38,874 nucleotides of DNA from Bacteroidaceae bacterium (GTDB lineage: Bacteria > Bacteroidota > Bacteroidia > Bacteroidales > Bacteroidaceae). Both the position numbers and the translations under genes were made by a program. Shown here one piece after another: positions 1 to 38,874 of the stretch. The notes under the pieces are model-generated. The model did not search any database, was not told the DNA's origin, and worked only from the letters and a program-made list of their open reading frames with translations. The DNA lies in NCBI GenBank assembly GCA_017470425.1, contig JAFUYT010000002.1, forward strand, positions 1 through 38,874, read 5' to 3'. The first letter of the stretch is position 1. Each line of letters opens with the position of its first letter.

Positions 1-130
1 ATACAAAAGATTTGTGACTTAGAGCACGTAAAAGGATAAAAATAGAGCGTATGTGAGCCTTGATCTCTTTTTTCGGGGCAATTTGTTCACATTTTTATCT
101 CGACTGGCTTATAAGCTCGGAGATTTTATC

Positions 131-138
131 TATATTTG
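131..138 (+). promoter_or_regulatory. Bacteroidota -7 element upstream of mce
   Basis: TATATTTG matches the Bacteroidota -7 consensus TAnnTTTG. It lies 45 nt before the chosen mce start. No clear -33 TTG is seen at the usual distance. An in-frame TTG at 136 falls inside this element, which argues against translation starting there. Confidence 0.6.
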
Positions 139-183
139 CACTCGCAAACCATCATTTACTCATTCAATATCAAAAAAACAACC

Positions 184-597
184 ATGAAGATTTCTAAGAT
201 TGAACATCTGGGCATCGCCGTGCAGAGCATCGACGAGGTACTGCCTTATTTCGAGAACGTGCTGGGCCTGAAGTGCTACAAGACCGAGGTCGTAGAGGAC
301 CAGAAGGTGAAGACCGCCTTCCTGAAGGTCGGCGAGGTGAAGCTGGAACTGCTGGAGCCCACGTGCCCCGAGAGCACCATCCAGAAGTGGCTCGACAAGG
401 GCAACAAGGGTATCCACCACATGGCATTCTGCATCGAGGACGGCGTGGCTAACGCACTGGCCGAGGTCAGCGAGAAGGGCATCCGCCTCATCGACGAGGT
501 TCCCCGCAAGGGCGCCGATGGCCTGCAGATCGCCTTCCTGCACCCGAAGAGCACCGTGGGCATTCTCACCGAGCTCTGCGAGGATCCGAACAAATAA
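184..597 (+). CDS. mce: Methylmalonyl-CoA epimerase
   Basis: The 137-residue protein interconverts (R)- and (S)-methylmalonyl-CoA in the succinate-to-propionate route used by many Bacteroidales; it should be cytosolic. It is a single glyoxalase/VOC-fold protein of normal family length. The N-terminal IEHLGIAV strand carries the first metal-binding His, GIHHMAF the second, and the closing ILTELCE strand the metal-binding Glu. The ATG at 184 is chosen because the family begins with this strand and the upstream in-frame TTG lies in the promoter. The gene stands alone: a long hairpin follows 7 nt after the stop and the next gene faces it. The methylmalonyl-CoA decarboxylase genes that often accompany mce are therefore not next to it. 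Confidence 0.95.
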   Translation: MKISKIEHLGIAVQSIDEVLPYFENVLGLKCYKTEVVEDQKVKTAFLKVGEVKLELLEPTCPESTIQKWLDKGNKGIHHMAFCIEDGVANALAEVSEKGIRLIDEVPRKGADGLQIAFLHPKSTVGILTELCEDPNK

Positions 598-603
598 AGT
601 AAG

Positions 604-657
604 GTTTCATGAGCAAGGGGCTGTGTCAATGTTGACACAGCCCCTTGCTCATGAAAC
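604..657. terminator. Long perfect hairpin between mce and panD
   Basis: Two 26-nt arms (604-629 and 632-657) are exact reverse complements around a 2-nt centre, so 4-6 nt would form the loop. The arms carry CAAGGGGCTGTG and its complement. Convergent genes end on both sides, so the hairpin probably terminates both transcripts. There is no clear U-tract. The panD stop codon (649-651) lies inside the right arm. Confidence 0.8.
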
Positions 658-996
658 GCGGTTATGGTCGTCCGGGAAGATGACCTTTGGCGTGAAGGTC
701 TTGGCCTCCTCGAAGTCCATCTGGGCGTAGGACATGATGATGACGATGTCGCCCACCTGCACCTTGCGGGCGGCGGCGCCGTTGAGGCAGATGCAGCCGC
801 TGTCGCGGGAACCCTTGATGATATAGGTGTCGAAGCGTTCGCCGTTGTTGTTGTTCACGATATAGACGCGCTCGCCGGCGAGGAGCCCGGCGGCGTCCAT
901 CAGCGCCTCGTCGATGGTGATGCTGCCCATGTAGTGCAGGTTCGCCTCGGTGACCGTGGCGCAGTGTATCTTGCTCTTCAGTACTTCTATGGTCAT
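649..996 (-). CDS. panD: Aspartate 1-decarboxylase
   Basis: The 115-residue pyruvoyl enzyme makes beta-alanine from L-aspartate for pantothenate and CoA synthesis. The self-cleavage site Gly24-Ser25 is present in the motif YMGSITID; cleavage there creates the pyruvoyl group on Ser25. Length matches the family. The ATG at 996 is preferred because it gives the standard [11 protein letters not shown] start; the 12 residues before it would read back toward the upstream 7-bp repeat array. It follows panC on the same strand, as in many Bacteroidales, so the two probably form an operon. Its stop codon lies inside the terminator hairpin. Confidence 0.96.
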
Positions 997-1009
997 AGCT
1001 GTCAAAGTG

Positions 1010-1062
1010 TCAATTGTCCATTCATTGTCCATTGTCCATTCTCCATTGTCCGTTCTCCATTA
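1010..1062 (-). repeat. 7-bp tandem repeat array at the panC stop codon
   Basis: Seven full 7-bp units and one 4-nt partial unit fill the panC-panD gap. On the plus strand they read TCAATTG, TCCATTC, (ATTG), TCCATTG, TCCATTC, TCCATTG, TCCGTTC, TCCATTA. On the coding strand the array starts with the panC stop codon TAA (1062-1060). The unit is a diverged form of the TCAACTR heptamer seen at 12284 and 31946. Confidence 0.8.
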
Positions 1063-1905
1063 GTAATGAATATGGTCAATGAGGCGGATGGGTTTGGCGC
1101 CGCAATAGACGGTGATGCAGCCAACGACGGCGGGTGCTGCGTTCCAGTCGCTGACGTCGGCGAGCGTGTCGGCATCGACGATGGAGTAGTATTCTGTGCG
1201 CAGGCCGGGGACGGCGTTGATGCGCGCCTCCACGTATTCGCGGGTGAGGGTGATGCTGTGGGAGCGTGCGAACTCGCGGCTGGCGTCGAGGGCGGCGTAG
1301 ATCTGTGGTGCGATGGCGCGCTCGGCAGGTGCCAGCAGCGTGTTGCGGCTGGACATGGCCAGACCGTCGGCTTCGCGCACGACGGGGCAGGGCACGATCT
1401 GCAGGCGGAAGCCCAGATCATCGACCATGCGGCGGATGACGGCAATCTGCTGGAAGTCCTTCTCGCCGAAGTAGGCGCGGTCGGGCTCCACAATGGCAAA
1501 GAGCTTCGAGACGATCTGGCAGACGCCGTTGAAGTGCCCGGGGCGCATGGCACCCTCCATGACCGCGTCGGTGGGCGGATAGGAGAAGTGGCGCGTGTCC
1601 GGCTCGGGGTAGATCTCGGCGACGCTGGGCGCAAAGGCTACCTGCGCGCCGCACTGCGTGAGCAGCGCACAGTCGGCATCGAGCGTACGGGGGTAGCGCT
1701 CCAGGTCGCGGGGGTCGTTGAACTGCGTTGGATTCAGGAAAATGCTGACGACGGTCACGTCGTTCTCCGCCACGGAGCGGCGCACGAGCGAGGCGTGGCC
1801 TTCGTGGAGAGCACCCATGGTGGGTACGAGGCCGATGCTCTGACCTGCTGCGCGCGCGGCGACGAGGGTCTCCTGGAGATCGGCGATGGTGTGAATGACT
1901 TTCAT
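1060..1905 (-). CDS. panC: Pantoate--beta-alanine ligase (pantothenate synthetase)
   Basis: The 281-residue cytosolic enzyme joins pantoate and beta-alanine using ATP. The nucleotidyltransferase HxGH motif is visible as LHEGH at 33-37 within PTMGALHEGH, followed by FLNPTQF, the YFGEKDFQQ motif and the KMSKS-like MSSRN. Length is typical. The start MKVIHTI is the family start. panD follows 63 nt downstream and supplies its beta-alanine substrate. No clear TAnnTTTG promoter was found in the roughly 200 nt between it and the divergent 2106 gene. Confidence 0.97.
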   Translation of the reverse strand: MKVIHTIADLQETLVAARAAGQSIGLVPTMGALHEGHASLVRRSVAENDVTVVSIFLNPTQFNDPRDLERYPRTLDADCALLTQCGAQVAFAPSVAEIYPEPDTRHFSYPPTDAVMEGAMRPGHFNGVCQIVSKLFAIVEPDRAYFGEKDFQQIAVIRRMVDDLGFRLQIVPCPVVREADGLAMSSRNTLLAPAERAIAPQIYAALDASREFARSHSITLTREYVEARINAVPGLRTEYYSIVDADTLADVSDWNAAPAVVGCITVYCGAKPIRLIDHIHY

Positions 1906-2045
1906 TTTTTTCGTTTCATGCCCTCACAGGGGTGACTCCTGTGCAAAAGGCGGTGCAAAATAACACATAAAATGGCAAACGAGGAAAGGAAAATACAAAA
2001 TTTATGCAAAAAAAGTCCGTTTCCATCACTTTCGTGGGCAAAGAA

Positions 2046-2078
2046 TTGCAAATAACCCGAATTTTTTCTATATCTTTG
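2046..2078 (+). promoter_or_regulatory. -33/-7 promoter of the GT5-like gene
   Basis: TATCTTTG at 2071-2078 matches TAnnTTTG. A TTG at 2046-2048 could serve as the -33 element, although the 22-nt spacer is slightly long. The start codon at 2106 gives a 5' leader of about 20 nt. Confidence 0.6.
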
Positions 2079-2105
2079 CACTGAAAAATCATTAAGAAGT
2101 CACAA

Positions 2106-2954
2106 ATGAAGTCCAGAAAAGTCTTGTTCATCACTCAGGAAATCACTCCGTATCTTCCCGATACCGAGGTGTCGTTGATGGGTCGCAAGATTCCGCAATT
2201 CGTGCAGGAGCATGGTCGCGAGATCCGCACCTTCATGCCCAAATGGGGCGGTATCAACGAGCGACGTAGTCAGCTGCACGAGGTCATACGCCTCTCCGGC
2301 ATGAACCTGATTATCGACGAGACGGACCATCTGCTCATCATCAAGGTGGCCTCCATCCCCTCGGCGCGTATGCAGGTCTATTTCATCGACAACGATGACT
2401 ATTTCATGAAGCGCCTGGAGGCGTGCGACGAGAAGGGCAACGAATACCCCGACAACGGCGAGCGCGCCATCTTCTACGCACGCGGTGTGCTGGAGACGGT
2501 GAAGAAGCTGCGCTGGGTGCCCGATATCATCCACTGCCAGGGCTGGATCTCCGCCGTGGCTCCCCTCTACATCAAGACCTCGTTCCGCGAGGAGCCCTCG
2601 TTCCGCGACAGCCGCATCATCTTCACGCCCCTGGGCGACGAGCTGAAGCTGCCGCTCACGGAGCAGTTCTATGCCGACCTGCAGTTCAAGGGCATCACCG
2701 ATGAGGCGCTGGGCGACTTCCCCGAGAAGGCTACGCAGATGGACCTCTACAAGCTGGCGCTGCGCTACAGCGACGGGATGCTGCTCTCGCCCTCCTACGT
2801 CAACCCCGAGCTCGTGGCCTATGCCGAGCAGTTGGGCATCCCCGTCGTGGGACCTGTCGATGTGAAAGGCGGGCAGACCTCGGATCAGGTCGTGGAGTTC
2901 TTCGACAGCGTCTGGGGCAAAGGCAAGCAGCCCGAGGAGCCCGAGGCGTTCTGA
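2106..2954 (+). CDS. Glycogen/starch synthase-like protein, GT5 N-terminal domain only
   Basis: The 282-residue protein resembles the N-terminal Rossmann domain of GT5 glycogen synthases: the N-terminal strand VLFITQEITPY, RTFMPKWGGINER, and PDIIHCQGW (equivalent to the HxHDW segment). It ends before the C-terminal glycosyltransferase domain would begin. The KxGG sugar-nucleotide motif of GlgA is also missing; the matching region reads EVSLMGRK. It is therefore unlikely to be a complete synthase. Half-length relatives are commonly annotated as glycogen synthase in Bacteroidales. It shares a strand with the lipoprotein gene 63 nt downstream. The tail KGKQPEEPEAF is probably disordered. Confidence 0.75.
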   Translation: MKSRKVLFITQEITPYLPDTEVSLMGRKIPQFVQEHGREIRTFMPKWGGINERRSQLHEVIRLSGMNLIIDETDHLLIIKVASIPSARMQVYFIDNDDYFMKRLEACDEKGNEYPDNGERAIFYARGVLETVKKLRWVPDIIHCQGWISAVAPLYIKTSFREEPSFRDSRIIFTPLGDELKLPLTEQFYADLQFKGITDEALGDFPEKATQMDLYKLALRYSDGMLLSPSYVNPELVAYAEQLGIPVVGPVDVKGGQTSDQVVEFFDSVWGKGKQPEEPEAF

Positions 2955-3017
2955 ACCGTCAGAGATTGTTTTCAACAGATACCTATTTCCCTTCTTCTAA
3001 CGTTACACTCATTCGTC

Positions 3018-4451
3018 ATGAATTTCAGAATAGCCGGCATGGGGCTTTGTGCCATGCTGCTACTGGCAGGCTGCGCCGACAGCACCGACTCCATCGGCAT
3101 CGCGTCCGATATCGATGTGATCGCGTCGTCGGTGCAGACGTTTGACTTCACCACCCGTTCCGTGGAGCTGGGGGCCGTCACGGCCAACAGCTCCAAGTGC
3201 TATCTGGGCCGCCTCCGCGATACGGACACCGGCATCGACGTCACCGCCGACTTCCTGGCGCAGTTCCACTCCTCGGAGAACTACACGCTTCCGGAGCAGG
3301 ACCGCCTTGTGAAGAACGCCGACGGCACCGTCGCCTGCACAGGTGTGGAGCTGCGTCTCTACTACGATACCTACGTCGGCGACGGCTCCAACCCGATGAA
3401 GCTGGAGGTCTATGAGCTTGACCGCGACAATGTCATCCGCGAGGACCAGACCTACTACACCGATACGGATCTCTTTGCCTACGTGAATCCCCTGCGCACC
3501 ACGCCCGTGGCTACGAAGTCGTTCACCGCCGTGGATCAGACGGTCAGCGAGGAGGAGCGCGCCTCCACCACCTACACGCCCAGCATCTACATCCCGCTGG
3601 ACATCGCCGAGGGGCAGCGCATCCTGCAACTGGCAATCGATCACCCTGAGTATTTCGCCGACTCTTATCAATTCATCCACAACGTCTGTCCAGGCTACTA
3701 TTTCAAGCTGACGAGCGGCATCGGCACGATGATCACCATTCAGGTGTGTGTCCTCAACGTAAACTTCCAGTATGTGGATCAGGATGGCAACACGCAGTCT
3801 GCCGTCGCGCGCTTCTCCGCTACGCCGGAGGTCATCCAGAGCACGCGCATCGAGAACAAGGGCATCGCCGAACTGCTCTCCACCACCTGCGATGCCGACG
3901 GCAACGCCACGCAGCCGTTCACCTATCTCACCGCGCCTGCAGGCATCGCCACGGAGGCCACGCTCCCCGTCGATCAGATCTATCTGAACCACGAGAGCGA
4001 CAGCATCAGCCGCGCTCGCATCCTGCTGACGTGCCTCAACGATGAGAACAGCCTCTTCGGACAGCCGTCGTCGCTGCTCATGGTGCGCCGCACGGAAGCC
4101 GCGTCGTTCTTCGAGAATCGTCAGGTGGCAGACGGCATCACTTCCTTCGTGGCATCGTTCGAAACGGGCGCAAACAGCGCTACCTTCGATAACATCAACC
4201 AGCTGATATCCTATCTCTACCACGAGAAGCAGACCATCATGCAGCGCGACGGGCTGACTGATGCCCAGTACGCCGCCGCCTATCCCTACTGGAACCGCGT
4301 GATGCTCATCCCCGTCGTGACGGCCGTGAACTCCTCTAACATCCTGACGAGCGTGCAGCACGAGTTCTCGCCGTGCAGTGTCCGCATCGTCGGCGGCACG
4401 GAGCCTCTGAAGATGCAGGTTATCTACAGCACGTATAAGAACCGGGAATAG
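3018..4451 (+). CDS. DUF4270-type surface lipoprotein
   Basis: The 477-residue protein has a lipoprotein signal peptide with lipobox LLAGC, placing the lipidated Cys at 19, so it should be an outer-membrane or periplasmic lipoprotein. The mature part is beta-rich, with repeated strand patterns such as VELRLYYDTY and RARILLTCL. Size and position fit the DUF4270 family, whose function is unknown. Family members are often found beside panC and a GT5-like gene in Bacteroidales, as here. It is probably co-transcribed with the gene at 2106. The family assignment is by pattern recognition, not a profile search. Confidence 0.75.
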   Translation: MNFRIAGMGLCAMLLLAGCADSTDSIGIASDIDVIASSVQTFDFTTRSVELGAVTANSSKCYLGRLRDTDTGIDVTADFLAQFHSSENYTLPEQDRLVKNADGTVACTGVELRLYYDTYVGDGSNPMKLEVYELDRDNVIREDQTYYTDTDLFAYVNPLRTTPVATKSFTAVDQTVSEEERASTTYTPSIYIPLDIAEGQRILQLAIDHPEYFADSYQFIHNVCPGYYFKLTSGIGTMITIQVCVLNVNFQYVDQDGNTQSAVARFSATPEVIQSTRIENKGIAELLSTTCDADGNATQPFTYLTAPAGIATEATLPVDQIYLNHESDSISRARILLTCLNDENSLFGQPSSLLMVRRTEAASFFENRQVADGITSFVASFETGANSATFDNINQLISYLYHEKQTIMQRDGLTDAQYAAAYPYWNRVMLIPVVTAVNSSNILTSVQHEFSPCSVRIVGGTEPLKMQVIYSTYKNRE

Positions 4452-4495
4452 CGCGTTGCTCAGGAGGTTTCTCTCAACGAGCTAATTCGTTGCGT

Positions 4496-4536
4496 AAAAA
4501 AGAAAGAGGGTATGTCATTCAAGATGACATACCCTC
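4496..4536 (-). terminator. Rho-independent terminator of the glycogen cluster
   Basis: Exact 13-bp arms GAGGGTATGTCAT (4506-4518) and its complement (4524-4536) enclose a 5-nt loop. On the minus strand the hairpin is followed by TTTCTTTTTT (4505-4496), so it should stop transcription from the GH57 gene that ends at 4556. Confidence 0.9.
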
Positions 4537-4555
4537 GTCTGTTGAAGTGGGGCTC

Positions 4556-6010
4556 TTACTTCTTGGCGGGCGCCTTCTTGACAGCGGGCTTCTTAGCCGG
4601 AGCTTCCTTCTTGGCCGGAGCAGCCTCCTTCTTGGCAGCAGCCTTCTTCGCTGGCGCCGCTTCCTTCTTGGCGGGCGCGGCTTTCTTGGCGGGCGCCTTC
4701 TTCTCCTCCTCGGGCTGGAGCTTGGAGAGGCGGGCCTGGAGGCGGGCAATCTCGGCGTCCTTCACCGTGATCTCATCAGCCTGATTGCGGATGGTGGTGA
4801 GGAGAGCGTTGAGCTCGTCGTTCTCAATCTCGCTGGGATAGAGAGCGTTGACGCGGTTGATGAAGTCTCCCAGGATGTTCATGTAGTTCGTGAACGCGTC
4901 GTAGGGGCTGTCATAAATGCCACGATAGAAGCCCACGCCCATGTTCTTCGTGGTCATGAAGCGGAAGTTGTTCGACGCCTGGATGCGGTCCCAGTCCTGC
5001 GTGATGCGACGATCCTTGCAGATGAGCACGCGCTCTGCCACGCTGTAGAGCTTCTGGAATGCCTCACGCTGCATCACGTTGCCGAGCCAGCAGCTGGTGT
5101 CGCGCTCCTCGTCGTTCCACGACATGGGGTAGGTGACGTCCAACTGGCCTACGCTCTTCGACTTGGCGATGATCTCGCTGGGCGTGGCGAAGGTGATGCC
5201 GCGGTCCTTGGCCACGGCGGGCAGTGCCTTGATGAACTCCAGGATGTTGCTCGAGAGCGGCTGGTAGATGCCGAGTGCGCAGAGCTCCATGAAGATGTTG
5301 ATGATCTTCTCCTCCTCGGGCAGCTGTGCGATCCAGTCCATATAGGTGTCGGCGAACAGCGGGTACTCGTTCCATGAGGAGTCGTTGAAGCGCAGCGAGA
5401 TGTCATCGGAGAGCTTGTAGTCGCGCAGCAACAGCTTCAGCGACGGGTTCTGGTTGCAGTGGTAGAGGAAGTGGGGGCTCTTCCAGCCGAGGATGTGCTT
5501 GGCACCCTCGGCGATCATGCCCTTGTAGCCCATGTCGGCCACGAGGCCGCCGATGTCGTCACTGTAGATGAGCGAGCTGTTGCGCAGCACGGTGGGCTTC
5601 TTGCCGAAGAGCTCCTTCATCTTCTTGGCCTGGCGGCTGACTTCATCGCGGAAGACATCCTCATTGGCCAGCGACGAGAGGCCGTGGCTGTAGGGCTCGG
5701 CGAGGAACTCCACGCAACCCGTGTCGTTGAGCTCTTGCAGCAGCTCGATGACCTCGGGGGCGTACTGCTCCAGCAGCTCGATGGCGCAGCCGCTGATGGA
5801 GAAGGCCACCTTGAAGGCCTTGCCGTAGGTCTTGGCCATCTCAATGAAGGTCTTGATGGCGGGAATGTAGGAGCGCTCGGCGGTCTCGGTGATGCCGCGC
5901 TCATTCTCGTAGTCGTCGAAATAGTAGTGATCCTTGCCGATCTCGAAGAAGCGGTAGCGCTTGAGATGTACGTTCTGGTGGATCTCAAAATATAAGCAGA
6001 TGGTTTTCAT
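4556..6010 (-). CDS. GH57 alpha-amylase-like protein with a Lys/Ala/Pro-rich tail
   Basis: The 484-residue protein begins MKTICLYFEIHQN, where HQ (11-12) is the first conserved GH57 region. GCVEFLAEPYSHG (98-110) and GMIAEGAKHILGW (164-176) follow; Glu168 is the expected nucleophile position. The region that carries the catalytic Asp in archaeal GH57 amylases (MDYETFGE type) reads FMELCALG (240-247), so the acid may be replaced by Glu242 and activity is uncertain. Residues about 400-430 look like a coiled coil. Residues 434-484 are a repetitive AAPAKK tail resembling histone H1. The protein lacks a signal peptide, so it is cytosolic. It is last in a three-gene operon, 13 nt after the GT4 gene. 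Confidence 0.85.
   Translation of the reverse strand: MKTICLYFEIHQNVHLKRYRFFEIGKDHYYFDDYENERGITETAERSYIPAIKTFIEMAKTYGKAFKVAFSISGCAIELLEQYAPEVIELLQELNDTGCVEFLAEPYSHGLSSLANEDVFRDEVSRQAKKMKELFGKKPTVLRNSSLIYSDDIGGLVADMGYKGMIAEGAKHILGWKSPHFLYHCNQNPSLKLLLRDYKLSDDISLRFNDSSWNEYPLFADTYMDWIAQLPEEEKIINIFMELCALGIYQPLSSNILEFIKALPAVAKDRGITFATPSEIIAKSKSVGQLDVTYPMSWNDEERDTSCWLGNVMQREAFQKLYSVAERVLICKDRRITQDWDRIQASNNFRFMTTKNMGVGFYRGIYDSPYDAFTNYMNILGDFINRVNALYPSEIENDELNALLTTIRNQADEITVKDAEIARLQARLSKLQPEEEKKAPAKKAAPAKKEAAPAKKAAAKKEAAPAKKEAPAKKPAVKKAPAKK
4559..4707 (-). repeat. Imperfect tandem repeat encoding the Lys/Ala/Pro tail
   Basis: Reiterated GCC-AAG-AAG-type codons (plus strand TTCTTGGCGGGCGCC and variants) encode repeated A-P-A-K-K blocks at the end of the GH57 protein. 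Short in-frame repeats like this can change copy number without breaking the reading frame. Confidence 0.75.
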
Positions 6011-6023
6011 ATCCTTTTTGTTT

Positions 6024-7301
6024 TTAATATCTTGCTAATACTTGGTCATAGAGTTTACGGATGCGCTGTCCGACTTTCTCCCAGGTGATGCCATCGACCT
6101 CCTTCTTGCCCTCCACCTGGAGGTACTCGTGGAGGGCGTCGTTGGTGCAGAGGGAGTACATGGCATCGGCCATCGCGTCGATGTCCCAGTAGTCGGTCTT
6201 GATGCACTTGTCCAGGATCTCGGCGCAGCCGCTCTGCTTGGAGATGATCGAGGGCACGCCGCTCTGCATCGCCTCCAGAGGGCTGATGCCGAAGGGCTCC
6301 GAGACAGAGGGCATCACATAGACATCCGAGTCGCGGAAGATCTCGAACACCTGTTTGCCTTTCATGAAGCCGGGGAAGTGGCAGCGGTCAGCGATGCCGT
6401 AGGCGGCAGCCATGTCGATCATTGCGTTCATCATGTCGCCGGAGCCTGCGAAGCAGAAGCGGACATTGCTGGTGCGCTCCAGCACGCGCTTGGCGGCTTC
6501 GATGAAGTATTCGGGACCTTTCTGCATCGTGATGCGACCCAGGAAGGTGATGACCTTCTCCTTGCGGTCCTTGTAGGGCAGGCGCTGATCCACGATTTCC
6601 TGGAGCTCAGGAGCGAGGGGATAGACGGCGTTGTGCATGGCGAAGCACTTGGCGGGGTCCTGACCGTAGTGGTTGATGATGGTCTGGCGTGTCAGCTCCG
6701 AGACGCACATGATGCAGTCGGCGTTGTCCATACCGTTGCGCTCGATGCCATAGACGGTCGGGTTCACGTTGCCGCGGGAACGGTCGAAGTCGGTGGCGTG
6801 GACGTGGATGACGAGCGGGCGGCCAGAGACCTGCTTGGCGTGGATGCCGGCAGGGTAGGTGAGCCAGTCGTGGGCGTGGATGATGTCGAACTGCTCCGTG
6901 CGGGCTACGACGCCTGCGATGATCGAGTAGTTGTTGATTTCCTCGGTGAGGTTCGAGGGGTAGCCGCCGGCGAACTCCATGCAACCGAGGTCGTTGACAT
7001 GCATGTAGTTGAAGTCGGCATAGAGGTGTTCACGGTAGCGGTAGTAGTCATCGGGCGACATGATATTGCCCACGCGCTGCTTGACGTAGTCGTAGTTGAC
7101 ATCGCGCCAGGCGATGGGCACGGAGTTCATGGCGATGATCTTGCAGGCGCTCTGGTCCTCGTCGCCGAAGGGGCGCGGCAGACACAGCAGCGTTTCCATA
7201 TCTCCGAGGGCGTGCAGGCCCTGGGATATACCATAGTTGGCGGTGGCGAGTCCACCGAAGACATGAGGAGGATACTCCCATCCGAACATTAATACTTTCA
7301 T
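6024..7301 (-). CDS. GT4-family glycosyltransferase (glycogen synthase-like)
   Basis: The 425-residue GT-B enzyme is full length. The N-terminal domain opens MKVLMFGWEYPPHVFGGLA, with a glycine loop after the first strand, and continues with the FDIIHAHDWLTYPAG segment. The C-terminal domain has ITFLGRITMQKGPEYFIEA and the SEPFGISPLEAMQSG motif, whose EPFGxxxLE pair contacts the sugar nucleotide. Lying between a debranching enzyme and a GH57 protein, it probably elongates an alpha-1,4-glucan, with ADP- or UDP-glucose as donor (inferred). It sits 20 nt after the debranching gene and 13 nt before GH57, indicating one transcript. Confidence 0.88.
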   Translation of the reverse strand: MKVLMFGWEYPPHVFGGLATANYGISQGLHALGDMETLLCLPRPFGDEDQSACKIIAMNSVPIAWRDVNYDYVKQRVGNIMSPDDYYRYREHLYADFNYMHVNDLGCMEFAGGYPSNLTEEINNYSIIAGVVARTEQFDIIHAHDWLTYPAGIHAKQVSGRPLVIHVHATDFDRSRGNVNPTVYGIERNGMDNADCIMCVSELTRQTIINHYGQDPAKCFAMHNAVYPLAPELQEIVDQRLPYKDRKEKVITFLGRITMQKGPEYFIEAAKRVLERTSNVRFCFAGSGDMMNAMIDMAAAYGIADRCHFPGFMKGKQVFEIFRDSDVYVMPSVSEPFGISPLEAMQSGVPSIISKQSGCAEILDKCIKTDYWDIDAMADAMYSLCTNDALHEYLQVEGKKEVDGITWEKVGQRIRKLYDQVLARY

Positions 7302-7321
7302 AGTTGCTTCATTTTAGGGAG

Positions 7322-9265
7322 TTATTCCATAATATACTTATCCAGTAACTTGACCACGCGCATGATCTCTGCCACATTCATGGCAAACGACATGGCGCCG
7401 CGGCCGTGGAAAGGCGGGTTGCCGTCGAAGACCTCGGGCAGTGTGCCGATGCAGTGGTAGAAGAGTTCCTCCTCGTAGCCCACGAGCTGGCGCTCCACGA
7501 AGCTGACGCGCGAGTAGCCGAAGACCTTCAGGCAAGCTTCGAGATAGAAACCGGCGAGCCAGGGCCATGCCGTACCCATGTGGTAAGCGTAGTCGCGCTG
7601 CACCTGCGGACCCACGTACATCGGGTTGTAGCCGCCGCTCTTGGGGGAGAGGGTGCGCAGACCCTTCGGCGTGAGCAGCTCCTTGGTGCACATATCGAGG
7701 ACGCCCTTCTTCTGCTTGGCATCCAGTGGCGAGTAGTCGAAGGCGCAGGCGAAGATCATGTTCGGGCGCACGCTCCAATCGACGTTGGTGCCATCGACGT
7801 AGTCGAGCAGGTAGCCGTAGTCGTTGAGAAACGTCTCCACGAAGCTCTTCTTCGTCTTCTCGGCCAGGCGCTCCAGCGGCTCGGCCTCGGCAGCGTCGAT
7901 CATCGTACGGCAGACGTTGGCGGAGAACATCAGGGCGTTGTACCACAGGGCGTTGAACTCCACGATGTAACCCGAACGGGGCACGATGGGGCGTCCGTTC
8001 TGGCTGGAGTTCATCCAGGTGATGGCCTTCTCGCGTCCGTTGCAATAGACGAGGCCGTTGTCGTGGATGTAGAAGTTGCCGTGCTTGCCGGCCAGGAGCC
8101 ACTCCATGATGTCGCGCAGCAGTTGGCCGTACTTCTTGATGCCTTTCTCCATGCCGACGAACTTGCAGTACTGCTGGATGCACCAGACGGCCCACAGGAG
8201 CACGTCGGGGTGTTCCATCTCATAGATGCGCACGCTGAGAGGCTTGCCGGCGATGAACTCGCGGATGCCTTTCTCGGCGGTCACCATGACCTTCTCGAAG
8301 TGATCCACCTCGTCGTTGGGCAGCGTCAGGCCGGGGAGGCTGATGAACATATCGCGGGCGCGGCACTTGAACCAGGGGTAGCCCGCGAGCACGTAGGTCT
8401 CGCCGTCGCGGTAGTTCAGGAACTGGTGGGCGCTGTTGACGAGGCAGTGGTAGAAGTTGTCGCGCGGGGTGCGGATCTTCACCTCGAAGTCGGCGAGCTC
8501 CTTCAGCTTCACGGGGTTGCACTCCTTGGTGCCGGCAGCGAAGACGATGCTCTCGCCTTTCTTGATGTCGAACTCGAAGTAGCCGGGGACGTAGAGATCC
8601 TCGTTGGAGGCGTAGCCGCGCTCCGTCTCCTTCGGGTAATCGACGCCGCGGTACCAGTCGGGGCGGAATACCCACTCGGCCTTCTTGTTCAGCTGCATGA
8701 ACAGCTCGGGGTAGCCGGGGTACATACAGGTCTTGATGCCGTTCTTCACCTCCTGGTAGTCGCGGTTGGCGCGCGGGTTCTCATGGGTGAACTCGCGGAC
8801 ACTGCGGAACGCCAGCCAGGGCTGCAGGCGCAGCGTGGTCTTGGAGTGGGCCTCGAGCAGTGTGTAGCGCACGAGCACGCGGTCCTCGAAGTGCTGGAAC
8901 ATCAGTTCCTTCTTGAGGATCACACCTCCGACCCGATAGAGGGTCGTGGGCACTTGCTGACAGTCGTACTCGCGGATGTACTTGTGGCCGCGGGGGCTGA
9001 AGTTGTCGCCTTGATACTTGTGGAGACCCAGGTTGAATTCGGCGCCATGCTGGATGACGGTGCAGTCGAGCGATGAAAGCAGCACGTGGTTCTCATCGTC
9101 GAGTTCCGGCACCGGCACCACGAGCAGCCCGTGGTACTTGCGCGTGTTGCAGTCCAGAATGGTCGAACACGAGTAAGCGCCAGAGCGGTTGCTGCGGAGC
9201 ACTTCCTTCTTCAGAGCTTCCTCCAGGTTTGTCATCAAGGTCTTGTCAAACTGTAAATAGCTCAT
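7322..9265 (-). CDS. Glycogen debranching enzyme (archaeal/GDE type)
   Basis: The 647-residue cytosolic protein has the GDE layout: an N-terminal beta-domain opening with SNRSGAYSCSTILDCNTRKYHGLL, and a C-terminal (alpha/alpha)6 domain starting near YPWFKCRARDMFISLPGL. That domain continues through YIHDNGLVYCN, TWMNS, FNALWYNAL and the closing YHMGTAWPWLAGFY. It would hydrolyse alpha-1,6 branches during glycogen turnover. It is first in the GDE-GT4-GH57 operon, which runs divergently from a Crp/Fnr regulator that might control it. Confidence 0.92.
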   Translation of the reverse strand: MSYLQFDKTLMTNLEEALKKEVLRSNRSGAYSCSTILDCNTRKYHGLLVVPVPELDDENHVLLSSLDCTVIQHGAEFNLGLHKYQGDNFSPRGHKYIREYDCQQVPTTLYRVGGVILKKELMFQHFEDRVLVRYTLLEAHSKTTLRLQPWLAFRSVREFTHENPRANRDYQEVKNGIKTCMYPGYPELFMQLNKKAEWVFRPDWYRGVDYPKETERGYASNEDLYVPGYFEFDIKKGESIVFAAGTKECNPVKLKELADFEVKIRTPRDNFYHCLVNSAHQFLNYRDGETYVLAGYPWFKCRARDMFISLPGLTLPNDEVDHFEKVMVTAEKGIREFIAGKPLSVRIYEMEHPDVLLWAVWCIQQYCKFVGMEKGIKKYGQLLRDIMEWLLAGKHGNFYIHDNGLVYCNGREKAITWMNSSQNGRPIVPRSGYIVEFNALWYNALMFSANVCRTMIDAAEAEPLERLAEKTKKSFVETFLNDYGYLLDYVDGTNVDWSVRPNMIFACAFDYSPLDAKQKKGVLDMCTKELLTPKGLRTLSPKSGGYNPMYVGPQVQRDYAYHMGTAWPWLAGFYLEACLKVFGYSRVSFVERQLVGYEEELFYHCIGTLPEVFDGNPPFHGRGAMSFAMNVAEIMRVVKLLDKYIME

Positions 9266-9347
9266 AAGTTAGTTTTGGTGGTTAGGTATCTGTTTTTTTT
9301 GTTCGATTTTAGGGGTGATAAGGCGTAGAAAAGCCTTAATTTGTCTC

Positions 9348-9355
9348 CAAAATTA
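9348..9355 (-). promoter_or_regulatory. -7 element for the glycogen operon
   Basis: On the minus strand the sequence reads TAATTTTG, a match to TAnnTTTG, 83 nt before the debranching enzyme start. No -33 TTG is present at 19-21 nt. The same hexanucleotide type drives the divergent crp-like gene. Confidence 0.5.
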
Positions 9356-9405
9356 GCAATTATTTGTCAACCTGTAAAATATTTCGGCTAAAAGTTTCTC
9401 GAAGA

Positions 9406-9437
9406 TTTGCCGAAATCGAAGAAAAAGCGTAATTTTG
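9406..9437 (+). promoter_or_regulatory. -33/-7 promoter of the Crp/Fnr gene
   Basis: TTTG at 9406-9409, a 20-nt spacer and TAATTTTG at 9430-9437 form a textbook Bacteroidota promoter. The start codon at 9469 leaves a leader of about 25 nt. Confidence 0.8.
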
Positions 9438-9468
9438 TGCCGTAAAACATAAAAACAGACACCCGACA

Positions 9469-10170
9469 ATGAGCCGAAAAAGCCTCAATCTGAAGAATTA
9501 TATGCCGCTGTTGGCGGAAATCACGCAAATCCTCACTCCCGAGGAATGCGAGCTTCTGGACCGCCACGCCACCGTGCACCTCTATAAGAAAAACGGATGT
9601 ATCTATGAGGCGGGCGAGGTACCTGCCTATCTCCATTGTCTGGTTGAGGGGAAGGTGAAGATCTGCAAGGAGGGTGTAGGCGGCCGCACACAGATTGTGC
9701 GCATCATCAAGCCCGTGGATTATTTCGGCTACCGTCCGGCGTTTGCGGGCGAGAAGTATGCCACGTCGGCGTTGGCTTTCGAGCCCAGTGTCATCGTGAG
9801 GATCCCCATCGGCACCATCATGCGTCTGCTCATGGAGAATGCCCGTCTGGGACTGTTCTTCATCGAACGGCTGGCTACCGACCTGGGGCAGGCGGATGCG
9901 CGCACCGTGAACCTCACGCAGAAGCACATCCGTGGGCGACTGGCAGAGGCTCTGCTGCTCCTGCGCGACCGCTACGGGCTGGAAGAGGATGCTTCCACGC
10001 TTAGCATCTACCTCAGTCGCGAGGACCTGGCCAACCTCTCCAACATGACCACCGCCAATGCCATCCGCACCCTCTCCGCCTTTGCCAACGAGAAACTCTT
10101 AGCGGTTGATGGACGCAAGATCAAGTTGATAGACGTTGCGCGACTGGAGAAAATCAGCCGGATGGGCTGA
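9469..10170 (+). CDS. Crp/Fnr-family transcriptional regulator
   Basis: The 233-residue protein has an N-terminal cyclic-nucleotide-binding-type beta-barrel (YEAGEVPAYLHCLVEGKVKICKE, then DYFGYRPAF) and a long dimer helix. A C-terminal winged helix-turn-helix follows, with recognition around YLSREDLANLSNMTTANAIR and the wing DGRKIKLID. There is no Cys cluster typical of oxygen-sensing Fnr. The effector cannot be told from sequence. Its back-to-back position with the glycogen operon suggests carbon-linked control of those genes, but this is inference. It converges with the lipid kinase gene, whose stop is 29 nt away. Confidence 0.9.
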   Translation: MSRKSLNLKNYMPLLAEITQILTPEECELLDRHATVHLYKKNGCIYEAGEVPAYLHCLVEGKVKICKEGVGGRTQIVRIIKPVDYFGYRPAFAGEKYATSALAFEPSVIVRIPIGTIMRLLMENARLGLFFIERLATDLGQADARTVNLTQKHIRGRLAEALLLLRDRYGLEEDASTLSIYLSREDLANLSNMTTANAIRTLSAFANEKLLAVDGRKIKLIDVARLEKISRMG

Positions 10171-10199
10171 TGGCAGCAGGAAGAGTCAAGGAGGGATTA

Positions 10200-11252
10200 T
10201 CAGGGAATGATGAACTGGATGTGCTCGGGCAGCAGGCCGATTTCGAGCGGGGCGTGTGCGGAGTCGAGCACGAGGCCATCGACGCTGACGGCGCTGTTCG
10301 ATATATCCTCGAAGCGGATGCGGCGCGTGGTGCGGTACGGGCGCACTTTCTCATGGTTCAGGAACTGACCCGTGAACAGCAGTCGGATGCCCTCCATGAG
10401 TTGCAGGACGGCGGGTTGTGAGACGATGCTCACGTCGAGGCTCCCATTGTAGGGCACTGCGCTGGGCGTCTGCCCATAGCCGCGGCAGTTCCCCACGCAG
10501 ACATTCATCACTCGCTGGTCAATCGTGTCTTCGTTGACGCGGAGACGGACGTGCTGCTCCATGCGCTGGAACAGCAGGAGCACCATGCTGGCGAAGTAGG
10601 AGAGGGTGGCCAGACCGAGCACGCGGCGTGTCTTGTAGCGCAGACGCATAATGTTCGCGGCCAGACCGATGTTCACGCAGTTCAGGAAGAAGCGCTGCTG
10701 GAGGGGGAGCTCGGCGGACGAACCGCCGGGAATGGAGCCGAGGGGGGATGGGGTGGGGCTGGGGGCAGGTGACTCGGCATAGCGGAGGTAGCCGACATCG
10801 ACGGCGCGGAGGCGGTGGGCGATGAGGGCGCGGAGGGTGGCTTCATCGTCGTCCTCGCTGAAGCCCCAATAGGTGGCGAAGTCATTGCCGCGGCCGTTGG
10901 GAATCAGTCCGATGGCCACGCGGCGCCGCACCTCGTCCCCAAGCGACAGCATCCCGTTGAGGGCTCTGTTGAGTGCCGAGTCGCCACCTACGATGATGAG
11001 TGTCTCGTAGCCGTTCTGGCAGAGCATCTTTGCCAGACGCTCCACGCTGTCTGCCCCCTCGCTCTGCACGAAGTCGTAGGCGACCCCATACTGGTCGAGC
11101 AGTTCCTTGATACGTTCCCAGCGCTTCTGCGAACGATGTACGCCCTGCTTCGGACAATAGATGATGGCCCAGCGTGAAGTGGAAGACCCGCCTCCCCGCT
11201 CCTCCCTTGTAGGGAGGAGAGTAGTTACTTGTGCAAATTGGCTATTATCCAT
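10200..11252 (-). CDS. Diacylglycerol/lipid kinase-like protein
   Basis: The 350-residue protein belongs to the DAGK catalytic superfamily (lipid or sphingoid-base kinases). IIVGGDSALNRALNG (87-100) is the GGDGT-type ATP loop with Ser in place of the Gly after Asp. IPNGRGNDFA (117-126) is the second nucleotide motif. The N-terminus (1-26, including LLPTREERGGGSS) is not family sequence: it is translated from the hairpin arm and core of a palindromic element that also supplies the start codon. A second low-complexity insert (about 160-185, ESPAPSPTPSPLGS) is encoded by a GC-rich stretch at about 10690-10775. It is last in an operon after miaA; gap 27 nt. Confidence 0.85.
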   Translation of the reverse strand: MDNSQFAQVTTLLPTREERGGGSSTSRWAIIYCPKQGVHRSQKRWERIKELLDQYGVAYDFVQSEGADSVERLAKMLCQNGYETLIIVGGDSALNRALNGMLSLGDEVRRRVAIGLIPNGRGNDFATYWGFSEDDDEATLRALIAHRLRAVDVGYLRYAESPAPSPTPSPLGSIPGGSSAELPLQQRFFLNCVNIGLAANIMRLRYKTRRVLGLATLSYFASMVLLLFQRMEQHVRLRVNEDTIDQRVMNVCVGNCRGYGQTPSAVPYNGSLDVSIVSQPAVLQLMEGIRLLFTGQFLNHEKVRPYRTTRRIRFEDISNSAVSVDGLVLDSAHAPLEIGLLPEHIQFIIP

Positions 11253-11319
11253 ATAAGAAAAACATTACTTTGAAGGTAATTACTCCCCTCCCTCACAGGG
11301 AGGGGTAGGGGGGAGGGTC
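11185..11319 (-). mobile_element. Composite palindromic element, copy 1 (miaA/lipid kinase junction)
   Basis: The 135-bp unit is bounded by GACCC and GGGTC. Arm 1 (11285-11305) is a 9-bp hairpin CCCCTCCCT-cac-AGGGAGGGG; arm 2 (11199-11219) is a 9-bp hairpin CTCCTCCCT-tgt-AGGGAGGAG in opposite orientation. The AT-rich core (about 11220-11280) contains, on the minus strand, TTACCTTCAAAGTAAT, which matches the core of copy 2. The miaA stop codon lies at one arm, and the start codon and leader of the lipid kinase lie in the core and other arm. No transposase is present; a MITE- or REP-like nature is inferred. Confidence 0.65.
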
Positions 11320-12278
11320 TGTATGATTTCTTGGACAATGAGGTCCTTGGGTCGCGTGGCATCTATCCAATGGATCTCGACGCCGCGGCGCTCCATGCCC
11401 CGGAAGTAGGTCATTTGGCGCTTGGCGAACTGGTGGATGGCGATTTCGAGTTGGCGCACCATCTCGTCGTAGGTGAGCTCGCCGGTGAGGTAGAGCGTCA
11501 GGTAGCGGTATTCGAGGCCGTAGCTGATGAGTGCTTCAGCAGGGATGCCGCTGTCGAGCAGGCGCTGCACTTCCTCGAGCATGCCTTCGGCGAGACGCTT
11601 ATGGAGCCGCGCCGTGATGCGCTTGCGGCGCAGCTCACGGGGGATATCGAGCCCGAAGGTCTGCGAGCTGATGTCGGGGAAGGGCTGTGTCTCGTCGATG
11701 TGGTGCTCGCGGTAGTACTCCTCGATCTCGATGGCTCGGATGGCGCGGCGGGCAGTATCTACGTCCGTCGTGTTGTGGAGGCGTTTGTAGGTGGCCAGCA
11801 GCGCCGTCAGTTCCTCCAGCGACTTGCCCTCCAGACGCTCGCGCAATGCGGCGTTCACGGGCACCTCCACCAGTTTGTAGGCACGCAGCACACTCTCGAT
11901 GTACAGCCCCGTGCCGCCGCAGAGGATTGTCTTACGTGCGCGCGAACATATATTATTATATGCGCGAAGGAAGTCACGCTGGAATTCAAAGACCGAGTAC
12001 TTGGTGCCAGCGTCGGCGATGTCGATGAGGTGGTAGGGAATGTGGATGGGTTCTTGGACAATGCAAGCGGCAGAGCCGAGCGCAGGGCGAGCGGTGAGTG
12101 GTTCATGAACCGTATAGTCCGACAGATCCTTGCCTGTGCCGATGTCCATTCCGCGGAACACCTGACGCGAGTCGGCGCTGATGATCTCAGCGTCGCCGAG
12201 CCGTGCCGCCAGCAGCGTAGCCACTGCTGTCTTACCGCAGGCGGTTGGTCCCAGAATGGTAATCATCGGACAACTCAT
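11280..12278 (-). CDS. miaA: tRNA dimethylallyltransferase
   Basis: The 332-residue enzyme adds a dimethylallyl group to A37 of tRNAs that read U-starting codons. The P-loop is GPTACGKT (10-17); IISADSRQVFRGMDIGTGK is the tRNA/acceptor motif. A short extra segment (HEPLTARPALGSAACIVQ) precedes IPYHLIDI. The last dozen residues, TLPPTPPCEGGE, are translated from a hairpin arm of the composite element and end at its edge. The ATG at 12278 is chosen; 12266 is equally possible. The start abuts a 7-bp repeat array that fills the whole gap to the upstream gene. Confidence 0.94.
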   Translation of the reverse strand: MSCPMITILGPTACGKTAVATLLAARLGDAEIISADSRQVFRGMDIGTGKDLSDYTVHEPLTARPALGSAACIVQEPIHIPYHLIDIADAGTKYSVFEFQRDFLRAYNNICSRARKTILCGGTGLYIESVLRAYKLVEVPVNAALRERLEGKSLEELTALLATYKRLHNTTDVDTARRAIRAIEIEEYYREHHIDETQPFPDISSQTFGLDIPRELRRKRITARLHKRLAEGMLEEVQRLLDSGIPAEALISYGLEYRYLTLYLTGELTYDEMVRQLEIAIHQFAKRQMTYFRGMERRGVEIHWIDATRPKDLIVQEIIQTLPPTPPCEGGE

Positions 12279-12283
12279 AACTA

Positions 12284-12367
12284 TCAACTGTCAACTATCA
12301 ACTGTCAACTATCAACTATTAACTGTCAACTATCAACTGTCAACTATCAACTGTCAATTTTCAATTC
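12284..12367 (-). repeat. 7-bp tandem repeat array, 12 units
   Basis: Twelve contiguous heptamers: ten of TCAACTG/TCAACTA (one TTAACTG), then TCAATTT and TCAATTC. On the minus strand the units read YAGTTGA. The stop codon TGA (12363-12361) of the upstream NPCBM gene is in the first unit, and miaA begins 6 nt after the last. Because the period is 7, stop codons appear in all three frames. Confidence 0.92.
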
Positions 12368-14607
12368 CCCTTCTTTCTCACCTTCATGTCGTAAAGCACA
12401 TACTGCCCTGAGCGGACGTCGCCGCACTCGAGCCAGAACATGAGCTGGTGGCATTTGCGGATGGGTACGGTATAGGTGGTGGGCTTCATCTCGTTAGAGA
12501 CCATAAATTCACCGACTTTCACCTGATCGGCGAAGACGTCGAGGCGCACGGGAGGTGCCTTGCCATCGCCGAAGAGGTCGGTGCCAGGATCTACGTAAGG
12601 CTGCTTACAGGCGACGGTGAACGTACATTCATCGTATTCGCCATAGGGGTTGAAGGCTGCTGCCGACGACTGCTTGCCACCACCGCTGAAGAGGGAGAGG
12701 AGGCCACCAGTGAGGGGGCCGGAGACACCGCCGGTCGTGCCCGTGTGGGCACTCACGTCGCTGCCGGAGACGCTGGAGCCGACGCCCGTGAGGAACATGA
12801 AGACAGCACCCATGGGTGTGATGTTCTCCAAGGCGGGCGGAATGTTGGTCTCGAGCATGACGCCCTTGTAGATCTTCGTGCCGTCGTGCATCTGGAAATA
12901 GCGACGCTGCGAGCCACCGTTCTGAAAGCAGTCGTTGAAGTCGAAGTTGGTGAGTACACTCAGGTAGCGCCCTACATAGTGGTAGTAGGGAGCCTTGCAG
13001 AGGTCAATGAGGTCGGCCTCGGGCGGACACTCGGGCTTGGGGTGCTGGAAGAGGTCGTTCTCGACCACCTCGCCGCGATAGAGCACCACGTCGCCGATGC
13101 CGAAGTAGCTGTCCCGCTGCTGCATGTTGCCGGGCTTGGCGAAGGTGAGCGTACGGCATTTGTTGAGGGGGATGGTGAAGCGCTGGTTGGGCCAGGTGAC
13201 GTGGATGACGGTGTCGAGCACAACCTTGCCGTCGCAGTAGATGCGGATGTCATCGTCGCACTGGGTGCGGCGCTTGGTGAGGGCACCTACGGTGAAGGTC
13301 ATGTAGTCGAACTCTCCTGCGAGGTCATATTTATAGTATGCGGAGATGTTATCGTCGAAGAGCGTCTTGCCGCTCGTCAAGATGAAGCCTTCGGAGAACT
13401 GCTCGCCACCCATCGAGAAGGTGATGTAGTCGCTCTCCCCGTCGAAGACGGAGTTCTCGAAGGAGGCCATGCCCTGCACGGAGTAGGGCTTGATGTTGGA
13501 GACGAGTTTGCAGACGTCGGGCAACTTGGAGAGCCGCCCCTTGGAAGCGTTGATGACGCCCGCCGTGGGCAGTGCTGCGGTGTAGCTGGGCGGGTAGGCG
13601 AAGATGTTGACACATGCGAAGCGGATGCCGCCCAGGATGCGGCTGTCCTCATCGATGCTGTGGAAGGAAATCTTGTTGACACCGGCCACGTCGAGCACCA
13701 CCTGCTCGGCGAGGTCTTGCTGCGTGAGGCGCTTCTCATAGATAATCTTGCCGTCGGCTTTCACGGTGAGCCAGCCTGTGGCGGCACTGGCCTGGTTGTC
13801 GCCGGGGCCAATGATGAAGGAGACCTTATCGTATTTCTTCTGCAACCAGAAGTAGGCCCATGCCTCATTGTTGCCGGCGAGGGCCTGGTCGGCAGTAAAC
13901 TGCAGGCCAGTCTTGTACTCCACACGGTTGATGCTGAAGCTCTCTTCCTTACGGATACCTTTGACGTCGGTGCGTTTGGTGATGGGGTGTACCCATCCGG
14001 AGTGGCGGATGAAGTGGGGCCACAACTGTCCTACGAGCTGCACGCGTCCGTTGGAGGGGATGCTGCGTAGCGGATCGCCGCTGGGCTTATAGGGCTGTCC
14101 AGCCTTCCACAGCTTGACGGAGCCGAGGGCCAGGTTCGTCTCGCCCTTGGGAATATCGAAGCGTAGCTGGCGGGCACCCTTGATGTCTGCTACCACCTCC
14201 TGCGGTGCGTCGTGGTTCCAGATGACTTTATCGACGATTCGTTTGCCGTCGGCCTTCAGGGTAAAGATGCAGTTGTGCTCGTCGGAGGCGGAATTGGGTG
14301 AGTCGGGTCCCACGACAAAGCTGATCTTCTCGTAGCCCGCAGGGATGTCGAAGACGGCGTAGCCCGGTGTGTTGCTGCTGATGAGTCCGCCGCGGCCGGA
14401 GCTAAGCGTGAAGCCACCTTTATATTTATAGATGGCAATCTCCATCACACCGTCGCCCTTGGTGGGGTAGGCCCGGTAGCCGCGCTCCTCAGTGGGCTTA
14501 AAGGCGTCGGTGAGGTAGGTCTGTGCTTGTGCGGCCAGCGTCGTCAGCAGACACAGGGCTACGAGTGTTATTTGGGTGCCAGTTTTCAGTAAATGATTCG
14601 TAGTCAT
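12361..14607 (-). CDS. Secreted protein of four NPCBM-like modules
   Basis: The 748-residue protein has a signal peptide ending LAAQAQ, so it is exported to the periplasm or surface. Four divergent copies of one beta-sandwich pattern follow: about 60-168 (KISFVVGP, LKADGKRIVD), 232-337 (KVSFIIGPGD, VKADGKIIYE), 405-515 (YMTFTVGAL, IYCDGKVVLD) and 575-745 (CTFTVACK, VFADQVKVGE). This core (F-x-V-G-P then ADGK-I) resembles the NPCBM fold, a putative carbohydrate-binding module. The fourth copy has a Gly/Ser insert at about 606-655. No catalytic domain is visible. It is divergent from the 14730 operon and upstream of miaA. The NPCBM assignment is by pattern only. Confidence 0.65.
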   Translation of the reverse strand: MTTNHLLKTGTQITLVALCLLTTLAAQAQTYLTDAFKPTEERGYRAYPTKGDGVMEIAIYKYKGGFTLSSGRGGLISSNTPGYAVFDIPAGYEKISFVVGPDSPNSASDEHNCIFTLKADGKRIVDKVIWNHDAPQEVVADIKGARQLRFDIPKGETNLALGSVKLWKAGQPYKPSGDPLRSIPSNGRVQLVGQLWPHFIRHSGWVHPITKRTDVKGIRKEESFSINRVEYKTGLQFTADQALAGNNEAWAYFWLQKKYDKVSFIIGPGDNQASAATGWLTVKADGKIIYEKRLTQQDLAEQVVLDVAGVNKISFHSIDEDSRILGGIRFACVNIFAYPPSYTAALPTAGVINASKGRLSKLPDVCKLVSNIKPYSVQGMASFENSVFDGESDYITFSMGGEQFSEGFILTSGKTLFDDNISAYYKYDLAGEFDYMTFTVGALTKRRTQCDDDIRIYCDGKVVLDTVIHVTWPNQRFTIPLNKCRTLTFAKPGNMQQRDSYFGIGDVVLYRGEVVENDLFQHPKPECPPEADLIDLCKAPYYHYVGRYLSVLTNFDFNDCFQNGGSQRRYFQMHDGTKIYKGVMLETNIPPALENITPMGAVFMFLTGVGSSVSGSDVSAHTGTTGGVSGPLTGGLLSLFSGGGKQSSAAAFNPYGEYDECTFTVACKQPYVDPGTDLFGDGKAPPVRLDVFADQVKVGEFMVSNEMKPTTYTVPIRKCHQLMFWLECGDVRSGQYVLYDMKVRKKGN

Positions 14608-14632
14608 GGCTCGTTTTGAGTTTATCTGTGCG

Positions 14633-14640
14633 CAAATGTA
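14633..14640 (-). promoter_or_regulatory. -7 element of the NPCBM-miaA-lipid kinase operon
   Basis: The minus strand reads TACATTTG, 26 nt before the ATG at 14607. No good -33 element is visible at 20 nt. Confidence 0.55.
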
Positions 14641-14663
14641 CAAAAAAAATCGATGTGAGATGC

Positions 14664-14691
14664 TTGTTTCATGAAAAAATCACTATCTTTG
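14664..14691 (+). promoter_or_regulatory. Promoter of the MORN/Sel1/SH3b operon
   Basis: TATCTTTG at 14684-14691 matches TAnnTTTG. A TTG at 14664-14666 gives a short 17-nt spacer. It lies about 45 nt from the divergent NPCBM promoter, so both units could share regulators. Confidence 0.6.
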
Positions 14692-14729
14692 CCACAAAAT
14701 CATCATTTACCTGATAAAACCGACAAACT

Positions 14730-16364
14730 ATGGCAACAGTATGTTATATCAATGTTTATAATAGTCATGTCGATCGCGGAGCCACGGTGACCAGCGTTCC
14801 CATTGAGCACTACGAAGTCGATGAAGGAGACATCAAGGTGGGCGAGCCGCTGCCTAAGCTCAAGTGCAGCTCCCCCGTCGTGACCGCCTACGACGGGCAG
14901 CAGCTCACGCTGGAGCTGCGCGGCAAGTCGTTCACCATCAAGGTGGGCGAGGAGGTGGAGATCGACAGCTCCGAGCATCCTGTGGGCATGGGCGTCTATA
15001 TCCGCAGCTGCTACTGCGTAAAGCTCATCGGCAAGGAACTCATCTACAAAGGCGGCTGGCAGCTGGGCGACACAATCCTGCAGAAGCTGGAAGGGCCTAT
15101 TGGTAGCGGCGAGGTGTGGTACCCCAATGGCGACCACTTCAAGGGTGCCTTCCACCTGAGCTATGCCAGCATCAACGGGCCTGCCTACGCTGCCGACGGT
15201 CGCTACGACTTTGCCGACGGCTCATGGATTGAGCGGGCTTGGATACACACCTCCAAGGACAAGGAGCCGCAGTGGTGGGGCCTGCATGGCGTGTTCCGCA
15301 TCCAGCGACCCAAGCTGCACCCCGACTATCCCTCGTTCGACACCCCCGATTCCATCGCCATGTTCCTGCATGGCGGCAGGCGCTACGGCTTCGAGCTGTT
15401 CCTGGGCGAGAAGCCTTGGGTCAGAGAGTGGTACGCCGGCGACCGCGTCGTGCGCTACAGCGAACCCGACGAGCTGTTCCAGTACGAGGTGGTGGATTAC
15501 GAGATTGACGAGACCAGCCGCGTGGATTGCACCACGCTCCGGCTCACGTTGAAGGACGGCAACAAGGCCTATCGCATTGAGCAACAGGGCGGTCGCTACG
15601 TGGCCAATCAGTATAACGGCCATGTCTTTGAACCTTCCACCCACGTCACCGTAGAGTTACCTAACGGCGACATCCTGGACCACTACGGCGACGATGTTCG
15701 CGACTTCCAACCCTACGACGGCTACGTCGATGTGTATTGTGCCAAGACGGGCATGAGCCGCAAAGAGCATTGGAAGAAAGGCGAACTCGTGGAGGCACGG
15801 GAGTGGAAGCGCGATGTCCGTGCAGCCACCTCGGTGACACTGCCCGACCCCACAGGACTCGACGGCAAACTGGAGGCCAAGGTGTGGGAAGACGGGCACA
15901 TCGAATACGGATACAAAGAGTGGGTGTATGATGGTGAGGTTAAGAACAACCGTCCCGATGGCGAGGGCGTGCTCGTGGGGGACCGCCGTCATGGTGAGCG
16001 CCGCTACGAAGGCAGCTTCATCGATGGCGTATATGTCAGTGACGAGGAGGAGTACGAAGGGGAAATCACGCTGCACGTCAGGAGCGGTCACAAGTCATGG
16101 ACGGTCTATAGCGATGGCGAATGGGAATATCAGGAGGAGGACATCGTGGCCAAGCGCGGACGACTGAATCTCGACGGCTTCTGGGGCTACGAGATCACCA
16201 GCATCAAGCGTGACTGCATTACCATCGAGTACTACGAAAACAAGTACGAACTGCGTCCTGACCAGCCTCTGCATCTCTACAAAGAGATTGAGGGCCGCGA
16301 GTACAGCGACGGCTGCGTCTATGACGGCGATGACTACAAGCTGGAGCTGACGTGGAAGAACTAA
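14730..16364 (+). CDS. Large MORN-like repeat protein, function unknown
   Basis: I do not recognise this 544-residue protein as a known family. It has no signal peptide or membrane segment and is acidic. MORN-like units occur at about 105-165 (GSGEVWYPNGDHFKGAF) and 396-435 (YDGEVKNNRPDGEGVLV, RRYEGSFIDGVY). Between them is a long beta-rich region with many Tyr, Trp and Asp-Gly turns, suggesting degenerate MORN-type hairpins throughout. MORN repeats usually bind lipids or act as protein scaffolds. It is first of five same-strand genes; its stop TAA is immediately followed by the ATG of the next gene, implying coupled translation. Confidence 0.7.
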   Translation: MATVCYINVYNSHVDRGATVTSVPIEHYEVDEGDIKVGEPLPKLKCSSPVVTAYDGQQLTLELRGKSFTIKVGEEVEIDSSEHPVGMGVYIRSCYCVKLIGKELIYKGGWQLGDTILQKLEGPIGSGEVWYPNGDHFKGAFHLSYASINGPAYAADGRYDFADGSWIERAWIHTSKDKEPQWWGLHGVFRIQRPKLHPDYPSFDTPDSIAMFLHGGRRYGFELFLGEKPWVREWYAGDRVVRYSEPDELFQYEVVDYEIDETSRVDCTTLRLTLKDGNKAYRIEQQGGRYVANQYNGHVFEPSTHVTVELPNGDILDHYGDDVRDFQPYDGYVDVYCAKTGMSRKEHWKKGELVEAREWKRDVRAATSVTLPDPTGLDGKLEAKVWEDGHIEYGYKEWVYDGEVKNNRPDGEGVLVGDRRHGERRYEGSFIDGVYVSDEEEYEGEITLHVRSGHKSWTVYSDGEWEYQEEDIVAKRGRLNLDGFWGYEITSIKRDCITIEYYENKYELRPDQPLHLYKEIEGREYSDGCVYDGDDYKLELTWKN

Positions 16365-16874
16365 ATGATTGATTATCCTATGGCAGAAGAACTAAGAAAG
16401 ATTGTCAAGTGCTTCTACAAGGGTGAGGTCGATGCCCAGGGGCTGCCCCACGGCAAGGGCGAATTGCACTACATCGTGGAGAGAGACCCGTCGGAGCAGC
16501 TCCTCTTTGACGACCAGCACAACCTGCGCTACAGGGGCGAGTTCTGTCATGGCCTGCGCCAGGGAGAGGGCGACCTGCACGTCATGGGCACGGGCTACAA
16601 CCCTGTGAGCGAATCCGAGTGGTACTCCGAGGGCGACTACGACAGCTGCGGCCGGTTCGCAGGTCCGGCACACAAACCCGGCACATGGAGCCGCTACGTC
16701 CGCGTGTGGTACCCCTGTTTCGAAGGCACCTGGCAGAACGACCTTCCCCTGAAGCCGCGTTGGGGCGAGGGCAGCGCAGAGGAGCGTGTGTCGGAAATGG
16801 GATGGCAATATGTCCGCGAAACTGCCAGGGATGCCATCGCGACCTTGCCATTTGAAATGAACAACGACGATTAA
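16365..16874 (+). CDS. Small MORN-repeat protein
   Basis: The 169-residue protein begins directly after the preceding stop codon; an internal ATG at 16380 is an alternative start. Two clear MORN-like units are present: YKGEVDAQGLPHGKGELHY (about 18-36) and YRGEFCHGLRQGEGDLHV (about 51-68), followed by a weaker FEGTWQNDLPLKPRWGEG. It has no signal peptide. Its similarity to the larger neighbour suggests the two act in the same complex or arose by duplication. Biochemical function is unknown. Confidence 0.7.
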   Translation: MIDYPMAEELRKIVKCFYKGEVDAQGLPHGKGELHYIVERDPSEQLLFDDQHNLRYRGEFCHGLRQGEGDLHVMGTGYNPVSESEWYSEGDYDSCGRFAGPAHKPGTWSRYVRVWYPCFEGTWQNDLPLKPRWGEGSAEERVSEMGWQYVRETARDAIATLPFEMNNDD

Positions 16875-16889
16875 AAAACACCTCTCCGT

Positions 16890-17465
16890 ATGGTCACTCA
16901 CGACGACACCTTCCTCTACCGCTTCCCTGTCCGCGAGCGCGTGTTTCGCCTCGCCGACGATGAAGTCCAGGAGCTGCAACAGGCCGCAGCCGAGGGCGAT
17001 GCCTATGCGCAGTACGGCTATGGCCGCTGGCTCTACTATCACAACCCCGACGACGATGCCCTTCACCGGGCCGAACAACTCTTCGAGGCTGCCAAGGACG
17101 CCGTCCCCGATGCCCTCGCCGCTTACGCCCAGATGTGGCGCTATGGCGAGACGCGGGCGAATGTGATGGACGTGGAGTGCTGTCATGAACTGATGCGGAC
17201 TGCGATAGCCCAAGGCAGCGAACTGGCCGAGCAGCAGCGACGGCTGCACGACGTCGTCGATGAGCGTCTGCGTCGCGGCCTGCAACTGGGCGAGGGCATT
17301 TGCGGCTACTTCCTCTACACACATTATTATTATGGTGGCCTGGGCTATACCACGGACACCACCAATGCCTTCGCCTACTGGAGCACACTGCGCCAGGTGC
17401 TCGCCCAGCGCGGCATCCTCTGGCAGTTGCCTGGCGAACTCAACCCTGAAGTGATGTTTGATTAA
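16890..17465 (+). CDS. Sel1-like repeat (TPR-like) protein
   Basis: The 191-residue, probably cytosolic, helical protein contains Sel1-like units: LQQAAAEGDAYAQYGYGRWL (about 28-47) and AEQLFEAAKDAVPDALAAYA (about 61-80), with a weaker pattern after CCHELMRTAIAQGSELAE. Sel1 repeats form alpha-solenoid scaffolds for protein interactions. It lies 15 nt after the small MORN gene and its 3' end nearly meets the SH3b gene. No enzymatic motif is visible. Confidence 0.68.
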   Translation: MVTHDDTFLYRFPVRERVFRLADDEVQELQQAAAEGDAYAQYGYGRWLYYHNPDDDALHRAEQLFEAAKDAVPDALAAYAQMWRYGETRANVMDVECCHELMRTAIAQGSELAEQQRRLHDVVDERLRRGLQLGEGICGYFLYTHYYYGGLGYTTDTTNAFAYWSTLRQVLAQRGILWQLPGELNPEVMFD

Positions 17466-17484
17466 ATTATTATTCATATTGCTT

Positions 17485-17976
17485 ATGAAAAAGTTATTCT
17501 GGCTATTAGTGATTCTCATTGGCGGCTATTGGCTCTACGGCCGTTGCACGCGCACCAGCAGCTCCGATGAGACAAAAGTTCTCAAACAAGTGGAGGTGGC
17601 AGTGAAAACTGCCAACCTGCGCACGGGGCCTGGCACCAACTACGACTACGCCACCGTCCATGCCGACGGTACGGGCGGCCGCTGGCAAGTGCCCTACGGC
17701 ACCGTCCTCGATGTCATGAAGGAGCAGAAGGGATGGTACCGCGTGCGCGTCGGCTCCGACTCCCGCGAGGTCTATATCAAGCAGTCTCTCTGTGCCGCCC
17801 CGGGTGCCTCGAAGTCTGGTGGGCGGAAGGGTCGTACTTCCTCCTCCAGTGGCGAACCCTCTGCATCTTCATCATCAGAGCTCACTCCGCAGGCGGTCGC
17901 GCCCGTCGTTGAGGATCCCGATAACGAAGTTGTGGAGGAGGTCACCAGTGGTGCTGGTGACGACGTGATTTTCTGA
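17485..17976 (+). CDS. Membrane-anchored SH3b-domain protein
   Basis: The 163-residue protein starts at the ATG at 17485 (MKKLFWLL). An N-terminal hydrophobic helix (about 4-18, LFWLLVILIGGYWLY) is probably a membrane anchor, since no signal-peptidase site or lipobox is clear. A bacterial SH3 domain follows at about 37-102, with VKTANLRTGPGTNYD and GWYRVRVG as hallmarks. The tail (about 110-163) is Ser-rich then acidic and probably disordered. SH3b domains in this setting often bind peptidoglycan or peptides in the cell envelope. It could link the cytosolic MORN/Sel1 proteins to the envelope, but this is inference. Confidence 0.75.
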   Translation: MKKLFWLLVILIGGYWLYGRCTRTSSSDETKVLKQVEVAVKTANLRTGPGTNYDYATVHADGTGGRWQVPYGTVLDVMKEQKGWYRVRVGSDSREVYIKQSLCAAPGASKSGGRKGRTSSSSGEPSASSSSELTPQAVAPVVEDPDNEVVEEVTSGAGDDVIF

Positions 17977-18021
17977 CACCTTTTAAAGATAAATATTCCT
18001 CGCAGTGTGACAGTTTTTTGT

Positions 18022-18573
18022 ATGAAAACAGAAATGGAAAAGATGCGGAACGGAGAGCTGTATAGCTTTGCCGATCCAGAAGTCAGGAAAAGCATCCTGC
18101 ATGCCAAACGACTGTGTGTCAAGTTACAGACCATGACGATCGACGACGACGATTATCGGATTACGATGCAGGAACTGATTCCTGATATGGATCCGACGGC
18201 AGTCATCTGCCCGCCCTTCCAGTGCGACCACGGCCACGGCATCAGCATTGGCGAAGGAACGTTCGTGAACTTCAACTGCACGATGCTCGACGGAGGTCAT
18301 ATCCGCATCGGGCGCCATTGCGAGATAGGTCCCAACTGCCAGTTCTACACGCCCATTCATCCTTTTGATTACATCGAGCGACGCAAGCCTGTTGAGACAG
18401 CCAAGCCCATCACCATCGGTGATGACTGCTGGCTCGGAGGCGGCGTCATAGTCCTGCCTGGGGTCACCATTGGAGCTCGTTCGATTATCGGAGCTGGCTC
18501 CGTCGTTACGAGGGACATCCCAGCGGACTGCGTGGCCGCGGGCAATCCCTGCCGAGTGATTCGGAAGGTGTAA
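18022..18573 (+). CDS. Maltose/galactoside O-acetyltransferase-like hexapeptide transferase
   Basis: The 183-residue cytosolic protein is a left-handed beta-helix acetyltransferase. The N-terminal MEKMRNGELYSFADPE is the Mac domain of maltose O-acetyltransferases. The helix coils follow (ISIGEGTFVNFNC, IRIGRHCEIGPN, ITIGDDCWLGGGVIVLPGVTIG, SIIGAGSVVTRDIP), with the catalytic His in the TPIHPFD loop. It acetylates a sugar or similar hydroxyl from acetyl-CoA; the substrate is unknown. The ATG at 18022 is chosen over the GTG at 18007. It follows the SH3b gene by 45 nt and ends at a strong terminator, so it is probably the last gene of that operon. Confidence 0.88.
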   Translation: MKTEMEKMRNGELYSFADPEVRKSILHAKRLCVKLQTMTIDDDDYRITMQELIPDMDPTAVICPPFQCDHGHGISIGEGTFVNFNCTMLDGGHIRIGRHCEIGPNCQFYTPIHPFDYIERRKPVETAKPITIGDDCWLGGGVIVLPGVTIGARSIIGAGSVVTRDIPADCVAAGNPCRVIRKV

Positions 18574-18614
18574 GATGAACATCGTAGCAGTCATACTTGG
18601 ATTGCTATGATACC

Positions 18615-18651
18615 AAAACGGACTGCACCTCTGCTGGTGCAGTCCGTTTTT
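18615..18651. terminator. Bidirectional terminator between the acetyltransferase gene and rpiB
   Basis: Exact 15-bp arms AAAACGGACTGCACC (18615-18629) and its complement (18636-18650) enclose loop TCTGCT. The plus strand ends in TTTTT and the minus strand in TTTT, so transcripts from both convergent units should stop here. Confidence 0.92.
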
Positions 18652-18671
18652 CTGTGAATAGGATGGGGTGC

Positions 18672-19112
18672 TTACGCTACGGGAATCTTGTCGATGCGCT
18701 TCTGGTGGCGGCCGCCCTCGAAGTCTGTGGCGAGGAACTCGTCCATGATCTTCGCGGCCATGTCGGTGTCGATGAAGCGACCGGGCATGACGAGGACGTT
18801 GGCGTTGTTGTGCTGACGGATCAGGTGGGCTATCTCGGGAATCCAGCAGAGGCCGGCGCGGATTGACTGGTGCTTGTTCAGCGTCATGTTAATGCCTTCG
18901 CCCGAACCGCAGATGGCGATGCCGGGATATACCTCGCCGTCTTCGATGCCGCGAGCGAGGGCGTGCCCGAAGTCGGAGTAGTCGCAACTATCCTCGCTGT
19001 AGGTGCCGTAGTCCTTCCACGCGATGCCGCGCTCATCGAGATATTGCTTGACAAATTGTTTTAAAGGGTAGCCAGCGTGATCGCTGGCTAACCCTACTAC
19101 TTTCATATCCAT
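18672..19112 (-). CDS. rpiB: Ribose-5-phosphate isomerase B
   Basis: The 146-residue RpiB/LacAB-family isomerase interconverts ribose 5-phosphate and ribulose 5-phosphate. GLASDHAGYPLK (7-18) opens the Rossmann-like fold and ICGSGEGINM (67-76) holds the catalytic Cys68 and phosphate-binding glycines. It ends the trpB2-tkt-rpiB run, 33 nt after tkt, so two enzymes of the non-oxidative pentose phosphate pathway share a transcript. A start two codons downstream (19106) is also possible. Confidence 0.95.
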   Translation of the reverse strand: MDMKVVGLASDHAGYPLKQFVKQYLDERGIAWKDYGTYSEDSCDYSDFGHALARGIEDGEVYPGIAICGSGEGINMTLNKHQSIRAGLCWIPEIAHLIRQHNNANVLVMPGRFIDTDMAAKIMDEFLATDFEGGRHQKRIDKIPVA

Positions 19113-19145
19113 CTTAAGGAATATGCATTAAAGACGTACCGTTTC

Positions 19146-21161
19146 TTACAGCAAGTTTTTAACTTGCTTGTACACATTGTCCGCCGTGAAGCCCAGCTTC
19201 TCGTCGAGCACCTTGTAGGGGGCGCTGAAGCCGAAGCTCTGGAGACCCCAGACGGTGCCGTCGGCGCCTACGAGGCCTTCGAGGTTCACGGGCAGACCGG
19301 CGGTGAGGCCGAACTTCTTCACGCCTGCGGGCAGAATGGCCTGCTGGTACTCCTTTGGCTGGCTGCGGAACAGGCCCTCGGAGGGCACGCTGACGATGCG
19401 TACCTTCACGCCGTCCTTGCGCAGGAGCTCTGTGCCGGCTACCAATGTGCTGACCTCTGAACCGCTGGCGAGCAGGATGACATCGGGATTCTCGTCAGAA
19501 CCTGCTACGATGTAAGCGCCCTTAGCCGCCTCGGCGTAGTCGTTGCCTGCGGGCAGGTCGGCTATGTTCTGGCGGCTGAGGATGAGGGCTGTGGGGCTGT
19601 CGGTGTTCTCCATGGCCAGGCGCCATGCGGCGGTGGTCTCCTGTGCGTCGGCAGGACGCAGGACGAGGGTGGAGTTCTTGCCGTGGTGGTTCTTCAGCTT
19701 CTCCATGAGGCGGATCTGAGCTTCCTGCTCCACGGGCTCATGGGTAGGACCATCCTCGCCGACGCGGAAGGCGTCGTGCGTCCAGATGAACTTCACGGGC
19801 AGCTCCATGAGGGCAGCCATGCGCACGGCAGGCTTCATGTAGTCTGAGAATACGAAGAACGTGCCGCAAGCGGGAATCACGCCGCCATGCAACGCCATGC
19901 CGATGCAGCAGCAAGCCATCGTAAGCTCGGCTACGCCGGCCTGGAAGAAGGCGCCGCTGAAGTCGCCGGCCTTGAGAGCGTGCGTTTTCTTGAGGAAGCC
20001 ATCGGTCTTGTCGGAGTTGGAGAGGTCGGCGCTGGCGCAGATCATGTTGGGCACCTGCTCGGCCAGCACGCTGAGTACGGCAGCGCTGGCGTTGCGGGTG
20101 GCGTCGCCGCTCTTCTGCTGCACCTTCGTCCAATCCACCTTCGGAGCCTTGCCGCTGAACCACTCGGCCTGTGCGGCAGCGCACTCGGGGTTCTTGGCAG
20201 CCCAGGCAGCCTCTTCGGCCTTGCGCTCGGCTACGATGCCCTTCAGCTCCTCGGCACGACGGGCGTAGAGCTCCTTCACGTCGTCAAAGATAACGAACGG
20301 ATTCTCAGCGTCTCCGCTGAGGTTAGCTATAGTCTTTCTGTAAGCATCGCCGCCGAGGGGAGCACCGTGCGTCTTGCAGTTGCGCTCGTAGCTGGAGCCG
20401 TCCTCCTTGAGGGCGCCCTTGCCCATGACGGTCTTGCCGATGATGAGGGCGGGCTTGCCCTTGACGGCCTTGGCCTGCTCGATGGCTGTGCGGATCTCGG
20501 CGGCATCGTTGCCGTTGATCTCAAACACCTCCCAGCCGAGGGCGCGGTACTTGGCGGCCGTGTCCTCGTTCATCACCTCGGCGCACTCGGTGGAGAGCTG
20601 GATGTCGTTGGAGTCGTAGAACATCACGACATTGTCCAGGCCCAGCGTGCCTGCGATGCGGGCAGCGCCCTGCGAGATCTCCTCCTGCACGCCGCCGTCG
20701 GAGATGTAGATGTAGATGGTCTCCTTCTCGAAGGTGGGGTTGCCAGTGTGAGCTGCCAGGAACTTGGCCGCAATGGCAGCGCCGATGCCGAAGGTGTGAC
20801 CCTGTCCGAGGGGGCCACTGGTGTTCTCGATGCCACGCTTCGGGTCAGCCTCAGGGTGACCCGGGGTGGGGGAGCCCCACTGGCGCAGTTGTTGCAGTTC
20901 CTCAAGGGAGAACTTGCCGATGAGGGCGAGCTGGCTGTAGAGCATCGGAGCCATGTGGCCGGGGTCGAGGAAAAAACGGTCGCGGCCTACCCATGTGGGA
21001 TCAGCGGGATCGTACTGCAGGTACTCGCTGTAGAGCACGTTGATGAAATCTGCGCCGCCCATGGCGCCGCCTGGATGACCGCTCTTGGCCTTCTCGACCA
21101 TCGATGCAGCCAGGATGCGGATGTTGTCCGCTGCGTGGTTCAATACTTTGATGTCGTTCAT
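19146..21161 (-). CDS. tkt: Transketolase
   Basis: The 671-residue thiamine-diphosphate enzyme transfers two-carbon units between pentose phosphate and glycolytic sugars. SGHPGGAMGGAD (27-38) is the N-terminal family motif. The cofactor-binding segment reads ISDGGVQEE (153-161) and ends with Asn185 about 30 residues after the Asp, with Ser in place of the first Gly of the usual GDG. The pyrimidine domain has HDAFRVGEDGPTHEPVEQ. Length is standard. It lies between trpB2 (35 nt) and rpiB (33 nt). Confidence 0.96.
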   Translation of the reverse strand: MNDIKVLNHAADNIRILAASMVEKAKSGHPGGAMGGADFINVLYSEYLQYDPADPTWVGRDRFFLDPGHMAPMLYSQLALIGKFSLEELQQLRQWGSPTPGHPEADPKRGIENTSGPLGQGHTFGIGAAIAAKFLAAHTGNPTFEKETIYIYISDGGVQEEISQGAARIAGTLGLDNVVMFYDSNDIQLSTECAEVMNEDTAAKYRALGWEVFEINGNDAAEIRTAIEQAKAVKGKPALIIGKTVMGKGALKEDGSSYERNCKTHGAPLGGDAYRKTIANLSGDAENPFVIFDDVKELYARRAEELKGIVAERKAEEAAWAAKNPECAAAQAEWFSGKAPKVDWTKVQQKSGDATRNASAAVLSVLAEQVPNMICASADLSNSDKTDGFLKKTHALKAGDFSGAFFQAGVAELTMACCCIGMALHGGVIPACGTFFVFSDYMKPAVRMAALMELPVKFIWTHDAFRVGEDGPTHEPVEQEAQIRLMEKLKNHHGKNSTLVLRPADAQETTAAWRLAMENTDSPTALILSRQNIADLPAGNDYAEAAKGAYIVAGSDENPDVILLASGSEVSTLVAGTELLRKDGVKVRIVSVPSEGLFRSQPKEYQQAILPAGVKKFGLTAGLPVNLEGLVGADGTVWGLQSFGFSAPYKVLDEKLGFTADNVYKQVKNLL

Positions 21162-21196
21162 ATTTGGTTAGTTAAAAATAAGGGGTTATAGATCAC

Positions 21197-22564
21197 TTAG
21201 ATGACCTTCTCCAGCTGTGCCAGGTTGCGTGCCACCTCCTCGTCGGTGACTTCGTAGTCCTGAAGGTTGCCGGCGAGGTACTGGTCGTAGGCGCTCATGT
21301 CGATGAGTCCGTGGCCGGAGAGGTTGAAGAGAATGACTTTCTCCTCGCCCGTAGCTGTGCACTTGTTGGCCTCCTGGATGGCAGCGGCAATAGCGTGGCA
21401 GCTCTCCGGGGCAGGGATGATGCCTTCGCTGCGGGCAAAGAGCACACCCGCCTTGAACGAGTCGCTTTGCTTGATGTCAACAGCCTCCATCAGGCCGTCC
21501 TTCAGCAGCTGGCTCACGATGGTGCCTGCGCCGTGGTAGCGGAGGCCGCCGGCGTGGATGTTGGCGGGCATGAAGTTGTGCCCCAGCGTGAACATCGGCA
21601 GCAGCGGCGTGTAACCGGCCAGGTCGCCGAAGTCATACTGGAACTGGCCGCGTGTCAGCTTCGGGCACGAAGCGGGCTCAGCGGCGATGAAGCGCGTCTG
21701 CTTGCCATCCTTCAGGTTGTGGCGCATGAAGGGGAAGGCAATGCCGCCGAAGTTGGAGCCGCCGCCGAAGCAGGCAATCACCATGTCGGGGTACTCGCCC
21801 GCCATCGCCATCTGTTTCTCGGCTTCGAGGCCGATGATGGACTGGTGCAGGCTGACGTGGGAGAGGACGGAGCCCAGCGTGTATTTGCAGTTGGGCGTGG
21901 AGATGGCCAGCTCGATTGCCTCGGAGATGGCCGTGCCCAGTGAGCCTTGGTTGTTGGGATCCACCGTCAGCACATCCTTGCCTGCGCGCGTGGACATCGA
22001 GGGCGATGCCTCTACAGTGGCGCCGAACGTCTGCATGATGGAGCGGCGATAGGGCTTCTGGTTGTAGGAGATCTTCACCTGATAGACGGCGCACTCCAGC
22101 CCGAAGACCTTGGCGGCATAGCTCAGCGCGGCGCCCCACTGGCCGGCACCCGTCTCAGTTGTGATATTGGTTACGCCCTGCTCCTTGTTATAATACGCCT
22201 GCGCGAGGGCGGAGTTCAGCTTGTGGGAGCCCACGGGGCTGACGCTCTCGTTCTTGAAGTAGATGTGTGCGGGCGTGCCCAGCGCCTCCTCCAGACCGTA
22301 GGCGCGCACGAGAGGTGTTGAGCGGTAGTACTTGTACATGTCGCGGACGGGTTCGGGGATGTGAATCCAGGGATCCTGCTGGTTCAGTTCCTGACGTGCC
22401 AGTTCCTCGGCGAAGATCGGGAAGAGGTCCTCGGCCTTCAGCGGCTCCTTGGTGGCGGGATTCAGCGGGGGCATGGGTTTGTTGACCATGTCGGCCTGGA
22501 TGTTGTACCACTCGGTAGGGATCTCGCTCTCGGCGAGGAAGTAACGCTTTTGTCTTGTACTCAT
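21197..22564 (-). CDS. trpB: TrpB2-type tryptophan synthase beta chain-like protein
   Basis: The 455-residue PLP enzyme is of the TrpB2 class, which is longer than TrpB1 and has an N-terminal extension. VGSHKLNSA (111-119) holds the PLP lysine Lys115; GGGSNFGGIAFPF is the phosphate-binding glycine loop and NLSGHG the C-terminal contact. TrpB2 proteins condense indole and serine to tryptophan, often independently of TrpA, and may act as indole-salvage enzymes. No trp genes are nearby; it leads a transcript with tkt and rpiB. The pairing is metabolic context only. Confidence 0.93.
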   Translation of the reverse strand: MSTRQKRYFLAESEIPTEWYNIQADMVNKPMPPLNPATKEPLKAEDLFPIFAEELARQELNQQDPWIHIPEPVRDMYKYYRSTPLVRAYGLEEALGTPAHIYFKNESVSPVGSHKLNSALAQAYYNKEQGVTNITTETGAGQWGAALSYAAKVFGLECAVYQVKISYNQKPYRRSIMQTFGATVEASPSMSTRAGKDVLTVDPNNQGSLGTAISEAIELAISTPNCKYTLGSVLSHVSLHQSIIGLEAEKQMAMAGEYPDMVIACFGGGSNFGGIAFPFMRHNLKDGKQTRFIAAEPASCPKLTRGQFQYDFGDLAGYTPLLPMFTLGHNFMPANIHAGGLRYHGAGTIVSQLLKDGLMEAVDIKQSDSFKAGVLFARSEGIIPAPESCHAIAAAIQEANKCTATGEEKVILFNLSGHGLIDMSAYDQYLAGNLQDYEVTDEEVARNLAQLEKVI

Positions 22565-22697
22565 AAAGCTTAAATTAGAAGTGAATAATATAGTAATTTG
22601 TATGATTTCTGCACATTTCGGGGGCTAAGGTACAAATAATTTTCGGCTTCGCGGCATTTCCTGCGATTTTTTCATGTCTCATGCAGAAAATAATCCC

Positions 22698-22705
22698 TAT
22701 CTTTG
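22698..22705 (+). promoter_or_regulatory. -7 element of the GH5 gene
   Basis: TATCTTTG matches TAnnTTTG and lies 23 nt before the ATG at 22729. It falls downstream of an in-frame ATG at 22681, which decides for the later start. Confidence 0.65.
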
Positions 22706-22728
22706 CCACAAACTCACAAGGAAAAGCG

Positions 22729-24036
22729 ATGAAAAAACTCTATTTCGCCCTGACAGCCTGCCTGTCTGCTGCCGTATGGTTGCCGACAGCGTGCAGCATC
22801 CCGCTCGCGCCCGCCGACTTCGTCCGTGTCGAGGATGGGCGTCTCCTGCGCGGCGAAGCGCACTACCGCTTCGTCGGCGCCAATTTCTGGTACGGCGCCC
22901 TCCTGGCCTCCGAGGGGCAGGGTGGCGACCGCAAACGTCTGGCTGCGGAGCTGGACAGCCTCCACGCCCTGGGACTGGACAACCTGCGTGTGCTCGTGGG
23001 GGCAGAGGGCAGCATGCCCAAGCGCAGCCTCGTATGGCCGACGCTGCAGACGGCGCCCGGCGTGTATAACGACACCATCCTGGCGGGGCTCGACTGGCTC
23101 CTCAAGGAGATGGGCGCCCGCGGTATGACGGCTGTCCTCTATCTGAATAACTCATGGGAGTGGAGCGGAGGCTACGGACAGTACCTCGAATGGGCAGGGC
23201 AGGGGAGTGCACCCGATCCTACGGACGACGGCTACCGTACGTACTGCGACTACGTGGCCCACTTCGCCACCAACGCGGTAGCGCAGCAGCTCTACCAGGA
23301 GCATGTCCGCCAGATCGTAGGCCGCACCAACCGCTACACAGGCCGCCCCTATACCGACGACCCCGCCATCATGGCGTGGCAGCTGGGTAATGAGCCCCGC
23401 GCCTTCGCCGCCGACTCGCTGACGAAGGAAGGTTTTGTCCACTGGCTGACGGCCACGGCCGCCCTCATCAAGGAACTGGATTCCCACCACCTCGTCTCCG
23501 TAGGCTCCGAGGGCTATGTGGGCTGCGAGATGGACGTGGCGCTCTACGAACGCATCCACGAGGATCCCCACATCGACTATCTCACGATCCATATCTGGCC
23601 GATGAACTGGGGATGGCTCACGCGCGACGAGATGCGTGCCGACTCCCTCGGCACCGACACGGCCGCGATGGCGCGCGTCTGCCGTTACTCGCGCGACTAT
23701 CTCGAGACACACCTCCAGATAGCCGAGCGCCAGCGGAAGCCGCTCGTCATTGAGGAGTTCGGCTACGCGCGCGACGGCCTGAGCTTCGATCTCTCGTCCT
23801 CTTCGCGTGCGCGCGATACCTATTATAAATTCATTCTGGGTTGGATGCAGGATCCCGCCTACAGCGAATGGCTTGCGGGCATCAACTTCTGGGCGTGGAG
23901 CGGGTTGGCGCAGCCGCGCCACATCCGCTGGCAGCCCTACGATGACTACTGTGGCGACCCAGCACAAGAGGAACAAGGCCTCTTCTCCGTCTTCGCCTCG
24001 GATAGTTCTACATTACAGATTCTCACATTCCGCTAA
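22729..24036 (+). CDS. GH5 endo-beta-mannanase-like glycoside hydrolase
   Basis: The 435-residue exported protein has a signal peptide over residues 1-22. The TAC22 end is a weak lipobox (Pro at -3), so whether it is lipidated is unclear. The (beta/alpha)8 domain resembles GH5 subfamily 7: LNNSWEWSGG (139-148), MAWQLGNEPR (215-224) with acid/base Glu222, and LVIEEFGYARDG (339-350) with nucleophile Glu343. It should cut beta-1,4-mannan in the periplasm or at the surface. No SusC/SusD pair lies nearby. Its last 24 nt overlap the 3' end of nadE on the other strand. Confidence 0.88.
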   Translation: MKKLYFALTACLSAAVWLPTACSIPLAPADFVRVEDGRLLRGEAHYRFVGANFWYGALLASEGQGGDRKRLAAELDSLHALGLDNLRVLVGAEGSMPKRSLVWPTLQTAPGVYNDTILAGLDWLLKEMGARGMTAVLYLNNSWEWSGGYGQYLEWAGQGSAPDPTDDGYRTYCDYVAHFATNAVAQQLYQEHVRQIVGRTNRYTGRPYTDDPAIMAWQLGNEPRAFAADSLTKEGFVHWLTATAALIKELDSHHLVSVGSEGYVGCEMDVALYERIHEDPHIDYLTIHIWPMNWGWLTRDEMRADSLGTDTAAMARVCRYSRDYLETHLQIAERQRKPLVIEEFGYARDGLSFDLSSSSRARDTYYKFILGWMQDPAYSEWLAGINFWAWSGLAQPRHIRWQPYDDYCGDPAQEEQGLFSVFASDSSTLQILTFR

Positions 24037-25953
24037 CCACGCCTCGCGGCAGGCATCGGACGGCATACGCCAGTCGCTGCGGGGTGAGAGGCTGACGGAA
24101 CCCACTTTCGGGCCGTCGGGTAGGCACGACCGCTTGAACTGCTGGCTGAAGAAGCGGCGGTAGAAGTTCTGGAGCCAATGCTTGAGGATGTTCGAGGCGT
24201 AGGCACCAGCGAAGGCGTGCTGGGCCAGATAAAGAATCTTGGAGGGGCGGAAGCCGTAGCGCAGGGCGTAGTAGATGAAGAAATCGTGCAGCTCGTAGGG
24301 GCCTACGAGATCCTCGGTCTTCTGGCTGATCTCGCCGTTCTCGTTGGCAGGGATGAGCTCGGGGCTGATGGGCGTATCGACGATGTCGATCAGGATGGGC
24401 GAGGCGCTGTCCTCGGGGTGCTGCGCGGCTACCCATCGCACGAGATGGCGCACGAGCGTCTTGGGTACGCCCGTGTTGACGCCGTACATCGACATGTGGT
24501 CGCCGTTGTAGGTACACCATCCGAGGGCGAGCTCTGAGAGGTCGCCTGTGCCGATGACGAGGCCATTCAGCTGATTGGCCAGGTCCATCAGGATCTGGGT
24601 GCGCTCGCGAGCCTGTGAGTTCTCGTACGTGACATCCTGCTGTGCAGGGTCGTGGCCAATGTCGGAGAAATGCTGTGTGACCGCTGCCGAGATGTTGATC
24701 TCGCGCTGGCGGATACCCAGGGCGGTCATCAGCGCCACGGCATTCCCGTGGGTGCGGTCGCTGGTGCCGAAGCCCGGCATGGTCACGCCGACGATGCCCT
24801 GGCGGTCGAGGCCGAGGAGGTCGAAGGCGCGCACGCAGACGAGCAGCGCCAGCGTGGAATCCAAGCCGCCGGAGATGCCGATAATGGCGGTCTGCGAGCC
24901 TGTGTGGCGCAGTCGCTTGGCAAGACCTTCTGCCTGGATGGCGAAGATCTCCTCGCAGCGCGCGTCGAGATCGCGGCCGGCGGGCACGAAGGGATTGGGT
25001 GCCACAGGGCGGGTGAGCTCCAGTTCGCGCGGCGTCAGCAGCGCCGTATCGACGGTGACGAAGGCTGGGGCTGTTGAGGTGGCGGCCGTGTGGGCTCCGC
25101 AGGCGGCGAAAGTCGTCTTCAGGCGGCGTTCAGCGCGGATGCGCTCCACGTCGATCTCGCTTTCAATGAGTTGGGGCTGTAGACTGTGGGGGTTCGCCTC
25201 GGCCAGTAACGTGCCGTTCTCCAGGATCATCGCCTTGCCGCTGAAGACGGTGTCCTGCGTACTTTCGCCGAAGCCGGCGGCGGCATAGACATAGCCGCAG
25301 AGGCAGCGCGCGCTCTGCTGGCGCAGCAGCTGCATCAGATAGGCGTGCTTGCCTACGACGTCGTTGCTGGCGCTGAGATTAAAGATAATGTCCGCGCCCG
25401 CGAGCGCGAGGGTAGAGCTGGGCGGGATGGGAGCCCAGAGATCCTCGCAGAGCTCGATGCCGAAGACACAGTAGCTCGTGTGGAAGAGCAGGTGCGCACT
25501 CAGCTGCACCTGCTGGCCGCACAGCCACACAGAGGCCTCGGCGGGGAGGTCGGTAGCGCTCGCGAACCAGCGGCGCTCATAGAACTCGGAATAGTTGGGG
25601 ATATACGTCTTGGGCACCAGGCCGAGAATCTTTCCCTTCTGGATGACGGCGGCGCAGTTGTAGAGCGCACCGTTGAAAGCGACGGGCAGGCCCACGATGG
25701 TGATGATGTCGAGGGAGCGCGTGAAGTTCATCAGCTGGATGAGCGCCATCTCCGCCTCGTCCAGCAACAGCTGCTGGTGGAAGAGGTCGCCGCAGGTGTA
25801 GCCCGTCAGGCAGAGCTCCGGCAGGGTGATGACCTCGACGCCGTGGCCTTCGGCCTGGATGACGAGGCTCTCAATGCTCTGCAGGTTCGACTTGGGATGA
25901 GCCACCTGCACCTCAGGCACGGCAGCAGCTACTTTCACGAAACCGTGGTTCAT
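24013..25953 (-). CDS. nadE: Glutamine-dependent NAD+ synthetase
   Basis: The 646-residue two-domain enzyme converts NaAD to NAD+. The N-terminal glutaminase is a nitrilase-type domain with the catalytic triad Glu46 (LPELCLTGY), Lys115 (LVPKTYIPNY) and Cys169 (IELCEDLW). The C-terminal synthetase has the PP-loop SGGLDS (361-366), GTGDLSELALGWCTYNGDHM and the closing RSDWRMPSDA. Length fits the long, eukaryote-like NadE class. The start MNHGFVKVA is standard. The gene is monocistronic and overlaps the convergent GH5 gene by 24 nt. Confidence 0.96.
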   Translation of the reverse strand: MNHGFVKVAAAVPEVQVAHPKSNLQSIESLVIQAEGHGVEVITLPELCLTGYTCGDLFHQQLLLDEAEMALIQLMNFTRSLDIITIVGLPVAFNGALYNCAAVIQKGKILGLVPKTYIPNYSEFYERRWFASATDLPAEASVWLCGQQVQLSAHLLFHTSYCVFGIELCEDLWAPIPPSSTLALAGADIIFNLSASNDVVGKHAYLMQLLRQQSARCLCGYVYAAAGFGESTQDTVFSGKAMILENGTLLAEANPHSLQPQLIESEIDVERIRAERRLKTTFAACGAHTAATSTAPAFVTVDTALLTPRELELTRPVAPNPFVPAGRDLDARCEEIFAIQAEGLAKRLRHTGSQTAIIGISGGLDSTLALLVCVRAFDLLGLDRQGIVGVTMPGFGTSDRTHGNAVALMTALGIRQREINISAAVTQHFSDIGHDPAQQDVTYENSQARERTQILMDLANQLNGLVIGTGDLSELALGWCTYNGDHMSMYGVNTGVPKTLVRHLVRWVAAQHPEDSASPILIDIVDTPISPELIPANENGEISQKTEDLVGPYELHDFFIYYALRYGFRPSKILYLAQHAFAGAYASNILKHWLQNFYRRFFSQQFKRSCLPDGPKVGSVSLSPRSDWRMPSDACREAWLAECENL

Positions 25954-25989
25954 AGGCTAAAAATGCTATTTTGTCATTTGATTCGGGTG

Positions 25990-25997
25990 CAAAGGTA
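25990..25997 (-). promoter_or_regulatory. -7 element of nadE
   Basis: The minus strand reads TACCTTTG, a full match to TAnnTTTG, 37 nt before the nadE ATG. No -33 TTG lies at the expected spacing. Confidence 0.65.
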
Positions 25998-26068
25998 GTG
26001 AAAAATGTTCAACGTACACGCTTCACACGGTGCTTTTCATTCGTTTTTGAAATATTTTCTCCGATAAA

Positions 26069-26100
26069 TTTGCAGGAAAGCCAAATTCCGTTTATCTTTG
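26069..26100 (+). promoter_or_regulatory. -33/-7 promoter of the rubrerythrin gene
   Basis: TTTG at 26069-26072, a 20-nt spacer and TATCTTTG at 26093-26100 match the Bacteroidota consensus. The -33 TTTG is also part of a second possible -7 element (TAAATTTG, 26065-26072). Leader about 45 nt. Confidence 0.78.
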
Positions 26101-26151
26101 TCCACAGAAAGTGTACAACAGTTTTATTTACCTTATTAAAAACGACACAAC

Positions 26152-26700
26152 ATGAACAAGAAATTCGTTTGCACCGTTTGCGGTTACATCCACGAAGGTC
26201 CCGAACCCCCTGAGCGCTGCCCGCAGTGCAAGGTGCCTGCCAGTAAGTTCAAGGAACTGAAGGAAGAAGGCGAGCTGGAGTTTGTTACAGAGCATGTTAT
26301 TGGCATTGCCAAGGATGTGGATCCCGAGATCCTGCAAGGGCTGCGCAACCATTTCGAAGGCGAGTGCTCCGAGGTGGGTATGTATCTGGCCATGAGCCGC
26401 CAGGCCGATCGCGAGGGCTATCCCGAGATTGCTGAAGCTTTCAAGCGCTATGCCTTCGAGGAGGCTGACCACGCCAGCCGTTTCGCTGAGCTGCTGGGAG
26501 AGTGCGTGTGGGACACCAAGACCAACCTGAAAAAGCGCATGGAGGCTGAGGCTGGTGCTTGCGCCGGCAAGATGGAAATCGCCAAAAAGGCCAAGGCGCT
26601 GAACCTCGACGCCATCCACGACACCGTTCACGAGATGGCCAAGGACGAAGCACGCCACGGACAGGGCTTCCGGGGACTCTACAAACGCTACTTCGGCTAA
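26152..26700 (+). CDS. Reverse rubrerythrin (NADH peroxidase-type)
   Basis: The 182-residue cytosolic protein has an N-terminal rubredoxin-like iron site (Cys7, Cys10, Cys23, Cys26 in FVCTVCGY and RCPQCKVPA). A ferritin-like four-helix diiron domain follows, with [20 protein letters not shown] and DEARHGQGF supplying Glu and His ligands. This domain order is the reverse of classic rubrerythrin. Such proteins reduce hydrogen peroxide and protect anaerobes. It has its own promoter and is probably monocistronic. Confidence 0.93.
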
Positions 26701-26781
26701 GGGAGTGCGCCGATAAGGGTACTACCTACACTAAAGAGAGATGCGAAAACAGGGTCTTTTGCAAAAAAGTCGGACAAAAGT

Positions 26782-26812
26782 TTTGTGAATAGCGCAAATT
26801 ATACTACTTTTG
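26782..26812 (+). promoter_or_regulatory. -33/-7 promoter of galE
   Basis: TTTG at 26782-26785, a 19-nt spacer and TACTTTTG at 26805-26812. The galE start is 58 nt further on. Confidence 0.78.
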
Positions 26813-26870
26813 CAGCCGCAAGATACGAAGACCTACTTCAAAACCGTTTAAAATTATTATTACACAGAAT

Positions 26871-27905
26871 ATGAAAGAGACCATTCTCGTCACTGGTGGA
26901 ACAGGCTTTATCGGCTCACACACCACCGTTGAATTGCAGAACGCCGGCTACGATGTCGTCATCGTCGATAACCTCTCCAACTCCCGCGAGGATGTGATTG
27001 ATGGAATCGAGAAGATTACCGGCATCCGTCCTGCTTTCGAGAAAGTCGATCTCCGTGACTTCGATGCTACGGAGGCTGTCTTCAAGAAATATCCCCAGAT
27101 CAGCGGCATCATCCATTTCGCTGCCAGCAAGGCCGTCGGCGAGAGCGTGGAGAAACCGTTGCTCTACTACCGCAACAACATCGTGTCGCTGATCAACCTC
27201 CTGGAGCTCATGCCCAAGTACAACGTGAAGGGCATCATCTTCAGCTCCAGCTGCACCGTCTATGGACAGCCCGACCAGCTGCCCGCCACGGAGGAGACGC
27301 CTATCAAGAAGGCCGAGAGCCCCTATGGCAACACGAAGCAGATCAACGAGGAGATCATCCAGGACACCGTGGCCAGCGGTTCGCCCATCAAGGCAATCCT
27401 GCTGCGCTACTTCAACCCCAACGGCTCGCACCCCACGGCCATCATCGGCGAGATGCCCAATGGCGTTCCCCAGAACCTCATCCCGTACCTCACGCAGACG
27501 GCCATTGGCATCCGCGAGAAGCTGAGTGTCTTCGGCGACGACTACGACACGCCCGACGGCAGCTGCATCCGTGACTACATCTATGTCGTTGACCTGGCCA
27601 AGGCTCATGTGTGTGCGATGACGCGCATCATGGAGGACAAGACTGAGGAAGCAGTCGAGGTATATAACATCGGCACGGGCAAGGGCACCAGCGTCCTCGA
27701 GCTCATTCATGGCTTCGAGAAGGCGACCGGCGTGAAGCTCAACTACCAGATTGTAGGACGCCGCGCGGGCGACATCGAGAAGGTGTGGGGCAACGTCGAT
27801 AAGGCCAACCGCGTACTCGGATGGAAGGCCGACACGCCTCTCGAGGACGTCCTGGCAAGCGCCTGGAAGTGGCAGTGCGCGCTGCGTGAACGTGGCATCA
27901 TGTAA
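26871..27905 (+). CDS. galE: UDP-glucose 4-epimerase
   Basis: The 344-residue extended short-chain dehydrogenase interconverts UDP-glucose and UDP-galactose. The NAD-binding loop is GGTGFIG (9-15); catalytic residues are Ser in IIFSSSCTVYG (about 125) and Tyr152/Lys156 in PYGNTK. Length and the C-terminal RRAGDIEKVWGNVDKA substrate region are typical. It provides UDP-galactose for glycans or feeds galactose into glycolysis. It is monocistronic with a long 3' untranslated region that ends at the 28119 terminator. Confidence 0.96.
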   Translation: MKETILVTGGTGFIGSHTTVELQNAGYDVVIVDNLSNSREDVIDGIEKITGIRPAFEKVDLRDFDATEAVFKKYPQISGIIHFAASKAVGESVEKPLLYYRNNIVSLINLLELMPKYNVKGIIFSSSCTVYGQPDQLPATEETPIKKAESPYGNTKQINEEIIQDTVASGSPIKAILLRYFNPNGSHPTAIIGEMPNGVPQNLIPYLTQTAIGIREKLSVFGDDYDTPDGSCIRDYIYVVDLAKAHVCAMTRIMEDKTEEAVEVYNIGTGKGTSVLELIHGFEKATGVKLNYQIVGRRAGDIEKVWGNVDKANRVLGWKADTPLEDVLASAWKWQCALRERGIM

Positions 27906-27975
27906 GCACAGTCCACACACTACACGAATCAGATTTTAAACCTTCATTCATACATAATCGAATTCGTGTATTCAG

Positions 27976-28078
27976 AACTACCCCGTTGAGTAGCAGGTTA
28001 CGTACTGCGCGTGAGCGTCGCACGGCATCTCTCTCAACATAAGACTATCATTCCCTCCCACTTCATGGGGTAGTTACT
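27976..28078 (+). other. Structured 3' untranslated region of galE
   Basis: The 293-nt gap after galE holds no ORF that I can support. AACTACCCC (27976-27984) pairs with GGGGTAGTT (28067-28075), GTTGAG (27985-27990) with CTCAAC (28033-28038), and TGCG (28006-28009) with CGCA (28019-28022), so nested folding is possible. The right part (28053-28078, CCCTCCC then GGGGTAGTTACT) resembles one arm and core edge of the composite element at 11185 (GTAGTTACT also occurs there). It may be a decayed copy or a small RNA; neither is proven. Confidence 0.35.
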
Positions 28079-28118
28079 GCTCTGCACATTGTCGTGTTTT
28101 ATTTTGTGTTTGTGTTGT

Positions 28119-28155
28119 GACTGTCCTCCGGCGTGAGTCGGGGGACAGTCTTTTT
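28119..28155 (+). terminator. Rho-independent terminator of galE
   Basis: Arms GACTGTCCTCC (28119-28129) and GGGGGACAGTC (28140-28150) pair with one G-U, with a 10-nt loop, followed by TTTTT. It sits 214 nt after the galE stop. Confidence 0.88.
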
Positions 28156-28198
28156 AGTGGAAATGGAGAATGGATAAAGGAAAAAAGGGAATGGGGAA

Positions 28199-29011
28199 TT
28201 AGAGCTGGCGCTGGCGGACGAAACAGTCGGCGAACTTCTCTTCGGCGTGGTCGATGGGTGTGCGGAGAAGGCCGAAGACGGCGGAGCCACTGCCGCTCAT
28301 AGCCGCATACACGGCGCCGTGGTCGAGCAGACGGTCGCGGATGGCTGCGATCTCGGGGAAAAGCGAGAATATATGAGGCTCGAAGTCGTTGACGAGTGTT
28401 CCCTGCCACTCTTCAACTGGGCGTGCAAGCACCTCTGCGAGCGGACGCTCGGGCTGGCGCGGCGTGATGCCGGCATAGGCTTCGCGCGTGGAGACGTGGA
28501 CATCGGGCTTCACCACGATGAGCGTCCAACCAGACAGGCTCACGGAGATGGGGGAGAGCTGGTCGCCGATGCCGGTGGCGAGCATGGGACTGTTCTCGAT
28601 GAAGAAAGCGCAGTCGGCACCCAGCGGGGCCACCAGTGTGCGCATCTCGCTGGTGCTCATCCCCAGGCCAAACTGCTCGTTCAGCAGACGCACCATGAAA
28701 GCGGCATCGCTGCTGCCGCCGCCGAGACCTGCGCCAGATGGTATGTGCTTGAACAAGTGGATGTCAAGGGACGGGAGCTGATGCTCCTCTTCAACCTTCT
28801 TCAGGGCTTGGAAGACCAGGTTGTCACTCGCCTCGCAGTCGAGCGGAGCACCCGTCTGGTGGAAGCTGCCACCCGTGTGGGATTCGGTGGCTTCGAGTGC
28901 ATCCATGAGGGGGATAGGGTAGAAGACTGTTTCGATGTCGTGGTAGCCATCGGCGCGGCGTGCGGTCACGTGGAGGCCCAGGTTGATTTTTGCGTTGGGA
29001 TAGACTAACAT
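28199..29011 (-). CDS. ispE: 4-diphosphocytidyl-2-C-methyl-D-erythritol kinase
   Basis: The 270-residue GHMP kinase phosphorylates CDP-ME in the non-mevalonate isoprenoid pathway. NAKINLGLHV is the N-terminal substrate motif, PSGAGLGGGSSDAAF the ATP-binding glycine loop, and MSGSGSAVFGL the third GHMP motif. Length is slightly short but normal for Bacteroidales. It has its own promoter and a three-unit 7-bp repeat in the leader. Confidence 0.95.
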   Translation of the reverse strand: MLVYPNAKINLGLHVTARRADGYHDIETVFYPIPLMDALEATESHTGGSFHQTGAPLDCEASDNLVFQALKKVEEEHQLPSLDIHLFKHIPSGAGLGGGSSDAAFMVRLLNEQFGLGMSTSEMRTLVAPLGADCAFFIENSPMLATGIGDQLSPISVSLSGWTLIVVKPDVHVSTREAYAGITPRQPERPLAEVLARPVEEWQGTLVNDFEPHIFSLFPEIAAIRDRLLDHGAVYAAMSGSGSAVFGLLRTPIDHAEEKFADCFVRQRQL

Positions 29012-29015
29012 GGGG

Positions 29016-29036
29016 GAGTTGATAGTTGATAGTTGA
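29016..29036 (-). repeat. 7-bp tandem repeat in the ispE leader
   Basis: Three units on the plus strand (GAGTTGA, TAGTTGA, TAGTTGA), or TCAACTA-type in the ispE sense. They lie between the ispE -7 element and its ATG, ending 4 nt before the start codon. Confidence 0.75.
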
Positions 29037-29048
29037 TTTTTGGTGTGC

Positions 29049-29079
29049 CAAAGTTAAGAAAAGATGCTTATGCGGGCAA
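29049..29079 (-). promoter_or_regulatory. -33/-7 promoter of ispE
   Basis: On the minus strand TTG (29079-29077), a 20-nt spacer and TAACTTTG (29056-29049). The 7-bp repeats fall inside the resulting leader. Confidence 0.75.
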
Positions 29080-29138
29080 GAAAATGTGCCGAAAACATCA
29101 AATATGGCTGCCTGATGCCGCTTTTTTCGCCCGTTTTC

Positions 29139-29169
29139 TTGCGCACGCGCAGAGAAAAGTGTACCTTTG
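29139..29169 (+). promoter_or_regulatory. -33/-7 promoter of the M6 protease gene
   Basis: TTG at 29139-29141, a 20-nt spacer and TACCTTTG at 29162-29169. The chosen ATG is 20 nt downstream. Upstream in-frame ATGs (from 29064) precede or overlap the promoter and are rejected. Confidence 0.78.
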
Positions 29170-29189
29170 CCCACCTTTTATGCGAACTT

Positions 29190-30854
29190 ATGAAGAAATT
29201 CTATCTCCTTTTATGCTTCTGGTGCATCGTTGGTGCGCTCTTGGCAGTGCCGGCACAGCGCATCTTGCGGCAGGTACAGCTGGCCGACGGCAGTGTGGTG
29301 GAGGCCATGCTGCTGGGCGATGAACACTTTGCCTGGTATGAGACAATAGACGGCCGCATCCTGGAAGAGACGGAGGCGGGCTATGTCGTGGCCGCGGAGA
29401 CGCCCGACGGTGTCCGCCACAGAGCACGACAAGTGCTGTGCGCCGGCGTACGCCACCTCGGTTCACAGGCATCGGCACCCCTGCCTTCAATAGGCTCGCC
29501 GCGCATCCCAGTCATCCTTGTTGAATTTCAGGACTCTGTCTTCCACGTTGGACAGACCGAGGAAGAACAGAAGAATTTTTTCGACCTCTTCTGCAATGGC
29601 ACACGCGAGGGCAACCTCTACAAGGATCACGGCAGCTATGGGGCTATCCGCGACTATTTCTCCGACCAGAGCCGTGGACAGTTCACGCCGGATTTCGTGG
29701 TGCTCGGCACCGTGAAGCTCGACAAGCCGGAGTCTGAATATGGAAAACACAACGGCAATAACAAAGATGTGAACTTCCCGGGCTTCTGCCGCGACGCCAT
29801 CACCAAGGCGATGGACAAGTTCTCCGATATCGATTGGATGCAGTTCAACAACCGCGGAAGAAATCAGGTGGATATGGTGTTCCTCGTCTTCGCCGGCTGT
29901 GGTGAGGCCAACGGAGGACATGACGACACGCTGTGGCCCAAGTGGTCACCGCTGAACATGACGATCGGTGGCGTGACCTTCCGCTCCGCACTCTGCGGCA
30001 ATGAGATGCATCTGGCTCCCAGCAACAAGACCTACAATGGCGTGCGTCCCGAGGGCATTGGCATCCTCTGCCACGAGATGAACCACGCCCTGGGACTCCC
30101 CGACTTCTACGATGTCAACTATAAGAATTTCGGCATGGACCTTTGGAGCATCATGGACTACGGACAGTATGCCGGTGCCGGCTACCAGCCTATCGGCATG
30201 AACGCCTACGAGCGAGAGTTTATGGGGTGGGAGACGATGGAGAAACTTACCCAATCGGGGTGGCTGACGCTGGAACCCACGGCGACGACGGGCAAGGGCT
30301 ACAAGATTGTCAATGCCGAGAACCCCGATGAATACTACATCATCGAGAACCGTCAACCAGTAGGGTGGGACGAGGCTGCCTGTAACTTCGGACATGGCCT
30401 GCAAGTGACTCACGTCGATTTCGATTCCAACCGATGGAGCAACAACTCGGTCAACACCGATGGCAATCATCAGCGCATGACCATCATTGCAGCGAACAAT
30501 CGCTATATCGGCACCTGCGTCACGTCGGCTACTGCCGCAGATCTGATCAAGACCTGGAACGGCAACTGCTATCCCTTTGAGACAAACGACTCGCTGACAG
30601 CCAATTCTGTACCTGCGGCCACCGTCTTCACCGCCGCCGGTTTCATGCATAAGGACCTGAACTCCATCCGCGAGAACGACGACAAGACCGTGACCCTCTA
30701 CTTTGGTAATGACTTCACGGTCGGTGTGTCCGAGGTTGCCTCCGAGATGCCTGCCCGCAGTCAGAGCGTCTTCGACCTCGCCGGACGGCGCGTACTGGGC
30801 GCTCCCCGTAGTGGCCTTTACATCGTTGATGGACGGAAGGTGGCCATCCCATAG
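29190..30854 (+). CDS. Secreted M6-family metalloprotease
   Basis: The 554-residue protein has a signal peptide (MKKFYLLLCFWCIVGALLA). The catalytic domain holds HEMNHALGLPD (295-305), the HExxHxxxxxD zinc site of M6 (immune inhibitor A-like) proteases, with a Met-turn at SIMDYG (about 320-325). IPVILVEFQD and DQSRGQFTPDF upstream are typical of M6 N-terminal regions. The last 30 residues, SVFDLAGRRV through GLYIVDGRKV, look like the C-terminal signal of type IX secretion substrates or a reduced version of it. It probably digests extracellular protein. A mannose guanylyltransferase gene follows after 35 nt. Confidence 0.9.
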   Translation: MKKFYLLLCFWCIVGALLAVPAQRILRQVQLADGSVVEAMLLGDEHFAWYETIDGRILEETEAGYVVAAETPDGVRHRARQVLCAGVRHLGSQASAPLPSIGSPRIPVILVEFQDSVFHVGQTEEEQKNFFDLFCNGTREGNLYKDHGSYGAIRDYFSDQSRGQFTPDFVVLGTVKLDKPESEYGKHNGNNKDVNFPGFCRDAITKAMDKFSDIDWMQFNNRGRNQVDMVFLVFAGCGEANGGHDDTLWPKWSPLNMTIGGVTFRSALCGNEMHLAPSNKTYNGVRPEGIGILCHEMNHALGLPDFYDVNYKNFGMDLWSIMDYGQYAGAGYQPIGMNAYEREFMGWETMEKLTQSGWLTLEPTATTGKGYKIVNAENPDEYYIIENRQPVGWDEAACNFGHGLQVTHVDFDSNRWSNNSVNTDGNHQRMTIIAANNRYIGTCVTSATAADLIKTWNGNCYPFETNDSLTANSVPAATVFTAAGFMHKDLNSIRENDDKTVTLYFGNDFTVGVSEVASEMPARSQSVFDLAGRRVLGAPRSGLYIVDGRKVAIP

Positions 30855-30889
30855 TTTTTCTATCACACACATAAACGCCCTATCCACTT

Positions 30890-31948
30890 ATGAACCCGAA
30901 CAATCATCTCGTCATTATGGCCGGCGGCATCGGCAGCCGCTTCTGGCCTATGAGCACGCCCGACCGCCCCAAGCAGTTCATTGATGTGCTCGGTTGCGGA
31001 CGCACGCTGATTCAGCTCACGATGGATCGCTTTGCCGACGTCTGTCAGCCCGAAAATGTATGGATAGTCACCAGCGCACGCTATGCCGACCTCGTGCGGG
31101 AGCAGCTGCCCGAGGTGCCTGCAGATCATATACTGCAAGAGCCCTGCCGCCGCAATACAGCCCCCTGCATCGCCTATGCCAGCTGGCGCATCAAGGCGCT
31201 GAATCCGCAGGCGAACATCGTTGTGTCGCCCGCAGATCACGTGGTGATGGATGTGGCAGAGTTCCGGCGCGTCATCAATTCGGCGTTGAACTTCACGGCA
31301 GAGACTGACAGCATCGTCACCCTCGGCATGAAGCCCACGCGCCCCGAGACGGGCTACGGCTACATACAGGCTGACCTCTCTGTGGCCAGCGCCCGCAACA
31401 AGGAGGTCTATCGCGTCGATGCCTTCCATGAGAAGCCCGAGCTCGCAGTCGCTGAGAAGTACATCAAGCGCAAGAACTTCTTCTGGAACAGCGGCATCTT
31501 TCTCTTCCGCTGCTCTACCATTGTGAACGCCCTCCGCATCTACGCCCCCGAGATCTCTGCTGTCTTCGAGCCTCTGCTTCCTGTTTATGGCTCGCCTGCA
31601 GAGCAGGAGACCATCGACCGTGAGTTCCCGAAGTGTCCCTCCATCTCCATCGACTACGCAGTGATGGAGAAGGCCGAGGAGATCTTCGTCTTCCCCGCGT
31701 CCTTCGGATGGAGCGACCTCGGCACATGGGGCTCTCTCCACGAACAGAGCCAGCGCGACGGCTATGGCAACGTAGCCATCGGCTCCCGCATTGAACTTCA
31801 CGACACGGCCAACTGTATCGTCCACACGACACAAGAGCGCCGTGTCATCGTCCAGGGGCTCGACGGCTACATCGTGGCGGAGAAGGACAACACGCTCCTC
31901 ATCTGCCGGCGCGACGAGGAACAGCGCATCCGGCAATTCATAGAATAG
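30890..31948 (+). CDS. manC: Mannose-1-phosphate guanylyltransferase
   Basis: The 352-residue enzyme makes GDP-mannose from mannose 1-phosphate and GTP. VIMAGGIGSRFWPMSTPDRP (8-27) is the nucleotidyltransferase signature and PKQF follows at once; FHEKPELAVAEKYI and FFWNSGIFLF are the sugar-binding motifs. The C-terminal isomerase domain of bifunctional ManC proteins is absent, as is usual for Bacteroidales. It feeds GDP-mannose and GDP-fucose to surface glycans. Its TAG stop codon is also the first three bases of a 7-bp repeat array. Confidence 0.94.
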   Translation: MNPNNHLVIMAGGIGSRFWPMSTPDRPKQFIDVLGCGRTLIQLTMDRFADVCQPENVWIVTSARYADLVREQLPEVPADHILQEPCRRNTAPCIAYASWRIKALNPQANIVVSPADHVVMDVAEFRRVINSALNFTAETDSIVTLGMKPTRPETGYGYIQADLSVASARNKEVYRVDAFHEKPELAVAEKYIKRKNFFWNSGIFLFRCSTIVNALRIYAPEISAVFEPLLPVYGSPAEQETIDREFPKCPSISIDYAVMEKAEEIFVFPASFGWSDLGTWGSLHEQSQRDGYGNVAIGSRIELHDTANCIVHTTQERRVIVQGLDGYIVAEKDNTLLICRRDEEQRIRQFIE

Positions 31949-31973
31949 TTGACAGTTGATAGTTGACAATTAA
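31946..31973 (+). repeat. 7-bp tandem repeat array at the manC stop codon
   Basis: Four units: TAGTTGA, CAGTTGA, TAGTTGA, CAATTAA. The first three bases are the manC stop codon. This is the same YAGTTGA unit and the same orientation to the upstream gene as at 12284-12367. Confidence 0.85.
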
Positions 31974-31992
31974 ATCATCGTAGAATATATTT

Positions 31993-32802
31993 ATGAGCAA
32001 GCAAGAACAAGAAGAATACCAGCTGGAATCCATCCTCGACCTGAACTCCTCCAACGTGTGGACGGTCGGCGAGAATGAGATTGTGGATCTGTGGGAAAAG
32101 GAGATGAAGGACGAGAGCTTCCCGCCCTACGAGGAGAAGCTCCTCAATATCATCCGCCTCGCATACGAAGTCGTGCATTTCGATAACGGCAACGAGCGTG
32201 AGAGCGCCAAATACACGGGCGGCGATTGGGCCACCTTCCCCCGTTGCGATCTTCGTAAGGGTGTCGTCGCCATCCGTAAGCGCAACATCTCCCGTCTGAC
32301 GGATCTCAGCTACGAGAATATCAAGCATATCACTGCTGCTACGCTCCTGGAGCTCATCGACCGCAACTTCGGCGGCGGTTGGGAGAGCATCCCGCTCTCG
32401 CTGAAGGATATCATCGAGAGTGGCTTCGAGATCAGCACTACGACACTGCCTGCCTCGCGACTTCACATGAAGGGCGGCACCCTCGACCGTAAGGTCGCCG
32501 ATGGCTTCGAGGTCCTCGAAGTGGAGAAGGGCACGTGGATAGAGGCCATCTTCGCCAAGAAGAAGGCACCCGTCACGAAGTTGCGGATGCTCATGGATCA
32601 GGAGTACGATGAGGAGGGCAACCGCGTCCATCGTGAGGACGACGAAGAAGAGGACGACCGCGACGATCGCGACGAGGAGGACGAGGTCGAAGAGGACGTA
32701 CAGCCCTCCGAGGACGACGAGACCTTCTACTCCAGCTATGCGCCCGAGGCTGATGTCAAGGACGAGGACGACGACACCTCGGAACTCTCCGTGCTCGAAT
32801 AA
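31993..32802 (+). CDS. Unknown protein with an acidic tail
   Basis: I do not recognise this 269-residue protein. Residues 1-200 look folded and soluble, with no signal peptide or membrane segment; ENEIVDLWEKEMKD and LEVEKGTWIEAIFAKKKAPV are distinctive stretches. Residues about 204-269 are extremely acidic (REDDEEEDDRDDRDEEDEVEE) and should be disordered, as in nucleic-acid-mimicking or chaperone-like tails. It is flanked by manC (44 nt, with the repeat array between) and the symporter fusion gene (6 nt), so it is probably co-transcribed with the latter. Confidence 0.6.
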   Translation: MSKQEQEEYQLESILDLNSSNVWTVGENEIVDLWEKEMKDESFPPYEEKLLNIIRLAYEVVHFDNGNERESAKYTGGDWATFPRCDLRKGVVAIRKRNISRLTDLSYENIKHITAATLLELIDRNFGGGWESIPLSLKDIIESGFEISTTTLPASRLHMKGGTLDRKVADGFEVLEVEKGTWIEAIFAKKKAPVTKLRMLMDQEYDEEGNRVHREDDEEEDDRDDRDEEDEVEEDVQPSEDDETFYSSYAPEADVKDEDDDTSELSVLE

Positions 32803-32808
32803 TCGGCG

Positions 32809-34569
32809 ATGGCGCTGACCGTGATCCTCGTCGTGGCCTACGGCGCGCTGCTCGCCGTCGTGTCGCGTCTGACGGCACGTCGTGCGGACAACGATACATT
32901 CTTTAGTGGAGGGCGACGCTCACCGTGGTGGGCCGTCGCCTTCGGTATGTTGGGGGCTTCGCTCAGCGGCGTCACCTTCGTGAGCGTGCCCGGCATGGTG
33001 TGTGCTGCGGACATGACATACCTGCAGATGTGCCTCGGTTTCATCCCCGGCTACATCGCTGTGGCCTTCCTCCTCCTGCCTGTCTATTACCGTCTGGGGC
33101 TCACCAGCATCTACGCCTACCTTGACCGCCGCTTCGGTCTCACCGCCTATCGCACCGGTGCTTCCTTCTTTCTGCTCTCGAAGCTGCTGGGCGCTGCCGT
33201 GCGCCTCTACCTCGTCTGCCTGATTCTGCAGCGCCTCGTCTTCGATGCCCTCGGCCTCCCTTTCTGGCTGTCGGCCGTCATCATCCTGGTGCTTATCTGG
33301 CTCTACACCCACCGTGGCGGCATCGGCACCATCGTATGGACCGACTGCCTGCAGACGGCCGTCCTCCTCGTGGCCCTCGTGCTCATCCTTGCGGCGCTGC
33401 TGCATGCAGAAGGGTGGGGCATCGGCGAGGCTGTCCGGCAGGTGCGTGCCAGCAGAATGAGCCGCATCTTCGAATTCAGCGACTGGCAGAGCCGTCAGTA
33501 CTTTTGGAAGCAGTTCCTCAGCGGAGCCTTCATCGTGGTGGTGATGACTGGCCTCGACCAGGACATGATGCAGAAGAACCTGACCTGCCGCACCCTCCGT
33601 GCCTCGCAGAAGAACATGATCGTCAACGGACTCCTCTACGTGCCCGTGAACCTCCTGTTCCTTGGCCTCGGCGTGCTGATGTACCTCTTCGCTGCGCACC
33701 GCGCCATCGCGCTCCCGCCCTCCGGCGACGAAGTGCTGCCGTTGCTCTGTGCCGGTGGTTGGCTGGGGCAGGGTGCTCTCGCCTTCTTCACCCTCGGCAT
33801 TGCTGCCGCAGCGCTCTCCAGTGCAGACAGCGCGCTCACGGCTCTCACCACCAGCACCGTCTGCGACCTCTTCCAGCGTCCCGATGACGAGCGCCTGCGG
33901 CGCCGTGTCCACATCGCCATGAGCCTTTTCCTGCTCGCCCTCATCCTCGCCTTCCGCGCCCTCAACAGCACCAGCGTCATTGATGCTGTTTACGTCATCG
34001 CTTCCTACACCTATGGTCCCCTCCTCGGCCTCTTCGCCTTCGGTCTCTTTGCTCCCGCACGCCTTCGCCCCGTGCCCCGCGTCATCCCCTTCATCTGCCT
34101 CGCATCCCCAGTCCTCTGCTACCTCCTTTCTCTTCTCTCTGCCGCCCTCTGGCAATACCATTTCGGCTACGAACTCCTCCTCCTCAACGGTGCCCTTACT
34201 GCCCTTGGCCTCTGGCTGAGCTGTCCGCGTTCTCATGATGCCCCGGCGACGAAGCAGCCGAAAGTGTATCTGATCAAGAGGCATCCCGGCGGACGGGCTT
34301 TCCTGGCCATCTGCCTGTTTGGTGCGGTGTTCTCCGTCCGGCCGCTGACGGCGGTGGAGCTCAACCACGAACGCATCCATGCAGCGCAGCAGCGCGAGTT
34401 GCTGTACGTGCCGTTCTTCATCTGGTATGTGGTGGAGTGGCTCTTCCTTTGGGCGAAGTACGGTGATAGGATGAAGGCGTATGAGCATATCCGCTTCGAG
34501 AAGGAGGCGTACAGGCATCAGGGGGACTTGCAGTATCTAAGCCGCAGGAAACATTATCGTTACACGTGA
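32809..34569 (+). CDS. Sodium/solute symporter fused to a HExxH-containing domain
   Basis: Residues 1-475 form a multi-spanning SSS-family transporter: FFSGGRRSPWWAVAFGMLGASLS is the start of the core, GIGTIVWTDCLQT and ALSSADSALTALTTSTV are family motifs, the latter near the sodium site. About 12-13 hydrophobic segments are visible. After a linker with Lys/Pro (475-495) comes a second domain (about 496-586): a hydrophobic helix, then LNHERIHAAQQREL with HERIH at 520-524, another hydrophobic stretch (YVPFFIWYVVEWLFLW), then RFEKEAYRHQ. The HExxH motif suggests a zinc site, possibly a membrane peptidase. The substrate is unknown. The fusion has no internal stop or start gap. Confidence 0.8.
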   Translation: MALTVILVVAYGALLAVVSRLTARRADNDTFFSGGRRSPWWAVAFGMLGASLSGVTFVSVPGMVCAADMTYLQMCLGFIPGYIAVAFLLLPVYYRLGLTSIYAYLDRRFGLTAYRTGASFFLLSKLLGAAVRLYLVCLILQRLVFDALGLPFWLSAVIILVLIWLYTHRGGIGTIVWTDCLQTAVLLVALVLILAALLHAEGWGIGEAVRQVRASRMSRIFEFSDWQSRQYFWKQFLSGAFIVVVMTGLDQDMMQKNLTCRTLRASQKNMIVNGLLYVPVNLLFLGLGVLMYLFAAHRAIALPPSGDEVLPLLCAGGWLGQGALAFFTLGIAAAALSSADSALTALTTSTVCDLFQRPDDERLRRRVHIAMSLFLLALILAFRALNSTSVIDAVYVIASYTYGPLLGLFAFGLFAPARLRPVPRVIPFICLASPVLCYLLSLLSAALWQYHFGYELLLLNGALTALGLWLSCPRSHDAPATKQPKVYLIKRHPGGRAFLAICLFGAVFSVRPLTAVELNHERIHAAQQRELLYVPFFIWYVVEWLFLWAKYGDRMKAYEHIRFEKEAYRHQGDLQYLSRRKHYRYT

Positions 34570-34616
34570 GCCGCTCCCTTTCCGGAAGGGGCCGGGCTCG
34601 GAAAAAGTCAAATAAA

Positions 34617-34648
34617 TTTGGTCATTCGCCCGCTTATTTGTACCTTTG
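34617..34648 (+). promoter_or_regulatory. -33/-7 promoter of map
   Basis: TTTG at 34617-34620, a 20-nt spacer and TACCTTTG at 34641-34648. The ATG at 34658 is only 9 nt after the -7 element, so the mRNA should be almost leaderless. A TTG inside the -7 element cannot be the start. Confidence 0.82.
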
Positions 34649-34657
34649 CGCCCACTT

Positions 34658-35524
34658 ATGAATGGAAAGAAGAAGAAACTGAGGTGGTCTGTCATCAAAG
34701 GTCAGGAACTGACGGAGATGGACCGCATCATCTTAGCAGCGCAGGAGCGCGGCAAGACGGTGCCTTCGCGCGAGCTGATCAAGACGCCCGAGCAGATCGA
34801 GGGCATCCGTCGCGCAGGCGTGGTCAACACGGGCATCTTGGATATGCTTACGACAGAGATCCACGCGGGCATGACCACGCAGGCCATCGATGACCTCGTG
34901 GCGGAATATACGGCTGCGCACGGTGCCACGTCGGCCTGCCTCGGCTACGAGGGCTTCCCGCGGTCGTGCTGCACGAGTGTCAACGAGGTCGTCTGTCATG
35001 GCATCCCCAACGACTGGGAGGTGCTGCGCAATGGCGACATCATCAACGTAGATTGCACCACGATTCTTGACGGCTACTACGCCGATGCCTCACGGATGTA
35101 CATCGTGGGTGGTAAGACCACGAAGGCGAAGCAGAAGCTCGTCGATGTGGCGTGGGAGTGCCTGAAGATTGGCGAGGAGGTGTGCTCCCGGCCGTACGTC
35201 TATGTCGGCGACATCGGCAACGCCATCCAGAAGCACGCCCACAAGCACGGCTTCAGCGTCGTCCGTGACCTGGCCGGGCATGGCGTGGGACTTGAGTTCC
35301 ACGAAGAGCCTGACATCGACCACTATGGCAAGAAGGGCACTGGGATGCTCCTCGTGCCGGGCATGGTGTTCACCATCGAGCCGATGATCAACACGGGCAC
35401 CTACGAGGTGTTCTGCGATGAGGATGATGGCTGGACGGTTGTCAGCGAGGATGAACTGCCAAGCGCTCAGTGGGAACATACTTTTGTGATGACGGAACAC
35501 GGGGTGGAAGTGCTGACGCATTAG
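34658..35524 (+). CDS. map: Methionine aminopeptidase, type I
   Basis: The 288-residue enzyme removes the initiator methionine from new proteins. The five metal ligands are visible: Asp in NVDCTTILDG, Asp in YYADASRM, His in LAGHGVGLEFHE, Glu in VFTIEPM and Glu in WEHTFV. The 35 or so residues before the core (KTVPSRELIKTPEQIEGIR) include a short basic start, KKKKLRW, typical of Bacteroidales versions. A composite palindromic element begins 2 nt after the stop codon. Confidence 0.96.
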   Translation: MNGKKKKLRWSVIKGQELTEMDRIILAAQERGKTVPSRELIKTPEQIEGIRRAGVVNTGILDMLTTEIHAGMTTQAIDDLVAEYTAAHGATSACLGYEGFPRSCCTSVNEVVCHGIPNDWEVLRNGDIINVDCTTILDGYYADASRMYIVGGKTTKAKQKLVDVAWECLKIGEEVCSRPYVYVGDIGNAIQKHAHKHGFSVVRDLAGHGVGLEFHEEPDIDHYGKKGTGMLLVPGMVFTIEPMINTGTYEVFCDEDDGWTVVSEDELPSAQWEHTFVMTEHGVEVLTH

Positions 35525-35526
35525 CA

Positions 35527-35684
35527 GACTCTCCCCCCCTCCCTCCCTCCCTATGAGGGAGCGGTTACCTTCAAGAAAAGTAATCATTATTAAGGATTTA
35601 GTGATATTACATAAGATGAAAATAGAATCATCCACTCAAGAACATTCTGCTCCCTCCCTTATAGGGAGGGTGGGGGATGAGGTT
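35527..35684 (+). mobile_element. Composite palindromic element, copy 2 (map/tsaD junction)
   Basis: The unit is about 158 bp. Arm 1 holds the hairpin CTCCCT-atg-AGGGAG (35547-35561) after a C-rich run; arm 2 holds CCCTCCCT-tat-AGGGAGGG (35652-35670) in opposite orientation. The core begins TTACCTTCAAGAAAAGTAAT, closely matching the copy 1 core. The chosen start codon of tsaD (35616) and about its first 20 codons lie inside the element. Confidence 0.62.
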
Positions 35685-36809
35685 TCTATTGTTATCCTCG
35701 GCATCGAATCCTCCTGCGATGACACCAGTGCCGCTGTCATCCGCGATGGTGTGCTGCTGTCGAACGTGACTGCATCGCAGGCTGTGCATGAAGCCTACGG
35801 CGGTGTGGTGCCCGAGCTTGCCTCGCGCGCGCACCAACAGAATATAGTACCCGTAGTGGATCAGGCAATCAAGCGCGCAGGGGTCACGAAGGAAGAGCTG
35901 AGTGCCATCGCTTTCACGCGCGGACCGGGTCTCATGGGCTCCCTGCTCGTAGGGGTGAGCTTCGCCAAGGGACTGGCCGCCTCGCTGGGTATTCCCATGA
36001 TTGATGTGAACCATCTGCAGGGCCACGTGCTGGCGCATTTCATAAAAGAGAGGTCCCTCTCTGACTCCCCCCGTGAGGGGGAGGAATCTAAGTCCTCAGG
36101 AAAACAAACTACTACAATCGCGCCAGCTCTCGAACGTAGTGAGGCTCTCCCCCCCACGGGGGGAGCGGGGAGCGGGACCCCTCCCTTCCCCTTCCTCTGT
36201 CTGCTCGTCAGCGGCGGCAACTCACAGATTGTGCTCGTGAAGGCCTACAACGATATGCAGATTATCGGACAGACCATCGACGATGCCGCGGGCGAGGCCA
36301 TCGACAAGTGCTCCAAGGTCATGGGGCTCGGCTACCCCGGCGGACCCATCATCGACCGTCTGGCACGGCAGGGAAACCCCGAGGCCTTCACGTTTGCCAA
36401 ACCCGCCATTCCCGGCTATGATTACAGCTTCAGCGGCCTGAAGACCTCGTTCCTCTACAATCTGCGTGATTGGCTGAAGGATGATCCTGATTTCATTGAG
36501 CACCACAAGGAAGACCTGGCGGCATCGCTTGAGAAGACCATCGTGGATATCCTCATGAACAAACTGCGCCGTGCTGCCAAGGACTTGAAGATCAAACACG
36601 TTGCTGTGGCCGGTGGCGTCAGCGCCAACACAGGTCTGCGCGAAGCCTTCCGCGACCATGCCCGTCGCTACGGCTGGACCATCTATATCCCCAAATTCAG
36701 TTACACCACCGACAACGCCGCCATGATAGCCATCACGGGCGCCTTCAAATACGCCGACAAGGACTTCTGCCCGATGGAGGCACCGGCATACTCGCGTGGG
36801 ACACTGTAA
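35616..36809 (+). CDS. tsaD: tRNA N6-threonylcarbamoyladenosine transferase TsaD, with element-derived extension and insert
   Basis: The 397-residue Kae1/TsaD protein transfers threonylcarbamoyl to A37 of ANN-decoding tRNAs. VILGIESSCDDTSAA (26-40) is the family start; metal ligands are His133 and His137 (VNHLQGH) and Asp366 (YTTDNAAM); GGVSANTGLR and GNSQIVLVKAYNDM are conserved. Two segments are foreign to the family: residues 1-23 (MKIESSTQEH through DEVS) come from copy 2 of the element, and about 146-189 (RSLSDSPREGEESKSS onward) from copy 3, inserted in frame before PFPFLCLLVSGG. A GTG at 35670 or other in-frame start nearer the core is possible. The gene is probably essential, so the protein must tolerate the insert. 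Confidence 0.93.
   Translation: MKIESSTQEHSAPSLIGRVGDEVSIVILGIESSCDDTSAAVIRDGVLLSNVTASQAVHEAYGGVVPELASRAHQQNIVPVVDQAIKRAGVTKEELSAIAFTRGPGLMGSLLVGVSFAKGLAASLGIPMIDVNHLQGHVLAHFIKERSLSDSPREGEESKSSGKQTTTIAPALERSEALPPTGGAGSGTPPFPFLCLLVSGGNSQIVLVKAYNDMQIIGQTIDDAAGEAIDKCSKVMGLGYPGGPIIDRLARQGNPEAFTFAKPAIPGYDYSFSGLKTSFLYNLRDWLKDDPDFIEHHKEDLAASLEKTIVDILMNKLRRAAKDLKIKHVAVAGGVSANTGLREAFRDHARRYGWTIYIPKFSYTTDNAAMIAITGAFKYADKDFCPMEAPAYSRGTL
36052..36179 (+). mobile_element. Composite palindromic element, copy 3 (inside tsaD)
   Basis: The 128-bp unit is bounded by GGTCCC and GGGACC inverted ends. Arm 1 has the hairpin CTCCCCC-cgtga-GGGGGAG (36065-36083); arm 2 has CTCCCCCC-cac-GGGGGGAG (36147-36165). The arms share the build of copies 1 and 2, but the core lacks TTACCTTCAA. 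It is translated in frame within tsaD. Confidence 0.62.
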
Positions 36810-36850
36810 AAGGACTGATGGTTGCAATATAGAAATAACAAAACAAACTC

Positions 36851-37354
36851 ATGAACATACAAGCAAAAGTCATTTCAAGACAGATTAGTGAATATCTCTG
36901 GCGTGCCAGCCAGACCCTCTCCACCGCCGAGAGCTGCACGGCGGGGCTCGTGGCGGTATCCCTCGCCGCGCTGCCCGGTGCTAGCACCTATTTCCGCGGC
37001 GGCATCGTCGCCTATGCCAACGACACGAAGACCAGCCTGCTCGATGTCTCCGCCGAGCTCCTTGAAGAGAAGGGAGCCGTCAGTGAGGAGGTGGCACGCG
37101 CGATGGTCCAGGGCGCCCTCCAGCGTTTAGGAACCGACTACGCCGTCGCCATCACCGGTTACGCTGGACCGGGCGGAGGTCCTGAAGCACCCGTGGGCAC
37201 CATCTTCGTGGCCGTGGGCAACAAGGAAAACACCGATGTGCGCTGCCTCACGGGCGACGATGGGCGCGAGGAAAACGTCATGCGCGCCACTGCTACAGCC
37301 CTTCAGATGCTGCTCGAACGCCTCAAAAACGACTTTCCGCTGGCCGAGGAGTAA
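36851..37354 (+). CDS. pncC: Nicotinamide-nucleotide amidohydrolase (CinA C-terminal domain)
   Basis: The 167-residue protein hydrolyses NMN to NaMN in pyridine nucleotide recycling. STAESCTAGLVAVSLAALPGAS and AITGYAGPGGGPEAPVGTIFVA are the two signature regions; the first carries the catalytic Ser. It is the single-domain form without the MoaB-like N-terminal half of full CinA. It follows tsaD after 41 nt and is probably co-transcribed. Confidence 0.93.
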   Translation: MNIQAKVISRQISEYLWRASQTLSTAESCTAGLVAVSLAALPGASTYFRGGIVAYANDTKTSLLDVSAELLEEKGAVSEEVARAMVQGALQRLGTDYAVAITGYAGPGGGPEAPVGTIFVAVGNKENTDVRCLTGDDGREENVMRATATALQMLLERLKNDFPLAEE

Positions 37355-37370
37355 AATTTTCGCGCAAACC

Positions 37371-37402
37371 TTTGCGGGAACCAAAAAAATGCACTACCTT
37401 TG
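37371..37402 (+). promoter_or_regulatory. -33/-7 promoter of the rpmB-rpmG unit
   Basis: TTTG at 37371-37374, a 20-nt spacer and TACCTTTG at 37395-37402 form a near-perfect promoter, consistent with strong ribosomal-protein expression. Confidence 0.85.
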
Positions 37403-37456
37403 CGCGCTGTTTGGAAGAAAGTAATATTGAAAGTTACAAAAAGGAAAGATTAGAAC

Positions 37457-37693
37457 ATGTCTAAGATTTGTCAAATCACCGGAAAAAAGGCGATGCACGG
37501 CAACAATGTATCGCACTCTAAGCGCCGCACAAAGCGTGTCTTCGATGTGAACCTCTTCACCAAGAAGTTCTACTGGGTAGAGGAAGACTGCTGGATCAGC
37601 CTGAACATCTCGGCTGCCGGTTTGCGCTTGATTAACAAGATTGGTCTCGACGCCGCTATCAAGCAGGCTGCCCAGAAGGGCTATCTGCAGTAA
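37457..37693 (+). CDS. rpmB: 50S ribosomal protein L28
   Basis: The 78-residue protein starts [20 protein letters not shown], the standard L28 N-terminus, and contains [20 protein letters not shown]. It is a large-subunit structural protein. First of a three-gene unit with L33 (48 nt) and DUF4295 (16 nt), a conserved Bacteroidota arrangement. Confidence 0.98.
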
Positions 37694-37741
37694 GCGCGAA
37701 GAGCCTCTCTCATTCGTTAACCCATCAAAACGTAGAAAATC

Positions 37742-37930
37742 ATGGCAAAGAAAGCGAAAGGCAATAGAGTACAGGTGATTCTCGAATGCACGGAAATGAA
37801 GGAGAGCGGCCTCCCCGGCACCTCTCGCTACATCACCACGAAGAACAGAAAGAACACGCCCGAGCGCCTCGAGTTGAAGAAGTACAATCCGATTCTCAAG
37901 CGCATGACGGTTCACAAGGAAATCAAATAA
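37742..37930 (+). CDS. rpmG: 50S ribosomal protein L33
   Basis: The 62-residue protein has the L33 pattern: [40 protein letters not shown] and [15 protein letters not shown]. It lacks the two CxxC pairs of the zinc-binding C+ form, so it is the C- type. Confidence 0.98.
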
Positions 37931-37946
37931 AACAAGCTGAAGCACT

Positions 37947-38102
37947 ATGGCAAAGAAAACAGTCGCAACCCTGCAAACGGGTAAGACCGATGGCCGCAGC
38001 TACACAAAGGTCATCAAGATGGTGAAGAACGAAAAAGGTTCTTACTCCTTCGATGAGAAGATGGTCCCCAACGAGGCCGTCCAGGATTTCTTCAAGAACT
38101 AA
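37947..38102 (+). CDS. DUF4295 small basic protein
   Basis: The 51-residue protein begins MAKKTVATLQTGKTDGRSYT and ends EAVQDFFKN. It matches the DUF4295 family that follows rpmB-rpmG in Bacteroidota. Its small, basic sequence and constant place beside ribosomal genes suggest a ribosome-associated protein, but its function is not established. It starts 16 nt after rpmG and is followed by a terminator. Confidence 0.92.
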   Translation: MAKKTVATLQTGKTDGRSYTKVIKMVKNEKGSYSFDEKMVPNEAVQDFFKN

Positions 38103-38166
38103 CACTCGGACATTCTTCCTCGAACTAATCTTCACAGCAAGTAGCAACTTTCAATAACGCACACGG

Positions 38167-38199
38167 AAGAAGGCGTGACCAGCGAGGCCACGCCTTCTT
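38167..38199 (+). terminator. Terminator of the rpmB-rpmG-DUF4295 unit
   Basis: Arms AAGAAGGCGTG (38167-38177) and CACGCCTTCTT (38189-38199) pair exactly, followed by TG and a T-rich stretch. Inside, CC and GG can extend the stem past one A-C mismatch. The region from here to yraN (166 nt) shows nothing else clear. Confidence 0.85.
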
Positions 38200-38330
38200 T
38201 GTCGTTGTGCGCTCGGTATGAGCAACGCTTCATGCTACCCCTTTAAGGTTATCAGACCCCCAAAATGATACGTGTCAGGAGCAGTGAAAAGTTTTTTCTT
38301 TATTTTGGTGGTTGTTCTGCAAAAAAGCAT

Positions 38331-38338
38331 TACTTTTG
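38331..38338 (+). promoter_or_regulatory. -7 element of yraN
   Basis: TACTTTTG matches TAnnTTTG, 27 nt before the ATG at 38366. Possible -33 motifs (TTTG 38303, TTG 38312) are at 24 or 16 nt, neither ideal. Confidence 0.6.
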
Positions 38339-38365
38339 CGGCTGTAATACTAAAATCTGTAGGTA

Positions 38366-38725
38366 ATGGCGTTCCATAATGAATTTGGAAAGTGGGGTGA
38401 GGAAGTGGCGACGAACTATATGCTGGAGCATGGCTTCGAGATTCTTGCCCGCAACTGGCGTCATGAGCGGAAGGAGATAGATATCATTGCTCAGCGGGAA
38501 GGTAAGCTGTATTTCGTAGAAGTGAAGACGCGCCACGGCGAGGAATGGAAGGCAGAGGATGCAATCAACGCAAAGAAACGCGCCCTCATGTGGCGCGCCA
38601 TGATGGCGTGGAAACAACAGCATCCTTCTCCTATGCCTGTGCATTATTCCGCCATCGCCGTTGTCAAACAAACTCCAGAATTCCCGCCAGAGATTCGCTG
38701 GCACGAGAACCTCTGGGAGATGTGA
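38366..38725 (+). CDS. YraN/UPF0102 family endonuclease-like protein
   Basis: The 119-residue protein has the UPF0102 restriction-endonuclease-like fold: GKWGEEVATNYMLEHGFEIL, KEIDIIAQREGKLYFVEVKTR with the D-ExK nuclease signature, and the conserved NAKKRALMWRA helix. The family's biological role is unsettled. Length is normal. Its stop is 9 nt from the 3' end of a convergent gene at the window edge. Confidence 0.92.
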   Translation: MAFHNEFGKWGEEVATNYMLEHGFEILARNWRHERKEIDIIAQREGKLYFVEVKTRHGEEWKAEDAINAKKRALMWRAMMAWKQQHPSPMPVHYSAIAVVKQTPEFPPEIRWHENLWEM

Positions 38726-38734
38726 AGATCGTCG

Positions 38735-38874
38735 TCAGCTCATCCTCCAGATCACGTTTCTGCCGATTCCTGTCAGCCTCTCTAACTGCCGCAGCGAGGC
38801 TCCCTTCTCGCGCAATTCCAGCAGCACCGTCCGCTGCCGTCCATACGACAGGTTCATGAACACCACCTTGCCGC
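38735..38874 (-). CDS. C-terminal fragment of an HTH-containing protein (recombinase-like)
   Basis: Only the last 45 residues are in the window; the 5' part is beyond position 38874. The tail SLRQLERLTGIGRNVIWRM has the spacing of a helix-turn-helix like that ending many serine recombinases or invertases. The upstream part YGRQRTVLLELREKGA fits the preceding helix. The stop TGA is at 38737-38735. The family is a guess from this short tail. Confidence 0.5.
   Translation of the reverse strand, partial: GKVVFMNLSYGRQRTVLLELREKGASLRQLERLTGIGRNVIWRMS

Follow-up and report, generated by a model that had tools for sequence, protein, structure and literature searches.

The palindromic units described here are best read, with a probability that we set at about 0.7, as belonging to a family of mobile elements whose full-length members would consist of a DUF559 nuclease gene between palindromic ends, and whose numerous short members would be non-autonomous derivatives. 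The window, i.e. the whole stretch of 38,874 nucleotides that was analysed, holds three such units, whose presence between positions 11185 and 36179 is confirmed. They had been described as lying on gene boundaries and inside a gene; that placement is right and understates the case, since the open frames of the units run into the neighbouring genes, as appears from the following features.

11280..12287, minus strand: miaA-like gene, upstream neighbour of copy 1, with its stop inside the unit (from the translation)
11275..11321, minus strand: left (upstream) arm of copy 1, 55.3 bits with the arm model R1; the MiaA frame ends here as ..QTLPPTPPCEGGE-stop
11230..11274, minus strand: AT-rich core of copy 1, with the start codon of the downstream gene (first base 11252)
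11183..11229, minus strand: right (downstream) arm of copy 1, R1 52.0 bits, open as TTLLPTREERGGGS in the downstream N-terminus
10200..11252, minus strand: diacylglycerol-kinase-like gene, downstream neighbour of copy 1, N-terminus MDNSQFAQV-TTLLPTREERGGGS-STSRWAII
34646..35524, plus strand: methionine-aminopeptidase-like gene, upstream neighbour of copy 2
35523 (35528)..35574, plus strand: left arm of copy 2, R1 28.8 bits, E=0.0007, adjoining the TAG codon that ends the methionine-aminopeptidase-like gene
35575..35640, plus strand: core of copy 2, with ATG at 35616 as probable start of tsaD
35641..35687, plus strand: right arm of copy 2, R1 43.7 bits, open as SAPSLIGRVGDEVS in the TsaD N-terminus
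35616..36809, plus strand: tsaD, with copy 2 as N-terminal extension and copy 3 as internal insertion of 43 residues
36052..36179, plus strand: copy 3, of a sister family, with two hairpin arms and GGTCCC/GGGACC ends, in frame within tsaD

We take the genes at 11280..12287, 10200..11252 and 34646..35524 to be miaA, diacylglycerol kinase and methionine aminopeptidase, respectively. By the open frames, copy 1 provides the C-terminus and the stop codon of MiaA, then the start codon and the N-terminus of the gene that follows, copy 2 provides the start and the N-terminus of TsaD, and copy 3 is inserted in frame into a loop of the same protein, whose NH..SGGNS segment counts 72 residues here against 35-36 in 68 of 80 relatives. 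A second in-frame ATG for tsaD is found at 35553, in the left arm of copy 2.

All three units fold as DNA better than 200 of 200 shuffles (z = -4.4 for copy 1, -3.1 for copy 2, folded as 35523-35672, and -4.0 for copy 3), and the exact CTCCCTNNNAGGGAG hairpin is found four times in the window by a pattern search. The original prediction of a single family of three holds for copies 1 and 2, both recognised by R1, and fails for copy 3, on which R1 reaches only 16 bits (E=0.34); the ends attributed to it, GGTCCC...GGGACC at 36052-36179, are correct. The decayed relative suggested at 28053-28078 was not recovered by an R1 search at E<=0.5. No transposase was found, in agreement with what had been proposed; a DUF559 nuclease-like protein is encoded by full-length copies elsewhere in the genome, and the window itself contains no DUF559 gene.

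The profile search of the genome and of its relatives, with the copy count that had been called for, reveals a high-copy family and not a handful of units. The host is a gut bacterium of the Bacteroidaceae, and its draft genome of 2.42 Mb is 72% complete; the CTCCCTNNNAGGGAG hairpin occurs 78 times in it, against 0 for the reversed control pattern, and the one-arm model detects at least 148 arms. The same pattern drawn with a 5-nt loop has no match, the true loop being of 3 nt. Close arm pairs are convergent in 46 cases and divergent in none: each end consists of an inverted repeat some 45 nt long that contains a hairpin, and the two converge on an AT-rich core of variable sequence. Arms are present inside genes too, and not only at boundaries. 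Compared between copies, the cores resemble one another no more than shuffles do (best likeness 0.61 vs 0.59, one duplicated contig being left out), so that no recent copying of entire units can be made out, and the likeness of the arms may be kept by selection or conversion.

The position of the units relative to the reading frames is strikingly regular. All 37 distinct gene-boundary units lie between co-directional frames, and the flanking frames are on the same strand in 44 of the 44 units of 100-260 nt (the 46 convergent pairs minus two outside this range; two of the 44 have a weak flank score), for a background of 20 co-directional pairs among 32 neighbour pairs in the window. The counts on 37 units leave out L167 (the L165 element sequence on another contig), L139 and five units classed as lying within genes. 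The stop codon of the upstream gene falls at the left edge in 25 of the 37 and inside the left arm in 10 others (35/37 together). Every core contains an ATG (37/37, against a shuffle maximum of 31), and in 31 of the 37 units a core start codon is open through the right arm in the frame of the downstream gene, versus 0 in the +1 and 0 in the +2 frame. About thirty proteins thus seem to be tagged, for example as M...TAPSLIGRAGGES; the translation of these N-terminal tags is what we infer from the frames, and 15 of the 31 tagged genes have an alternative possible start within 45 nt past the arm. Comparable tags occur in other genomes. The in-gene copies examined keep the frame and are stop-free, and further in-frame insertions lie in what are presumably MurF-, RibD- and ABC-F-like genes. 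At surA, the core between the arms resembles a native signal peptide, which is not explained easily by the insertion of a whole unit.

Empty sites were sought in relatives, as had been advised, and were found at the ftsY-rimO and dagK loci. Between ftsY and rimO, the arm, core and arm together form extra DNA compared with the empty sites, and the unit is present in 2 of 30 rimO loci. The site of copy 1 is filled in the own genome alone among 23 dagK loci, the 200 nt before the downstream gene being free of arms in the other 22 loci examined in the genus. Arm matches occur in 57 of 81 genomes of the genus, with 0 to 76 per genome (76 being the number of candidates scored), while the type-A hairpin was met in 9 of 296 genomes of a phylum scan, with 75 copies in the own genome and 6 and 5 in the next ones; the arm sequence is therefore narrow, even if the link between DUF559 and palindromes is wide. 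In IMG/VR, one type-A arm pattern gave no match, and a type-B pattern retrieved five GC-rich contigs (69-73%) with the same kind of palindrome, on which an HMM search detected no DUF559. Many copies, common ends, patchiness in the genus and empty sites all support the non-autonomous, mobile or REP-like family first proposed; that proposal is incomplete, since there are full-length members with DUF559, the short copies, by their ORF structure, bring stop and start codons and extend into the flanking genes, and RAYT, the known REP enzyme, does not track the repeats.

The candidate enzyme comes from the full-length copies, which hold between their ends a single gene, DUF559 (PF04480), for a Vsr-like endonuclease of about 125 residues, and whose ends are of the same types as those of the short copies. 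In the own genome, all five DUF559 genes are flanked by arms, and 136 of the 148 arms are at least 85% identical to an arm of a resident DUF559 copy; this match is not specific to the resident elements: when the arms are taken from DUF559 elements in other genomes, between 0 and 102 of the 148 are matched, according to arm type. DUF559 was found in 53 of the 81 genomes: 49 have it together with arms, 4 have it without R1 arms, 8 have arms only and 20 have neither (Fisher p=4e-9, uncorrected for phylogeny). Among the 8 genomes with arms only, 4 (61-91% complete) bear at least 10 arms. Throughout the genus, 31 of 32 DUF559 genes lie between inverted repeats that score above all shuffles, compared with 4 of 250 and 6 of 171 control placements; these genes correspond to 30 of 31 loci (L266 and L325 being one locus), L322 tied with its best shuffle, and L332 is absent from the test, its sequence not having been extracted. 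Inverted repeats also flank 9 of 12 plasmid-borne DUF559 genes from three other phyla, scored with shuffles as the only control, in a sample hand-picked for taxon spread among 41 records. The three plasmid misses (L341, L343 and L347) have G/C palindromes nearby, below scoring. The sequence of the flanking repeats differs between lineages, and the own 602-bp DUF559 element has no DNA match in plasmids. Against the PDB, the A4 profile matched 3hrl (8e-29) and 3r3p (E=4e-8), entitled 'Mobile intron protein', which we take to represent the Vsr-like homing endonuclease family. Searches of the open PMC library, in part at the level of titles and abstracts, showed no paper (PMC12907096 included) that connects DUF559 with palindromic repeats or in which a mobile element is said to bring start codons.

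The anatomy of the units, two inverted palindromes around a variable centre, equals that of a REPIN, in which REP palindromes come in pairs and depend on a RAYT (Y1/HUH) transposase for their movement. Such a family is nevertheless very improbable here, since PF01797 has no match in the 72% complete own genome, nor in G078 and G110 (94% and 92% complete, with 44 and 48 exact hairpins), and occurs in 7 of 13 carriers versus 6 of 15 non-carriers, only 10 of 86 arms have GTAG within the 13 nt next to the stem (hairpin loops excluded), and it is DUF559 genes that the arms flank instead. RAYT was rejected as the cognate enzyme, the distribution of PF01797 not tracking the repeats. A MITE family, served by a conventional transposase that escaped identification and with DUF559 as a passenger caught between the ends, would account for the inverted repeats and would likewise place a gene between the arms, but we regard it as unlikely: the 34 units with clean ends show no excess of target duplication over shuffled pairs, and DUF559, besides being the long ORF of the four units examined with arms 490-600 nt apart, lies between repeats in 5/5 own, 31/32 genus and 9/12 other-phyla cases, with repeat sequences that differ by lineage. 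Strict gene polarity, conserved hairpins and a similarly placed start codon would suit a cis-regulatory operon RNA (attenuator or 5' leader), selected and immobile; we give this reading hardly any credit, because the tested sites are empty in nearly all relatives, the copies are patchy in the genus and also lie within genes, Rfam has no match within the window at the gathering threshold and the stems of the arm family display no covariation.

It is also doubtful that the arms move or exchange singly, as solo palindromes flanking native start regions, the core then being host DNA. The unrelated cores, the surA core, plausible as a native signal peptide, and the single arms seen in some TsaD loops would be understood in this way; the relatives' ftsY and rimO genes, however, mostly overlap or abut without any such core, the two arms of a unit resemble each other more closely than arms paired at random (a likeness reached in 0 of 10000 permutations), and the core ends are enriched in motifs, CAAGA being found in 11 of 37 against a shuffled mean of 0.7. 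Finally, bypass elements are known with paired hairpins in coding sequence, and ribosomes might bypass the in-gene copies, or these might be taken out in another way, no peptide being added; the chances of this are slight, as the copies examined are in frame and stop-free and bypass would require neither.

In the model of a palindrome-ended DUF559 element that we prefer, the DUF559 protein would recognise the hairpin ends and cut the DNA, and the repair of the break would copy the element into new sites, the short copies being mobilised in trans by the same protein. The element would insert at gene junctions, where it would end the upstream protein and start the downstream one, leaving an N-terminal tag. 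Since it would bring both a stop and a start codon, and its arms are stop-free in the frames used, packed operons, even those with overlapping genes, could be entered with the neighbours left unbroken, and such insertions would thereby survive selection.

More generally, the balance tips slightly towards a widespread and so far undescribed class of mobile elements with DUF559 proteins as enzymes, combining lineage-specific hairpin repeats, one Vsr-like nuclease, a nuclease-less swarm and a portable stop-leader-start junction, in at least the Bacteroidota, Alphaproteobacteria, Cyanobacteria and Deinococcota. If this is true, many G/C-rich palindromic repeats of obscure origin in those phyla would be explained, and the elements would have spread through essential operons and rewritten dozens of protein N-termini. 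DUF559, whose name still says 'unknown function', thereby gains a candidate role, and palindromic repeats that lacked an engine gain a candidate one. With stop and start codons of its own, a mobile element would have a way to colonise the most tightly packed part of a bacterial genome, the operon junctions of essential genes. New N-termini are predicted on tRNA synthetases and on tRNA-modifying and biosynthetic enzymes, and the annotation of these genomes would be affected, as start sites and N-terminal extensions would often be element-derived.

How does this family relate to the known systems? Within the accessible portions of the papers cited here, REP/REPIN-RAYT systems are short inverted palindrome pairs with a variable centre and many non-autonomous copies (PMC3733652; PMC8049555), and some REPs lie in frame within genes or supply stop codons (PMC3733652). 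Our units share the inverted palindrome pairs, the variable centre, the high copy number and the non-autonomy; they differ in having no RAYT link, DUF559 as partner gene and GTAG in 10 of 86 arms, in supplying a start codon and an N-terminal tag, and in the co-directional setting of all boundary units. Rickettsia palindromic elements (RPE) and CGTC repeats are in-frame palindromes in functional genes (PMC3733652, in the same portions), as is the insertion in the TsaD loop, whereas here CGTC/GACG beside the stem is found in 0 of 86 arms, the arms are paired and they lie mainly at gene junctions with a new stop and start. PINSR of Prevotella intermedia is likewise a high-copy, lineage-specific repeat, but it is described, in the accessible part of that paper, as 188 bp, intergenic and devoid of the terminal inverted repeats that our units have (PMC4755523). 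With MITEs the family has in common terminal inverted repeats, short length, high copy number and the existence of longer relatives that code for a protein and have ends of the same type; it departs from them by the lack of target duplication above chance and, in the longer relatives found, by the coding gene, a nuclease-like DUF559 and not a transposase. No intron or intein was noticed. Homology of the nuclease to 3r3p (4e-8) brings the family close to the Vsr-like homing endonucleases, with a break-driven spread that here is part of the model only; in contrast to them, the gene stands between hairpin inverted repeats (31/32) and is accompanied by many short satellite copies.

The reading we propose is that the short palindromic units of this genome are satellites of an element carrying a nuclease gene of the DUF559 type (PF04480, an endonuclease-type domain). 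Each unit consists of two convergent hairpin arms around an AT-rich core, the left arm lying on the upstream side and the right arm on the downstream side in gene orientation. All three units predicted in the window are present, on gene boundaries and inside a gene as claimed, and palindromic inserts of other families occupy the TsaD loop of other lineages.

Units of the window and TsaD-loop inserts of two other loci
11183-11321, minus strand: unit 1, miaA-dagK junction
35523-35687, plus strand: unit 2, map-tsaD junction
36052-36179, plus strand: unit 3, inside tsaD, in the TsaD loop
L034:317-490: palindromic insert of another family
L060:3322-3510: palindromic insert of another family

The idea of a single element in three copies holds for units 1 and 2, which form one family, and fails for unit 3, a member of a sister family whose ends are GGTCCC/GGGACC. 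The arm of the unit 1/2 family is about 45 nt long, roughly GACYCWCCCCC-NNCC-CCTCCCTNNNAGGGAGG-GGAGY-RNTNACYTTT, and is followed by the core and the inverted arm. The genome holding the window contains 78 exact copies of the hairpin and 0 of a reversed control, and a covariance model built from 17 arms of this family (R1) retrieves at least 148 arms there at E<=0.01 (best 150 of 1215 candidates scored). These 148 arms fall into 96 clusters (gaps <400 nt), comprising 46 convergent pairs, of which 44 span 121-233 nt, 0 divergent pairs, 2 tandem pairs, 2 triplets and 46 single arms. The arms of one unit resemble each other more than those of different units (0/10000 permutations as high), while the likeness between cores of different units is no higher than that of shuffles.

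The genome itself, a 2.42 Mb draft that is 72% complete and of which the window is contig C11, is of Bacteroidaceae/Prevotellaceae type; its closest named relatives by TsaD are the metagenome bins RUI360 (87%) and SRR873602_bin.145 (86%). R1 finds matches in 57/81 genus genomes (range 0 to the 76 candidates scored), the exact hairpin is found in 54/201 genomes at family level, and a longer hairpin in 9/296 at phylum level, being numerous in the present genome only. The window also holds tandem copies of a 14-nt repeat of the AACTGTCAACTATC type (12258-12378, 29017-29057, 31945-31973) with inverted copies elsewhere, an inverted repeat of 26 bp at 604-657, free of mismatches and with 2 nt between its halves, possibly a terminator, and two 29-nt stretches (14674-14702 and 22688-22716), 90% identical and both containing TATCTTTGCCAC, which we take to resemble Bacteroidetes promoters. 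Five IMG/VR contigs (L246-L250, GC 69-73%), in which no DUF559 gene was found, share near-identical GACCCACCCCC..CCCCTCCCTNNNAGGGAGGGG palindromes, with 7 hairpin-pattern matches in 12 kb of L246.

The units are strictly oriented with respect to genes. When a codon model derived from this genome was used to score the coding frames on both sides, the best flanking frames were co-strand in 44/44 paired units of 100-260 nt (with one weak flank each in L139 and L185:2493), compared with 20/32 adjacent gene pairs that a rough gene caller places in the same direction in the window. Among the 37 boundary units, counted after removal of one duplicate contig and of units inside genes, the stop of the upstream gene lies at the left edge in 25 and inside the left arm in 10. 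An ATG is present in 37/37 cores (shuffled mean 24.4, maximum 31), the last one 17-33 nt ahead of the right arm in 28/37, and in 31/37 a core ATG is open through the right arm in the frame of the downstream gene, the other two frames giving 0 and 0. The downstream proteins, which by sequence look like RimO, TruB, TrpS, Ddl, ProB, ArgB, PurM, PurC, a Sua5-type protein, PyrF, SurA and others, would thereby gain an N-terminal tag, in the majority M-(6-12 residues)-TAPSLIGRAGGES, otherwise a stretch resembling a signal peptide and then TTPLPTREGQGGGS or TAPSL... No further ATG, GTG or TTG occurs <=45 nt past the arm in 16/31 of these fusions; 15/31 have one, and the native start may still be in use for some of them. 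In six units a likely native start is left 4-15 nt past the arm. All 15 units read in other genomes have same-strand flanks (some with weak scores), with predicted tags on ValRS-, RecQ- and glycine dehydrogenase-like proteins and with others of the 15 inside genes. By eye, L126:1850-1960 resembles the family of unit 3, in a gene that is presumably of the cobyric-acid-synthase kind.

The sites without a unit that mobility predicts are seen in relatives. At ftsY-rimO the unit is present in 2/30 genus loci (the present genome and G237), one locus (L189) is unreadable by the search pattern, and the remaining 27 mostly have overlapping or close genes, for example where TAAATG or ATGA joins the stop to the start; arm, core and arm together are therefore extra DNA. 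At miaA-dagK, by inspection, arms lie within 200 nt ahead of the gene in the window's locus alone (1/23); in some of the 22 other loci the upstream side is taken by a different gene or a longer spacer, and a decayed tag may persist in L281. At map-tsaD the junction is short in many relatives, or the upstream neighbour is a different one, and L017 holds a decayed copy; other low-complexity repeats occur upstream of tsaD in some relatives. Within TsaD, the NH..SGGNS segment counts 35-36 residues in 68/80 named relatives, 38-87 in 12/80 and 72 in the window. In the two best solved TsaD matches shown, the alignment consists of two stretches, and the insert of unit 3 lies in the gap that separates them. 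By eye, the loop carries two-arm inserts of different palindrome families in L017, L034 and L060 and solo arms in L016 and L055.

The connection with DUF559 comes from widely spaced arms. In four of the 6 stretches read, the arms are 490-600 nt apart (3 in the present genome, 1 in G204) and enclose a single intact ORF of ~125 residues; the three ORFs of the present genome and a fourth from G270 are DUF559 by Pfam (E 7e-35 to 8e-29), and that of G204 also matches PF04480. DUF559 is found in 53/81 genus genomes, of which 49 also have arms, with 8 genomes having arms only, 4 DUF559 only and 20 neither (Fisher p=4e-9, Spearman 0.57; p=0.007 at a threshold of 10 arms; all statistics ignore phylogeny). 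Of the extracted DUF559 genes, 31/32 are flanked by inverted repeats that outscore all 100 shuffles, and random placements of the same geometry gave such repeats in 4/250 and 6/171; the repeats at the genes are hairpin arms whose sequence varies by lineage. In the present genome 5/5 DUF559 copies are arm-flanked (scores 29-43), and 136/148 arms share >=85% identity with an arm of one of these, spread over four copies, which is a match of arm types and not proof of residence; the arms of 19 elements from other genomes match 0 to 102 of the 148, depending on type. The search of plasmid records gave 41 (Alphaproteobacteria, Cyanobacteria, Deinococcota); of the DUF559 genes of 12 of them, 9 are bracketed by palindromic inverted repeats that outscore 200 shuffles, shuffles alone being the background. 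In two of these records, from Sphingomonas plasmids (L345, L346), one DUF559 gene has sufB and sufC as its neighbours and the other a GatB/YqeY gene and dnaG; in L316, L321, L323, L334 and L353 the domain is not a gene of its own but part of a long open frame (356-612 aa) that takes in other coding sequence. E29, D57, E68, D70 and H74 are kept in 30/30 aligned sequences, and the profile matches PDB entries 3hrl (8e-29) and 3r3p, 'Mobile intron protein' (4e-8), the latter presumably a Vsr-like homing endonuclease. A Caulobacter DUF559 protein is described as Vsr-like in PMC12907096.

In the mechanism suggested by this arrangement, recognition of the hairpin ends by the DUF559 nuclease would set off break-driven copying, and satellites would be elements that have lost the gene and kept the ends. 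Insertion at operon junctions would be harmless because the left arm has a stop in it or at its edge, the core provides a start and the right arm stays open, which would account together for the polarity, position and frame of the units. We infer tag translation, end recognition, cutting and copying from sequence features that are themselves directly observed. Against the satellite relationship count the unrelated cores, the lack of target duplication above chance at the units, the 8 arms-only and 4 DUF559-only genomes, and the surA locus, which fits insertion less well, the two arms there enclosing a core that looks like a native signal peptide. The likeness of the arms may also be maintained by gene conversion or selection.

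The REP-like character claimed by the original prediction is supported, but the claim is incomplete. No RAYT (PF01797, the transposase of REP systems) was found in the 72% complete draft, and as a candidate enzyme it does not track the repeats, PF01797 being present in 7/13 carriers vs 6/15 non-carriers. REPs in frame within genes and REPs supplying stop codons are already known (PMC3733652); in the open-access literature we found no publication that ties DUF559 to palindromic repeats or describes an element supplying start codons. Although the present units differ from REP-RAYT and MITE systems in the features that define these, namely RAYT, GTAG and target duplication, the short units and the DUF559 element would work like the REP-RAYT and MITE-transposase pairs.
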